Shown here piece by piece: positions 1-64,000 of a DNA stretch of 64,000 bases; position 1 is the stretch's first letter; each line of letters begins with the position of its first letter. This DNA comes from Trichopria drosophilae (Eukaryota; Arthropoda; Insecta; Hymenoptera; Diapriidae), in assembly GCA_030407085.1 (NCBI GenBank), contig CM059586.1:17998001-18062000 (forward strand). Direction: 5' to 3'. A model generated the notes under the pieces. That model saw only the letters and a program-made list of their open reading frames with translations, made no database searches and was not told the DNA's origin. The position numbers and the translations under genes are program-made.

Positions 1-1
1 G

Positions 2-163
2 TGTTCTTTTCACCAAATAGTGCAGGCAATGTCGTCCCAAATTGATGATTTGTACAAAAACTTATTTGCTGCATATAAAAAATGCTACCCTGATAAACAA
101 GCAGCATTATCGCAGAAATCGTTGAACTTGATCTGCTCTTGCAATACAAAAGAAATGTGATAT
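2..163 (+). CDS. open frame entering from the left edge, possible exon or TE fragment
   Basis: A frame is open from the window edge to a TGA at 161-163, about 53 codons. An internal Met at 29 starts MSSQIDDLYKNLF. It has the composition of a real soluble protein (charged and aromatic residues mixed, Cys-rich near the end), but I recognise no domain and the upstream part lies outside the window. Nothing around it suggests a gene: the next kilobase is AT-rich and non-coding. It could be the last exon of a host gene or the end of a transposon protein. Confidence 0.25.
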
Positions 164-268
164 AAAACTAATGTGATTTAATCTTAAGAAAAAATTTTAT
201 AAATTAAATATTAGAAAAATTATTATAGCAGTAGTATATTAATATAATGAAATAATAATGGCTGGGAA

Positions 269-329
269 GGGGGGGGGGTGGGGGGGGGTGGAACAGTAGA
301 AGCTGACGTAAGTGCGGGGGGAGGGGGGG
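269..329. repeat. G-rich low-complexity tract
   Basis: Runs of G broken by single T or A at 269-291 and 316-329 on the plus strand. Four or more G-runs lie close together, so a G-quadruplex is possible. Such homopolymers are also prone to assembly error. Confidence 0.7.
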
Positions 330-1737
330 TCAAATTTAATGAAAAATTTGCCGACGTAATACTTGAATGGCCACTTTACAAATGTTATTTATTTTTGCAC
401 TTTTGAAAATAGAAAGTCGCTTACTCTATTTTTTGCGAATTAATGATATTTTTGTTATTGGTAAATATCAAACACTAAAAATTTAAAATTCGAAAAATCC
501 CTGATGGCGCAAAAATAATTGCTATCTAGTTACTGGATTACGGTGTTCAAAACCGTATCTCTCGTTGAACTATCGATTCGAAAATTCTTATTTTTGCAAC
601 GTGAGCGAAAATGTAAACCAGACCAGATTACTTCATTCCGCTTCCTATTTGCATTATTTTTGCTCGCAACGTCCTTGAAATGATTTTTCGTTTCCGTGCT
701 CGTCATCAATCAGCGACTTAATCTATTTTCATAGTTGTAAAGTGTACATTTTACGATGGCTTTCCCTTTTTTTGTCGGTCTTATCAGCTCGACATGATTC
801 AGATAAGAGGAGTTCGCTCGCATCTTGACTTGTTCGGCACACGCGGCACATTTATGACATAATATCCCACGTACCGAGCTTAAACTAATACAATGGCGAG
901 AGTATGACGGCATATTAAATACAAGATATGAAAAAAGGTCGGATCGCATGGATGCTTAATGGTTGTTGCCGATAAGTCTGTTTGATCTGATGTTTCCGTG
1001 CCAAGGTCTTCCTTTAACCTGTTGGTTGCAGGGAAATTTTCTGTACAATTTGACTTCTTATAAAATGCAAAATTTAAATAGAATCACTGGATATCTTAGG
1101 TAGAGTCCCGGACCTGACTCCTGATCGATATAGCGACCAGCCCCGCAGGCAACGTAAGGTGCAGTGCAAAAAATTTATCTCAATTGTCATAAACGTTTAA
1201 GAGATTAATTTTATGTTATTTCACGTACTGAATATGAAAAGAATAGTAACAAAATGTCTGAAACACCCGTGATCTTTCTATTTCATGCTATAATTTCTAT
1301 TTCAAGATCAAATTTCATTTGCAGTATTAGACGAGTTTTGAGAATGTTATTATACGTAGTTTGGTGAGCTGAATACGTAAAAATCAAGGATACCTCTGAT
1401 TTTTTCAATACTTTTTTCGTATTCAGTTTATCAAATTACGCAGGTAAACATTTTTCTACTCGACACGAAATTTGACCCTTAAATACTGATTTTCAAGGTC
1501 AATGAGTCGAGGAATTTCTAAAATATATTTTCCGCGTTCAAAACATCAAATTTTGCCGAAAAATATTAAATATTTTGTGCCTCTTGATCTCAATATACCG
1601 AAATTTATATACGTTATTTCAATTAACGTACGATTCGATAGTCATAAGTTTATAAAAACATAAAATGTCGGCTGTAAATATTATATTATATATGTGTATT
1701 GCAGTACAATTAAAAAATAGAATAAAACTAACAAACA

Positions 1738-2413
1738 AGTAACACTACTCAAACGTGACAAGCCGATTGAACTGGAAGTTCGTATATTTTTAGAACTCTG
1801 AAAAATAATCGATACGTATTTTTTTTATCGGCAAAGAAGATGGTTTAAGAGTTGAAACTGATTCCTGAATTACTCGAAAATCCTTGAAATTTCTAATAAT
1901 ATACACGCAGATATGAAGGAAAACTTATTTCCATAAAAGTTGGTGTCTGAGGATTTTTTGACCGCGAATTTCGAATCTGAGGTAATATTTACAAAACTTA
2001 AAATGGCGGAACCAAAGTGATTGAACCAAATTTTACAAAGGTTTTTCGTTTTTCATAAACAAAATCATTTCTACAAAAATCTCTATATAGTACTTGTTAC
2101 GAAAAAACTTTTATAAAATTTGGCCCGCAATTTTTAATGCTCCATTTTGAATATAGAAAATTTTACTTCAGAATCAAAATCAGCGAACTAACAAAATTCT
2201 CAGACAGCAACTTTTATGGAAACGAGTTTTACATCACATATGCGTGCATGCTATTATACGTTTTAGGGGATTTCGAGCAATTCAGGGATCAGTTTCAACT
2301 CTTAAACCTTTTTCTTTGCCGATATAAAAAAATAGGTATCGATTATTTTTCGGAGTTCTGAAAATATTCCAATTTGTAGACCAATCGGCGTGTCACACTT
2401 GGGTAGTGTTACT
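1738..2413. mobile_element. foldback (long inverted repeat) element, 676 bp
   Basis: The segment starts with AGTAACACTAC and ends with its reverse complement at 2403-2413. The two arms, roughly 1738-2050 and 2095-2413, are imperfect inverted copies over about 300 bp; for example the GTTTAAGAGTTGAAACTGAT region of the left arm recurs inverted on the right. No transposase frame is present; the 74-codon frame at 2137-2361 lies wholly inside the right arm. I see no clear target duplication in the flanks. Best read as a non-autonomous foldback or MITE-like transposon, superfamily unknown. Confidence 0.7.
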
Positions 2414-2551
2414 AATAAGTGTGTAATGATATATAATTATGTAATATTTCTATAAAATTGTAAAAAAATTATATATTATTATAAACAATCTTATATAAGT
2501 GTACTTTAATTTATATATTTTTTTCTGGAATATTGCACGGTGAATTAGAAT
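2414..2551. other. AT-rich flank between foldback element and tRNA
   Basis: Part of it (about 2505-2551) is a diverged version of the left flank found beside the other tRNA-Lys copies (a CTGGAATATTGCACGG-type segment, compared with CAGGAATATTACACGG elsewhere). Nothing else was recognised. Confidence 0.5.
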
Positions 2552-2559
2552 AAAAAAAA
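2552..2559 (-). terminator. Pol III terminator of tRNA-Lys
   Basis: Eight consecutive T on the minus strand, one base after the tRNA 3' end. This is the normal RNA polymerase III stop signal. The disrupted copies keep an equivalent T7 run, for example at 4472-4478. Confidence 0.8.
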
Positions 2560-2560
2560 T

Positions 2561-2633
2561 CGCCCGAACAGGGACTCGAACCCTGGACCCTCAGATTAAA
2601 AGTCTGATGCTCTACCGACTGAGCTATCCGGGC
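2561..2633 (-). tRNA. tRNA-Lys (anticodon TTT), intact
   Basis: A 73-nt cloverleaf with no intron. The acceptor stem GCCCGGA pairs with TTCGGGC with G73 as discriminator, and the T-arm contains GGTTCGAGTCC. The anticodon stem TCAGA/TCTGA frames the loop CTTTTAA, giving anticodon TTT at positions 34-36, so it reads Lys AAA/AAG codons. Box A (tRNA 8-19) is at 2615-2626 and box B (tRNA 52-62) at about 2572-2582. This is the only uninterrupted copy in the window. All other copies carry retrotransposon insertions at or near nucleotides 18/19. Its flanks are diverged relatives of the spacer around the disrupted copies, so it is probably the oldest or outermost unit of the array. Confidence 0.97.
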
Positions 2634-4479
2634 GACGGTTTTCATTCATTTTTATCTACTATTTCCTAAAAATCACTTGTGGACAGTTCGTCACACCATA
2701 GAAGTAGCATCAAATGAATGTCTTCAACTTTAATGTTTTGTATCGAAAATAGGAGTTTCTTAATTGTAATATTTTTTCATAGATATAAGTATTGTCAATC
2801 TATATATTTGTTATTATTTTTCAACAATAATGAACTTGTTACTCTAATGTATATTTCCAGTAAAAAAACATTGTATAATATTTACAAGTAAAAAACTTGT
2901 TTAAAATACTCAAAAGATATTAAAAAAATTGTTATAAAAATCCTGTTTTCAGTTGTCTTGGATTGTTGATCACTGACCATTTCTGTTTCAAATGATGCAG
3001 AGAAAATAAGAAATCCGAATATTATTTTTTAATATCAAAAAATTCGAATTAGTAATTCTTTATTGTTCAACGAAAATATAGATGACTATTTATCATCAAT
3101 AAGTTAATATATCTTGTTTAGTGCTCATAACTTGCAAAACAAGCAAATTCATATTCTACTTCAGGGATGGCACGATAAAAAATGTGTAAAAACAATTTTG
3201 AATTTCACATTTATTTCCGTTGCATGATTCGAAGTCGAAATTGTCTGAAATGAAATCAGATTATGGACTCGCGTTCAGAAAAGTCCTGAAAATACAGAGA
3301 TCTAGCTTTTAATAAAGTAATTGGTCCATACTTAACAAAAGACCGTTTCGGGAGAGGATCAAGAATTCAATTTTTTTTAATGTTATTCAAACTTTGCATG
3401 TTGTCTTTAAGTATGCTCTCTAAATTCCATTCAACGGAAATCCACTCGTTTAAAGTGAAAATCGAACTCGTCGAGAGAAATCCACTCTTCCCGTTGTTCC
3501 TATAATAGAATAGCATTTCACTCTATGGGGTGGATTGCGCGAATCGTTCCGTGTTCACTTTAGGAAATTTAGAATCTCCGCATCTTTTTCTCTAAATTCC
3601 TTTCATGGATTTGCGGAGTAAATCGGTTAGAATTGATACATTTAAATAAGAAGTATTCCCAAATGACTAATGAAATGAAAACATAGAACAGAAAACAATC
3701 TTTTGCAGGAATGATTCGTTCCTCAAGTCGAAAATATTTATAGAAGTAAATCGAAAGTACTTGAAATCTATATATTTAACTCGATTATCAGCATATCGAA
3801 AACTTTGATAACGCTTCAATTGCCAGGCCCATAACTTTAAAAAAGTACAATTAGCTGTTATTAGATTTGTTAGGTGATTTTCAAGGAAGAACAAGTTAAG
3901 AATTTTGAGCTATTACTTTTTCATTCTTATTATCTAACGTAATTAGATATGACTAATGCAGCAACTGGAATCTGATTGGGTCGTTCAAGGCCAGTTTTGA
4001 GGTTATCGCCGGCCTTACTCGTGATCTTGATGCTTGAAAAGTTACCACAGCCGGAATTATATAATTATGACATTATTCCTTATACATTATTACTTATCAA
4101 ATTGCAGAACAGGAACTGCGATATTCCACTCCCTGCTTTTCAGTATGTTTTCTTCGTCATATATCTTTAGCAAAATATTATTTATTTATTTAATTTGTTT
4201 AATGTTTATGCTTATTGTTTAAAAACCTTTATGGCAGCTAAAAGGCGAATATCATATTTATGTTTCTTTTTCGGTAATATTTCGATTGACCTACCTACAA
4301 TATGGCGGATCTCGATGGTATAATGAAAGTAACATATCAATTTTTATATTTCCGAAAAGGAACAGGAAGAACAATTGAATCCACCATTTTTAAAGTGGGA
4401 ACTCTGACAAAATTCGCAATCATCGTGTGTTATATTTATACTTCCAGGAATATTACACGGAAAATGAGAATAAAAAAAT
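2634..4479. repeat. diverged tRNA-array spacer, unit 1
   Basis: The first part, about 2634-3100, is alignable by eye with the spacers at 9533-10333 and 15803-16528. Shared landmarks are GACGGTTTT directly after the tRNA, TATCTACTATTTC, AAAATCACTT, and the TTTCTGTTTCAAAT...GCAG segment. The last ~120 bp before 4479 (CCACCATTTTTAAAGTGGGA to the T7 terminator) match the left flank of the other loci. The middle, about 3100-4300, is longer than in the other spacers, and I recognise no gene in it. Confidence 0.65.
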
Positions 4480-4534
4480 CGCCCGAACAGGGACTCGAAC
4501 CCTGGACCCTCAGATTAAAAGTCTGATGCTCTAC
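4480..4534 (-). pseudogene. tRNA-Lys 3' part (nt 19-73), locus 2
   Basis: Identical to nucleotides 19-73 of the intact tRNA: target copy GTAGAGCATCAGACT, anticodon loop, T-arm with box B, 3' acceptor strand. It stops exactly where the poly(T) of element E1 begins (4535). The matching 5' part is at 9500-9532; the 15 nt at 4520-4534 and 9500-9514 are the target duplication. Confidence 0.95.
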
Positions 4535-4882
4535 TTTTTTTTTTTTGTAATGTTTATTTATTGGATTTGATCAGTCATTTGGTCAGGTTACATAAACATT
4601 TAAAAATTCTCCTTGCTTTTACATTTTATATTTCATAGACATATATAGGCCTCGCAGGCATCTCGTATGTTGTCGTGGTAGTTGGTGTGATTGTGTGACG
4701 GGTGTATTCCGCGCGGGGAAAATGAGCGCTAGCTTTGGTTATCAGTAAGGGAAAAACAGTTCAGAAAAAAAAACCCTTGGTATTTCGCGTTTTGTTTATA
4801 GGTGTTATATTTACAGATATTTACAGGTTGCTAGGGCATAGCATTCCGATGAATGTCATTGGATAGAGTGCAGTGGTAGCGA

Positions 4883-7507
4883 TTAGAGCAAGTCAGTGGT
4901 TATAATTTGTTCGGTCGTTCGTTTTCGTTTGGCGCGTTTGCGAAGGTCTTCCATATATTTGTCATCTGTGGTTAACCACCATAGATTTTTGTTGTTAGCA
5001 CGACTAGTGTTTGTATAGTCTCGTTGTGGGATCTGGGTCGAATATTTCAGGTAATTATCTAGATTTTCGGTAGAGATTAATTCAACGTATTTTAATTTTT
5101 TGTTTGCCTGGTGTCTTGGCCAGTGGTAGATTATCGGGATGTTATTTTGGTTTTGTATGAGTCCAAATTTGTCCAGAGCGGGGAAGTGATGAGGACTAAT
5201 GTCGCCATTAATGCAGTCTTTTTTTGTTTTCTGGTATGATTTAGTTAGGTTTTTGGCGATTTTATAAGTTTCTTCGTTTTGGGGTAGCGATGAGTATTGG
5301 TTTCTATTGATATTTATTAAGAAGTTATCTATTCTAGGTATGTTAGCTTTATCGTAGATTGTTTTGTTGCTAGGTCTTTTGAGGTAGTTAGATTCAGGTG
5401 TTCTCTGTAGTCGAAGACATGTGCGGAGGCAGGCTCTTTCGAATGTGCGAATTTTTTCCATTTGTGAAGCACTGATATTGAACCAGGATGGGCAGGCGTA
5501 CGAGATTATTGGTCGGATGAGTGCTGTATAACAAATAATTTTTGTTCGGCTGGTGAGGTGTTTAGAGTGAAAAATTTTGGAGTTAGCGTGGAATGCTGCT
5601 TTGGCTTTTTTGATCTGGGTCGTAATATGTTGATTTAGTCGGAGTAGTTTGTCTAGGTGAACTCCGAGATATTTTACATTTTTTTTGTGCGGAATTGGTA
5701 TGCTCGTATTGTCAACTGGGTTGTGGATTTGGATTTGGAAAGAGTTCCAGTTAATTCTTTTCTTGCGAGATAGATTGTCGAGGGGAGTGCGGAATGCGAT
5801 CGTTTCAGATTTCGTTGGGTTGATTTGGAGATTCCAAGTTAGATAGTATTTGTTTATTTTGTTGACAATATCTTCGAGTTTGTTTTGGATTTCAACGGCT
5901 TCGGTTCCTGAGACTGTTATAATTAGATCATCCGCGAATGCTATCGATTTGGTGTTGTTTGTATTGAGTCCGAAAAGGTTTAGTAAGGCTGCATTGTAAA
6001 TATTAAAGTAAAGTGGTGATGTCACTGCTCCTTGTTGTAGTCCTTCTTCTATGTAGAAGGTTAGGGATGATTTTACCGAATTTAGAGACGTATGGAATTT
6101 CCGGTCTTTTAATTGATTCTCGATTATGTATAATAAGTGAAGGGGGATGTTGTATTTCTGGAGTTTGTATAATAGTCCGTCGATCCAGACTGTGTCGAAG
6201 GCTTTTTGCAGATCTATTAGGCATGCTCCGGTCAATATTCTCTTAGATAGATTGGAAATTATGTTGTACAATAGTGTGTTTATAGCTAGCGTAGTGGATT
6301 TATTGCGTCGGAATCCATACTGGTTTTCCGGGATTATATGGAGATCGTCACAGAATTTTGTCATTTGTGTGGTGATTAAAATTTCCAGAATTTTTCCCAA
6401 GCATGGGAGAAGACTAATTGGTCGGTAACTAGATGGGTTATTTGGGTTTTTGTCCTTTTTAAGTATCGCTATTATTTTTGCAGTTTTCCAAATCGTGGGG
6501 AAATAACTGTTGTTTATTGCGTTGTTGTATACGGTCGTCAGTGCTTTTAAGATGTTTGGTGGAAGGTGTTTTAGAATGATTGGAGGGATTTCGTCTGGTC
6601 CCGAAGAAAGTTTGTTTGGGAGCTTTTTCAGTATTATTTGTAGATTTGTAGTGGTGGTGAACGGTGCGTATTTTATGTGGGGTGTTTGGGGATGCAGTGC
6701 TGGATTATCGTCTGTAAATGATGTGATGGTGGTGTTGTTCGCTTTGTGTCGATTAATCTCTTCTCTTATTTTTTGAGTCGCATTTATGATGATAGGTCGG
6801 AGTCTGTTGCCGGGAAGGAGCGTGGTTTTCTTGTTGATACCTTCAAAGTGAAGTCCCATTATGTTGAGAATTGCATCTGGGTTTGTGATAACAAAATTGT
6901 CGTTTATGATTTGGATGTTTTCAGTGTTGATGTTTAGGTTTTCTAGAATTTGTTGGTCATGGGTTGGAATATGAAGTTTTCCGATGTCTGGTGGTTCTTT
7001 TGGGCGAAAAATATTGTTAATTTTGGGGAAAAAATCGCTATTTTTGTGTGATATTTTCTTAGCTTGGTTGGCCCAGTAGCTGTTTACACTGATAGAGAAT
7101 TCTTTTCTGATATTATAATTTATTTGGTTGAGAAGATCTTTTGTTTGGGCGAGGAGATTTGTGTTGTGATTGGGGTTTGCGTATAAACTATTGAGTATTG
7201 ATCGGAGGGATGATTTTATTTTTTTGAATTTGTTTATTTTGGGGTTGACATATTTTTGCGAACTATTATTTGGGATGTATTTTGGTACTGTATGCTGAAT
7301 TGCTTGTAATATGTTTTCGTTAAGGTTTGTGATATATTGATCTATTTCGTCGTTTGATAGGTTACGATTGGTGGGTATTTCTATACTAGAGTTTGTTGTC
7401 AGGTAGTCAGAAAAAATTTTCCAGTTCGTATTCTTGTATGTGTAGGAGTGTTTGGGGTTGGGTGGGGGGATTGTGATAGAAATATTTGTTTGTAGATTAA
7501 GGTCCAT
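4883..7507 (-). CDS. E1 ORF2: reverse transcriptase with endonuclease remnant (family A)
   Basis: 874 codons in this frame. The first residues still show the end of the APE-type endonuclease domain; its SDH motif, YDSDHNAI, starts just upstream of the first Met. RT landmarks follow in order: SSYRPISLLPCLGKILEILI (about 365), GFRRNKST, motif A LIDLQKAFDTVW, motif B GLQQGAVTSPLYFNIY, motif C FADDLI, motif D NPTKSETIAF, motif E VKYLGVHLDKLLRLN. A conserved C-terminal region with WWLTTDD and a basic KRAKRKR tail ends the protein. The RT carries out target-primed reverse transcription of the element RNA on the nicked tRNA gene. No RNase H domain is seen. The frame is uninterrupted through RT, but the protein lacks most of its endonuclease, so E1 could move only with help from an intact relative. 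Confidence 0.92.
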   Translation of the reverse strand: MDLNLQTNISITIPPPNPKHSYTYKNTNWKIFSDYLTTNSSIEIPTNRNLSNDEIDQYITNLNENILQAIQHTVPKYIPNNSSQKYVNPKINKFKKIKSSLRSILNSLYANPNHNTNLLAQTKDLLNQINYNIRKEFSISVNSYWANQAKKISHKNSDFFPKINNIFRPKEPPDIGKLHIPTHDQQILENLNINTENIQIINDNFVITNPDAILNIMGLHFEGINKKTTLLPGNRLRPIIINATQKIREEINRHKANNTTITSFTDDNPALHPQTPHIKYAPFTTTTNLQIILKKLPNKLSSGPDEIPPIILKHLPPNILKALTTVYNNAINNSYFPTIWKTAKIIAILKKDKNPNNPSSYRPISLLPCLGKILEILITTQMTKFCDDLHIIPENQYGFRRNKSTTLAINTLLYNIISNLSKRILTGACLIDLQKAFDTVWIDGLLYKLQKYNIPLHLLYIIENQLKDRKFHTSLNSVKSSLTFYIEEGLQQGAVTSPLYFNIYNAALLNLFGLNTNNTKSIAFADDLIITVSGTEAVEIQNKLEDIVNKINKYYLTWNLQINPTKSETIAFRTPLDNLSRKKRINWNSFQIQIHNPVDNTSIPIPHKKNVKYLGVHLDKLLRLNQHITTQIKKAKAAFHANSKIFHSKHLTSRTKIICYTALIRPIISYACPSWFNISASQMEKIRTFERACLRTCLRLQRTPESNYLKRPSNKTIYDKANIPRIDNFLININRNQYSSLPQNEETYKIAKNLTKSYQKTKKDCINGDISPHHFPALDKFGLIQNQNNIPIIYHWPRHQANKKLKYVELISTENLDNYLKYSTQIPQRDYTNTSRANNKNLWWLTTDDKYMEDLRKRAKRKRTTEQIITTDLL

Positions 7508-7763
7508 AATTATTGCGTTGTGATCACTGTCATAGGTATGTATTGGGATTTTGTTATTGACGAGGTTGTTAAGTTGAAGACGGGTGTCTATGAGACATAG
7601 ATTTTGATAAATAGGTTTCGATAAATTCGGTTAGGTCTTGTCGTCGGTTGTGGGTTATTATAGAGTTTACGTTGATTGCGGCTATTTTTAGCTTACTTGC
7701 TGTGAAATTATGAGGATATTCGGATCTATTTGATCTTCGATGGGTGTTGTGGTTTATGGCCAT
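7508..7763 (-). pseudogene. E1 ORF2 start: N-terminal endonuclease fragment with internal deletion
   Basis: ORF2 begins at 7763 and overlaps the ORF1 stop by 10 nt (ATGGCCATAA). It reads KIAAINVNSIITHNRRQDL, the beta-strand that opens APE-like endonucleases. At about 7608 it jumps straight to the region before the final SDH motif, in another frame, and stops after 64 codons. By comparison with family B (14033-12225) roughly 150-170 residues are missing, including the Glu and Asp-Asn catalytic motifs. This is a deletion rather than a point mutation, because the sequence on both sides stays well conserved. Confidence 0.85.
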
Positions 7764-9184
7764 GATAGGTTCAGGTGATTGTACAATTTATTGATTTTGG
7801 CAGTGTTGAATTGGACCGTTTCATGAATAGCGGTTAGTTGGGGTACTATATTTTGTAAAATGTCAGCTTTGAATTTGGTAAAAAGGTCAGTTAGATTTTG
7901 CATGATAATAGGTTCTGTGCTATGGGATTGATGTTGGTAAGTTGGCGTGTTGTTCTGTGAGGTGGGGTTAGGAATATTTGCCTTGGCTGTTTGTGCATAG
8001 GAGATACCGGGCGTGACTCGTTTTTGAATGGATGCAATTTTGTTGGTGGCATTTCTCTCTTTAGTTTGCGTTATTATGTCATTTGCAAATTTATAAAAGG
8101 GACAGCCTCTGTATGAGGCTGGATGGCCTTCGCTTTCACAGTTAACGCAGTATGGAGCGGAATCGTCTGACTTACTCTTTTCGCATTCGCCTGGGTTGTG
8201 TGTTAATTTGCATTTCACACACCTAAACTTCATATTGCAGTTAGAACTGCTATGCCCTAGTCTTTGGCAGCGATGGCATTGGAAAATACCGCGTTTTCTG
8301 AACTGCTCCCACCTTACTGATTGGCAAGCTATTTTATTTATTTTTAGTAGTTCCTGTATGTCGCTTTCAGGGGATAGTTGTACTAGGAAGCAATCGGGTC
8401 TTGATGCCGATGATATCTTGTTCAGTTTAGTGATTTTTATAATATTTATATTTAATCTATTTATGTCATTAATTTCGTTCTTTATTTCGTTCTCGATTTC
8501 TTCTGCTGAGAATTGGCCATATATGCCTTTGAGAACAGTATTCTTGTTTTTTAAGTGGTTGGGTGTGAAAGAAAAATATTGAATTTGGTTCTTGGTTAGG
8601 ATATCATTTACCGATTGCTTGCTAGCTTCACTATTTACATAAATAATGTGGTTTTTGCTGTCATTATTGTTGGAGGTGTTTTTTATTCTGAATTGACTCG
8701 AATTTAATTTTGCAGAACTAAGGAGAGCTATTAGATCTTTTGTAGAAATATCGTAAGTATGAATAGGAGGGGGTTTGCGGTCGCGTACATTTGTAGTTGT
8801 GTTGGTTACCGGGTTTACGGAAGCTGTAGAAGTTCTTGAAGGTCCTGGTGTTGGTTTCGTTTCGTCGTCGTTGGTAGTAAGTTGCGATAGCGGGTCGAAC
8901 TTGTTTTTGGTTGGGATTGTGGCCTGTGATTCCATCGTGTTGTTTGTGACGTCAGTGGTATCGTCATCGGTAGTTTCCATCTCTATTATTTCGTTTTGTT
9001 TGATTTTTCTGGCAGTGTTTAGGTTGGGTACAACGCTGCTTTTTAATTTGCCCATTTCTTTTAGCGCCGCTTTATATTGGGCCTCGATTGATGTCGTAGC
9101 TGGCATTTTGGCTTGCTTTTTGCTTTGTGTTGTCGCTGTCAATGTTTTACCGGTCTCGGCTTTTCGTTTGGCGAGAGGCGCCAT
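7754..9184 (-). CDS. E1 ORF1: gag-like nucleic-acid-binding protein (family A), intact
   Basis: 476 codons beginning MAPLAKRK; the MAP/MVP start recurs in the other copies, which supports this Met. Layout: basic, Ser/Thr-rich N-terminus; a conserved AQYKAALKEMGKL segment near 35; a folded region at about 140-290 resembling the PRE_C2HC domain of Jockey-type ORF1s; then three zinc knuckles. The knuckles are CX2CX4HX4C (CHRCQRLGHSSSNC), CX2CX3HX4C (CVKCKLTHNPGEC) and CX2CX4HX6C (CVNCESEGHPASYRGC). The tail is a Gln/Asn-rich linker and a short amphipathic end. Such proteins bind element RNA and form the RNP. This is the only apparently undamaged ORF1 in the window. Confidence 0.93.
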   Translation of the reverse strand: MAPLAKRKAETGKTLTATTQSKKQAKMPATTSIEAQYKAALKEMGKLKSSVVPNLNTARKIKQNEIIEMETTDDDTTDVTNNTMESQATIPTKNKFDPLSQLTTNDDETKPTPGPSRTSTASVNPVTNTTTNVRDRKPPPIHTYDISTKDLIALLSSAKLNSSQFRIKNTSNNNDSKNHIIYVNSEASKQSVNDILTKNQIQYFSFTPNHLKNKNTVLKGIYGQFSAEEIENEIKNEINDINRLNINIIKITKLNKISSASRPDCFLVQLSPESDIQELLKINKIACQSVRWEQFRKRGIFQCHRCQRLGHSSSNCNMKFRCVKCKLTHNPGECEKSKSDDSAPYCVNCESEGHPASYRGCPFYKFANDIITQTKERNATNKIASIQKRVTPGISYAQTAKANIPNPTSQNNTPTYQHQSHSTEPIIMQNLTDLFTKFKADILQNIVPQLTAIHETVQFNTAKINKLYNHLNLSWP

Positions 9185-9499
9185 CTTACGGGCTAGCGAG
9201 GGATTTCGTCAAAACCGCGAGGGTATTGACGATCGCTTTCCCGCGCGCCTGCGCGGGGCTCGTTCGTGACTTTTTAGGTTGGTTATTTTTTTAATGTATG
9301 ATTGTTCAATAATTAAAGGTTGATGATCTTTAGCACTGTTCACACTTATTGTCGCTTTAATCGCTCGTCTGGCCGACTAATGTTTTCGCGTTTTTCGTGT
9401 CGTTTTGGCAGAAAGACGGTTTTATGTTGGTGCGGAAGGCGATCGACCGTTTCGCTTGTTGTCTGCTGTCAGACTCCCAGTCTCATGCTCTACCGACTC
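9185..9499 (-). promoter_or_regulatory. E1 5' UTR / presumed internal promoter
   Basis: GC-richer than the rest of the element and closely matched by the 5' UTR of the family A copy at 51236-51404. LINE 5' UTRs normally carry the internal promoter; that role is inferred, and no promoter motif is certain. The last 21 nt (9479-9499) are an extra near-copy of the tRNA target, AGTCTCATGCTCTACC plus five bases. Confidence 0.55.
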
Positions 9500-9532
9500 A
9501 GTCTGATGCTCTACCGACTGAGTTATCCGGGC
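9500..9532 (-). pseudogene. tRNA-Lys 5' part (nt 1-33), locus 2
   Basis: Nucleotides 1-33 of tRNA-Lys: acceptor 5' strand, D-arm with box A, first half of the anticodon stem. There is one substitution relative to the intact gene (GAGTTATCC on the plus strand in place of GAGCTATCC). It ends just before the anticodon, where element E1 starts. Confidence 0.93.
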
Positions 9533-10333
9533 GACGGTTTTAGTTTGTGATTATCTACTATTTCGTAAAAATCACTTCAGAATAATTCGTCAAAAAATGG
9601 AAGAATATTCTAATGAATGTTTTTAACTTAAATATTCTATACCGAAAATACAAGTTTTTATTATTGTGTTTATTCACACACATAGGTAAGGATAATCTAT
9701 ACATTTGTTATTATTATTATCAATAGGCAACTTATTATTGTCAAAACTATTTTCTAAAATATCAACATCTAAAAAAATCTCTTTTAAATATTTGGAAAAA
9801 GATCTAAAAAAATATTTGCATAAATCCTGTTTTCTCTGTTTCAAATCACGCAGCGAAAGCAAGTTTGAAATTCCAATATCATTCTTTTGCTTAAATAAAG
9901 GGGGATTTTTTTGTCTTTTTCGAAACAAAAAACTCGAATTTTTGTTACCAATTCTCTTTATTCTCGTTAAAAATTAATATTTTTATACTGCATTTATTTA
10001 TCAATTCCGTCGAATTTTAAACGTTCCATTCAATCAATTTTTTAATTAAAAAAATGTTGAAATTAATATAATGACGGTTATTTTTTAAAAAATCAAAAAA
10101 CTTCATTTTCTCCGATTATTATGCACTTTTTTATAATATTTTGAATAGGTTTGGTGTGCATTAAAACGCTGTAAAAACATACCACATTCACGAATCAATT
10201 GATCTGTTACATGTCAGATGACCTTATTGAATCCGCCATTTTTAAAGTGGGAACTCTGACATAAAATTCGCAATCATTATATGTTACATTTATACTTCCA
10301 GGAATATTACACGGAAAATGAGAATAAAAAAAT
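9533..10333. repeat. tRNA-array spacer, unit 2 (801 bp)
   Basis: Nearly identical to 15803-16528 and 28064-28730 and recognisably related to 2634-3100. Together with the 73-nt tRNA it forms the tandem unit of about 0.87 kb. The open frames inside it on both strands are AT-rich chance frames shared with the other spacers, without domain signatures. It carries a ~75-bp stretch near 10195-10268 (including GAATCCGCCATTTTTAAAGT) that spacer unit 3 lacks. Confidence 0.85.
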
Positions 10334-10387
10334 CGCCCGAACAGGGACTCGAACCCTAGACCCTCAGATTAAAAGTCTGATGCTCTA
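10334..10387 (-). pseudogene. tRNA-Lys 3' part (nt 20-73), locus 3
   Basis: As at 4480-4534 but one nucleotide shorter at the insertion junction (ends ...CTCTA before the T-tract instead of CTCTAC), and with a change in the variable region (CCCTAGACC on the plus strand). Confidence 0.92.
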
Positions 10388-10749
10388 TTTTATTTTTTTT
10401 TTTTTTTTTTTTTTTTAATCATTTATTTGTTTATCCTTTATTTTTACATTGATATGTGGCACATGAGCAGCACAATAAATAAAAGCCCGACTCGTTGGAT
10501 TGTATTGTACATAGTTTTATGGTCCCCGCTGGAGCGCTCAAAACTTGTATGTGCCGTTTGTTCTGAAATTTTTAGCTGTACATGTTTTTTATAATTTTGT
10601 AGACAACAAACATTATATCGCTGATGATGGTTGAGGAGGCCGGAAAAAAGTAAAGGATCGAAATATATGCTTAAAAAACCGGTCTATCATAATTACATTT
10701 TTATACTAGATTTAAACTAAGTCAATAAACATTTAACATTACGCTATAT

Positions 10750-12306
10750 TTAACTTTTTTTCCTCTTTGTCCGTTTTCTAATTTCATCTAAAACGAAATT
10801 GTCTTGAAGCCACCAATATTTTGTAACTTTGAGACGACTCGCGTCTTTTTTGTCTCGCTGTGAAAGTGCCGTGGAGTACATTAGGCGTGGAATGTCATTT
10901 CTATTTGGGGGAATTTTTTTGTTTTTGGAGTGCCGTTTCCAGTGATAAATTATGGGGTCATTATTTACGTCCTGAATAAGTCCTTGTGCATCCAAGATCG
11001 GGAACATCTCTGGCGGTGCGTAGCCGGATGCTTTGCATTTTTCGGCATATCTATGGTCTATATTGCAGATATTTTCAATTATCGGATTTTCTTTTATGTG
11101 TTTGGTTTTTGCGAAGTAATCGCGGCATAACTGGATGATGAAGTTGTCTATTCTTTTAATATTTGCTTCGTTGTAGATTGTGACATTTTTTTTATATTTT
11201 CTGAATTCGGATGAAACCGATCTGTACGATTTAAGGCATGCTCTGACACACGCTCTTTCAAAAACTCTAATTTTTTCAATTTGGTGAGCGCCTTGGTTGA
11301 ACCAAACTGGAGCAGCGTAAGTTATTATGGGTCTTATTAAGAGTAAATAACAGATTATTTTTGCTTTTTTACTTAAGTGGTTGTTGTAAAATAGTCTGTG
11401 AAGGGAATTGAATGCTTTTTTTGCTTTATCTAGTTGAATGTTAGGGTGTTGGGAGAGCCTGAGTAGATTATCAATTCGTATGCCTAAATATTTGACTGAG
11501 TTTTTATGGGGAACTGATATGGCCGTATTGTTATTATTTATTTTAATTTCGAATTTGTTCCAGTTTAGTTTTTCTCTAGAACTTAATCTATCTATGGGGA
11601 GTCGTATTAATATGGTCTCGCATTTTTGCGCGTTGATTTTTAAATGCCATGTTTTGTAATAGCTGTTTATATTGTTTACAGTTTTTTCTAGTTTGTCTTT
11701 TAATTCATCAGGTGATTTACCGGCTACATAAACAATTAAATCATCAGCATATGCTATAGCATATGTGTCATTGTCGTTATTGAGGTCGAATAAATTGAGG
11801 ATATTACTATTGTATATGTTAAACAGAATTGGTGCGTTAACTGTTCCTTGCTGGAGGCCTTCGGTTATTTCGAATTCTACTGATTTGGTGGTATTATTGC
11901 AGTTTATGATGAATTTACGGTTTGATAGCATATTAATTAGTAGGAAGAGGATATGATCAGGAAAATGTAATTTCGACATTTTATAAATTAAACCTTTAAT
12001 CCATATCGAGTCGAAAGCTTTTTCAATATCTATGAGGCAAGCTGCGATGTGTTGGTGTTTATTTAGATGTTTACACGTATCTGTAATAAATTTATTTACC
12101 GCATGCGTTGTTGAGTGATTAAACTTAAATCCGAACTGTTGGTGAGGTATTATTTTATTTTTGTTGCAGAATTCTGTGATATACTTGTTTATTAATATTT
12201 CAAAAATTTTACTTATATTAGGGGTTAGAGTGATTGGTCTATGGCTAGCAGGTTTAATTGGATCTTTGCCTTTTTTTTTATCGGCACAACTTTGGCTATT
12301 TTCCAA
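10750..12306 (-). CDS. E2 ORF2 second part: reverse transcriptase (family B)
   Basis: About 518 codons, effectively from the A-run at 12271-12279 downward. RT landmarks: SHRPITLTPNISKIFEILI, HQQFGFKFNHSTTHAVN, motif A LIDIEKAFDSIWIKG, motif B GLQQGTVNAPILFNIYN, motif C YADDLIVYVAG, motif D INAQKCETILIRLP, motif E VKYLGIRIDNLLRLS. The C-terminal region has YWWLQDNFVLDEIRKR and a basic tail, matching family A. It belongs with the endonuclease part at 12225-14033. The two are in different frames, joined by a -1 step at a run of nine A, so this is not an independent gene. Either an indel or ribosomal slippage separates them. Confidence 0.88.
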   Translation of the reverse strand: MENSQSCADKKKGKDPIKPASHRPITLTPNISKIFEILINKYITEFCNKNKIIPHQQFGFKFNHSTTHAVNKFITDTCKHLNKHQHIAACLIDIEKAFDSIWIKGLIYKMSKLHFPDHILFLLINMLSNRKFIINCNNTTKSVEFEITEGLQQGTVNAPILFNIYNSNILNLFDLNNDNDTYAIAYADDLIVYVAGKSPDELKDKLEKTVNNINSYYKTWHLKINAQKCETILIRLPIDRLSSREKLNWNKFEIKINNNNTAISVPHKNSVKYLGIRIDNLLRLSQHPNIQLDKAKKAFNSLHRLFYNNHLSKKAKIICYLLLIRPIITYAAPVWFNQGAHQIEKIRVFERACVRACLKSYRSVSSEFRKYKKNVTIYNEANIKRIDNFIIQLCRDYFAKTKHIKENPIIENICNIDHRYAEKCKASGYAPPEMFPILDAQGLIQDVNNDPIIYHWKRHSKNKKIPPNRNDIPRLMYSTALSQRDKKDASRLKVTKYWWLQDNFVLDEIRKRTKRKKS

Positions 12307-14033
12307 CTGTTTGGATAATGACCGTTGTTAATCAAGTTATTGAATAGTATCGCATAATCGGTTATGATTTTTTTGGGGATCTGTTTTAATACTAAATTTG
12401 GAATTTTATCGACCCCTGTTGACGTTTTGTTTTTTAGTTGTTTTATTATTTCCGTAAGATCGTGCGGGTTAGTGAATGGAATGTTCAAATCAGGGGGTGG
12501 TTTAGGGTTTATTGCTGTGTTTAAGCTTGTGAAATTAATGATAGTAATGTGGTTTGTTGATCTATTATTTATTTTATCTGTTAAGTTTTTGAAATTGTGT
12601 TCTATTAAGTTGTATAGTCTATTGTTATCGTCTACTATCTTTGGTTTATATATTTGAGCATAGTGCCATCCAATAATATTTGAAATATTTTTTGTATCGG
12701 TAAAAAGATAATCGTTTGTGGTTTCTTGTGCCTCGTTAATGTTGAGATTTAATTCGTTAATACAATTTATATTATCTTTTGTGACTACAATTTTTTTAAT
12801 TTCATCCCTGTTTTTATTACGGAACATTCTATTTATATCCGGGAAAAAGGTATCCGATTTTTTATAATTTATTTCTTTAGCTTTGTTGGCCCAGTATTTA
12901 TTACATGCTTTTGAAAATTCTTTTTGTATTTCGTAATTGTTAAGTTTAATTTGCTCAGTAATCCATATTTTATGGTTAATGACTAGCGGATTGTTTGGAT
13001 TTGAATTTCTTTTCGTTTTGTTTAGCGCGGTGATTAAAGCTGATTTTTTCTTATGTAATTTTTCGATCTTTTTGTTAACATATTTTTGTGTGCTGTTAAC
13101 ATGTTCGCGTTTGGGTATTGTTTCATTCATTGCTGTTAATATTGTGTCATTTATTTTATTTAGAGAAATTTCTATTTCGTTGTTATTTAAATTTCTATCT
13201 ATTGGTATTATCGAACTATAGTTAGTATTAATATAATGCTGGAATTTTGTCCATTTCGTTTTTGCAAAATTGAAAGAGTTAATAGGAGGATTGGATACAA
13301 TATTTAAGTTATTTCTAGTTAAGTTTATATTTATGCAAATAGCCCTATGATCACTGTCGTAATCCAGTGTTTTTAATTTCCGGTTAGTTAAATTAGTTAG
13401 TTTCAGTCGCGTGTCGGCTACGCACACGTCCAGAAATGATCCCGATCTAGGAAAGGTGGGTTCTATAGGAGTGTATATTTTGAACCTGTACTCAATCGTC
13501 TTATTGTTTATCCAATTTTTTAGGTAGCCGCCTCGAGTATTAGACCGCGAGTCGCCCCACTCAGTTAGTCTAGTATTTAAATCCCCGGCTATAACAAAAT
13601 ATACATCTAAACTTAACAAGTTATTTTGTGAAAATAAATTATCTAGTTCTCTAATAAAGGTTATGTCATTGTGTCCTGGTGCGTATGCACTTACTATAAC
13701 GAGTTCATCTCTTCCGCACTTAATTTTAACCGCACTTGTTTCTATAGTATATTTCTCGAACGGTGGTAAAAAATTAATCACTTCAAACTTGATGCTCCTT
13801 TTTATGAGGATTCCGGTGCCTCCTCCTTGAATTGCTTCAGGTCGATCGTTTCGTAGTAGGTTATAATCTTGAAAACTTATTTTGTGCGTATGATTTAGTT
13901 TTGTTTCGTTTAATAGTACGATATCCGGCTTATGTTTTTCAATGAATCTGACTAGGCTGTGCCGTTTGGCATTTGTTACAATCGAGTTAACATTGACGGA
14001 AATTATGTTGATGTTTCCAATGTTTACGGCCAT
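12225..14033 (-). CDS. E2 ORF2 first part: APE-type endonuclease and linker (family B)
   Basis: 602 codons from an ATG that overlaps the ORF1 stop by 10 nt (ATGGCCGTAA). Endonuclease motifs in order: INIISVNVNSIVTNAKR (5-22), LLNETKLN with the catalytic Glu (about 40), GGGTGILIKR (about 72), AGDLNTRLTEWGD with the Asp-Asn pair (about 150), FLDVCVADTRL (about 200), and YDSDHRAI, the final Asp-His pair. A long Asn/Lys-rich linker follows, up to the start of RT (DKIPNLVLKQIP). This enzyme is expected to nick the tRNA gene between GCTCTAC and CGACTG on the non-coding strand; that role follows from its family and the fixed junctions. The last ~20 codons are an out-of-frame tail after the A-run. 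Confidence 0.88.
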   Translation of the reverse strand: MAVNIGNINIISVNVNSIVTNAKRHSLVRFIEKHKPDIVLLNETKLNHTHKISFQDYNLLRNDRPEAIQGGGTGILIKRSIKFEVINFLPPFEKYTIETSAVKIKCGRDELVIVSAYAPGHNDITFIRELDNLFSQNNLLSLDVYFVIAGDLNTRLTEWGDSRSNTRGGYLKNWINNKTIEYRFKIYTPIEPTFPRSGSFLDVCVADTRLKLTNLTNRKLKTLDYDSDHRAICININLTRNNLNIVSNPPINSFNFAKTKWTKFQHYINTNYSSIIPIDRNLNNNEIEISLNKINDTILTAMNETIPKREHVNSTQKYVNKKIEKLHKKKSALITALNKTKRNSNPNNPLVINHKIWITEQIKLNNYEIQKEFSKACNKYWANKAKEINYKKSDTFFPDINRMFRNKNRDEIKKIVVTKDNINCINELNLNINEAQETTNDYLFTDTKNISNIIGWHYAQIYKPKIVDDNNRLYNLIEHNFKNLTDKINNRSTNHITIINFTSLNTAINPKPPPDLNIPFTNPHDLTEIIKQLKNKTSTGVDKIPNLVLKQIPKKIITDYAILFNNLINNGHYPNSWKIAKVVPIKKKAKIQLNLLAIDQSL

Positions 14034-15521
14034 TTTAGTTTTAAATTATTAAGTATAAACTCTATTTTCTCTGTGTTGGTGTAGATTAGTTGGCGGAGTT
14101 CTCTATTCTGTGATGTGATTATTTCAGTTATGTTCGTTTTGAAATCTTGGATCGAGTGTATAAGCTGTGATATTTCTGAGCTTGTATCAGTATTATTGTT
14201 ATTTATAATCTGCCTTCTTAGGTTTTCTTGAATTGGCCGTTGCCTTGTTACCGCATGTGCATATGAAGTTGATGTATTAGCATTGGGAGTAAGACGCTGT
14301 AATCTCAAGTTCGTTTTATTTTGGGTGCTGCTTTTTTTTTGTTCGTTAACTGCATTTTGTGCAAATTTAAGGTAGGGACATCCTCTATAGTTTGCGGCAT
14401 GGCCGACATTTTTGCAATTTACACAACTAGGGGGATTTTCTGTATCATTTGGCGCTCTGGTGCACTTCCCTGGTTCATGCTTTTCACAACATTTGACACA
14501 TCTATAGTCCAGGTTGCAATTGGCACTAGAGTGGCCAACTCGTTGACATTTGAAGCACTGGAAGACTTTTTTCTTCCGAAATGTCTCCCAACTGATTAAT
14601 TGACAAGCTATTTTATTTATTTTCGTCAGATTCTGGGTTGTACTATCGGCGGAAATCTGTACTAGTAAATAGTTGTTGTTTGTCCCATTGTTGGTTTGAA
14701 TTTAGTAACTTTTAAAATGCTTACGTTTTCTATCTGAAGTTCTAGTCGTTCGTCTTTTATTTCTTCAGGGGTAAATTCTTCGTTAAGACCTTTAAGCACC
14801 AAAAGTTTCTTCTTTTCGTTGTTTAACGTATACGTGAAAAATTGTATTTTTTGTTCTCTGAGAATGTCTCGTGCCTCATTATAATGCTCTCTTGTATTTG
14901 TATATATGGCTTGTTCTTGATTATTTTGGTCTCTTATCTCTTATATGGAAATTTTGTTTATTAATTTTTTTTATTAATATCTCGATTAGCTTTTTGGTCG
15001 TTACTGAGCGACAGTAAATTGGCGGTGGCCTGGATGCTTTGTTATGAGGTGTCTTTTCTTGCTCTTGTTTTGGTGTATTTTTAGGTTCATTTTGACTCTG
15101 TATGTTATCTAGAGTTATGAAATCGGTTTTCATTTTCAATCGTTAACGAGTCTTGTCGTTTATGTACTCCGCGACCCTTCTTTTTCGCCTGTGTCCATTC
15201 CTCACTACTACTGTCCTCTATCGGTAATTGGGTCAAGTCGGGATTCTCTAACGAGCTTTGCGAGTAGCAATCCATGTTGTCATCGTTCATGTTCTCTCCA
15301 TCAGGTGTCACTTTTTTTTTACGCGGCACTAAATTCGACTTGACGCCATGTACATTTCTACCTAGATCTTTCATGGCTTGTTGAAATTCTCGGTCCACGG
15401 AATTTGTTAACGCAGTTAACTTTTTAGGTTTTTGCGAGTTCGGGGGACTAACCTGTGACATGTTCTTCCTTTTTAGTCCTGACGTCCCGGCAACAGCTGG
15501 TGTCGGCGCCACGGGCGCCAT
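14024..15521 (-). pseudogene. E2 ORF1: gag-like protein, frameshifted (family B)
   Basis: Starts at 15521 with MAPVAPTPAVAG; the MAP start is shared with E1 and E7. It carries LKRKN, SPPNSQKPKK and VDREFQQAMKDLG, then breaks near 15115, 14930 and 14700, where the frame changes. The zinc-knuckle part (about 14360-14560) reads CFKCQRVGHSSANC, CVKCCEKHEPGKC and CVNCKNVGHAANYRGC, the same three spacings as E1. It runs on open to the stop at 14024 (...KLKWP). At least three frameshifts make it non-functional unless they are assembly errors. Confidence 0.82.
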
Positions 15522-15769
15522 GTTGCCGAGGGATGCGCGAGGTGCGCGGGAATCCTGCCGCACTAATGTTTCTCAGTTTTTGTCTCACTATCACTGTTTG
15601 TTTTTATTGTTCACACGAGATTAATGGCGGTGGACGTGTGTTATCATTAACTGTAATGTTATGAACTACAATTGTTCTCACTGGGCTCCTGCACTTTGGT
15701 ATTTTGCCGGTAATTCACACCGTGTTTCAGAGCGCGATCCTCGCTCGACGAATGCCCACGGCGGACCCC
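15522..15769 (-). promoter_or_regulatory. E2 5' UTR (family B)
   Basis: Related to the segments at 25737-25977, 38017-38251 and 39680-39898, which lie at the 5' ends of E3, E7 and E8. The 5' end reads GGGGTCCGCCG on the element strand, directly after the target copy. An internal Pol II promoter is expected here but not proven. Confidence 0.5.
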
Positions 15770-15802
15770 AGTCTGATGCTCTACCGACTGAGCTATCCGG
15801 GC
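15770..15802 (-). pseudogene. tRNA-Lys 5' part (nt 1-33), locus 3
   Basis: Identical to nucleotides 1-33 of the intact gene, so box A is complete. It partners 10334-10387. Confidence 0.95.
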
Positions 15803-16528
15803 GACGGTTTTAGTTTGTGATTATCTACTATTTCGTAAAAATCACTTCAGAATAATTCGTCAAAAAATGGAAGAATATTGTAATGAATGTTTTTAACTTA
15901 AATATTCTATACCGAAAATACAAGTTTTTATTATTGTGTTTATTCACACACATAGGTAAGGATAATCTATACATTTGTTATTATTATTATCAATATGCAA
16001 CTTATTATTGTCAAAACTATTTTCTAAAATATCAACATCTAAAAAATCTCTTTTAAATATTTGGCAAAAGATCTAAAAAAATATTTGCATAAATCCTGTT
16101 TTCTATGTTTCAAATCTCGCAGCGAAAGCAAGTTTGAAATTCCAATATCATTCTTTTGCTTAAATAAAGGGGGATTTTTTTGTCTTTTTCGAAACAAAAA
16201 ACTCGAATTTTTGTTACCAATTCTCTTTATTCTCGTTAAAAATTAATATTTTTATACTGCGTTTATTTATCAATTCCGTCGAATTTTAAACGTTCCATTC
16301 AAATAATTTTTTAGTTAAAAAAATGTTGAAATTAATAAAATGGCGGTTATTTTTTAAAAATCAAAAAACTTCATTTTCTCCGATTATTATGCACTTTTTT
16401 ATAATATTGTCAATGGGTTTGGTGTGCATTAAAACGCTGTAAAAACATACCAAATTCACGAATCGCAATCATTATATGTTATATTTATACTTCCAGGAAT
16501 ATTACACGGAAAATGAGAATAAAAAAAT
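15803..16528. repeat. tRNA-array spacer, unit 3 (726 bp)
   Basis: Nearly identical to spacer unit 2 (9533-10333) except that it lacks the ~75-bp segment before the tRNA flank. The open frame at 16061-16246 is the same chance frame as in unit 2. Confidence 0.85.
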
Positions 16529-16583
16529 CGCCCGAACAGGGACTCGAACCCTGGACCCTCAGATTAAAAGTCTGATGCTCTAC
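16529..16583 (-). pseudogene. tRNA-Lys 3' part (nt 19-73), locus 4
   Basis: Identical to nucleotides 19-73 of the intact gene. It abuts the poly(T) of E3. Its 5' partner is 11.4 kb away at 28031-28063, beyond three retroelements. Confidence 0.95.
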
Positions 16584-17000
16584 TTTTTTTTTTTTTAATT
16601 TATTTATTGTTCATCTTTTTAATTAACAGTGGAGTATTTTTATGGGCAACACAATAAACAAAAGCCCATTACGTTGAATCAACGCTTAACAAGTTTTTGA
16701 CCCTCGCAGGGGTGCTCGAAACTTAAAAATTGACATAGGTTCATTAATTTTTGTCTTACAACTTTTTTGATAAAACGCAATATCACACAATTTTGTCGTG
16801 ACTTCCGCCTTTATTTTTAAGGCGTTACGGAGAGCCCAGGAAAAGTGAAAAGGAATTAAAAAATTTTAATAAAAACCGGGCAAACATAACTACAAACTAA
16901 CACTTATTAACTAAGAACAATAGTCTTGGACTTACAATAATGGTTTTGGAATAGCAATTTCGACAATGTAGTAGATAAACGACGGCAAAGACATAGGTAT

Positions 17001-18535
17001 TTAATCTTGTTTTTTCCTTCCAGTCCGTTTCCATATCTCTTCTAGGACTATGTTATCTTTAAGCCACCAAAACTTTTTGGTGTTGGGGCGACTCGCATCT
17101 CTAATATCTCGAGGAGGTAGCGCGGTGGAATATATAATTGGTGGGGTGTTGTGTTTATCGGTTCGTATTTTTTTGATTTTGCAATGTCGTTTCCAATGGT
17201 ATATTATCGGAATATTATTTCCATCTTGGACCAACTTTTGAGCGTCCAAGCTCGGGAACGCCTCCGGAGGCATGTAACCTGATGTCTTGCATTTTTCGAT
17301 ATAGTTATTGCTTATATTTTTGCATAAGTTTTTTATAAGTGGATTGTTTACATTACTCGTATTACTAAAATATTCTCGACATACTTTAATTACGTGGTTG
17401 TCAAATCGCTGTATGCCCGCTTTTCTATATAGCACTGTGTTTTTATTAAATTTCCTGTAGTTGGATGAGACCGAATGGTACGATTTATGGCACGCTCTTA
17501 GACAGGCTCTTTTGAACATTCGTATCTTTTCCATCTGGTACAACCAAGGAGCGTACCAGATGGGAGCAGCATATGACATAATCGGCCTGATCAGGAGTTG
17601 GTAGCAAATAGTTTTTGCTTTTTTGCTCAGGTATTTGTTGTAGAATAGTTTGTGAAGTGTGTTAAACACCTTTTTGGCTTTACTTAGTTGTAATATTGGG
17701 TGTGTTGATAAACTGAGCAGATTATCAATATTTACACCCAAATATTTAACTAAGTTCTTGTGTGGAACAGGGGTGGTGGTGTTGTACTGGCTGTCGTTTA
17801 TTTTTCTTTTAAAATTTTTCCAGTTTAATTTTTCTCTCGCACTAAGTCTGTCAATGGGGAGTCTGATTAAGATGGTTTCGCATTTTTGACTATTGATTTT
17901 TAGGTGCCAGGTTTTGTAGTAACTGTATATATCGTTAACTATTTTCTCTAATTTATTTTGTGAGGCAATTGGCGATTTACCAGCTAGGTATACAATCAGA
18001 TCATCGGCGTATGCGATCGCGTATGTGTCATTGTCTTTGTTTAGATTGAATAGGTTCAGGATCTTGCTGTTATAAATATTAAATAACAGGGGCGCATTAA
18101 CTGTACCTTGCTGGAGATCGTCGGTAATCGGGAATTGCTTGGAATTGTTGATTTTCCCACTGATTACTACGAAAGATCTGTTGGATAGCATATTTATCAG
18201 AAGTGCAATTGTATGTTCCGGGAAGTTAGCTTGAGTCATTTTGAATATTAGGCCTTTGACCCATACGGAATCAAAAGCCTTTTCAATATCAATCAAGCAG
18301 GCAGCTATGTGCTGGTGGTTATTGAGGTGTTTGCACGTGTCGGTAAGGAATTTGTTTATTGCGTGTGTGGTTGAGTGCATAAATTTGAAGCCGAATTGCT
18401 GGTGTGGAATGATTTGATTTGCATCGGAGAACTGAGTGAGATGTTTGTTAATAACTATTTCGAAAATTTTGCTGGTATTAGGGCATAAACTGATAGGTCG
18501 GTGACTCGCTGGTTTAGACGGATCTTTGTCTTTTT
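17001..18535 (-). pseudogene. E3 ORF2: reverse transcriptase part (family B)
   Basis: The frame is open from about 18535, with the first ATG only at 18380. RT motifs: HQQFGFKFMHSTTHAIN, motif A LIDIEKAFDSVWVKG, motif B LQQGTVNAPLLFNIYN (preceded by DD instead of the usual EG), motif C YADDLIVYLAG, motif E VKYLGVNIDNLLSLS, and the C-terminal FWWLKDN...RTGRKK region. The catalytic YADD is intact, but the upstream half of ORF2 is deleted and broken, so no full enzyme can be made. Confidence 0.85.
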
Positions 18536-18856
18536 TTTAGTATAGGTATAACCTTTGCTGTTTTCCAACATTGTGGGTAGTAACAGTTATTAATTAAGTT
18601 GTTGAAAAGTTGCTGGAATTTAATCCATTTCGTTTTTTTGAAATTACAGCTTCCAATAGGAGGAGTGATTGTTAGGATTAAATTACTTATAGCCAAATTA
18701 ATATTTATTATAATAGCTTTATGGTCACTATCGTAATATAGGGTTTTCATCTTATTATTAGTCAGGTTAATTAATTCAAGACGTGTGTCAGCGATACATA
18801 TGTCCAAAAATGATCCCGAGTTTGGGAATGTTGGTTCCGCTGGGGTGTAACCTATG
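18514..18856 (-). pseudogene. E3 ORF2: endonuclease C-terminal fragment fused to RT start
   Basis: Reads EPTFPNSGSFLDICIADTRL and YDSDHKAI (final endonuclease Asp-His), then KKTKWIKFQ, and jumps to FNNLINNCYYPQCWKTAKV, a sequence that in E2 lies about 250 codons further on. The join is an internal deletion of the linker. The fragment continues the endonuclease fragment at 22647-23199 across the foreign insert. Confidence 0.8.
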
Positions 18857-18879
18857 TGCGAAATGCCGATGCTGACCAT

Positions 18880-19650
18880 ACGGCCCAGTATTGGCCCAGC
18901 GTTGGCAGCCGAATTTCGGCTGCCGATGCTGGCCCAACGTCGGCAACTTCACTGTGCCAGAATCGGGCCAGAATTGGTAGCCGATACTGGCTATAACAAA
19001 TTGCCAAACTTCGGCTGAAAACTGGCCAACGCATCGGGCCAGGCATGGAAAATTGATCTCATAGGTATTTCTCCCGATCGTCGTCCCAGCGTCGGCCCAA
19101 TATTGGGCCCGAGTATCGGACGAAGTCTGGCAAAGTGATAGTGCAAAATCTCGGCCCAGCGATGGAAACATTCAGGACCGAACATCGGACCAATTATAGC
19201 AAATTTATTTCATACAAGGTACTGCCGATCGTTGGCCCACAGTTGGTCCAAAACCGACCCGAGCATCGGACCAACCCCGTCGAATTAATAGTGCCAAATC
19301 TCGGCCCAGCATTGACAGCCGACTTTCGGCTACCGATGCTGGCCCAACATCGGCAACTTGACTGTGCCAGTATAGGGCCAGCATTGGTAGCCGATTCTGG
19401 CTATAACAAATTGCCAAACTTCGGCTGAAAACTGGCCAATGCATCGGGCCAGGCCTGGAAAATTGATCTCATAGACATTTCTCCCGATCGTCATCCCAGC
19501 GTCGGCCCAATATTGGGCCCGAGTATCGGACCAAGTCTGGCAAAGCGATAGTGCCAAATCTCGGCCCAGCGATGGAAACATTCGGGACCGAACATCGGTC
19601 CAAGCCTAGCAAATTTATTTCACACAGAATATTGCCGATCGAATATCGAC
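18880..19650. repeat. GC-rich tandem repeat, ~410-bp period, about 1.9 copies
   Basis: The segment starting GGCAGCCGAATTTCGGCTGC at 18904 recurs at 19314 (GACAGCCGACTTTCGGCTAC), and the two copies stay alignable for nearly 300 bp. The repeat is full of short imperfect palindromes of the GGCCCAA/TTGGGCC and CCGATGCTGG type. The open frames in it on both strands follow from its GC content. Confidence 0.85.
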
Positions 19651-19654
19651 CATA

Positions 19655-19790
19655 TCGAAAACGATGCAAGATAGAGCAAAAATGTACTAAACCTTTTTGG
19701 TAGAGGAGGAAATTTCCTACAAAAAAGTCCGGGAGAGCTCTAGTCTAAAAAGTATAACTTAGGCGGGAGCAAGCCTCGAAGAAAGCATCG
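19655..19790. repeat. dispersed repeat, copy 1 (second copy near 32028-32165)
   Basis: Shares with 32028-32165 the blocks TATCG...AAAACGATGCAAGATA-like, GGAAATTTCCTACAAAAAAG and GAGCAAGCCTCGAAG/CGAGCCCGAAAG in the same order and strand. Nature unknown. Confidence 0.6.
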
Positions 19791-20570
19791 TAGTTTTGCT
19801 GTCTCATCCGTGAGCGTTTTCACAGTCTGAGACTGTGACTTTCTTAGATTGATATCTCGCGGTACAAGGTGCAGAAGCAGCCCCGAAATCTTAGTACAGT
19901 GGCGAAGGATTCCGTACAGTTACATACTTGCACAGTTCGCTCCGTGTACGAGCCCTCCGATCTCTGGAGACTCGGCCCGTATAGTCAGCGGTGACGTTCG
20001 AATCCCCAGGGAAACCCAGATGTTAAGTTCCGGCCGTAGCCGCTAGGAACGCGTCGCCGAACCGCATATGAAGTAGCACCCGCGTTCCTTGAAGTGTGGG
20101 CACCAACGCGGCAACTCCGGCGCGGAGGGCGATCTCACCACTTTTACCTTTTTTGGTGTCGGGGGGACTTTCCCTCCGACTAAGAACTAAACTCGTCGTG
20201 ATAAACGACGAATTAGAAATTAATATTTTTATTTACAGGAATACGATGGAACTAGTACGACGTTTTACGAACTTACTAATTCAACTCGTTGGAGTCCCAA
20301 ATTTGGCCCCGCCCAGGGGCTACAACATCAAAAGACTCGTCAATAAGCAGGGATATATGCATATGGGCATTATTCTAGAACTTTTAAACTTTGAGGTTGA
20401 AGAAAATTTCATTTTTTTTTAGACACATTCATGAAATTAATTTTATTGGCTTTAGAATTGATCAAATAACAGGAAAAACCTTGCGTGACTCATTTATACA
20501 CAATGTATTTTTTTTTGGTTAATGTAACATGTTACGTTACTCGTAAAATTAGTTTTTAGTTTTGTAACGT
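19791..20570. other. unclassified stretch within the E3 insert
   Basis: The first half is moderately GC-rich, then AT-rich. A 108-codon frame at 20096-20422 shows no domain and has a low-complexity end. I see no gene. Confidence 0.5.
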
Positions 20571-20574
20571 TTAA

Positions 20575-21128
20575 GGAGGTAGTCGCGTGAAACGATTTTT
20601 TTACGAAGTCTTTCATTTTTTCACCAAACGTTAATGACGTTGATATCAATACGTGGTTAAAATTTCAGAAAGCCTGTCCGTACGATAATGGAGATAATCG
20701 TCCTCAAAGTTTCACTTTTTAACACGTGTTCCCCATACTAAGCCTTTGCCGACATGACATATTAATTATTTACAGAAAAACGGTATTTACCGTTTTTATA
20801 AAAAACTAATATGTTGTGTAAAATATATTAAAGAACATTGTAAAAAAAATTGAAGAACCCTAGCGGTACAGTTTTGTAATAATATTAATAAATAGACATT
20901 TAATTATGTCGTATAAAGCACGTGAACGTAAAATGCGAGGTTGCCGTTTCGAAATTTTGCTGATGTTGGTGTACACAGACACGATTCCTTGAGAAATTAG
21001 TGTGTAACAGGCGTCCATCAAGTACACTCTCCCCCACAACGTTCATTACGCGCACTGAAGAAACAAAGTGGCGTCTGTGGATTTATGTGGGGTAGACTTT
21101 TGACGGGTACTGTCGCACGACTACCTCC
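20575..21128. mobile_element. MITE with TTAA target duplication (554 bp)
   Basis: Ends GGAGGTAGTCG and its inverse, CGACTACCTCC, with looser similarity further in. It is bounded by TTAA on both sides (20571-20574 and 21129-21132). TTAA duplication is typical of piggyBac- and Kolobok-type DNA transposons. No coding capacity, so non-autonomous. Confidence 0.8.
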
Positions 21129-21132
21129 TTAA

Positions 21133-22255
21133 TATACATAAAAAATTCAGTTCTTTTGCTTATGGCCTAATTTTTAGAAGCGTGTGTAAAATTAAACGTC
21201 TAGTTAATAGTTCAAATTTAAAATAATGGATTAAATATGGCGGACTATTTTTACAAAATTTCTTTGATTTTTATAAAATTTGATATGTTAGGGTTTTTGA
21301 GGCCACTGATTACAAATCCAAAGTCAGTTTTCATTAAAATTTGAAATCCAAATACATGATTTAACATTAAGGATACTAAAAAATTAAAACGATTTGTAAA
21401 GAATAATCATTTTATTATTGTCAAAAAGTGTGTTTTTTGTTGTATTAAAAAAACACAAAAGTTATAAATACTTTAATAACATAGGAGAAAAGATCACAAT
21501 GATTCCAAAGTACTTAGAAGCTAAATTGTAGATGTGCCATTAAATAATTTGATTTTTCAAAGTGAGTTTCGCTTGGAAATTTAAAGTTTGACATGGTCGC
21601 ATTTTTTATGCATAGGTGGCACACATTCGGGCAAAGGCGCAAATTACTTCTTATCATATAGGTAATGTACCCCTGTTGTGTGGTTTCTTAAAAACCAATG
21701 TGAAAAAAATTATCTAAGGTTGATTGCTAAATTGACAACTATAAAAAAAAGTTATCTCGCAAGTTTGAAGGTATATAATTTTATTCCTCAGTGAGGCACA
21801 TCATTAAGTTAAGGATTTTTCATTTGTTTACATCCACAAATACTTCCACAAAAAACCACAGACCATAAAAAAAAAGGTGCAACAAGTTTCAGTGTTAAAA
21901 CTGAAAAAATGTAGTGAGTGTCGCGCACCAAAAACAGGCAAATTCACTACTTTTATTTACTCTCATTGTTTTCTACATATCTGTAATTAGTAATAAACAA
22001 TTATTACATGCAAAACGAATAAAAATTTGTTGATCTGTCGTGTTGCAAAGTTATATTTAAAATTTGTAAGGTATCATAATGAGCAACAACATAAAGTTTA
22101 AAAATTCTAGAACAATGCCCATATATCCATCGATGTATATACATCTTCAAGGTTTCTTCCAATAACAATAAATTCGTTTCATCGTTTGTTTTTCTTTTTT
22201 TATCGTGCTGCTGCTGCGACGTTGCAAAGACAATAATGCCTGTAAAATTTAGCTG
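21133..22255. other. AT-rich stretch without recognised features
   Basis: No open frame with domain content, no RNA gene seen. It lies within the E3 insert. Confidence 0.5.
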
Positions 22256-22622
22256 CAATAGGCTCTGTGCCATCGCTGGCGATCAACGCCGCGCCAATAC
22301 TGGCTTTGATGCCGAGCCAGTGCTGGCTGTCGATGCTGTGACAGTGCTGGCAGCCACTAATGGTCCAATACCGGTTGCCGAGTCTAGGCCGTAGTGTCGT
22401 AACAGACTCTGGGCCATTGCCGACAGCCAATGCCGCGCCAATACTGGCTGCCGATGCCGGGCCAGTGCTGGCTGTCGATGCCGTGGCAGTGCTGGCAGCC
22501 ATTACTGGACCAAGACCGGTTGCTGAGTCTAGGCCGTAGTGTCGCGCCAAGACTCGTGCCAGTGTTGGCCCAATGTCGCAGCCGAGCCTCGGCACCGTCG
22601 TTGCCAGGACTGGACCAGGGCT
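22256..22622. repeat. GC-rich tandem repeat, ~145-bp period
   Basis: CAGTGCTGGCAGCC at 22342 recurs at 22487 with the following ~55 bp (to TAGGCCGTAGTGTCG) conserved. Composition and short palindromes resemble the block at 18880-19650 at the other end of the same insert. Confidence 0.8.
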
Positions 22623-22646
22623 GGGCCGTTACGAATTTCGCATATG

Positions 22647-23199
22647 GGAAATTTGAAATCTATAGTGTATTGATTTGTTATTAATCCAATTTTTTAGATA
22701 CCCACCTCGAGAATTAGTTTGCGAGTCGCCCCATTCGGTTAGTCTCGCATTTAAATCTCCCGAAATAATAAAATACGTGTCTAAGCTGACTAGATTGTTT
22801 TGCATAAACAAATTATCTAGTTCCTTAAAGGAAATGTAATTATGCCCGGGGGTGTATGCACTTTTTATCACAAGTTTTTCATTTCTGCACTTAATTTTAA
22901 TCGCACTTAATTCCAGGGTGTATACTTCAGACGCCGGAAGAAAAGTTATTATGTCGAACTTGATGTTTCTCTTTATGAGAATTCCGGTGCCTCCTCCTTG
23001 TGTAGCAGCTGGTCGATCAGTTCGGATGAAATTATAATCTTCAAAACTTATTCTATGTGATGGGTTCAGTTTTGTTTCATTTAACAGAACTATTTCCGGA
23101 TTGTTTATTTTCAGGAAATTGATTAGACTGTGTCTTTTTGCATTCGTTATAATTGAATTGACATTGACTGATTTTCATCTTCTCTATATTTAAATCCAT
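22647..23199 (-). pseudogene. E3 ORF2: endonuclease N-terminal fragment
   Basis: The ATG at 23199 overlaps the ORF1 stop by 10 nt (ATGGATTTAA). Read across frames it holds the start strand, an NETKLN-type Glu motif (about 23060-23080), GGGTGILIKR (about 22985-23000) and, in frame at 22871-22647, SGDLNARLTEWGDSQTN with the Asp-Asn pair. Small indels near 23170 and 22870 break the frame. It is cut off by the insert at 22642 and continues at 18856. Confidence 0.78.
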
Positions 23200-24310
23200 T
23201 TTAATTTAAGGTTGTCCAAAATAAAATTTATCTTTTCTGTATTGTTTTCTATTTGTTGATGCATATTTCGGTTCTGTGTAGCTATTGCATCCAGAATATC
23301 AGTTTTAAAGTCATGCATAGTTTTTAGTACCTGAGCCATGTCTGCATTGCTATACATATTAGTGTTACTTACTGCTTGATTTCTGCGTATATCTTGGTTA
23401 AATCTTTGCTGGGTAACTACATGCGCATATGTATTTGAGGAAGGATTACTGTTGAGGTTGAGGTTGAGGGTTGGGTTGTTCACATCTGACGTTAATATTA
23501 TTTTTTGTATTATTTTTTGTGCTCATTGACGGTGTTTTGGGCAAATTTCAAGTATGGGCATCCTCGATAGTTTGCAGCGTGACCTACCTTATTACAATTG
23601 ACGCAACTCGGTGGTTCCTTGTCTTCTTTTTTCCTATTGCAATTTCCTGGTTCATGTTTTTCCGTGCATTTTACACAACGGTATTCCAAATTACAATTTG
23701 AACTGGAATGCCCAACTCGTTGACATTTGTAGCACTGGAATACCTTATTTTTCCGGAATGGTTCCTAACGGATTATCTGGCATGCCAGTTTCTTTATTTT
23801 TATAAGATTTTGCACTATGCTATCGTGTGAGATTTGTACTAAATAAATGATTTACTTCGCTATTAGGCTGCAATTGACTTATCTTGAGTATTTTGACTTC
23901 GTTTATGTTTAGTTGTAGCAATTCTTCTTTTACTTCGTCAGTGGTGAATTCCTTGTTAAGTCCTTTAAATACTAATAACTTATTTTTTTCCTTGTTGATA
24001 GCATACGTGAAGTACGTTATATTTAAGTCGGTTAACGTATTGCGTACTTTTTTAAATTGATCAGGGGCGTAAGTATATATTACCAGTTCTTCATTGTTTT
24101 GTCCTTTAATATGAAACTGTTGCTTGTCAATTTTTTCAGAAAGTTTCTGTATTAGCACTTTCGTAGTAATCGATCTGCAATAAATTGGAGGTGGTCTAGA
24201 TGTTTTGCTTTGTGGGCTATCTACTGTTGTTTGATTTTGTGTAGTTTCGATCCGAGCTTGATTTTGGGAATTGGCTAACGCCGTAAATCGATTTCCAGTT
24301 TCTATCGTAA
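23190..24310 (-). pseudogene. E3 ORF1, second piece (C-terminal two-thirds)
   Basis: From the PPPIYCRS-type segment near 24180-24200, through KLSEKIDKQQFHIKGQ and NKLLVFKGLNKEF (PRE_C2HC-like region), to zinc knuckles at about 23560-23745 and the C-terminal tail ending KLKWI at 23190. The middle is frameshifted near 23840. It ends abruptly at about 24310, where an RT fragment begins. Confidence 0.75.
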
Positions 24311-24895
24311 GCGGTTCTTCTTTTTTTTTGTGGGCTGCGCTGGAACAAGCGATTCAAGAGCATGTTTAGTAGTAATGTTACGGTGTGTTCAGGGAATTTC
24401 ATTTGTGTCATTTTGTACAATAAGCCTTTGATCCAAACTGAATCAAAGGCTTTTTCTAAGTCAATAAGACATGCCGCTATCATTGTGTGGTTATTTAGGT
24501 GTTCACAGGTGTCTGTGATGAATTTATGAATCGCGTGTGTTGTAGAGTGCTGGTGTCTGAATCCGAATTGTTGGTGTGGTATGATGTGATTTTCTTCAGT
24601 ATATTGAGTTAAATGAATGTTGACCACTATCTCGAATATCTTACTGATATTTGGACAGAGACTAATGGGTCGGTGACTTGATGGTTTAGAGGGGTCTTTC
24701 CCCTTTTTTAAAATTGGTATTACTTTGGCTCTTTTCCAGCTTGTAGGGTAGTAGCAATTATTGATTATGTTATTAAAGATAACAGTGTACTCTATTACGA
24801 TTTTGTGAGGGATGTTTTTTAGTACTATGTTAGGTATTTTATCGATACCAAAAGATGCTTTTTTTTTATCCCCTTCAGTATCGCAACTATTTGAT
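24311..24895 (-). pseudogene. RT fragment lodged between two ORF1 pieces (E3 mosaic)
   Basis: Encodes an RT start: IPNIVLKNIP-type, a CYYPTSWKRAKVIPILKKG-type segment, SHRPISLCPNISKIFEI-type, then HQQFGFRHQHSTTHAIHK and motif A LIDLEKAFDSVWIKGLLYK, ending at LLNMLLNRL. Motifs B-E are absent. It is joined on both sides to ORF1 sequence in the same orientation. This is not the order of any functional element, so it reflects recombination, template switching or nested deletions. Confidence 0.8.
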
Positions 24896-25736
24896 TGGGG
24901 ATTGTGTAACTATTACAGTTAACGCAGCTGGGTGGTGATTTGTCCTCTGGTTTTTTGGTGCACATCCCCGGATCGTGCGTCTCTAAACATTTCACACATC
25001 GATACTCCAGGTTGCAGTTTGCACTGGAATGTCCTACTCTTTGACACTTGTAGCACTGGAACACCTTCTTTTTCCGGAAAGGTTCCCAGCGTACAATCTG
25101 ACATGATAACTTCTTTATTTTCAGTAGATTTTGGGCAGTACTGTTAGCAGGAATTTGCACGAGAATGTAGTTATTCGTTGTCTTATTCTTAGTCTGGAGT
25201 ATAGAGATTTTTATTATGTTTACATCGGTTAGTTTAAGCTCTAATAATTCCTCTTTTATTTCTTCAGGGGTGAATTCATTATTCCGACCCTTCAGTACGA
25301 ACAGTTTGTTTTTCTCACTGTTTATTGTGTACGTAAAATGTGGTATGTTCTGATCCGTGAGAGTTTTTCGTACACTCTTAAAGCTTTCTTGAGTGTTCGT
25401 GTAAATTACTAAATCTGCATCTTTCGACTCTTTGATGCGAAAGTGTTGCTTGTCAATATACTTAGATAAATTTTCAAAGCTGAGCGATGCGCATTCCATG
25501 GAGTTGTCGTCTGTCGATGATTTTTGGTTCTGGGCCGGTTTATTACGCTGCACTAGATTTGGTGCGACACGGTGATCATTTTTCCCCAGTTCTTTCATGG
25601 CTTTCTTAAACTCGCGATCCACTGTGTTCGTTAACGCAAGTGATTTCTTTTTGTATATTCGCGAGTTCGGTGGACTAACAGAGTTCGGGTTCTTTCTTTT
25701 GATTGCTCCCGTTGCGCGCACCGGGCCGGGCACCAT
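24896..25736 (-). pseudogene. E3 ORF1, first piece (N-terminal two-thirds)
   Basis: Start chosen at 25736 (MVPGPVRATG), which aligns with MAPVAPTP of E2; an in-frame Met 10 codons upstream is not conserved. Contains AIKRKN, SPPNSRIYKKK, VDREFKKAMKELGKN, the PRE_C2HC-like region (KLFVLKGRNNEFTPEEIKEE) and two complete knuckles, CYKCQRVGHSSANC and CVKCLETHDPGMC. It stops after CVNCNSYT in the third knuckle, where RT sequence is fused. Open throughout, so a truncated RNA-binding protein is conceivable. Confidence 0.82.
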
Positions 25737-25977
25737 GATGGCGGCACAGCGCGGTTTTCCCGCCAAATGGCACTAAGGAGTTTTTAGACAAATTTCACTT
25801 TTATATAATGTTTTTTTTTGCACTCATTCGCACTTAACTGAAGGAATATATGCGGGAAGACTACTGCATCTGCACTAGCTTCGCTAACTTTCCGAAAAAC
25901 ACGGTGTTTATTTGCGATTTGATTGCCGCGATCTTGCGCGTGTCCTCTCTCGACGAACGCTCGCGGCAGACACACCC

Positions 25978-25992
25978 AGTCTGATGCTCTAC
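25978..25992 (-). repeat. tRNA target copy between E3 and E4
   Basis: GTAGAGCATCAGACT on the minus strand, exactly tRNA nucleotides 19-33. It is the 5' duplication of E3 and at the same time the junction into which E4 inserted. Confidence 0.93.
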
Positions 25993-27667
25993 TTTTTTTT
26001 TTATTTTTTTTTTTTAATTTTAATGTTTATTCATAAATTTTTGGTACATAGTAAGTTCTCATAGGTATATAAACATTAATAAATTACCTAACAGTGTCAT
26101 TGAGTATACCGTACATTTCGGCCCAGGGGGCATCTCGCGACGGACGTTGTATAGAGTGGTGCGTGTTTAGTGTGACGGATGTGATAAGTGCGTTGGGTTG
26201 AGCACTAACGTTCAAATTGTTTAGGGAAAAAATTGAGTAGAAAAAAAAACCTTTTCGGTGTGGCGCGACAGAACTGGATGCTCTTGTATTTACATGTGCA
26301 TAAGAATGCAGGATTCGGAGTAGGATGATTTGATGACGAATTATAGGGTGAGATTTTAAGTGTTGTTTATTTTGCGTTTATTTGCGCATATGTATATCAT
26401 CCTTTTGAATCCACCATGCATTTTTATTAAATGCTCTAGAGATATCGTTGTAGTCACAGTGTGGAATTTTCGTGGAATATTTTAGGTGTTCATGAATTAC
26501 GTTGGTGTGGATGAGGTCAAAATATGGGATCCTTTTATTCGCTTGGTGTCGTGGCCAGTGGTATAAGATTGGTAAATTATTGTGGTCTTGGATGAGTCCG
26601 AATTTGTCTAGTGCATGGAAGCAATTTGGAGTTACATATCCGTCTTGACACTTGGTTTTGAGTTTGTGGCGGTTCTTTGTCAGGTTTAGTGCTGTTTCAT
26701 AATTAGAGGTTTCTTTGGGTAGGTTTTCGTAGAATTTTCTCGTTATTTTGATTATAAAATTGTCTATTCGGGGGATGTTTGCTTTATTGTATAGGTCTAT
26801 GTTGCTCGGTTGTTTGAAAAAGTTTGATTCCGGGGTCCTATGTAGTCTGAGGCAAGTTCGTAGGCAGGATCTTTCGAAAATACGGATTTTTTCCATCTGG
26901 GAGGCGCTGATGTTAAACCAGCTTGGGGCCGCGTATGTTAATATGGGCCGAACAAGTGCCATGTAACAGATTATTTTAGTTCTGGATGTTAGGTGTCAGT
27001 GAGAGTCTAGTGAGAGTGGAATAGTTTGGAATTTGCGATAAATGCTCCTTTGGCTTTCTGTAGTTGTGCATTTATGTGTTTGTTTAGTCTGAGTAGGTGG
27101 TCGATGTGGATTCCTAGGTATTTCACTGTTGATTTGTGGGGTATTTTTGAAACGGTGTTATCGATTGGATTTTTTAGCTGTATTTGAAAGTTATTCCAGT
27201 TTTTGCGTTTGGATGCTGATAGGTAGTGCACTGGTGTTCGGAAGGCTATTGTTTCGAATTTAGTGGCGTTGATTTTCAAATTCCATGTCGAGTAATAAGC
27301 GTTGATTTTGTTTACCAAGCTTTCTAGCGTTTCTTTGATTTTGTCAACGTAGTGTCCGGAAACCGTTATAATTAGGTCGTCAGCAAATGCTATTGAGGTC
27401 GTTAGGTTGTTGGTGTTTAGGTTAAATAGGTTTAATATGGCAGCGTTGTATATATTGAAGTATATAGGTGATGTGACAGCTCCCTGTTGGAGGCCCTACT
27501 CTATAGAAAACATGAGAGAAGATTTAGAGGAATTTGATGTGGTATTAAATTGGCGGTTTTTGAGTTGATCAAATATTATTGTTGCAAGGTGAGTCGGTGT
27601 ATTATATTTGATTAGCTTGTATAAGAGTCCGCCTATCCAGACCGTATCGAAGGCTTTTTCCACGTCG
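25993..27667 (-). mobile_element. E4: 5'-truncated family A element (1675 bp)
   Basis: Poly(A) and 3' UTR (a variant, A2, of the family A type), then RT sequence up to motif A (VEKAFDTVW), where it is cut off next to the target copy at 27668. Truncation at the 5' end with an intact 3' end and target duplication is the usual outcome of incomplete target-primed reverse transcription. Confidence 0.9.
26378..27660 (-). pseudogene. E4 RT remnant (family A)
   Basis: Two main open blocks: 27318-27007 (YYSTWNLKINATK, motif D, VKYLGIHIDHLLRLN, motif E) and 26966-26378 (LVRPILTYAAPSWFNISASQ to the WWIQKDD C-terminal region). Motif A, motif B (a GLQQGAVTSP-type) and motif C (AFADDLI) can be read between 27660 and 27318 with interruptions. 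A frameshift near 27000 separates the blocks. The C-terminal basic tail is shortened. Confidence 0.82.
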
Positions 27668-27682
27668 AGTCTGATGCTCTAC
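27668..27682 (-). repeat. tRNA target copy between E4 and E5
   Basis: Exact 15-nt copy of tRNA nucleotides 19-33, directly followed on the plus strand by the T-tract of E5. Confidence 0.93.
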
Positions 27683-28030
27683 TTTTTTTTTTTATTTTTT
27701 TTTTTAAATTCATTTATTTGTTAATCCTTTATATAATACAGAACAAGTATCGATTATAAGGGCCACACAAACAAATAAAAAGCCCAACGCAATGATTAGA
27801 GGGGTATCTAAATTTTCGTTTTTGACCCTCGCAGGGGTGCTCAAAACTTATCTCTGTTGTGGGTTACATTTGTTTTTTTATAATTTCGCGTAAATTTGTA
27901 TTAAATTGACGAACAAAGTTTAATGACAATGATAATACAACAATTGCATATTTGAAAATCCGGAAAAAAAGAAAAAAGGATTTAAAAATTTACGAAAAAC
28001 AAAAAACCGGGCAGCGTTGACTAAAGTCAA
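27683..28030 (-). mobile_element. E5: short 3' end of a family B element (348 bp)
   Basis: Only poly(A) and a family B 3' UTR (subtype B3, nearly identical to E9 at 39914-40180), including the conserved hairpin at 27824-27842. No coding sequence. It is the outermost (tRNA 5' side) of the three elements in locus 4. Confidence 0.88.
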
Positions 28031-28063
28031 TGTGTGATGCTCTACCGACTGAGCTATCAGGGC
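28031..28063 (-). pseudogene. tRNA-Lys 5' part (nt 1-33), locus 4
   Basis: Matches tRNA 1-33 with substitutions: one in the 5' acceptor strand (CTATCAGGGC on the plus strand) and three in the first five bases of the target copy (28031, 28032 and 28034). It partners 16529-16583. Confidence 0.88.
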
Positions 28064-28730
28064 GACGGTTTTAGTTTGTGATTACCTACTATTTCGTAAA
28101 AATCACTTCAGAATAATTCGTCGAATATGGAAGAATATTGTAATGACTGTTTTGACTTAAATATTCTATATCGAAAGTACAAGTTTTTTTTATTGCGTTT
28201 ATTCACACGCAAAGGTAAGGATAATCTATACATTTGTTATTATTACCATCAATAGGCAACTTATTATTGTCAAGACTATTTTCTAAAATATCCACATCCA
28301 AAAGATCTCTTTTAAATATTTGGAAAAAGATCTAAAAAAATATTTGCATAAATCCTTTTTTCTGTTTCAAATCAGGCAGCGAAAGCAAGTTTGAAATTCC
28401 AACATCATTATTTTGCTCAAGTAAAGGGGGATATTATTTTTTGTTTTTTTTTCGAAACAAAAAACTCGAATTTTTGTTACCAATTCTCTTTATTTTCGTT
28501 AAAAATTAATATTTTTATACTGCGTTTATTTATCAATTCCGTCGAATTTCAAACGTTCCGTTCAACCAATTTATTAATTAAAAAATGTTGAAATTAATAA
28601 AATGGTGGTTATTTTAAAAAAGATAAAAAAAAATTTTTTCTCTGATAATTATGCACATTTTATAATATTTTGAATGGGTTTGATGTGCATTAAAACGCTG
28701 TAAAAACATACCAAATTCACGAATCGGTAG
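28064..28730. repeat. tRNA-array spacer, unit 4
   Basis: Clearly homologous to units 2 and 3, with small indels. It ends near 28730 (after CCAAATTCACGAATCG), before the next tRNA flank would begin, and is joined there to unrelated DNA. Confidence 0.82.
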
Positions 28731-28761
28731 ACCTTCGGAAAGACTGGGTGACCTGGAAAAA

Positions 28762-28843
28762 ATGTTATTCACATGTTTTCCGATGTATTTTGGCTCGCTG
28801 AACACGAATCTGAAGTCAAAATTTGTCGCTCGGCCATATTTTG
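28762..28843 (+). repeat. dispersed repeat, inverted relative of 52092-52168
   Basis: Contains GAATCTGAAGTCAAAATTTG and GTCGCTCGGCC. The reverse complement of 52092-52168 has the same blocks in the same order, including the ACATGTTTTCCGA start. Confidence 0.75.
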
Positions 28844-29460
28844 GCCGCTATATTGAAAAAATATCGAAAAAACGTCCTTTTTAAATATTTCTTGCATTTA
28901 TCTTGAAAACTCGAACTCGCACGAAAAAAAGTTTCAAACAAAAAATGTAGAGCTTGAATTTGTCTACAAAAAAGATTCAATACAATTTCTTCCTAAAATT
29001 AAAAGTAACGCCGTAAATAAAGGTTGAATATGAGAATGTAGTCAGTGAATTTCAGAAGGATAGGAACTAGTCGGATTCAAACTCCGCTAGATGGCGAATC
29101 GCGATTCCGCGGTCGATACGCGTTCCCGTCTCAATAATGGGTTACTGTTTCGTTGCTTATGCTGCTTGTTAGTCACAGCAATATACAGCAAAGATGGAAT
29201 TTGCGCATACCCAATTTATTATTGGGTGCGCTGATGAGAGATGGTGTATTCAGTTTCTCATTCACAAGCAAACGAATTCAGCTTAGTTATGACAATCAGA
29301 TGTTTCGTTTTTTTATTTTTTACGTCTTGCTAAGTATTTGCTCAAACGAGGCCACCCGTTAAAAATTCCAATCTCTGCGTTTTTTGACGTGATCTCCGAA
29401 TTTCAAAAAAACATGATGTCTGCTAGTTCCATCGAGTTACCGACTAATTAAGTAGAGGAA
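28844..29460. other. unclassified stretch
   Basis: Mixed composition with no domain-bearing frame. It lies between the broken spacer unit 4 and the CA-rich repeat. I see no gene or RNA. Confidence 0.5.
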
Positions 29461-29560
29461 CTCGCAAGAACGCACACACACAAACGTACGCACATGCACA
29501 CATACACATTCATACGCACAGAAACCAGCGCACACGCACATACGCACACACACAAACAGG
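29461..29560. repeat. imperfect CA/CACG microsatellite
   Basis: An irregular run of CA, CACA and ACGCA steps on the plus strand. It marks the break at which E6 was cut: E6 coding sequence ends near 29670. Confidence 0.8.
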
Positions 29561-29664
29561 TGACGGCAAGGGGAACCACCTGAACAAAGCACCCCGAAGA
29601 GATGTAAACCCGACCGAGGAACCTCAACGTGGTACATCTCGGGTCACCCGCTCTACTAAAATAA

Positions 29665-30094
29665 GTGTCTATATTTAACAAATTGTTTTGCAGAAAAATA
29701 TTGTCTAATTCATTAATAATAGAAATGTCATTATGTCCTGGGGCATATGCACTTAGAATCACTAATTTTCCATTGTGGCACTTCACTTTTATCGCACTTA
29801 ATTCTAGGGTATAGTTTTTAAACGCTGGTAAAAAGAAATTACTTCAAAGTTGATGTATCTCTTTATGAGGCTTCCTGTGCCTCCTCCTTGGATTGAAGCA
29901 GGTCGATCGTTTCTGACGAAATTGTAGTATTCAAAACTAATTCGGTGTGAGGGGTTGAGTTTTGTTTCATTCAAAAGAACTATGTCAGGATTGTTTGCTT
30001 TCAAGAAGTTAACCAAACTGTGTCTTTTTGAATTCGTAACGATGGAATTTACATTGACTGAAATTATTTTCATATTTTTGATATTTAAATCCAT
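29665..30094 (-). pseudogene. E6 ORF2: endonuclease N-terminal half
   Basis: The ATG at 30094 overlaps the ORF1 stop (ATGGATTTAA). Reads MKIISVNVNSIVTNSKRHSL, LLNETKLNPSHRISF with catalytic Glu, GGGTGSLIKRY, then after a frameshift near 29820 LVILSAYAPGHNDISIIN and LLNIDTYF. It stops just before the Asp-Asn motif, where the element is broken. Confidence 0.82.
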
Positions 30095-31140
30095 TTTAGT
30101 TTAAGGGAATTCATGATAAATTCGATTTTATCTGAGTTGCTTTGAATCTGTTGTTTTAACTCTCTATTTTGTGTTTCGATTGCACCGATGATATCATATT
30201 TAAACTCATGCATAGTTTTCAATAATTGAGCCATGTCCGTTGTACTATCTACGTTATAATTACTTGCTGTATGATTTATATGTGGGTCATTGAACTGTCT
30301 CTGCTATGAAACGACTTGAGCATATGAATTTCTATTGACAGTATTATTGAGGTTATGTTGCACTAATCTGTTATTAGTTTTCATATAGTTTTTTTTATGT
30401 TCATTCACGGTGTTTTGCGCAAATTTAAGGTATGGGCAACCTCGATATTTTTCAGCGTGACCCTCTGATTTGCAATTGACACAGCTTGGTGGCGTTTTGT
30501 CCTCTTTCGTCCTTTGACATTTCCCAGGATCATGATTTTTTCGACATTTGACGCAACGATACTCCAGATTACAATTTGTGCTGGTGTGACCAACACGCTG
30601 ACATTTATGGCATTGAAAGACCTTTTTTTCTATCGTGAGAGATCTGCACCAGTAAATGATTAGCATCCGAAACACTGTTTGGTTGCAGTTGACTTATTTT
30701 TATAATTTTAACATTACTTACGTTTAACTGTGTTAGTTCGTCCTTTACTTCGTCTGGGGTATACTCCTTATTTAGGCCCTTTAGTACTAATAACTTGTTT
30801 TTCTCGCTATTAATCGTGTAGGTGAAGAAAGGTACGTTTAGCATCGTTAATAACTTACGCATGTTTTGAAAGTGCTCCGGGCTGTCAGTGTATATGGATT
30901 GTTCTTCGTTTTGTCCTTTTATGTAAATATGCTGTTTGTCCATATGCTCTGACAGTTTCTGGACCAATATTTTCGAGGAGGTCGTTCGTCAGTAAATCGG
31001 TAGTGGTTTGTGTATTTTACCTTGACGGCTATCATTTGATGTTTGTAACTGCGGTGTTTCGTTCTGGCTTTGAGTGGTGTTATCCAATACAGAAAATCGA
31101 TTTGTGGTAGTTTATCCTGAGAGGTTCTTCGTTTTTTGTG
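30085..31140 (-). pseudogene. E6 ORF1 (family B), broken
   Basis: Blocks: 30967-30605 (KLSEHMDKQHIYIKGQ, KNKLLVLKGLNKEYTPDEVK; PRE_C2HC-like) and 30675-30304 with the three knuckles CHKCQRVGHTSTNC, CVKCRKNHDPGKC and CVNCKSEGHAEKYRGC. A short tail runs to the stop at 30085. Frameshifts lie near 30630, where the segment between the RNA-binding region and the knuckles is partly deleted, near 30305 (a stop) and near 30985. Not functional. Confidence 0.82.
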
Positions 31141-31278
31141 GGCTCTGTGCGTCCCTTTTTTTTAGAAAGTGTCCATCCATCATTGTTCGATAGGTTTTCC
31201 CTCGCTTCGGATGAATCTGCATTAGCGACTGCTGGGTGATCCGAGTAACACTCGACCGATGCTCTCGGCAGACTTAGT

Positions 31279-31296
31279 CGACTGAGCTATCCGGGC
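31279..31296 (-). pseudogene. tRNA-Lys 5' stub (nt 1-18), locus 5
   Basis: GCCCGGATAGCTCAGTCG on the minus strand, nucleotides 1-18 exactly, and then E6. The break is precisely at the G18/G19 nick position used by the other elements, but nucleotides 19-33 are absent here. Confidence 0.88.
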
Positions 31297-31344
31297 GACG
31301 GTTTTAGTTCGTGATTACCTACTATTTCGTAAAAATCACTTGGG
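31297..31344. repeat. tRNA-array spacer stub, unit 5
   Basis: The first ~48 bp after the tRNA (GACGGTTTTAG to AAAATCACTT) match the other spacers; then the sequence departs. Confidence 0.8.
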
Positions 31345-32434
31345 GTAACATTGGATACAATGGCAAAGACTATACGAATGCAAACAATCGATCCATTGAA
31401 TAGATATGAACAACATTCGAAATACATAAGGAATTACAGTACCTTTATGAAAGTTCCATTCCGTGACTGTTTTGTCAGAATTTGAATCTGCAATGCCAAA
31501 TTTCAAAAATAGATTACGGAATATCAGCAATTCTGCATTATTTTATATTTGATTCTCTTTAAATTCCCAAAATGTAATGCCGGATTCATCATAGGCCGAA
31601 AATTACTTTGTCTTATTAATATTCTCTAAAAAAATGTAACTTTGCCTATACGGAAAGAAAGAAACACCACCGACTCCTGTCTACGCAGCACTGGTTACTG
31701 CGTGGCCGGTTCGCAAATACTTTTTATTTCAACTCGCTATAACTCGGTTAATTTTGAGAATTTTGAAACGAATAAAAAATGAAATTTTTCATTACAGTTT
31801 CCCAGATCTAGTGCAGAAAGAAAAAATTATATATCTTAATAAATCAAAAAGTTATTAATTTTTTAATGCAGAACTGCGAAATTTGTGTTTTTATAGATTC
31901 AGGCGCTTCGTTTATCGAGCGAATTTCAAGCATCCGAAAACTTTCAGCGAGAAAGTTGTTCATATATGGAAGCGATAGAATGAAAAACAACGAATTTTCA
32001 GAACATGGTGTGGTGGTTTCGTTATATCGCTTCCGTATAAAAAACAGTGCAAGATACGGCAAAAATTCACTGAACCTTTTTTGCATAGGATGAAATTTCC
32101 TACAAAAAAGTTCCTGGGAGCCCTATCCTAAAATGCATAGTTTAAGCACAAGCGAGCCCGAAAGATAGAAAACGGTAGAAACAAAGACGGCCGGGCAGCA
32201 AACCAGTGGTTCTTTCCGTGATACGTTCAGGCGTTCCACGAAGCGGTTCTGTTGAAGTGTTTCATTTGAGCATTAGTTTGGTTTGTAGCTACCAGGTGCC
32301 CGTACTTTCCGTTGTAGAAGTGGGATTTTCATTCAGTCATAAAGGATTCCTCGGTTAAGCACCAGTAGCGTATAAAGCCTATCATTCGAATATTGTCAAA
32401 TTATATGATGTTGATTCTTATGAGTGCGATGACA
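31345..32434. other. unclassified region with dispersed repeat copy 2
   Basis: No gene recognised. Positions 32028-32165 match 19655-19790 (shared GGATGAAATTTCCTACAAAAAAG-type block). The rest is AT-rich with several chance frames. Confidence 0.5.
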
Positions 32435-32641
32435 ATGGGTATATATATCAAAAAATCGAATTTCAAAAATCCGAAACATTGAAAAATCGACATTTAAAAA
32501 GCTGACACTCAAAAAACGATGAATGTCAAAAAGCCAATGAGTCGCAAAGCTGTAAGATTCATGAAAACAATATTAGCTTTTTAAATGTCGATTTTTCAAT
32601 GTTTCCAATTTTTGAAATTCGGTTTTTTGACATGTACCCAT
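32435..32641. repeat. imperfect inverted repeat (arms ~67 bp)
   Basis: Left arm 32435-32503 (ATGGGTATATATATC to AAAAAGCT) and right arm 32575-32641 are inverted copies with a few mismatches around a ~70-nt loop. Could be a small foldback element or a transcribed hairpin. Confidence 0.7.
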
Positions 32642-33169
32642 AACAATATATGCCATATTTTTCTTTAACTCCTGGAAAATTATGTTTCTTAGGAGGAGAG
32701 CCCATAAGCCCTATATTTGATCCATTTAGGATATTGATTTATGATAGTGAAATGTATTATTTTATAAAGAAGAAGTATTATATTTTTTATGGTTTAAGGT
32801 GAAACGGAGGTATTTTATTCATATTACAGTAGAGCCGCGATATATCGATCATCACGGTTCCGCGCTTCCCCTCATCGCTTTGATATATCGACCATGAGAG
32901 GGGAATTAACTCTTCCCCTTCTCTTATCTTTTACGGCAGTCTGCTCGAGCAGGGGGCGGAGCTAAATGAGTAGCCAAAGCGCGGTAGAATCCAAATTCAT
33001 TGGTATCAGTTTGTATTGACGTTCAACGACATATTCGTAAAACCTACATCGAGTTTTCTTGTTATATCTTGTTATATTGTTATTGTTGGAATCTTGTTGT
33101 ATTGTTACATTGTTATTGTTGGAATCTTGTTATATTGTTATATTGTTATTTTGAACAATTTGTTCAATC

Positions 33170-34902
33170 ATGTCTGCTGAAAATCTGGATCCAAATATTC
33201 GTGGTAATTGTTTAAGCAGTTATAATTTATAAAATTGTAACTATTTTTTATAATATGATTTACATTTGTAGAGGAAAAACCGAAACGGGCAAACTTAACC
33301 TATGCGCAAAAAGTGGAAATTCTTAGGAAGTTGGATCAAGGTGCCAAGCAACAGGATCTTGCTACTCTGTATGGCACTGGAAGATCAACGATCAGTGGAA
33401 TTTTGAAAAATCGAAATGATATATTAAAAAAATATGAAATTCTTCATGGTAAACATCCGAATAAGGAATCAAAGAGATTTTCCAAGGTCGAGGAATCATT
33501 ACTCGAAGAAATATTGTTTAGCTGGTTCTGTCAACAACGAGATGCAGGCATTCCAATATCTGGAAACCTCTTACAAGAGAATGCCTTAACAATTCATGAA
33601 AATCTCTATGGCAAAGATAAATTTACAGCCAGCAGTGGATGGGTTCACAATTTTAAAAAAAGACATAACATACGCCAAATTGGAATTCACGGAGAAAAAT
33701 TATCTGCTAATACCGAGGGAAGTGCAGAGTTTTGTCAAGAATTTCAAAAGTACATCGAGCAAGAAAATTTCGATCTGGAACATATTTACAATGCCGATGA
33801 GACAGGTCTAAATTGGAAAGCACTTCCGAACAAAACATTAGCTTCGAGGAATGAAAAAAATGTTGCAGGATTTAAGATCGCTAAAGATAGGGTAACAATC
33901 ATGAATTGTTCTAATGCCTCAGGCAAACACAAAATCCCTTTATTGATGATAGGGAAATACAAGACGCCAAGATGCTTGAAAGGAATTGATTCTTTACCAA
34001 TCCATTATACGAACCAAAAAAGTAGTTGGATGGATAAACATGTTTTTCTTATGTGGTACACTACAATTTTCCTTCCAGCAATTAAAAGTAAAATGCAAAG
34101 AGAAAATGAAAAATTCTTGCTTTTGCTTGATAATGCTCCCTCTCATCCAAGTGCCGATGAACTTAATTTAATAGATCCTTGCTGCATTGTGAAATATTTG
34201 CCACCCAATGTCACTGCTTTGATCCAACCCATGGATCAAGGAGTGATTGTGGCAATGAAGAGATTATATAAAAAATCATACCTTCGAGCATTTTTGATTG
34301 AAGATTCTGAGGAAATAGAGGGAAAATATTTAAAATTTCTGAAAAGGTGGACTCTTCTAGACTGCATGAAGACTCTTTCCGTAGCGTGGGAAAATGTTAC
34401 AGAGAGTACGTTACGAAATGCATGGAAGAATCTTTTGGGCTTAAACATGACCTGTCCGGAAGAAAATACAATCAATGAAATTGCAGATTTGGCATCTTGT
34501 GCTATGCAAGTCTTGGTAACAAAAGATGACACTGTGCAATGGCTGGACAGCGACAATAATGATCCAGGTTGGGAGATCCAAAGTATCGAAGAGATCACAG
34601 CTCTTGTGACAAATAACGGAATGAGAAATGTTGATGAATCCGAAGTAATTGAAAACGAAGAAATGGACATTGACGATGAACCTAATACATCTAATGAACA
34701 TTCTATGGGATCATGTGATATAGATATTTCAACAATGTCAACGACAGAAGCTTATCAAGCAGCTGGGAAACTGTACGACTGGTTAATGTATAGGTGGGAC
34801 AGTACACCTGAAAACCTGGTACAAGTGGGCAAAATAAAAGAAAATATCGCTGAAATTATAACTGCAGATAAAATGTATCAATTAAGAAATACTAACATGT
34901 AA
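33170..34902 (+). CDS. Tigger-like transposase (CENP-B/DDE_1 type), one intron
   Basis: Exon 1 (33170-33203) starts MSAENLDPNIR. A GT-AG intron (33204-33271) joins it in frame to exon 2 (33272-34902), giving 554 residues. A CENP-B/psq-type helix-turn-helix lies near 15-65 (LTYAQKVEILRKLDQG, GRSTISGIL). A Tc5/CENP-B second DNA-binding domain spans about 75-150 (WFCQQRDAGIPISGNLLQ, GWVHNFKKRHNIR). The DDE_1 catalytic domain follows: first Asp in YNADETGLNWK, second in LLLLDNAPSH, third in LIQPMDQGVI, the last two about 34 residues apart. An acidic tail follows. It cuts and pastes the surrounding element through the CAGTAGAG ends. Length and all three Asp fit an active enzyme. Confidence 0.93.
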
Positions 34903-36300
34903 TTCCCTTTTATGATTTTCTTTCAATAAACGTTTTTCATTAAATAGCTTGAGTATTTGTATATTTTAATCGATGATAAAATGTATTCATACAATATTGT
35001 TCAATGAAGTTCACATTTGTATTTAACGTAAAATTGTTCATACTTCATTGAAACATATACATATATTTCATTAAGAAGTTTAATCTTGAGAACACTCATT
35101 GATAGGAGTAGAGGATTTTGACAGGAGCACAGTTTAGGAATCATATTGACTGTGCATTATATGTACATGTGTTTCAAAATTGTTATGAAGTACATTTTTA
35201 TTTTAGATAAGATTTTAGAAAATCGTATTGATCAATCACAATCGTATCAAAGTTCTTGAATATAAGTCGAATTAAATGATTTGAATCTTGAGATTTTTCA
35301 ATGCGAAAGTTTAATCACTTTATAAAATCACATTGATCTCATTTTGTATATTCAATAGTTGCATTCAGCCGATAACACTAACCGGGATAATGTCGATATT
35401 ATAAACGAACCAGAAGGATATATTCTTAGTTAGTTTTGAGATCTGAATGCGATCACTCCTAATAAATCGCATGAATAGTACTTAACTGAAGTAATGAAAC
35501 ATGAAAAAGTAATCGAATTAGAGTCACAGATATGTACTATATTAAAACTTTAAAATTGTTTTAATATTATGGCACTTTGAAGCACATCGTGACCTTTTAA
35601 GGTTTAATGGAACGTGTTATTTATGTCACAGATTCAGTACCAGTTTCTGCAAACTTCAGGTTTCTATTGATACTTAATAAGCACCGAATCTTATGACAAG
35701 ATTGAATAAGGCTTTTGAAAACTAAATCGTAATGGGCTTTTCATAAGAATCTTTAGACTAAAATAAATCGATACGTTCTCACACTAAATTTATGTTATTA
35801 AACACCAATTCACAATATCATTCTACGCAAAAATGTCCTGTAAATATTTATTAACAAAAAACATGCTAAACCGAGGCTTGATGTCTCCAAATTTCACAGC
35901 AACATTGCGACTAAGGGAAAAGTGAACATAGAGAACTAAAGTCACTATAAACTCAGTACCAAAATGCAGATTTAGGATTTAGTAGTAATTAATCGAGAAG
36001 ATGCTTATTTTATATAAAAGTATTACTTTTACGTTTTTGGATGGTTTAACTCCATAGCATTGAAAAGTGTAAACACGTTCATTTACCTACAAAAAGGCAT
36101 TTTTATTTTGCAAATAAGTACCTTCTCGAATAATTTATGTCTCCTGAATCGTAAATTTACAATTTGGTGTTGAATTTTAAGAGATAAAATTTTACATAGT
36201 TAGCTTTATTCTACCGATAATATTTACATACACTTTTAGGTTAAGTACGGTTTCTGACGTTCGTGCCGTACATACATATATGTATTTACATAAACCGGCG
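34903..36300. other. non-coding right half of the Tigger element
   Basis: AT-rich, with an AATAAA signal shortly after the stop (34925-34930). No second frame with domain content. A GC-richer block of about 70 bp follows at 36295-36365. Confidence 0.6.
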
Positions 36301-36543
36301 AAACGGCCGGACTGGGCCGGACTGGCGGAACTGGGCGTTGATTGGCTGGGCTAATGCGGAACCAATGGAGGTAGAGGGAGTAGATTCAGAAGGTTCGTGG
36401 TCGATATATCAAAAGAAACTGCGTCCATATATCAAAGCGTCGATATGTCGAAGGTCGATATATCGCGGCTCTACTGTAACCCTTGAAACCAATATTTTTG
36501 AAATTGGTGTAAAAAAGGCACAAAATTATATTGTACAGTAATT

Positions 36544-36647
36544 TTGGCTTGAAACTTTTTACTTGTAGGTTTTTGGGGTCGCTGATTACGTACTTAGATT
36601 CGTAATCAGCGACCGCAAAAATCCTTAGGTAAAGAGTTTCAAGCCAA
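36544..36647. repeat. short imperfect hairpin just outside the Tigger right end
   Basis: TTGGCTTGAAACT...TCGCTGATTAC pairs with GTAATCAGCGA...AGTTTCAAGCCAA around a loop of about a dozen bases; arms are about 46 bp with several mismatches. Either a miniature foldback element or a hairpin-forming transcript. Confidence 0.75.
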
Positions 36648-37917
36648 TTGCAATGCAATTTAAAATTGTTTTTTTGAGTCTTTTCTACACCCCCTTTTTA
36701 AAAAAAAGAAAACCTTCGTTTTAAGGGGTTAATATGACCAAAATACGTGTCACTTCAAACCATCTCTAAATATCCTTTTCTTTTTAAACAATACATTAAT
36801 TTAAATCAATATTCAAAAAGGGCCCAAATATAGGGCTTAGGAGCCCTCCTCCTTAAATAATACGTTGTATACAACTCAATTATGTTCTTTTTACGATATA
36901 CATTTAATAATTATGCACATATGTAAAACATATTAATAAATGTAAATTAACCAATAGTCAAGACTTTTTTTTCCCCCGATTTTTACTCCCCGTAATTTGT
37001 CTGTTACGGTAACAAATATTTACTAAACTTAGGTATATTAAATTGATAGAATAAATATTGAATAAAAACGTTTATATGAAGTTGAAGTATAAAGTTTGCA
37101 TTATATTTTAATCAGCTATTTCATAAACGAAGAATTTGCACACTCGAGGCAATATCAAAATACACAATAGTTATATTATAAACTTTTTAAATGGAAAATA
37201 CTTGTTTGCTTTACACATAACAGGTGAAGTTCTGTAATAACCAAACAATAAATGAAAAAAAGGATAAAGCATTTCTTTCACTTTTTCATTTTACCGTTGA
37301 ATGCTGATAAAACTGTATTATCGTAATGAATAAATAGCCTGATTAAGATAAAATGCGACAACATAGAATGCCTTATTTGCAACAATATCGAAAGAATTAT
37401 TTATCAATATTCGTCTTGACCGTTATAGATGTTTTGCTGTTAACTTCTAAAATAGTAGTGTAGATTATACCATTATCTTTACGTAAGTTGTCAATATTTA
37501 TTCACTTTAAAGAATTATGTTACGTAAAGAAAATTGCATCTGACAAAATAAGCGGAAAAATTCTGTATGAAAAAACAATAAGTTTGTTTACAGATTACAA
37601 TAAACTATATTCTTATTTACAGAATAAATGTTCAATAAACTACCATTGGCGGTTCAAAAAGACTTATTTTTAAAGAGCGAATGTAATGGCGCAGTAGCAA
37701 AACTTGTTACTTTGTATATTTTGTTATTTTCTAAAAATTTTATGTTATTTCTCCTTGACCCTAATGCAATAATTTCTTCTTTGGTTGTTGTTAATATTAA
37801 TCTCGATATCCAATTTTATAATGTACTTTATTAGATAAGATCTAATTTATGTATTAAAAGGTTGATTTACCATATACCAAAAATAAATATGAATATTTAC
37901 AAAAAACTCGACAGTTT
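36648..37917. other. AT-rich region without recognised features
   Basis: Short chance frames only (for example 37488-37673). No domain, RNA gene or repeat was identified. Confidence 0.5.
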
Positions 37918-38251
37918 TTTTCGGTCTCTCAGTATACGTAGGACTTGCATGTAACGGGTTCTTCCTTTTGAGACTCGTGGACGCAGCCGCGTTGTCGCGG
38001 CGTGCGTTGGGTGCCATGATGGAAAAAAGCGCGAGCTTCCCGCCAAGCCGCGATTCTCAGTTTTTAGGCACTTGCACTAATCTCACAATGTTTTTAGCAC
38101 TTTGTTCATCTAAGTAGATTGAAAGGGTGTCGAATGACGGCGGGTTCTAATATTTTTCAGCAAATAGCTCTGACATAGTAGTTTATTCTCGCGATACTAC
38201 GCCACTTATCCGCGAACGATCCTCTCGCGACGAGCGCTCACGGCGGACCCC
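37918..38251 (-). mobile_element. E7: 5' end of a family B-type element
   Basis: 5' UTR ending GGGGTCCGCCG next to the target copy, and an ORF1 start at 38016 reading MAPNARRDNAA and LKRKNP, which aligns with MAPVAPTP and LKRKN of E2. After about 27-30 codons it is cut off at about 37918 by unrelated DNA. Only the 5' tip survives. Confidence 0.8.
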
Positions 38252-38266
38252 AGTCTGATGCTCTAC
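38252..38266 (-). repeat. tRNA target copy between E7 and E8
   Basis: Exact copy of tRNA nucleotides 19-33, followed on the plus strand by the short T-tract of E8. Confidence 0.92.
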
Positions 38267-39898
38267 TTTTCTTTTGTAATGTTTATTTATTGGCTTTGAT
38301 CAGTGATCTGGTCAGGTTACATAAACATATAAAAATTTTCCTTGCGTTTACATTTTATTTTATAGACATATATAGGCCTCGCAGGCATCTCGTATGTTGT
38401 CGTGGTAGTTGGTGTGATTGTTTGTGTGGCGGGTGTATTACGCGCGGGGAAAGTGGGCGGTAGCTCTGGTTATCATTAAGGGAAAAACAGTTCAGAAAAA
38501 AACCCTTGGAATTTCGCGTTTTGTTCATGGATGATATATTTACAGTTATTTACAGGTTAATAGGGCATAGTATTTAGATGAATGTCATTGGGTAGAATGC
38601 AGAGATAGCGATTACAGCCAGTGGCTACAATTTGTTTGGGGCGTTCGTTTTCGTTTAGCACGTTTGCGAAGGTCTTCCATATATTTGACATCTGTGGCTA
38701 ACCACCATAGATTTAGATTCGGATTCGGAAAGCTATTATTTCAGATTTTGTGGGATTTATTTGTAGATTCCATGTTTGGTAATATGCGTTTATTTTGTTA
38801 ACTAGTGTTTCGAGAGTTTCTGGAATTTTAACAGATGTATTGTCAGTGACTGTGATGATCATCGGCAAATGCTATTGAGGAGGTGTTGTTGGTATTCAGG
38901 TGGAATAGATTAAGGATTGCGGCATTATAGATATTGAAATATTTCGGAGATTTTAGTGCTCCCTGTTGGAAACCCTCTTCGATGGTGAAGGTGAGAGAGG
39001 ATCTGGAGGAATGGTGTAGAATTTACGGTCTTTTAGTTGGTCGGCTATTAGGTTAACTAGGTGTGGCGGTGTGTTTTATTTGATTAGTTTGTAGAGGAAT
39101 CCGTCTATCCATACTGTGTCGAATTCTTTCTGTAAGTCTAATAAGCATGCTCCGGTCGGTTTTATCTTTGAGAGGTTGTCTATCGTTTTATTGAGGAGGG
39201 AATTTATTGCGTGAATCGTAGATTTGTTCCGTTGAAATCCGAATTGATTGTGAGGTATTATTAAGTTGTCAGTACAGAAGAGATTTAGTTGTTTCGATAT
39301 TAATATTTCTAGTATTTTTCCAAGGCATGGAAGGAGGCTGATCGGTCGGTAGCTAGATGGTTCAAGAAAAAGGAAAAAGGGCAAATAGGAAGAGGAGAAA
39401 GAGTAAATGCACGAGCAGCACCAAGACTCAGCACCAGCACGAGCAGCTTCAAGACCAGCATTAACGGAATAGATTTCTAACGGGTCTCTAACGGATCTCT
39501 AACGGATCTCTGTTGGAAATCTGTTGGAAATCCATATTTTATGGTTAATAATTAGTGGGTGGTTTGGATTTGTGTTTATTTTCATTTTGTTTAGTGCGGT
39601 GATTAAAACTGATTTCTTCTTATGTAATTTTTCTATTTTTTTATTAACATATTTTCGTGTGCTATTTACATGTTCACCGTGGGAATGCTACCGCACTAAG
39701 GTTTTAGTTTTTGTCCACTTTCACTGTTTGTTTTTGCTATCCACACGCGCTTAATGTCGCTGGATGTGTGTTATCATTAACGATAATGATATGAACTGCA
39801 GTTGTTTTCACTGGGCACAGGCACTATGGTAATTTTGCCGGTAATTCAAACCGTGTATCAGAGCGCGATCCTTGCTTGACGAATGCCCACGGCGAACC
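38267..39898 (-). mobile_element. E8: mosaic of family A 3' half and family B 5' pieces
   Basis: Family A poly(A) and 3' UTR (38267 to about 38610), the last codons of ORF2 (KRAKRKR region), an internal deletion near 38713, then RT from motif D back to SYRPISLLPCLGKILEI (39362). An A/G-rich stretch of unclear origin follows (39363-39530), then family B linker sequence (39530-39680) and a family B 5' UTR (39680-39898) ending at the next target copy. The two families are therefore joined inside one target-bounded unit. Confidence 0.8.
39076..39384 (-). pseudogene. E8 RT fragment (family A)
   Basis: Open block with SSYRPISLLPCLGKILEI, QFGFQRNKSTIHAIN and motif A LLDLQKEFDTVW, where Ala before Phe-Asp is replaced by Glu. 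Downstream motifs B to D are present but frameshifted (38700-39060), and the FADD region is damaged. No functional enzyme. Confidence 0.8.
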
Positions 39899-39913
39899 AG
39901 TCTGATACTCTAC
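39899..39913 (-). repeat. tRNA target copy between E8 and E9 (one mismatch)
   Basis: AGTCTGATACTCTAC on the plus strand, one difference from the standard AGTCTGATGCTCTAC, followed by a long T-tract. Confidence 0.88.
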
Positions 39914-40342
39914 TTTTTTTTTTTTTTTTTTTTAAATTCATTTATTCGTTAAGCCTTTATATAATACAGAACAAGTATCGATTATAAGGGCCACACAAAC
40001 AAATAAAAAGCCCAACGCAATGATTAGAGGGGTATCTAAATTTTCGTTTTTGACCCTCGCAGGGGTGCTCAAAACTTATCTCTGTTGTGGGTTACATTTG
40101 TTTTTTTATAATTTCGCGTAAATTTGTATTAATTTGACGAACAAAGTTTAATGACAATGATAATACAACAATTGCATATTTGATTGCCCTGGTCTTTAAT
40201 GTAGAAATACTGTTTATCGATGTTTTTGGATAGTATTTCGATTATTTTTGTTTGCGGTGGTGCGACAATAAATTGGCGGCGGTCTGGAGGCTTTGTTTTC
40301 TTTGCAGGATTCCGGTGTTTGATGTGCTAAATTATTAGATTC
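39914..40342 (-). mobile_element. E9: short internally deleted family B element (429 bp)
   Basis: 3' UTR of subtype B3 (39914 to about 40180, nearly identical to E5) fused directly to a piece of ORF1 (the PPPIYCR region, about 40181-40330), then the target copy. All of ORF2 and most of ORF1 are missing. A compact, SINE-sized derivative. Confidence 0.82.
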
Positions 40343-40375
40343 AGTCTGATGCTCTACCGACTGAGCTATCCGGGC
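40343..40375 (-). pseudogene. tRNA-Lys 5' part (nt 1-33), locus 6
   Basis: Identical to nucleotides 1-33 of the intact gene. It is the 5' end of the E9-E8-E7 array; the corresponding 3' part is not seen beside E7. Confidence 0.93.
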
Positions 40376-40429
40376 GCCGGTTTTAGATTGTGATTACCTA
40401 CTATTTCGTAAAAATCACTGCAGAATAAT
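40376..40429. repeat. tRNA-array spacer stub, unit 6
   Basis: About 54 bp matching the start of the other spacers up to AATTCGTCGAA, then fused to a tRNA fragment. Confidence 0.75.
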
Positions 40430-40460
40430 TCGTCGAACCCTGAAATATCTGATGCTCTAC
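40430..40460 (-). pseudogene. tRNA-Lys fragment with internal deletion, at the 3' end of E10
   Basis: Plus strand CGAACCCTGAAATATCTGATG then CTCTAC: the T-arm segment CGAACCCTG is joined to the target end TCTGATGCTCTAC, with about 14 nt between them missing or replaced. The spacer and the tRNA share GTCGAA/CTCGAA at the join, suggesting recombination at microhomology. Confidence 0.65.
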
Positions 40461-40881
40461 TTTTTTTTTTATTTATTATTAATTCTTTTCATATATGATG
40501 AGTACATGAGAATGATGGCCGCACAATAAACAAAAGGCCCAATAACGATGAGGATACATAGAGAGTTTTTGTCCCTTGCTGGGGCGCTCGAAACTTATAT
40601 TCTATTGTTGGTTCTTATATTTTATAACTATAATCTAATATTACTACTCATCATTAAATGTGTTTATATGTTAAGTTACGTCTTCGTTAAAGGACGTTGT
40701 GAAGCTCGGAAAAAAGTAAATAATTAAAATTTCAAACAACAACCGAGCTAGCATGATTGATGTCTTATCTCAATACTAGTCTACGACTTGCGGCTGTATT
40801 TGTATGTGCGCGTATAAAACGGGTATTATAAAAATAATAAAACTTAAAATTAAGTACAATTACATATCTGACCTGAGAGAT

Positions 40882-41962
40882 CTAATTTTTCCTCCTAGTT
40901 CTTTTTCTTATTTCATCTAAACATTTATTATCTTTGAGCCACCAATACCTGTCGGTGTTAAGGCGACTCGTATCTGCACGGTTAACAGGGGATATCGCAG
41001 TTGAATATTTGATTTGTGGTGCCTCTTGGGCGTTAAAACTTATTTTTTTATTTTTTGCATGGCGTTGCCAGTGGTAGATGATGGGAATATTGTTCCCGTC
41101 CTGGATCAATCCTTGTGCGTCCAGTGTCGGGAACACCTCCAGAGGGCACGTATCCCAATGCCTTACATTGTTCAGCGTAATTATCATTAATCTTATTAAA
41201 ATTCTTGATTATGGGGTTATTAATCGAATTAGTTTTACTGGTCTAGACGCGGCATATTTTTATAATATGATTATCTATTCTCGGGACGTTTGACATTTTA
41301 TAAATTACGGAACTCGATTCGAATTTACGGTATTCGGATGAGGCAGATATGAATTTTTTGAGACAGACTCTTAGGCATGCTCTTTCGTTATAATTGGTCT
41401 TATTAGTAATTGAAAACATATTATTTTGGCTCTTTTATCTAGATACTTGTTATAAAATAATCTATGAAGGGTATTGAAAGCCTTTTTGGCCTTATTTAGT
41501 TGAAACATTGGACGATGTGATAGTCTAAGTAGATTGTCTATATGTACTCCTAGATATTTTACTGTATTATTGTGCAGTACCGGGGTGCTAACATTGACGG
41601 AGGTGCTGAATTTTATTTGGAATTTATTCCAGTTTCGTTTCTCTCTTGCGCCGAGCCTATCTATATCGGGAGGCGAATTAATATTGTTTCGCATTTCCGT
41701 ATGTTTATCTTTAGATGCCACGTTTTATAATATTTATAGATATTATTTACTAAATTTTCTAATATGGAAAGTTCGTTTTGGACATTTTATAAATTAGACC
41801 CTTTATCCACACGGAGTCGAAGGCTTTTTCAATGTCTATTAGGCATGCCGCTATGTGTTCGTGGTTGTTAAGGTGTTTGCAAATGTCGGAGGTCAACTTA
41901 TTAATTGCGTGTGTGGTGGAGTTTTGGAGTTTGGTGTGGTATGATTTGGTTTTCATCGGCAA
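40882..41962 (-). pseudogene. E10 ORF2 remnant, first set (RT and C-terminal region)
   Basis: 41962-41759 holds STTHAINKL and motif A LIDIEKAFDSVWIKG. 41721-41371 holds REKRNWNKFQIKF and motif E VKYLGVHIDNLLRLS. 41187-40882 holds the C-terminal region with YWWLKDNKCLDEIRKRTRRK. Motifs B and C are deleted between 41760 and 41720. Several frameshifts. Confidence 0.78.
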
Positions 41963-42230
41963 TTTGTGTTAAGTGAATGTTGATTACCATTTCAAATATC
42001 TTGCTGATGTTAGGACATAGGCTGATCGGTCTGTGGTTCTCGGGTTTTGTAGGGTCTTTTCCCTTCTTAGAGAAGGGTATTACCTTAGCTATTTTTCAGG
42101 GTCGTCCAGGGTCGGGAACACCTCTGGGAGCACATAGCCTGATGCCTTGCATTTTTCTGCGTAATTTAAATTTATATCAGTAATGGTTTTAATTAGAGGG
42201 TTTTCTATTTTGGGCGTTCTGCTGAAGTAA

Positions 42231-43600
42231 TCATATTCGCTGTATATTGGCTTTTTTGTAAATTTCTGAATGTTTTACAAATTTCATATACTCAGATGAG
42301 GCTGAGCGATAAGTTTTGGGGCATGCTCTAAGGCATGCTCTCTCAAACATTCGTACCTTTTCCATCTGATAGGCCCAATTAGAAGGCTTAATTAGAAGCT
42401 GGTAACAGATAATTTTTGCTTTTTTGTCTAGGTGTTTATTGTAGAAAAGTTTATTGAGCATGTTGAATGCCTTTTTAGCCTTGTTTAATTAGATAATAGG
42501 ATGTGTGGACAATCTGAGCAAATTGTCTATATGCACCCCAAGGTATTTAACAGAGTTGTTGTGTGGAATAGAGATGGACTCATTATTGTTTCTATTTATT
42601 ATTTTTATATTGAATTTATTCCAATCCTTTTTTTCTAGCTTGCTAAGTCTATCAATTGGTAGGCGGATAAGAATGGTTTCGCATTTTTGCGCGTTTATTT
42701 GCAGATGCCAATTTTTATAATAATTATAGATATTATTTACTACTGCTCCTAGATTATGTTGAAGCCTGATAGGCGATTTATCCGCCATATAGACTATTAC
42801 ATATATTGAATAATAGGGGCGCATTGACGGTACCCTGTTGCAGGCCATCTGTGAATGGGAATATTGTTGACTTAGCTACATTTCCACAGCTTACGACGAA
42901 GGATCGGTTCGTGAGTATATTGTTGACTAGTAAGGCTATTGTATGTTCGGGAAACCCTAACTTGGACATTTTATACATAAGCCCTTTAACCCAAACTGAG
43001 TCAAATGCTTTCTTTATGTCTATTAAGCATGCCGCAATATGTTCGTGTTTATTCGGTGTTTACACGTATCACTAATAAACTTATTAATTGCGCGCGCGGT
43101 TGAAAGGATTTGTCTAAAGCCGAACTGCTGGTTGGGTATTACTTGGTTTGTGTCTGTCAGCTGAGTAATATTCTTATTGATGACAATTTCAAATAAATTA
43201 GTTATGTTCGGGCATAGGCTGATGGGTCTGTGACTGGCGGGTTTCGAGGGATCTTTATTTTTCTTTATGATGGGGATAAATCTTAGCCGTTTTCCAGCAA
43301 TCCGGGTAATAACAGTTATTGATTAAATGGTTAAAAATCGTCTTATAGTCATTGATTATTTTGGACGGAATATTTTTTAGGACTATGTTCGGTATTCCAT
43401 CCACTCCTGCGGAAGTTTTATTCTTTATACATTTCAGGATCTTTGAGACCTCTGCAGGGTTGGTGAATGGTACCGAGTGATTAGTCGGAAGTTTTGGGGT
43501 CACTGTAGTATTTGTAGGCGGGAATTGGGCACATGTAATGTTATTTGTAAGTCTGTTAGTAACCGCGTTGCTTGTATTTCTGAAGTCTTTTTCAATGGTT
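42231..43600 (-). pseudogene. E10 ORF2 remnant, second set (RT)
   Basis: 43503-43255 reads KIIKDYK-like start sequence with SAGVDGIPNIVLKNIPSK. 42978-42778 holds motif B GLQQGTVNAPLLFNIC. 42848-42489 holds motifs D and E (INAQKCETILIRLP, VKYLGVHIDNLLRLS). 42461-42231 holds part of the C-terminal region. The YADD block is reduced near 42800. It is arranged head to tail with the first set, with a break at about 42100-42180. Confidence 0.78.
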
Positions 43601-43654
43601 CCCGGACTTTATTCCCCCGGAAAAAATTTCACCGGAATAAGACCCCCCCAAAAA

Positions 43655-43905
43655 ACTATCCTAACCTAACTTGAACCTCGCCCTCCCCCCCCCCTAACCT
43701 GCCTAAAAGTGTTAATGCGTGGATGATTGATGAGTTCACTGGGGGGGGGGGGGGGGCTTCCCCCCCCCCCCCCAAAAAAACTAACCTAACCTATAATGAA
43801 CCTCGCCCCCCTAACCTGCCTAAAAAGTCGTTGATGCGTGGATAATTGATGTATGCACTAGGAGAGCTCCGCTCCCCGCACCCCCAACCTGCCTAAAAAG
43901 TCGAG
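43655..43905. repeat. minisatellite with CCTAACCTGCCTAAAA units and G/C homopolymers
   Basis: Three partial copies of a unit with CCTAACCTGCCTAAAA(A)GT and, twice, AATGCGTGGAT / GATGCGTGGAT, interrupted by a G15-16 run and a C15 run (43740-43775) that could pair with each other. CTAACCTAACCT stretches resemble the TTAGG insect telomere repeat. Confidence 0.7.
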
Positions 43906-44070
43906 AAAATGGTCCGCGAAATTACACAAAACTCAATTCCTTTCGTGAACGGTTGTTCGAAAAATAACTAACAAATAAATATAATAAATATTAATATATA
44001 TAAATATAATATATAATATATAAATATATAAATATAATGTATAAATATAATAAATAAGCCAAGAACTTAC

Positions 44071-44236
44071 CATCTATGGTGTCTTTCGTAGTATGACAAA
44101 TACTACGACATCCCTTCGAATAGCATACGCACCGCCACAGCACTTTATTCACTCCATTACCTCTTCGGTAAAACAAATGACCTTGTTCCTCCAAAATCAC
44201 GCCATTCTTATTATTGCGATGTAGCGTCAACGGCAT
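44071..44236 (-). CDS. FLYWCH-type zinc-finger exon (partial gene)
   Basis: 55 codons starting MPLTLHRNNKNGVILEEQ, then HLFYRRGNGV, LWRCVCYSKGC, RSICHTT. The F-x-Y, W-x-C, C spacing matches the start of a FLYWCH finger; the final His-x-His would lie in the next exon. A canonical donor (GTAAGTTCTTGG) follows at 44070, so the frame running on through AT-rich sequence is intronic. No second exon was found before the left end of the insertion, so the gene is truncated. Confidence 0.6.
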
Positions 44237-44333
44237 GTTGACGCTAATTGCACACAGAAAGGAAAGGAACTTACAATTTCAAAGCTTACATGAACGATAT
44301 GCGGGGAAATTTTTTCCAGGGAAATAAATTCAG

Positions 44334-45107
44334 GTCACTTTTTTGAATTAGTTCGTGTACTCGGTTGTCTTTCGCTGTGGGTTTGGGCTTATTTATTTGT
44401 GCGTAATGCCAGCCAAGAATATTGGTTTTATGTTTGGGTCCGAGAAACTAAGTTCGCCGTCCATTTCTCGTGCCTCGTTAATATTTAGTTTTGAGATCGT
44501 TGATGCATTCTAGATTGTTTATATCAATTGCGTTTTTTTTTTCATTTGCTCGTTATTTTTGTTGCGAACAATTTTATTAATTTCGGGAAAGAAAGTGCCG
44601 GAGTCTCTTAAATTTATTCATTTTGCCTTGTTGGCCCAGAATTTGTTGCGCGCAATAGAGAATTCTTTATGGATCTCGTATTTAGCGTCTTTGATTTTCT
44701 CGGAAAGCAATACTTTTTGGTTTACGACCGATATTAAGTTGGGGTTACCATTTCTTTTTAATTTATTTATAGCTGTCATTAGTCGGGATTTATTTTCCTG
44801 CAGTTTTAAAATTTATTTATTTATATATTTTTCGGTGCTGTTTACGTGTTAATATTTTGGTATGGTGTTATTCATAGCTTTGATTATGGTGTCGTTTATC
44901 TTGTTAAGAAAATGTTCGGTTTCTGTATTGCTTAAGTTACGGTCGTTAGGGACACTAGTGCTGTAGTTTCTTACGATATCTTTTTGAAATTTATCCCATT
45001 TCGCTTGGATAAAATTAAAACTCCCTACAGGGAGCGCGGTGGTTAGTATCATATTATTTATTGCTAGATTGAGGGTTATGCTGATCGCTTTGGGATCGCT
45101 ACCGTAA
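44334..45107 (-). pseudogene. E10 ORF2: linker and endonuclease end
   Basis: 45052-44849 reads PVGSFNFIQAKWDKFQ and ERNLSN-like linker sequence. The Asn/Lys-rich linker between endonuclease and RT continues to 44340 with frameshifts. The upstream endonuclease is gone: the break at 45107 lies in the SDH motif. Confidence 0.7.
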
Positions 45108-45119
45108 TCATAAAAAAAT

Positions 45120-45174
45120 CGCCCGAACAGGGATTCGAACCCTAGACCTTCAGATTAAAAGTCTGATGCTCTAC
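45120..45174 (-). pseudogene. tRNA-Lys 3' part (nt 19-73), locus 7
   Basis: Nucleotides 19-73 with three substitutions (GGGATTCG, CCCTAGACC and CTTCAG on the plus strand), adjoining the T-tract of E11. No 5' part remains, since E11 is truncated at 45943. Confidence 0.92.
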
Positions 45175-45943
45175 TTTTTTTTGTAATGTTCATTGATTGG
45201 CTTTGAACAGTGATATGGTCAGGTTACATAAACATATAAAAATTTTCCTTGCGTTTACATTTTGTTTTATAGGCATATATAGGCCTCGCAAACATCTCGT
45301 ATGTGTCGTGATAGTTGGTGTGATTGTTTGTGTGGCGGGTATATTACGCGCGGGGAGAGTGGGCGCTAACTCTGATTATCATTAAGAGAAAAGCAGTTCA
45401 GAAAAAAAACCCTTGGCATTTCGCGTTTTATTTATTGGATGATATATTTACAGTTATTTACAGGTTGATAGGGCATAGCACGCAGATGAATGTCATTGGG
45501 TAGAATGTAGACATAGCGATTAGAGCAAGTCAGTGGTTATAATTAGTTTGGGGCGTTCGTTTTCGTTTAGCACGTTTGCGAAGGTCTTCCATATATTTGT
45601 CATCTGTGACTAACCACCATACATTTTTATTGTTAGCTCGAGTGGTGTTTGCATATTCTCGGTGTGGGATCTGGGTCGAATATTTCAGACAATTATCTAG
45701 ATTTTCAGTAGAAATTAAATCAATGTAACTCAATTTTTTGTTTGCCTGGTGTCTTGGCCAGTGGTAGATTATCGGGATGTTATTTTGGTTTTGGATGAGT
45801 CCAAATTTGTCCAGGACGGGGAAGTGATGAGGACTAATATCGCCATTAATGCAGTCTTTTTTGTTTTTTAGTATGAATTAGTTAGGGTTTTGGCGATTTT
45901 ATATGTCTCTTCGTTTTGGGGTAGCGAGGAGTAATGGTTCCTA
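45175..45943 (-). mobile_element. E11: 3' end of a family A element
   Basis: Poly(A), a family A 3' UTR closely similar to E1 and E8, and the last ~100 codons of ORF2 (including the ENLDNCLKYSTQIPHRDY-like region as YSTQIPHREY, WWLVTDDKYMEDLRKR and KRAKRKR). It is cut off at 45943 by the next insertion. Confidence 0.88.
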
Positions 45944-47422
45944 TTGATATTGTAACACAAAGTAGACAGTCCGCCTACTTGCGGTCTCAACTTATATACT
46001 TACCTACGCCGCAAGAAAGAAGAGTGAAGATTGGTGAATCGTCCCGTCAGCAGTCAATTGAGTATCTCCAGGAACCTTTTCCCAACGGTGGTGTTCGTCC
46101 TGTCAACTCGTGTTTGGTGTCATCGTCCCATCTCGTCCAGCTGTCCAGGAAGTAGAAATACCTATAAACACAGAAATTATTTGTCGTTATGTCATAAATG
46201 AAAAATCTGTCAGTGTCGTGAAGTAATTAAGTCATCGTCCAAGGAAAAGGTATATGGAAGAAAAGTAAACACAATACTTACATTTCCAATCAGCTGTTGT
46301 GATGGTCTGCTGCCTCGTTCCGGAACCGCTGCTAGCTGACGTCCTTACCCTGAAACAAAAATTTACCAATCTTACACAAAGAAATAGTCCTTATTAATTA
46401 AAGTTAAAACTTACCGTAACTGCTCCTTTTTTAATCCCTCCAAAGCTCCAAAACTCCTTTTCCTGTTACCGTCGAGAGGCTGACTCCGATTGCAATTCCT
46501 TTGCACCCGATCCTATGGCACTCGATCCCGGAGTGAACAACACAGTAAACCCCACACAAACTTTAACCCAATAACTCCAAAACACTGGAAAATTCCGAAA
46601 ACCGAAACGACTTGTCACTTTGGTCGTCGTTCTCCGTGGACTGGCTATCGCGCAGTTTTACGCGCAACTCGTCGGCCATCTTGATCAAACTCAGTCCCTA
46701 TTGGTCAATTCAGTTGTACAGCGTCTCTGTCTACCTTCCATATTCGCGTAGTCGACGTTCGTCGCACTCCTGCATGGAACGGACTATTGCTGTCGCGCTC
46801 ATCGAGTCGACGTTCGTCGCTCTCATGGCCCAACATAGAATACTAATTCTCGTCATCAGTATTGTTTGACTCACTCATTACATTTATTATTACCCCTTCC
46901 AGAGCTGAATAAAAGTTAGTCGCACTCCTGCAGAAAATCCATTCAGTCGCCCACCCCTTTTTTGAAAATTTAGACTTGCCCCACTATTCCCAGTATTGAC
47001 AAAATTATGTTCCCTATCTTTGTCCTTACGTTATCATAAATTCGTCCTTTTTAATAATTGTCATTCCTCTTTGTTTATGCCCTGAAAATTAATGCCCAGG
47101 ACTGACGCTGTGGCGTGATGGTACCGAGCCAGACCATCTTCAAGAACTCACTTCCTTGTGAACCGTTAAGGCGAACAAATCTGTATTATTGCGTACAACA
47201 AAATTAGTTATATTGTTACGAGGCGTATAGAAATTTTTGTGAATCTCGAGATACTTCAGATTGCGTGAGTACTGTGCACAGTGCGCGGCGTGGTTTTTAT
47301 ATATAATTATATTCATTTAAAGTTCTCCCCCAATAATTGTAAACTCCCCATCAGAAATATAGATACATACAAACATATTCCCCTTTAATAATTCTTTTTT
47401 ATCCCTTCCTTTTATTTTATTT
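45944..47422 (-). other. unclassified insert with gene-like minus-strand exon structure
   Basis: Replaces the continuation of E11 from 45944 (TGTAACACAAAG). On the minus strand: a TATA-like TATATAAAAACC (47291-47302); exon 1 ending 46415 at G|GTAAGT; exon 2 46282-46349 between TTTGTTTCAG and GTAAGTATTG; exon 3 46004-46161 between TTTATAG and GTAAGTATAT. Exon 1 holds a 38-codon frame starting MADELRVKLRDSQSTEND (ATG at about 46684). Three consecutive canonical splice pairs make chance unlikely. It could be the promoter end of a host gene carried with the breakpoint, or the leader of an LTR retroelement; no RT or integrase is present. Confidence 0.5.
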
Positions 47423-48530
47423 TTGAGTGAAAACAAGAGTCCCCGTGTCGTCGGGACTCAGAAAGGTTATAATATATTAAATAATATAAAAATGCCAAAG
47501 GGCGAGTCACAGCAACAGCTGTTTTGCAGACTGACCGGCTCAACCATTAACCAAAAAGGTGCCCTGCTCACGCAGTGGTCAGATGCAAACTCCATCGACT
47601 ACAAAACCAACATCATTCCGCCGATAGAAGCCAGTAGACCCGTCTCTAATTCCTACTTAGATCTATGTCTCCTAGATACCCGTCTTCATCTTAACAACCT
47701 CGTCAATAACAAAATCCCAATACATGCCTATGACAGTGATCACAACGCAATAATTATGGATCTTAATCTACAAACAAATATTTCTATCACAATCCCCCGC
47801 CCAACCCCAAACACTCCTACACGTACAAGAATACTAACTGAAAAACTTTTTCTGACTACCTAACAACAAACTCCAATATAGATATACACACCAATCGTAA
47901 TCTATCAAACGACGAAATAGATCAATATATTACAATCCTTAACGAAAACATATTGCAAGCAATTCAGCATACAGTACCAAAATACACCCCAGGTAATAGA
48001 TTGCTAAAATATGTCAATCCCAAAATAAACAAATTCAAAAAATAAAATCATCCTTTCGATTAATACTCAATAGTTTATATGCAAACCCAATGACAATACA
48101 AATCTCCTCGCCGAAACAAAAGATCTTCTCAACCAAATAAATTACAATATTAGGAAAGAATTCTCTCTATTAGTGTGAACAGGTACTGGGCCAACCAAGC
48201 TAAGAAAATATCACACAAAAATAGCGACTTTTCCCCCAAAATTAACAATATTTTTCGCCCAAACGAACCACCAGACATCGGAAAACTTCATATTCCAACC
48301 CAGGACCAACAAATTCTAGAAAAACTAAACATCAACACTGAAAACATCCCAATCATAAACGATAATTTTGATATCACAAATCCAGATGCAATTCTCAACG
48401 TAATGGAACTTCACCCGATTATCATAAATACCACTCAAAAGCTAAGAGAAGAGATTAATCGTCACAAAGCGAACAACACCATCATCACATCATTTACAGG
48501 TGATAATCCAGTACCTTTGCTTTCACAGTT
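47423..48530 (+). pseudogene. E12: family A ORF2 endonuclease/linker fragment on the plus strand
   Basis: Clear homology from about 47540: INQKGALLTQWSDANSIDYK, SYLDLCLLDTRLHLNNLVNN, YDSDHNAIIMDLNLQTNISI (endonuclease end), then the linker (WANQAKKISHKNSDF, IFRPNEPPDIGKLHIPT) to 48530. It keeps part of the endonuclease that E1 has lost. Frameshifts near 47860 and 48050-48175. Opposite orientation to every other retroelement here and joined tail to tail with E13 at about 48530. Confidence 0.82.
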
Positions 48531-51404
48531 AACGCAGTAAGGAGCGGAATCGTCTGACTTACTCTTATCGCATTCGCCGGGGTTGTGTGTTAATTTGCAT
48601 TTCACACACCTAAAATTCATATGGCAGTTAGAACTGCTATGTCCTAGTCTTTGGCAGCGGTGGCATTGGGAAATGCCGCGTTTTCTGAACCGCTCCCACC
48701 TTACTGATTGGCACGCTATTTTGTTGATTTTAAATAGTTCCTGTATGTCGCTTTCAGGGGAGAGCTGTAATAGGAAACAATCGGGTGTTGATGCCGATGA
48801 TATCTTGTTCAGCTTGGTGATTTTTATGATATTTATATTTAAACTATTTATGTCATTAATTTCGTTCTCAATTTCTTCTACTGTAAATTAGCCATATGTC
48901 TTTGATGACAATGTTTTTGTTTTTTAAGTGGTAGGGTGTGAAAGAAAAAAGGTCCTTAAAGCTGCAAAGCCAAAGTTACCAAAACCAAATAAAAATAGTC
49001 GCAAGATTTGTTACTTTTTTGTTGGTAATTTGTTACCCTAGTGCCGATTTTGTTGCTCAATTATTTAAAAAAAAAATCATAGGGTTTGCCAGCTTAAGAT
49101 AAAGCTACCAAACCCTAATTAAGAAAACATACTTAGCGATATCACACTCAAACCGAAATAGCCGAAAAAATTGTTACTTTTTTGTTGCTGAGAGATATTG
49201 CTGGTGCCGATTCTCTTCTTTAATTATTTAAAAAAAAAGGCTAGGGTTTGCTAGCTCAAGCTAAAGCTACCAAACCCTAAACCAAAAAATAAATAAAACC
49301 ACATCCAAATGAAAATAAAAAAGCATAGGAATATGTTCCTCAATTGTTACTTCCGAAAAACAACAAAAATGAATTTCCAGTACGCATTACTGGCCAGGTA
49401 CCAGTTCGTGACCAGGAGGGCGAAACATTGACGGCAAGGAAAAAAATCACTTCACTGTTGCTCCCAAAAACCCCCATACATTAAGCATACCCCTCCATTA
49501 TCTTTCAATTTCATTCTGTATGAAACCATGTTTTACTTTGACGCGGCAAAAACCTTTGCCGGTACTTCAATATTAGATGATGCAATCTGTTCTATGCATT
49601 CCTCTGAACATATCCTACGTGAAATTGTTTGGTTTTGCTGGGTGAAAAACCGGAAATTGAGAGTTAAAGTCGAGAAAATGACCGAATTTACGTATGTGAC
49701 CGCAGTTCTTGGGCGAAAATGTTGCGGTAACAAATTATTACTTCAATATTAGATGATGCAATCTGTTCTATGCATTCCTCAGAAGTTCCGCAGAAGAATT
49801 TCCTCACAGTTTCATATAGGATATGTTCAGAGTGATGCATAGAACAGATTGCATCATCTAATATTGAAGTAACAATTTGTTACCGCAACATTTTCGCCCA
49901 AGAACTGCGGTCACATACGTAAATTCGGTCATTTTCTCGACTTTAACTCTCAATTTCCGGTTTTTCACCCAGCAAAACCAAACAATTTCACATAGGATAT
50001 GTTCAGAGGAATGCATAGAACAGATTGCATCATCTAATATTGAAGTACCGGCAAAGGTTTTTGCCACGTCAAAGTAAAGCATGGTTTCATACAGAATGAA
50101 ATTGAAAGATAATGGAGGGGTATGCTTAATCTATGGGGGTTTTTGGGAGCAACAGTGAAGTGATTTTTTTCCTTGCCGTCAATGTTTCGCCCTCCTGGTC
50201 ACGAACTGGTACCTGGCCAGTAATGCGTACTGGAAATTCATTTTTGTTGTTTTTCGGAAGTAACAATTGAGGAACATATTCCTATGCTTTTTTATTTTCA
50301 TTTGGATGTGGTTTTATTTATTTTTTGGTTTAGGGTTTGGTAGCTTTAGCTTGAGCTAGCAAACCCTAGCCTTTTTTTTTGAAATAATTAAAGAAGAGAA
50401 TCGGCACCAGCAATATCTCTCAGCAACAAAAAAGTAACAATTTTTTCGGCTATTTCGGTTTGAGTGTGATATCGCTAAGTATGTTTTCTTAATTAGGGTT
50501 TGGTAGCTTTATCTTAAGCTGGCAAACCCTATGATTTTTTTTTTAAATAATTTTGAGCAACAAAATCGGCACTAGGGTAACAAATTACCAACAAAAAAGT
50601 AACAAATCTTGCGACTATTTTTATTTGGTTTTGGTAACTTTGGCTTTGCAGCTTTAAGGACCTAAAGAAAAATATTGTATTTGGTTCTTGGTTATGATAT
50701 CATTTATCGATTGCTTGCTAGCTTCACTATTTACATAAATATTGTGATTTTTGTTGTCATTATTGTTGGAGGTGTTTTTAATTCTGAATTGACTCGAATT
50801 TCATTTTGCAGAACTAAGGGGGCTATTAGATCTTTAGTAGAAATAGGAGGGAGTTTGCGGTCGCGTACATTTGTAGCTGTGTTTTTTGAAGGTCCTTGCG
50901 TGGGTTTCGTTTCGTCGTCGTTGGAAGTAAGTTCCGAGAGTGGGTCGAACTTGTTTTTTGTTGGGATTGTGGCCTGTGATTCCATAGTGTTGTTTGTGAA
51001 GTTCGTGGTATCGTCATCGGTAGTTTCCATCTCTATCAGTTTGTATTGTTTCTTTTTTCTAGCGGCGTTTAGGTGGGTACAACGCTGCTTTTCAATTTGC
51101 CCATTTCTTTAAGAGTCGCTTTATATTGGGCCTCGATCGAAGTCGTAGTTGGCATTTTGGCTTGCTATTTGATTTGTGTTGTCGCTGTCAAAGTTTTACC
51201 GGTCTCGGCTTTTCGTTTGGCGAGAGGCGCTACCTTACGGGCTAGCGAGGGACTTCGTCATAACCGTGAGGGTATAGTATTGACGATCGATTTCCCGCGC
51301 GCCTGCGTGGGGCTCGTTCATAAATTTTAAGGTTGTTTTTTTATTTAATGTATGATTGTCTAATAATTTAAAGTTGTTGCGCTCTAGCACTGTTCGCACT
51401 TTTT
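48531..51404 (-). pseudogene. E13: family A ORF1 and 5' UTR, interrupted by a palindromic transposon
   Basis: Zinc-knuckle region 48531-48890 (similar to 8130-8500 of E1), interrupted by the insertion 48950-50663, then the N-terminal region (50673-51235) and the 5' UTR (51236-51404). The start codon is changed: the MAPLAKRK start now reads GTA (Val). There are deletions in the linker (about 50850-50890) and frameshifts near 51070. Not functional. Confidence 0.85.
48950..50663. mobile_element. 1714-bp palindromic transposon with 9-bp target duplication
   Basis: Begins AGGTCCTTAAAGCTGC and ends with its inverse. Nearly the whole element is two ~825-bp inverted arms around a ~60-nt centre (49776-49835). 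The target duplication AAAGAAAAA is at 48941-48949 and 50664-50672; removing the insert restores the ORF1 sequence seen in E1 (GTGTGAAAGAAAAATATTG). A 9-bp duplication plus very long inverted repeats fits a non-autonomous Mutator-like (MULE) foldback element. The frames 49528-49752 (+) and 49858-50082 (-) are mirror images of each other and not genes. Confidence 0.88.
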
Positions 51405-51612
51405 GGTTGAAAAATGTTGAAATTAATAAAATGGCGCTTATTTAAATAAAATCAAAAAACATCATTTTCTCAGATTATCATGCACATTTTTATATTTTCA
51501 ATGGGTTTGGTGTTCATTAAAACGCTGTAAGAACATACTAAATTCACGAATTAATTGATCTGTTACATGTCAGATGACCTTATGAATCCGCCATTTTTAA
51601 AGTGGAAATAGT
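51405..51612. repeat. tRNA-array spacer remnant, unit 7
   Basis: TTGAAATTAATAAAATGGCG, ATCAAAAAAC...CATTTTCTC, CATTAAAACGCTGTAA, TGATCTGTTACATGTCAGAT and GAATCCGCCATTTTTAAAGT follow each other as in 10050-10255. It stops before the tRNA flank, so no tRNA is present here. Confidence 0.82.
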
Positions 51613-52091
51613 TTTAGAGTTAATACAGTTTAAGAGCGAAAAAAATTCAATTTTTATGGTTTATCGCGATTATCTCGTTTCGGTGAGTTTTTTCTTATTG
51701 TACAAAATTGTAGAGCTTGAAAAGACGAAGAAAATGAGCCCTCACTCAATCCGATTAGTCAAAAATTGACCATAAAGGCAGGATTCCCGTGCGCGCCGGT
51801 TTAACCCCGGCGCGGCACGAAATGTCCGCCACTGCGAGTAGGCGCACATCGGGTCGAGTTCGGCGCGTATACCGCTTCTGTCTTTTTTCGCACATGCAAT
51901 CGAAAAATGACTAATATGAAACTTGTAGAGTATGAAAATACCTACCATTAGTCTCATATTACATCGAAATGGATTGAAAATTGCGTACAATAGAGAGCCC
52001 AAAAGTCAAACACCCCTAATGATATTAAATAAAAAATCGCTACTCCATTCACTTTCCCATTCAAATGTATAAGATGACTGGCCTAATATAG
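51613..52091. other. unclassified, with a short GC-rich hairpin at 51792-51814
   Basis: CGCGCCGG...CCGGCGCG with a 7-nt loop. The remainder is AT-rich and holds no recognised gene. Confidence 0.5.
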
Positions 52092-52168
52092 AGGCCGAGC
52101 GACAAATGTTGACTTCAGATTCATGTTCAGCACCTCAAAATACTTCGGAAAACATGTCAATCAATTTT
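52092..52168 (-). repeat. dispersed repeat, inverted relative of 28762-28843
   Basis: Its reverse complement carries ACATGTTTTCCGA, GAATCTGAAGTCAA and GTCGCTCGGCC in the same order as 28762-28843. Confidence 0.75.
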
Positions 52169-52346
52169 TTTCGATTGATGTAGTTTTTCTGAAGGTTTAC
52201 CTTTTGTTTTTATTAATGAAGCTAAGGGATGTCTGTACGTGGGAAAGTATTCCTAAGCTGAAAAGTGTTTATAAAACGAGAAAAACAAATTAAACTGGAC
52301 CATTAATGTTTTTTTGGTTCACTTCGTAGTAATTATTACTAAATAT

Positions 52347-52557
52347 GCCAGAAACTCGCCTGGATTCATTAGAAAAATTACAAATATGTCAGAGAAAATT
52401 TTAATTCGTAAAGATGGAAAGGATGGAATTTTTTACGAAACTGTTTTTTGGATTGTTCTCGATTTTCGTAAAAAATTCCATCCTTTCCATCTTTACGAAT
52501 TAAAATTTTCTCTGACATATTTGTAATTCTTCTAATGAATCCAGGCGAGTTTCTGGC
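52347..52557. repeat. near-perfect 94-bp inverted repeat with 23-nt loop
   Basis: Left arm 52347-52440 (GCCAGAAACTCGCCTGG...ACGAAA), loop 52441-52463, right arm 52464-52557. I see only one or two mismatches in 94 pairs. It could be a young MITE, a hairpin-forming siRNA/miRNA-like precursor, or an inverted duplication. No target duplication is evident. Confidence 0.88.
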
Positions 52558-52784
52558 TTTAGAAGCAAACGTTAGAGAAAATTTAAAAAATTAGTAGTGC
52601 AAAAAAAATACCATCTGATTGGTTCATTTACAGCCTTAAATCTTTATAAAATGGACCATGTTTGACAGGTCATCAAACATTGCATTTAATTAAATACAGA
52701 ACCAAATATGAAATTCCTTTCGATTTCCCCACGTTGTAATAGTAATGAGGGTTTTTTGTCACTTTTTTCCTCTTCAATAAATCG

Positions 52785-52998
52785 AAAATTGAAGCCATAA
52801 TTTGGTGGTAAAAATACGAGTCGGAATTGAGAGTTTGATTCCATACGATATTTGCCGTATACATCGTTGGATCAGGCTAGCGGGTTTAGCTAGTGCGCAT
52901 GCGCGCTTTTGTTTGCGTCTATGCGGGCAAATGCCGTATCGAATCAAACTATCAATTCCGACTCGTATTTTCGCCACCAACTTCTGGCTTCAATTTTT
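52785..52998. repeat. imperfect inverted repeat (arms ~75 bp)
   Basis: AAAATTGAAGCCATAATTTG...ACGAGTCGGAATTGA on the left is mirrored by TCAATTCCGACTCGT...CTTCTGGCTTCAATTTTTT on the right, around a GC-rich centre of ~55 bp (TGCGCATGCGCGC). Likely a MITE. Confidence 0.75.
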
Positions 52999-53250
52999 TG
53001 TTTAGGGACGAGGAAAATTGTGCAAAAGAAAAAAACCAAAATTAGACAATACAATTTTAGGTGGTTCGGATTCAACCTTCATAAACTGTAGGTCCCGTCG
53101 CGATTTAGTCCCAGTTCAGAAAAGTCGATGTAAAATAGTATTAAAAAAAAGTTCACTAATCGCATAACGGAAAATGTCGGGCTATTTGCGGTATATGCGT
53201 GATTATTAAATGCCACAATTTACTTATTTACGGCATTTACGCTTACCTAG

Positions 53251-53574
53251 TACCATATTTTTGTAAGTGATTAATACATATTTGACACTTTATGACTGAC
53301 TTCATTTTTTCGAGTTGAGATAATGTTCGAACATTCTGCGTTTTCGAGCACGAATGCTCGAAATATGACGAATTCATGCTGTCTTCTTCTGCGGCCAAAT
53401 ATTTTTTGGAAAATGTGACCAATTGTTTATTATTTATTTATAAAATCGACTAGTCATAAGGTTCGTCATGTTTGCTCGAAAACGCAGACTTCGCAGAAAA
53501 AGATTTATCATAATCGGAAAAATGAAGTCAGTCACAAAGTTTCAAATATGTATTAATAACTTGCAAAAATATGC
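53251..53574. repeat. imperfect inverted repeat (arms ~60 bp, long loop)
   Basis: CATATTTTTGTAAGT, ATTAATACATATTTGA and TGACTGACTTCATTTTT on the left are mirrored in order at 53510-53574. The inner part also shows CTGCGTTTTCGAGCA and TGCTCGAAAACGCAG as a second inverted pair. Probably a foldback MITE. Confidence 0.75.
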
Positions 53575-54935
53575 TTAGTGCTTTGGTTGGACTATACATT
53601 GATACGCTAACAAAACGCGTACGTTTATATCAAAATAGTTGCAACAGTCACTCACAAAGCGTCACTAGGACAAATATGTCAAATTTGACTCGCCAACTGC
53701 CACATATACCACTGGAAGCCCCATTCGACTGCATGAAAGCTCCGAACCCTAGCGGGGGCGGCGCGTACTTGTCCCTACTTCTGTGGGTTTTCCCTCGAGA
53801 GGATTGAACATGTGTAAAGCAATGGTAGAGGCGCAACGTCTTTCTTGTTGAAGTTATACAGGCGGTAGATGGTCAAGTTTTTAGCTTTCTTTTCATTTTT
53901 TGTTAATTTTTAGTAATTTACATTTTTTTGGAGTAAAAACCGAGCATTTCTTCGACTGGAGTACAAATGTTATCCTTAATCGAACTTTTTGAGAAAAATT
54001 ATATTCCATTTTATTAAATCCTTTAACTCTATCAAAACGTGTTTGTTATGCTTTTAATGTTATTTCTGAAATTTAAGACACGGGGCCTATTATAAAAGAC
54101 ATAAAAATTGAATGGTCTTGTCCAGAAACAAATTATATTTTGTCCCTGCCTTTATCGCTATCAAATCTCGTTTGTTTTCCCTTTTTTTTGAGTAATGTAC
54201 AAAATTCGTAGGATGAAGCTTACTTTTTTTGCATATTCTTGTTTATCGGATGAAAGTACATAGAAATAGTATAGTCTCAATCTAAAAAAAACCTATATTT
54301 AGTCTTTTACGCCTTTGTCACCATAAAAACACGAAATTTACGCTTTTTGGAGATTTTAAGTTCATTAAATTTAAAGTTTTTATCTTATAATGGTGTGTTA
54401 TACAAAAAATAATAAGGGTAATAATCCATAAAAAATAAAAAATATAATAACAAATAATGGATAATAAAAGAAAATTTAAATAAATAATAAAATTCAGTAA
54501 ATTGGCCGTATTTATACAAATCACAGGCCATAGCAATGTTTGTGTATTAGTGTTTAATACCGAGAAAAAATGGGATACAACTTTAAATTTGAAATTAGTT
54601 TAAATATGTATAAGAAAAAACCGTTTAATTAACGAAATGATAATAAATTTCTGAAAGAGCTTCCATGGAATGCCCCCCACAGCTCTGTGATACTTCAAAG
54701 GTAAGCATCATTTATATTTCATCTGTGGTAAGCATATCTTTTGTTAACATACAAAAGGAAACATATCTTTTGTTTAGTTTAATTTTAGCGATGTTTGTTT
54801 TAAAAGGTGTTGCGACTACTCGGAATGTTTTGAGTTTTGAAAATTTTTGTTAAATTCTCAGTGAGCCCTTTGATATAAGGAAACCTTACTGTTTTATTAG
54901 GTACTGTTGTGCGTTACGTTAATATTATTTGAACG
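53575..54935. other. AT-rich region without recognised genes
   Basis: A GC-richer patch at 53680-53800 contains a 78-codon frame (53571-53807) without domain features. The rest is AT-rich with chance frames. Confidence 0.5.
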
Positions 54936-54937
54936 TA

Positions 54938-55192
54938 CACGGAAAATAATGTTTGTATTGCCGCAACGCGTGGCGTTGGCGCCATTGTCTTACCGTAGCC
55001 TCACATTTATTGTTTATATGCTTTCGCTACTGCATTCTAGGAAAACTCTTGTGCTGCGGTAGCACAACAAATGTTTATGTTGAGGTTGTTATGCCGTCGC
55101 AAGGTAATAATTAAGTCATAGTCATATCGGCACCACAATTTTGCTGTCGCACCATAATATTAGCCTGTCGAGGCGTAAAATTATTTTCCGTG
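54938..55192. mobile_element. small MITE with CACGGAAAATAAT ends and TA duplication (255 bp)
   Basis: A 13-bp perfect terminal inverted repeat, CACGGAAAATAAT, is flanked by TA at 54936-54937 and 55193-55194. This end sequence and target fit Tc1/mariner-type MITEs, which are frequent in insects. No coding sequence. Confidence 0.82.
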
Positions 55193-55259
55193 TAGATGTT
55201 GTAAACGTTTTTTTATACACCGATTAATTACCATTTTGCGATAGAATGTTTTAATGGTG

Positions 55260-55736
55260 TTAACATTTTTTAATGACAATCAATAGATGATAATTTAATG
55301 GCAGGATCAAGATTTTGTAAGACATGGGAAGTATAGATTCGACATAGAGGTATCTACCGGACCACGTTGTTTTGTTGTGGTACCAATCATATTTTAAACT
55401 TCGATCTTCTTGGATAAAAATGCTCGTGCCAAGGAAGTTTATTTGTTTGTTGATTTCTCGTTCAATAGTAAATTTGAACCGATTATGAGGATGGAAATTA
55501 TTGAACTCTAATAAAAACTCTGCTTTATCAGAGGGAATACAGGTCATCAACACAGCGATAAAAAACGGTGAATTAAAATTTAATTTATTTAAAATGCAGT
55601 CTGTAACATATTCTAATACTAGATTTGCGAAAACCGGAGAAAGCAGGGAGCCCATAGGCATATCGTAAGTTTGTTTGTAAACAGCATTTTGGAATGTGAA
55701 ATACGATTTTAAGTTCATTACATTAAATCCATACAC
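55260..55736 (-). pseudogene. Penelope-like element reverse transcriptase remnant
   Basis: 158 codons with the PLE RT signature: SYFTFQNAVYKQTYDMPMGS and LLSPVFANLVLEYV (motif B region), then FIAVLMTCIP where the catalytic Tyr-Val-Asp-Asp should stand, then NNFHPHNRFKFTIEREIN and INFLGTSIFI. The metal-binding Asp pair is lost, probably through a small indel. No GIY-YIG endonuclease region and no PLE repeats were found nearby. A dead fragment, inserted independently of the tRNA array. Confidence 0.85.
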
Positions 55737-55739
55737 GGA

Positions 55740-58700
55740 TATAACTGTATAAATGCAAAACTATGCAGGGCTTCCGACTCTTAAAATATGAAGCTTCACT
55801 GCAGTTAAAACGTTTTACATTTCCGATGGACTACAGCAAAGCATAGTAAACGTACCATTATTGTTCAAGAAATATAATAACAAAGTACTCGATCTGTTTC
55901 AGAACGATAGTTACGCCATTACATAATCTATATGACTGGAGAATCATCTAATAATTTAGAAATTTTAAAGAGCGCTATTTCGGAGCCAAATAGTTCAGGT
56001 TTAAATTGAGAAGCTCTTTTCAATCGTTTAACAACATTTATCAAATAGTAAAAATTAAAATTCGTATGTATCTTTATCATTAGTGTCTGCATTAAGGAAC
56101 GGTGTATTCTCTTATTCAGTCTTCATCTCATTGACGTATAATAAATATCTCAATCCAATTTCCATGATAATTCTAATATTCTCCGGAATTAAGTAATTAC
56201 GAAGAAATAAATGATCAAGTCCATACGGATAAAACCAAAATAATCTGAAGCGTGTAGGCATCTTAATTTAATAGCAGTTTAATAAAGAGGAAACGAAAAT
56301 AGCAAAAGGCTCATATGTCAAATTTTTCAAATAAAACATAGATTTTATTATCATGATACTAACTGAAGCGCCCATTGACGATAACGATATGAATAGTTAT
56401 AGGTATGAAATTGATTGTTATTTCTCTCTTCGAAGCAGATGTTCAATATCCGAAACCGTTGCGATAAATTTAAAGTTCTCTTGTTTTTTTATCGTCCTGA
56501 ATTAATAATAGCGTTCAATATTTGGATGGCGTTATTACTGGTTCTATAGAATACTTTCGTGGAAATCCTCTTGCATATTTTCCTCGGTAAAATGGTATAT
56601 ATCTGGTGATGGGTCTAAAGTCTATGAGCCAGATGGTACCAATGAAGAATGTTGCCGCCCATATACACACAGAGTTTCTGCTGCAAGAGGATAGTATTAG
56701 CTCTTAATAAATCTGAAATTTATGGTAGATTAGATATTTAAAGACGTTTAAATTATTTTTTTTTTGGTTAATGAATAGAAAGAACTATGTAGTTATCTGA
56801 GGTATTATTATCTTGTTCGGTTTGGTTCGATTTAGTAATTAAAATAAATTAATAAATAGTCGTTGGACATTATAACATTAATAATATCATCATTATTGCC
56901 CAAAACATTCTTGTAAGACAAGTGTGCCGATTGTGGGCACCACGCAGTTGAGGCCAATGTAAATTTGACACCAAGCATATGTTAGTGATCTGTTTATTTT
57001 GAAAAGTATATGTTGACAATACGAGTTCTTTTGATGCTATGGAAACCAAAATATACACTTGCAAACTAATTGAGTCACGTCGACATTTTCAACTAAATGA
57101 ATAGAGAGATTATTTCATATCAGTTTTGGTATAAATCGCTTCGAATTTGTTCATTCATACATATTTGCTATTAGTCCTTAACTGTTTCAAAATTTATCAT
57201 CTGCAGCTAACTTTTTTTGCTGTGAAGAACTAATTTAGTTTCGATATTTTTTTTTCATGTGAAATTTTTAAGCTAAAATATATCAAATTTACTTTTCGAC
57301 GGTTAAATAAAGTATAATGGATATACAAAATAAAATTACGTTGATTAATAATAATTATTTTCTCATTTTTCGTAATTAAATAACTAGGATATACGTTAAC
57401 ACTAATATAATGATTGAAATTAATGTTTGTGTAACATTTCACACATAATTATATTCAATATTTCTAATTAATTAATTAAAATGTATAATAGAGTTATGTT
57501 GTGATATGAAACGGATTAGTATATATTACGTAACGTAATATTGTTACTTGCGATAGCTGCAACGGCAATGAGAGCTAGAGTAACCAGGTTGATAAATATT
57601 AATGGAAAGTTAATGGATTTTTAATACTCCAGACCAAGCCTATCAATTAAGGGGTTTAGTAACTAAAATTACGAGGGGAGAGGAATTTTCCATCCAACTC
57701 GTGCGGAACACATTGTGTTGCGGTAATGGAAACATGGAAATTAGGAGCGGAGTCCAAGTAGGTAAGGTCACGAAAGCTCCAATTTATTAGGTGCATCAAC
57801 TGTTCCCCATATATTTGTTGAAAATAGAACGTCTTTATACTTCACAAGTAAATTCTCTAGAGAACGTTGTAAATATGTTCTTGGTGAAATTTCTGGCTAA
57901 AGTGACCATAATTCCCCTCGTTTTAATTTATGATCCATCAATATTCATGGTTTGAGGAAAAACATACCATACTTTTGTTTGCTTAATATAACGATGTAAA
58001 TTGGATAGCAACACAATAAAAATTACAAAAAATTTGTATTTTCTTAAATTTCATATCAATTTCTTTCTCATGAAGTTTAAATTTGTACGGAAATAATGTT
58101 TGTCTTGTTTATAAAACCAAAAATGAATATTTTCAAACTAAAAAAAGTGTATTCAAGTAAATATTTATTTGAAATTACAAATTGGTTTTACTGCATGTAT
58201 TATCTTAATACAATTATGATGATTTCCTAACTACGTCTATTTATCTAAATAATATTTTATTTTAAAACCTGTAGATCACATTTATAATCTCGTAAAAATT
58301 ATTTAAAATTGTTTTTAGCAATTAATAAATTGTTAGTAAATTATTTTAAAAACATAGGAAAATTTAATAGAGATTGTAAATTTTTACATAAGAAAAGTCC
58401 ATCAGAAATTGAATAGTTGGTATACATTTCTTGACAAAAATTAATCCGTGTTGTTCATAAGGTTTGGTGTCATAATATTACATTTAAAATTACGAACGTA
58501 AGTATTGCAATAATAATTTCTACTCGAGTACCTTCAAGTTTGGAAGAATAAAACCTCTTCAACGATTAGCATTTTTATTCAGTAAAATTTCATCCATTAG
58601 ATTTCGGAGTTTCCTCTTTAAAAACTTTAAATCAATAGAGTAAAAATAAGAGTAATACAATATATTAATGCACCTTGTTCTGGTATTCAGTATACATATT

Positions 58701-61700
58701 TCGAGATAAAACGTTAAATAGTTATAATTTCAAAATGTAAAATTGATCATTAATAAAGAATGTTTGCAATTGAGTTTTTTCTTGTAAATTCGTGTTTACA
58801 TTGGAGATCGTGAGCAATATTAATAGAGAGGTGAAACTATTCATAATTAAAAAGTATCAATAAGATGTATAAATTATTGTTTTATCAATAAGACTTAAGT
58901 ACACGGAGATAATAAAAAGGAAACATAAATAAATGTAGTATTTAGGTTTTATAAGGACCAAACATAGATGGTAATTTTGTAAATTTCTTTCAATGCCAGA
59001 ATATACCTGCTAAGATTGGCGGTATTACACATTTTTTAAAACAAATTTCATATACGTTTTTCAGATGATAAAGATGGACACTAGTCCCAAAAATGAGGAC
59101 CATTGACGTGGATTTTTAATCTAATGATCTCGTTTCACTCGGGCGTAAATCACCAACTTCGCGCACTTGTATCGTAATGTACTATTTTAAGTTTTATGCT
59201 TAGGTACGTAATGGCAGAAAAACTGTCGAATGAAAATCAGACAAAAAATCGATAAAAACATTTTTAACACTCCGGGAGTAGAACTCGATTTTGCGCCCTG
59301 CAGTGAAATATTCAAGCGCGAATTATCGAGCTTCGCTCGTAAGAAACGTAAAAAAAATCAGTATTTCTTGGAAAAAATGATGAAAACTTTTTTTCTTTGA
59401 CATTGCCTGCTGATTCTGACTTGGGGATTCGAAAGAGGAGGTCCAAACTATCCAATTTTCTTTAACGATTTGTGGAACAAAAGTTGCACCGTTCAAAATT
59501 GCATCCAATTTCGGACTTTCGTGTCGGAAAAGCTTAAAACAGCAATTCCAAAAAGTGTAGAAAAAGCATCTTTCATTACTTTTTCAGTAATAATTTTAAG
59601 GGGTCGAAATGCACGTAGATATTCAGTCCAGATCGGCGTTACATTATAGCGAGTTTATAGTTTTTGACTTTTCCATAAAATCATTGCTGAATAAAATATG
59701 GTTTCTCCACGTTGTCGTTGTTGGTTCTCTACTAAATTAAATTTGGAAACTTTATAAAATGCAAAGAAATTTATTTAACGGCTTTGAAGCTTGAATTGAA
59801 AATAATTCAATAAAATATCCTAGAACTTCACCTCTTTTATGACAATTTCAAAATATAAGGTGTCAATTTTAATATCAAAATATTGGAAAAAATTGTCAAC
59901 TTTACCGACCGACACACGTACATTGAAATGGCAATGTAAGTATGTAACAGGAGTGCGCCAAATCGAAGGAAGGGCCGATTTGTAAATCGTGGGGAGGCGT
60001 CGCGCATTGGAAATTGGCGGAAATGCACTTTTCCGGCGGAGACGGAAATTGCTAAAGGACAGTCGGCAAATCTCACACACGCACACACGCATATCTATAT
60101 GGACAGTCCGGAACGGAATAAGGAACGGAAGAATCATTGGCATATTTCATTTTCAAAAATTTCGAGTAAAATAAAATACCACGAAATGGGGTACAAATGT
60201 TTTTAAAAGTAAAGTTACTCCAATTCTTCTATGACTAGACATGAATAATAAACTATAGTGCAAAAAATATATGTATATGCTGTAAAAAACAACATTTTTA
60301 CGACTTTGACAAAACTATATAAGAGAACTCAACAATGAGGGAATTCTCGCTCCACGAAATTTAAAGAGCAAATAGCTCAATTTACTTCAATGTATACTTA
60401 GCACATCTAATTAAATGTTTATTCTTTAGTTACAAATTCAACAAAAAGAATTAAATTGATATAATTATTACTATGACCAATGATACGATTAAGGGAAACA
60501 TATTGCGTATTTCCTAATCATTAAGTTAAAACTTAAATCAATATATAATTATTAACCTAAAATGTTATTGGTGATCGTTTTATTAGTAACAAGGAAACTA
60601 CTTACTAATACCATATCCTCTCCAATCGCGTGGCTCTTGCAGGTTTTACAATTTTGGAGATTATGCCAAACATGAAACGTTGATTTTGATTTCGATACGA
60701 TATTCCACCTTCAATATATTTTTTGGTTATATAGTTATCAGATTATCACAGGTAGATTCTGGTAGAATCTATGACGAACTTGATGTTTAATTGTTTTTTC
60801 ATGACAAATTCAAAATACTTTTTTTAAAATATAATGATTGATTATTAAATTATACAAAATGTAGTAGTTACTATTATGCTCCCAAACCGTAAAGTTACAT
60901 TATGCATATGAAATGAATTTTTATTAGAATTTTTATTATAATTATCATGTCTATTGAAAACTCTTGATTTAATGAATATTTTGAGCTTTGAAGGTAATCG
61001 AGAAACTTGTTAATAAATATTTATTAGACTTAATCAGCTGTTATAAACTTTATTTGCAATGCATATTAAAATGGATAATTAAGTCAAAACATCATAGAAT
61101 TAATTCATTATTAATTATTAAACACAATAAAAAATTTGATTGAGTGGCAGAATAAAATTGGATAGAAATATCATATTTTATTGCCCGTGTAAAAAGTTAA
61201 AAATAATATCTTTGTCATAAGAAATAATGTTCCTCGACTATTATTATAAAATTTCTTCTGAATGAAAAAACATGCAATAAACGGATTAACTTCGTACATA
61301 ACGCCTAATCCTTATTGATCGTTCGATCCATTGCAAAATGTCACGTATACCGAATTGGTCGTATCTCGACTTGACATCGGGCATGTTTGCATTATTTATA
61401 TCGCTTTACTGATTAAATAAATGAATAATAATGATACGACAAAATAATAGACAGAATTCATAAATAAATATTGTCGAAAGTGATGAAAGAATAAATAAAT
61501 TTATGAATTATAACATTGTAACGAAAACAAACCAATATACAGACAGTGAACAAGAGTAACAGAGATGAATACGACAGAAAAAGGTAATTGTAGTAAATTG
61601 ACAGTTGCGGGCATACACGACAATACTGTTTGCAGTAGAGTATCGGTATAATTGAATCTCGCAATATTTACGTCCCAGCATATTTGCCTAGTCCGTCTCT

Positions 61701-64000
61701 TTATATTTCCCTTTCGCTCTATTTTTCCCTCACCTTGCGGGCTGGGGCCTCAGTAAGGGCCTGCTGTGACGTCACGAACGTAACGCGACTGAGAGGAGTG
61801 GGAGAAGCTACGCTCCCTTATTTTGGTAAATAAAACGAGATGGGAGAGGCAGGCATATGGAACCGAATGGGTTTTTAAATCTTTAGATGTTCATGTTCAT
61901 AAGTTACATTCCTTCTGCCTAACAGAATGAAGAAGAAATTGTCAATGTTACATTATATAAAACTGACTGAGTATTAATGGTATTAACGAATTTGCATTGT
62001 GGAAACGAATTCGATCATCTTTACAAATTTTGTAATTTTACTTCCAGAGTAGTATAAGTCCCTGAAGTCGTTATAATATCGTATTGAACTTGTAAATTTA
62101 CTACTTTCAGAGAACTAAAATTATGCCTTTCATGGCAGTAAAATTACACATTTGACGAACCGAAATCCCTACTCTCCCATTATCAATTTGACAACAGTCA
62201 TTTTCTGTAATCATAGTAATATACATGCTGTAGAATTATAATTTTTATAATTCTACGAACAGTAATGTTTTTAATTATTTTTACAATCTTGTTGTAATTT
62301 TACTCATAAGTATAAGCCTACGGAAGCGATAATCTCGGATTTATATGTAATTTGGATATATTGTAAAACATCAAAACCTAAGATATAAGTATTTTTTTAG
62401 TGGCGGAAAAACGAGACCCCTAAAAAAAAATCATGTTGGGAGTAGTTTACCTCCTAATTTTAATCTTCCATTCAAGATGTCTAGGCCGATATTTTTCTAT
62501 TGAAATATATTTTTCTTCCAAAAATCTTGAAAATTGCTTAACTGTATTCAAAGATATCGACATTTTACTATTTGCGTCCTATAATATTGAAGGGAACTGT
62601 TTCACAGTCTAAATGTTTTTCAACAGCTAAAAGCAACGTATACCTCATTTTTTTTATTTTTTATAACATATCTAAATTTCATACAAATTGGAGATTTATA
62701 CAACGGTAGGTGTACAAGTATGTCAGTGTTTTTTTTTGTCAGTGTAATTTCTGAATTGAATTTCATAAATTGCACAGACAGCCCTAATGTACTTAAATTA
62801 ACGATTGTAGTTAGTGGCCTGAAATTTGGAGGTTGTTTGACTTAGTTAATGTAAGATGCTTTGACAAACAGATAACTAAACTAGTAAGACTAAACTTAGC
62901 AGTTCATTTTTCCGTCAACTACCCTAAGGTAGTAGAATTTGTCAATTAGATTTTTTCATCGCATATTATGTATTTATACAAGTATGGAAGGGGTACTTAA
63001 TATTCTTTTAAAATTTCCAGTGGCCGCACATAAAAGGAAGTGGCCGTAAGGCAATCAACATCCCGGTCATAAAAGCGCAAAAGGCAATCGTAAACTAAAG
63101 AGATGAAGGACTTGAGCAAATTGAAGTCTTTGATCAATGTCGTTTGACTTTCATGTCTAAAAATTGATTATTTGTACTATCTGTCTCCTGCACATTAAAT
63201 TACATTCAAACAGTATATTTTCATAAAGTCAAAAATATTACATAGGTGATTTTGGTACAAAATGACAATTATAAAGAACTATGTTACAATTTTATTAAAT
63301 ATGTAACCAAAGCATAAATATTGATATTTTTATTACTATTAACTGTTTCATACATGCAGAAGGGGAAATAAGGGCTGAAGCGGCATACAAGCAATTATAG
63401 GGGCATGGGGGAAAATTCGGTCCAGACTGGACAACAATTACGGAGGGAGGACTGTACTGACAAACTTATAATTTGATAACTGTTAAAAAATTTATTTTAA
63501 CATTTAGCACTGGCATTTTTAAGTGCAATAAATGTTTTAATCGACGAAATGAATAAAAGTATTTAATTGTATTAAAAATATGTTCGTTTCAGCCAATTAA
63601 ACTAGCACAAATAAACAGTATTTTTATTAAGAAGGTAACAGTTTCATAGTTAATAAATATATATTTAATGTAAATAAATTTGTTAAATATTAACAAATAT
63701 TTCCTGCGCATACTGAAATAAATTTATCATTGTGCCAACATTTTTTGTCATATTTTTCGTGTGTAACAAAAAAAAACTTTGTTAAAAATGATTGGCACCA
63801 TTCTTTTTTAGTGCTTAAAATCCTCTATTAACCGGTATAAGGCTGGTTGATGTGTGCTATCAAAAGGGTTCGACCGAAAATTCCCGATACTTCTCGAAAA
63901 CTGGCGGGCAAATTTAAGTTTGATAGAGAAAAATATTTTTAATATTGAAAGATTCTTATTCTACATAATTTAAAGGTTAATTAAAACAATTCCCTGCAAG
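55740..64000. other. AT-rich DNA without recognised genes
   Basis: Only short chance frames. GC-richer patches occur at about 59930-60130 and 61700-61860 (the latter with CTCACCTTGCGGGCTGGGGC and CAGTAAGGGCC), but I cannot assign either. Could be intron or intergenic DNA of a gene outside the window. Confidence 0.5.

Follow-up and report, generated by a model that had tools for sequence, protein, structure and literature searches.

Target-primed reverse transcription very probably inserts Jockey-like APE-type LINEs at a single, base-exact position within tRNA-Lys genes of both anticodons. In the window, the 64,000-nucleotide stretch of Trichopria drosophilae DNA analysed here, we found 15 minus-strand copies of the 15-bp target GTAGAGCATCAGACT with at most 2 mismatches, and none on the other strand, against a mean of 0.09 expected from dinucleotide shuffles of the window. 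Poly(A) 3' ends from six diverged LINE types, nine in all, adjoin such a copy of tRNA-Lys G19-T33 (tRNA numbering), in agreement with the first-pass annotation, which had placed at least nine such ends of diverged types at one base. From low to high coordinate, the window holds the following features:

2560..2634, minus: intact tRNA-Lys(UUU) gene, empty target (ARAGORN; Rfam tRNA 74.1 bits)
4480..4534, minus: tRNA-Lys 3' part (G19 to end) after type A poly(A) tail; target copy 4520-4534
4535..9499, minus: type A element, 12-base tail, lacking 508 bp of the endonuclease region relative to C2:167158576-167164018; its 21 bp at 9479-9499 match a tRNA-Lys(CUU) gene
4883..7630, minus: remainder of type A ORF2, reverse transcriptase, 915 codons stop to stop (PF00078 E 2.3e-35)
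7754..9208, minus: ORF1 of type A (484 codons between stops), with zinc-knuckle motifs recognizable by eye
9500..9532, minus: tRNA-Lys(UUU) 5' part (G1-T33) before type A element; target copy 9500-9514
10334..10388, minus: tRNA-Lys 3' part after type B' tail; target copy 10374-10388, 1 mismatch
10389..15769, minus: type B' element, 5,381 bp
10750..12327, minus: type B' reverse transcriptase frame (PF00078 E 5.3e-36)
12225..14045, minus: type B' endonuclease frame (PF03372 E 2.5e-14, PF14529 E 4.4e-12)
14024..14701, minus: type B' ORF1 piece, zinc knuckle (PF00098 21.5 bits, cut-off 20.8)
15770..15802, minus: tRNA-Lys(UUU) 5' part before type B'; target copy 15770-15784
16529..16583, minus: tRNA-Lys 3' part after type D tail; target copy 16569-16583
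16584..25977, minus: type D element plus further inserted sequence; reverse transcriptase frame 17001-18536, endonuclease frame 22629-23174
25978..25992, minus: target copy between types C and D elements
25993..27667, minus: 5'-truncated type C element, 91.6% identical to the C2 type C copy
27668..27682, minus: target copy between types B and C elements
27683..28030, minus: short type B element, 97.7% identical to C2:35411724-35412064
28031..28063, minus: tRNA-Lys(UUU) 5' part before short type B element; target copy 28031-28045, 2 mismatches
38252..38266, minus: target copy between two elements
38267..39898, minus: rearranged element, 5' end type B'-like, 3' end type A-like
39899..39913, minus: target copy between two elements, 1 mismatch
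39914..40342, minus: shortened type B element, 98.5% identical over 270 bp to the short type B element at 27683..28030
40343..40375, minus: tRNA-Lys(UUU) 5' part; target copy 40343-40357
40446..40460, minus: target copy, 2 mismatches, after type E tail
40461..40674, minus: type E 3' end, single occurrence in genome
45120..45174, minus: tRNA-Lys 3' part after a type A tail; target copy 45160-45174
45175..45951, minus: type A 3' part, 88% identical

Nine of the 15 target copies lie directly after a poly(A) tail (high ends 4534, 10388, 16583, 25992, 27682, 38266, 39913, 40460, 45174), four lie between a tRNA-Lys 5' half and an element start (9514, 15784, 28045, 40357), one is within the intact tRNA-Lys gene (2615) and one is a 5' fragment within an element (9493). 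One or two mismatches occur in three of the nine 3' copies (10388, 39913, 40460) and in the 5' copy at 28045. Beyond the 3' copy, the tRNA-Lys 3' half comes next in four cases (4534, 10388, 16583, 45174) and another element in four others (25992, 27682, 38266, 39913), and the sequence beyond 40460 is degraded. Seven window elements carry a target copy at both ends, bearing out an earlier count of at least five 5' ends with a duplicated 15-bp target. An additional tRNA 5' half at about 31279-31296 ends at G18 and has no target copy.

Judging from these junctions, the antisense strand would be nicked opposite the G18/G19 boundary, and the 3' end of the nick would prime reverse transcription from the poly(A) tail of the element RNA. 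The sense strand would be cut 15 nt downstream, after T33 and immediately before the anticodon, the two nicks presumably falling in this order. Integration of this kind duplicates G19-T33 and splits the gene, so that box A comes to lie upstream of the element and box B downstream. A target copy remains at both element ends after each insertion, so that later elements can land beside earlier ones and arrays grow.

Whole-genome searches used the 3' end of each type as query, and complete 3' ends were kept at >=85% identity; the resulting counts are lower bounds. All 18 complete 3' ends recovered (18/18) are at tRNA-Lys sites, which upholds the original proposal of site-specific insertion into tRNA-Lys genes, and copies outside the window, for which unrelated flanks had been considered, share the tRNA-Lys flank. 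Seventeen of the 18 adjoin a copy of the 15-bp target (0-2 mismatches), 12 of those 17 continuing into the tRNA-Lys 3' half, and the remaining one is at a tRNA-Lys(CUU) gene with its 3' half deleted. Both target copies could be read in 12/18 copies; the tRNA 3' sequence is degraded or deleted in 2/18, and the tRNA 5' half is absent at C2:35696326 and on C228. The first-pass annotation had named tRNA-Lys(UUU) as the target. Genes of this kind are indeed occupied, on contig C5, but not these alone, since the CUU isoacceptor is occupied on contigs C2 and C228. Among 71-72% relatives of the tails, three of the four flanks read (L067-L069) are not tRNA-Lys, and the wider family is thus not uniformly site-specific.

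The shared junctions need not reflect repeated targeting: duplication of units that contain tRNA genes could in principle have multiplied one founding insertion, or a few. The tRNA units of the window are duplicated, with 5' flanks 91-98% alike, and a single insertion is present in two copies, at C228:10105 and C2:35696326, with the same truncation point and 98.5% identity over 1,017 bp upstream. However, different elements (A, B', B) occupy the duplicated units, the junction is common to six diverged 3' types, and type A occurs at C2:35413346, C2:35651741, C2:167158576 and window 9499 with mutually dissimilar 5' outer flanks. In addition, copies that are 99.4-99.8% identical reside in separate tRNA genes whose outer flanks are unrelated; a single duplicated insertion does not explain this. 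Multiplication by duplication, already raised when the site was first noted, is largely refuted and very improbable; the elements moved recently between tRNA genes.

Insertion to the exact base, and at tRNA-Lys alone, suggests that the DNA from D-arm to anticodon-arm is read by a protein of the element itself, and we infer that the element's endonuclease recognizes the target. Alternatively, host factors at Pol III genes might do the targeting, as for Dictyostelium TREs, with the endonuclease cutting where it is brought. The target is a Pol III gene, and TFIIIB subunits are bound by the TRE5 ORF1 protein (PMC5911963). TRE5 and TRE3 are also APE-endonuclease LINEs associated with tRNA genes but insert outside the gene at variable distances, via Pol III factors (PMC5911963, PMC5006619), whereas the complete copies described here are found only at tRNA-Lys, at one exact base inside the gene. 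Moreover, the arrays show insertion at a bare target copy beside another element. We regard targeting by host factors as unlikely and favour recognition by the element's own protein.

The elements are APE-type non-LTR retrotransposons (LINEs) with a zinc-knuckle ORF1 and an endonuclease-reverse transcriptase ORF2. PF03372, PF14529 and PF00078 occur together in one 912-codon frame, placing APE endonuclease and reverse transcriptase in a single ORF2, and poly(A) tails, target duplications and 5'-truncated copies are all present, with no LTRs. The modelled endonuclease fold aligns best with TRAS1 EN among the structures compared. R1, TRAS and SART (R1 clade) are also APE-type LINEs with strict target sites, in 28S rDNA or telomeric repeats, whereas the named relatives of the window elements, mostly hymenopteran, are labelled Jockey or X-element by their sources. 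These automatic names, together with weak ORF1 matches, point to a putatively Jockey-like lineage. Jockey-clade ORF1 proteins carry RRM(s) followed by three CCHC knuckles (PMC4120745); here the ORF1 zinc knuckle is over the cut-off in B' and under it in A, where PRE_C2HC is weak (in the near-identical C2 copy of type A ORF1, PF00098 and PF07530 are both under cut-off), three CCHC motifs are visible by eye, and Pfam found no RRM in ORF1. An HDV-like ribozyme at element 5' ends was absent among the 9 Rfam matches of the window at E<=1.

For the reverse transcriptase tree, 144 proteins and four of our own pieces gave 106 rows that were own or had >=640 residues, of which 13 without enough reverse transcriptase and 6 more were left out, leaving 87; curated reference elements and an R1 reverse transcriptase were not included, and likeness to R1 was compared by endonuclease fold only. 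Types A, C, B' and D fall within one 17-row clade (SH-aLRT 100), in which B' and D group with P0001, P0002 and P0059 (SH-aLRT 99), apart from A and C. Each of the A/C and B'/D lineages might have gained its site independently, which would make the shared target convergent: on the tree the label 'own' needs two changes, and Keno and Utopia are described as having evolved in parallel towards one site (PMC4640811). However, all four types share the 17-row clade with 13 other rows, and an ancestral site fits equally; we consider convergence rather doubtful.

Every standard tRNA-Lys(CUU) gene copy found appears to be split by these elements. All exact tRNA-Lys(CUU) 3' halves found (8/8) and all canonical 5' halves found (6/6) are occupied, and the genome search returned no intact canonical tRNA-Lys(CUU) gene, compared to 11 intact UUU genes. 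It is conceivable, and we propose it tentatively, that one clade of Jockey-like APE LINEs has specialized on the D-arm region of tRNA genes, mainly that of tRNA-Lys, while one relative (L070) sits in another tRNA-like sequence, and that this clade has interrupted every canonical tRNA-Lys(CUU) gene in this genome, leaving AAG codons to be decoded by tRNA-Lys(UUU) alone, or else by a CUU gene that is diverged or unassembled. With this apparent occupation, the extent to which an element can remove an isoacceptor becomes testable.

LINEs specific for tRNA genes are not wholly new as such; the occupation of canonical tRNA-Lys(CUU) genes is newly observed here. The list of known elements in the first-pass annotation was incomplete, lacking the already published RLE-type LINEs, with a restriction-like endonuclease, for tRNA-Pro, -Arg and -Glu genes (PMC4640811) and the tRNA-Lys-specific DNA transposon Dada-tK (PMC8869645). 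NeSL-1_TV (tRNA-Pro), LIN15_SM (tRNA-Arg) and LIN25_SM (tRNA-Glu) are likewise specific for one kind of tRNA gene, but belong to a NeSL-related early-branching lineage whose target-specific members have a restriction-like endonuclease (PMC4640811), whereas the ORF2 described here begins with an APE endonuclease and the target is tRNA-Lys of two anticodons. Dewa, Keno and Mutsu (Tx1 clade) are also target-specific LINEs at small-RNA gene loci, Keno with an APE-type endonuclease, but they are placed in the tRNA-Leu spacer, U2 and 5S, respectively, and none inside tRNA-Lys (PMC3706591, PMC4640811). Dada-tK likewise inserts at tRNA-Lys genes but is a DDE DNA transposon of fish (PMC8869645), whereas our elements have a reverse transcriptase and tails. 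Our literature search found no published APE-type LINE inside tRNA-Lys, and reported target-specific families are mostly in early-branching, Tx1 and R1 groups (PMC4640811). With its 15-bp target in a short conserved gene, a Jockey-like APE lineage would represent a further route to specificity and a compact biochemical target; strictly site-specific LINEs are models of parasite-host coexistence and of interest for targeted gene insertion.

Separately, the sequence that follows L070, a 71% relative of the type C tail on C6, matches tRNA-Lys(UUU) from G19 at 25/43 positions, a level reached at 19 of 447,958 scanned positions, of which 18 are recognizable by eye as copies or junctions of tRNA-Lys; the comparison covered 12 offsets, two tRNAs and four flanks. 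This sequence resembles elongator tRNA-Met; on the other side, the Rfam tRNA model gave no report for it at E<=10, and a SINE derived from a tRNA is an equally fitting source. L069 was dropped as a tRNA-like flank (16/36 matching positions), and neither L067 nor L068 looks like a tRNA. Searches of viral_contigs and genome_contigs with the junction pattern gave 0 matches each, and ORF2 had none in viral_contigs, results of little weight as neither collection consists of insect genomes. A search for a generic motif (A8, gap 30-38, box B) yielded 98+33 matches versus 6+7 in the reversed control, with long A runs counted repeatedly, the first 100 places listed and letters in 3 rows only, and we draw nothing from it on other tRNA genes. 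Finally, 22 exact occurrences of the 15-mer that lie neither in tRNA genes nor in the window lack a poly(A) junction and were rejected as further insertions; the eight read (L001-L008) share one common repeat context, which looks like an LTR retrotransposon.

An array of LINE copies, all on the minus strand, lies upstream of an intact tRNA-Lys(UUU) gene on the same strand in the window (C5:17998001-18062000), and nine poly(A) tails in this array are directly followed by GTAGAGC, which we take to begin at tRNA position G19 (standard numbering). The 3' ends belong to six diverged types (single numbers mark the high end of the target copy beside each element):

2634-2560, minus strand: intact tRNA-Lys(UUU) gene
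4534, 38266 and 45174: type A 3' ends
27682 and 39913: type B 3' ends
10388: type B' 3' end
25992: type C 3' end
16583: type D 3' end
40460: type E 3' end

T33, the base preceding the anticodon, stands directly before most element 5' ends in the window. Since most 5' ends come after T33 and the 3' ends before G19, the 15 bp from G19 to T33 are duplicated. This 15-mer occurs 15 times in the window at ≤2 mismatches, compared to 0.09 times in shuffles.

The host genome (936 Mb in 509 contigs, with C1-C6 each >100 Mb) was searched using the 200-250 bases preceding the tail of each type, and a 3' end was scored as complete when the whole query was covered at ≥85% identity. Complete ends accounted for 9 of 15 matches for type A, 3 of 5 for type B, 2 of 6 for type C and 2 of 5 for type D, while types B' and E gave one complete match each plus one partial match, resulting in 18 complete ends overall; the incomplete matches outside this count numbered six for type A, two for B, four for C, three for D and one for B'/E. 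In 12 of the 18, the tail leads uninterrupted into the target copy and the tRNA-Lys 3' half, and in four the target copy is followed by another element. The type E end precedes a target copy with two mismatches and then degraded sequence, and the last (C2:35645763) has lost both tail and target and directly abuts what remains of a tRNA-Lys(CUU) gene, its final G and customary downstream flank. Target copies could be read at both ends for 12 of the 18, and both were exact for eight. Eight incomplete matches of the type A and C searches lie at 71-77%; of the four flanks read, three (loci L067, L068 and L069) are not tRNA-Lys and one (L070) is tRNA-like, but uncertain. The tRNA-like stretch at L070 (C6:55822250-55822308) comes after a type C tail relative and lines up in register with G19; it may be another tRNA that is targeted, or else a SINE.

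Beyond the window, it is tRNA-Lys(CUU) genes that are occupied (C2 35.41-35.70 Mb, C2 167.16 Mb and the small contig C228), whose target 15-mer, GTAGAGCATGAGACT, differs from the UUU version by one base. The type A copies C2:35413346-35418789 and C2:167158576-167164018 share 99.8% identity with each other, and the window type A copy is 99.4-99.5% identical to them, besides a missing 508-bp stretch. Over 400 bp, the outer 5' flanks of all three type A copies and of the gene at C2:35651774 have no mutual similarity, and in the window three tRNA units that resemble one another at 91-98% in their 5' flanks contain three different elements. The copies at C228:10105 and C2:35696326 share a truncation point and match at 98.5% over the upstream 1,017 bp; they are duplicates, leaving at most 17 separate insertions. 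In addition, the type A copy in a window UUU gene starts with 21 bp matching a CUU gene (9479-9499), as would be expected if its RNA came from an element residing in a CUU gene; this hints that transcription can begin within the tRNA half upstream of the donor element.

The data demonstrate base-exact junctions, duplications, the element domains and recent movement. Mechanistically, we infer that the first nick falls on the antisense strand opposite G18/G19, that reverse transcription starts from the tail and that the second cut follows T33. Boxes A and B end up on opposite sides of the inserted element, so that the tRNA gene is split. At window 25992, 27682, 38266 and 39913, element adjoins element with the target copy alone between them, indicating that insertion does not require the site to be embedded in a complete tRNA gene.

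All eight exact 33-base CUU 3' halves found in the host genome come after an element's tail, and all six canonical CUU 5' halves found stand directly before an element; a ninth 3' half carries one mismatch and survives as a remnant, with no 5' half. A 38-mer spanning the site gave 13 genomic matches at ≤3 mismatches. Eleven of these are intact UUU genes; the other two are a variant of the UUU gene at C3:117447857 and, at C1:140844070, a CUU-type copy with altered bases. ARAGORN detected no tRNA in the locus containing this last copy (L037) or in L046, which holds another altered CUU-type copy, and across 30 loci reported tRNA-Lys with anticodon UUU only. The genome pattern counts for CUU are lower bounds, which weighs against complete CUU loss, and an intact CUU gene possibly persists that is more diverged, unassembled or allelic.

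A protein search returned 177 relatives at E≤1e-10, the best 20 among the matches listed being 40-46% identical, and most of the best 120 of the 177 are unnamed. Source organisms among the matches listed include Diprion, Anthophora, Halictus, Trichogramma, Fopius, Cotesia, Trichomalopsis and the fly Lucilia; apart from the fly, we take these to be Hymenoptera, which makes a hymenopteran host probable. In a quick reverse transcriptase tree of 87 rows, four of the host types fall within one 17-row clade (SH-aLRT 100), with B' and D joining the related proteins P0001, P0002 and P0059 (SH-aLRT 99), apart from A and C. Judged from these sequences, the tRNA-Lys site could be either ancestral or gained twice.

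Published work gives tRNA-Pro, -Arg and -Glu genes as the specific targets of NeSL-1_TV, LIN15_SM and LIN25_SM, respectively (PMC4640811), and has Dewa inserting in the tRNA-Leu spacer (PMC3706591). Dada-tK is described in a paper that also names tRNA genes, in general terms, as targets of some non-LTR lineages (PMC8869645); TREs (PMC5911963, PMC5006619) and the Jockey ORF1 type (PMC4120745) are also covered. Within these passages of the PMC literature, we found no description of an APE-type LINE inside tRNA-Lys genes, and those of PMC8232201, PMC10886601, PMC5753468 and PMC9613689 hold nothing on one.

Several other repeats were observed. In loci L001-L008, near locus position 1501, a dispersed repeat includes GGTAGAGCATCAGACT, which corresponds to tRNA-Lys 18-33 in sense orientation. 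Its context looks like an LTR, with a pol-like frame in L001 and, downstream in L005, TGGCGCCCGAACAGGGAC, which we take to resemble a tRNA-Lys primer-binding site; it would be unusual for an LTR element to contain part of the tRNA that primes it. Further features are:

window 27683-28030, C2:35411724-35412064 and C2:35655222-35655527: short type B/D copies (306-348 bp)
window 33259-34902, plus strand: DDE transposase open frame inside the LINE array (PF03184, PF03221, PF04218)
window 55260-55760, minus strand, and L051 5827-6402, minus strand: frames with the look of Penelope-like pieces

The short type B and D copies start at corresponding points (TAGT...GCCCGGTTTTT), and two short type B copies, in different tRNA genes, start at almost the same base; instead of chance truncations, these copies may be a short mobile form consisting of the 3' UTR. 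The transposase frame has CENP-B-like and Tc5-type DNA-binding domains, and the two Penelope-like frames resemble reverse transcriptase and GIY-YIG pieces. Finally, a tRNA-like repeat (GTAGGTCGCTGGACTACGGATTCC...GTTCGAATC), present in several copies in the scanned C2, C5 and C228 sequence, is probably a tRNA-derived SINE.
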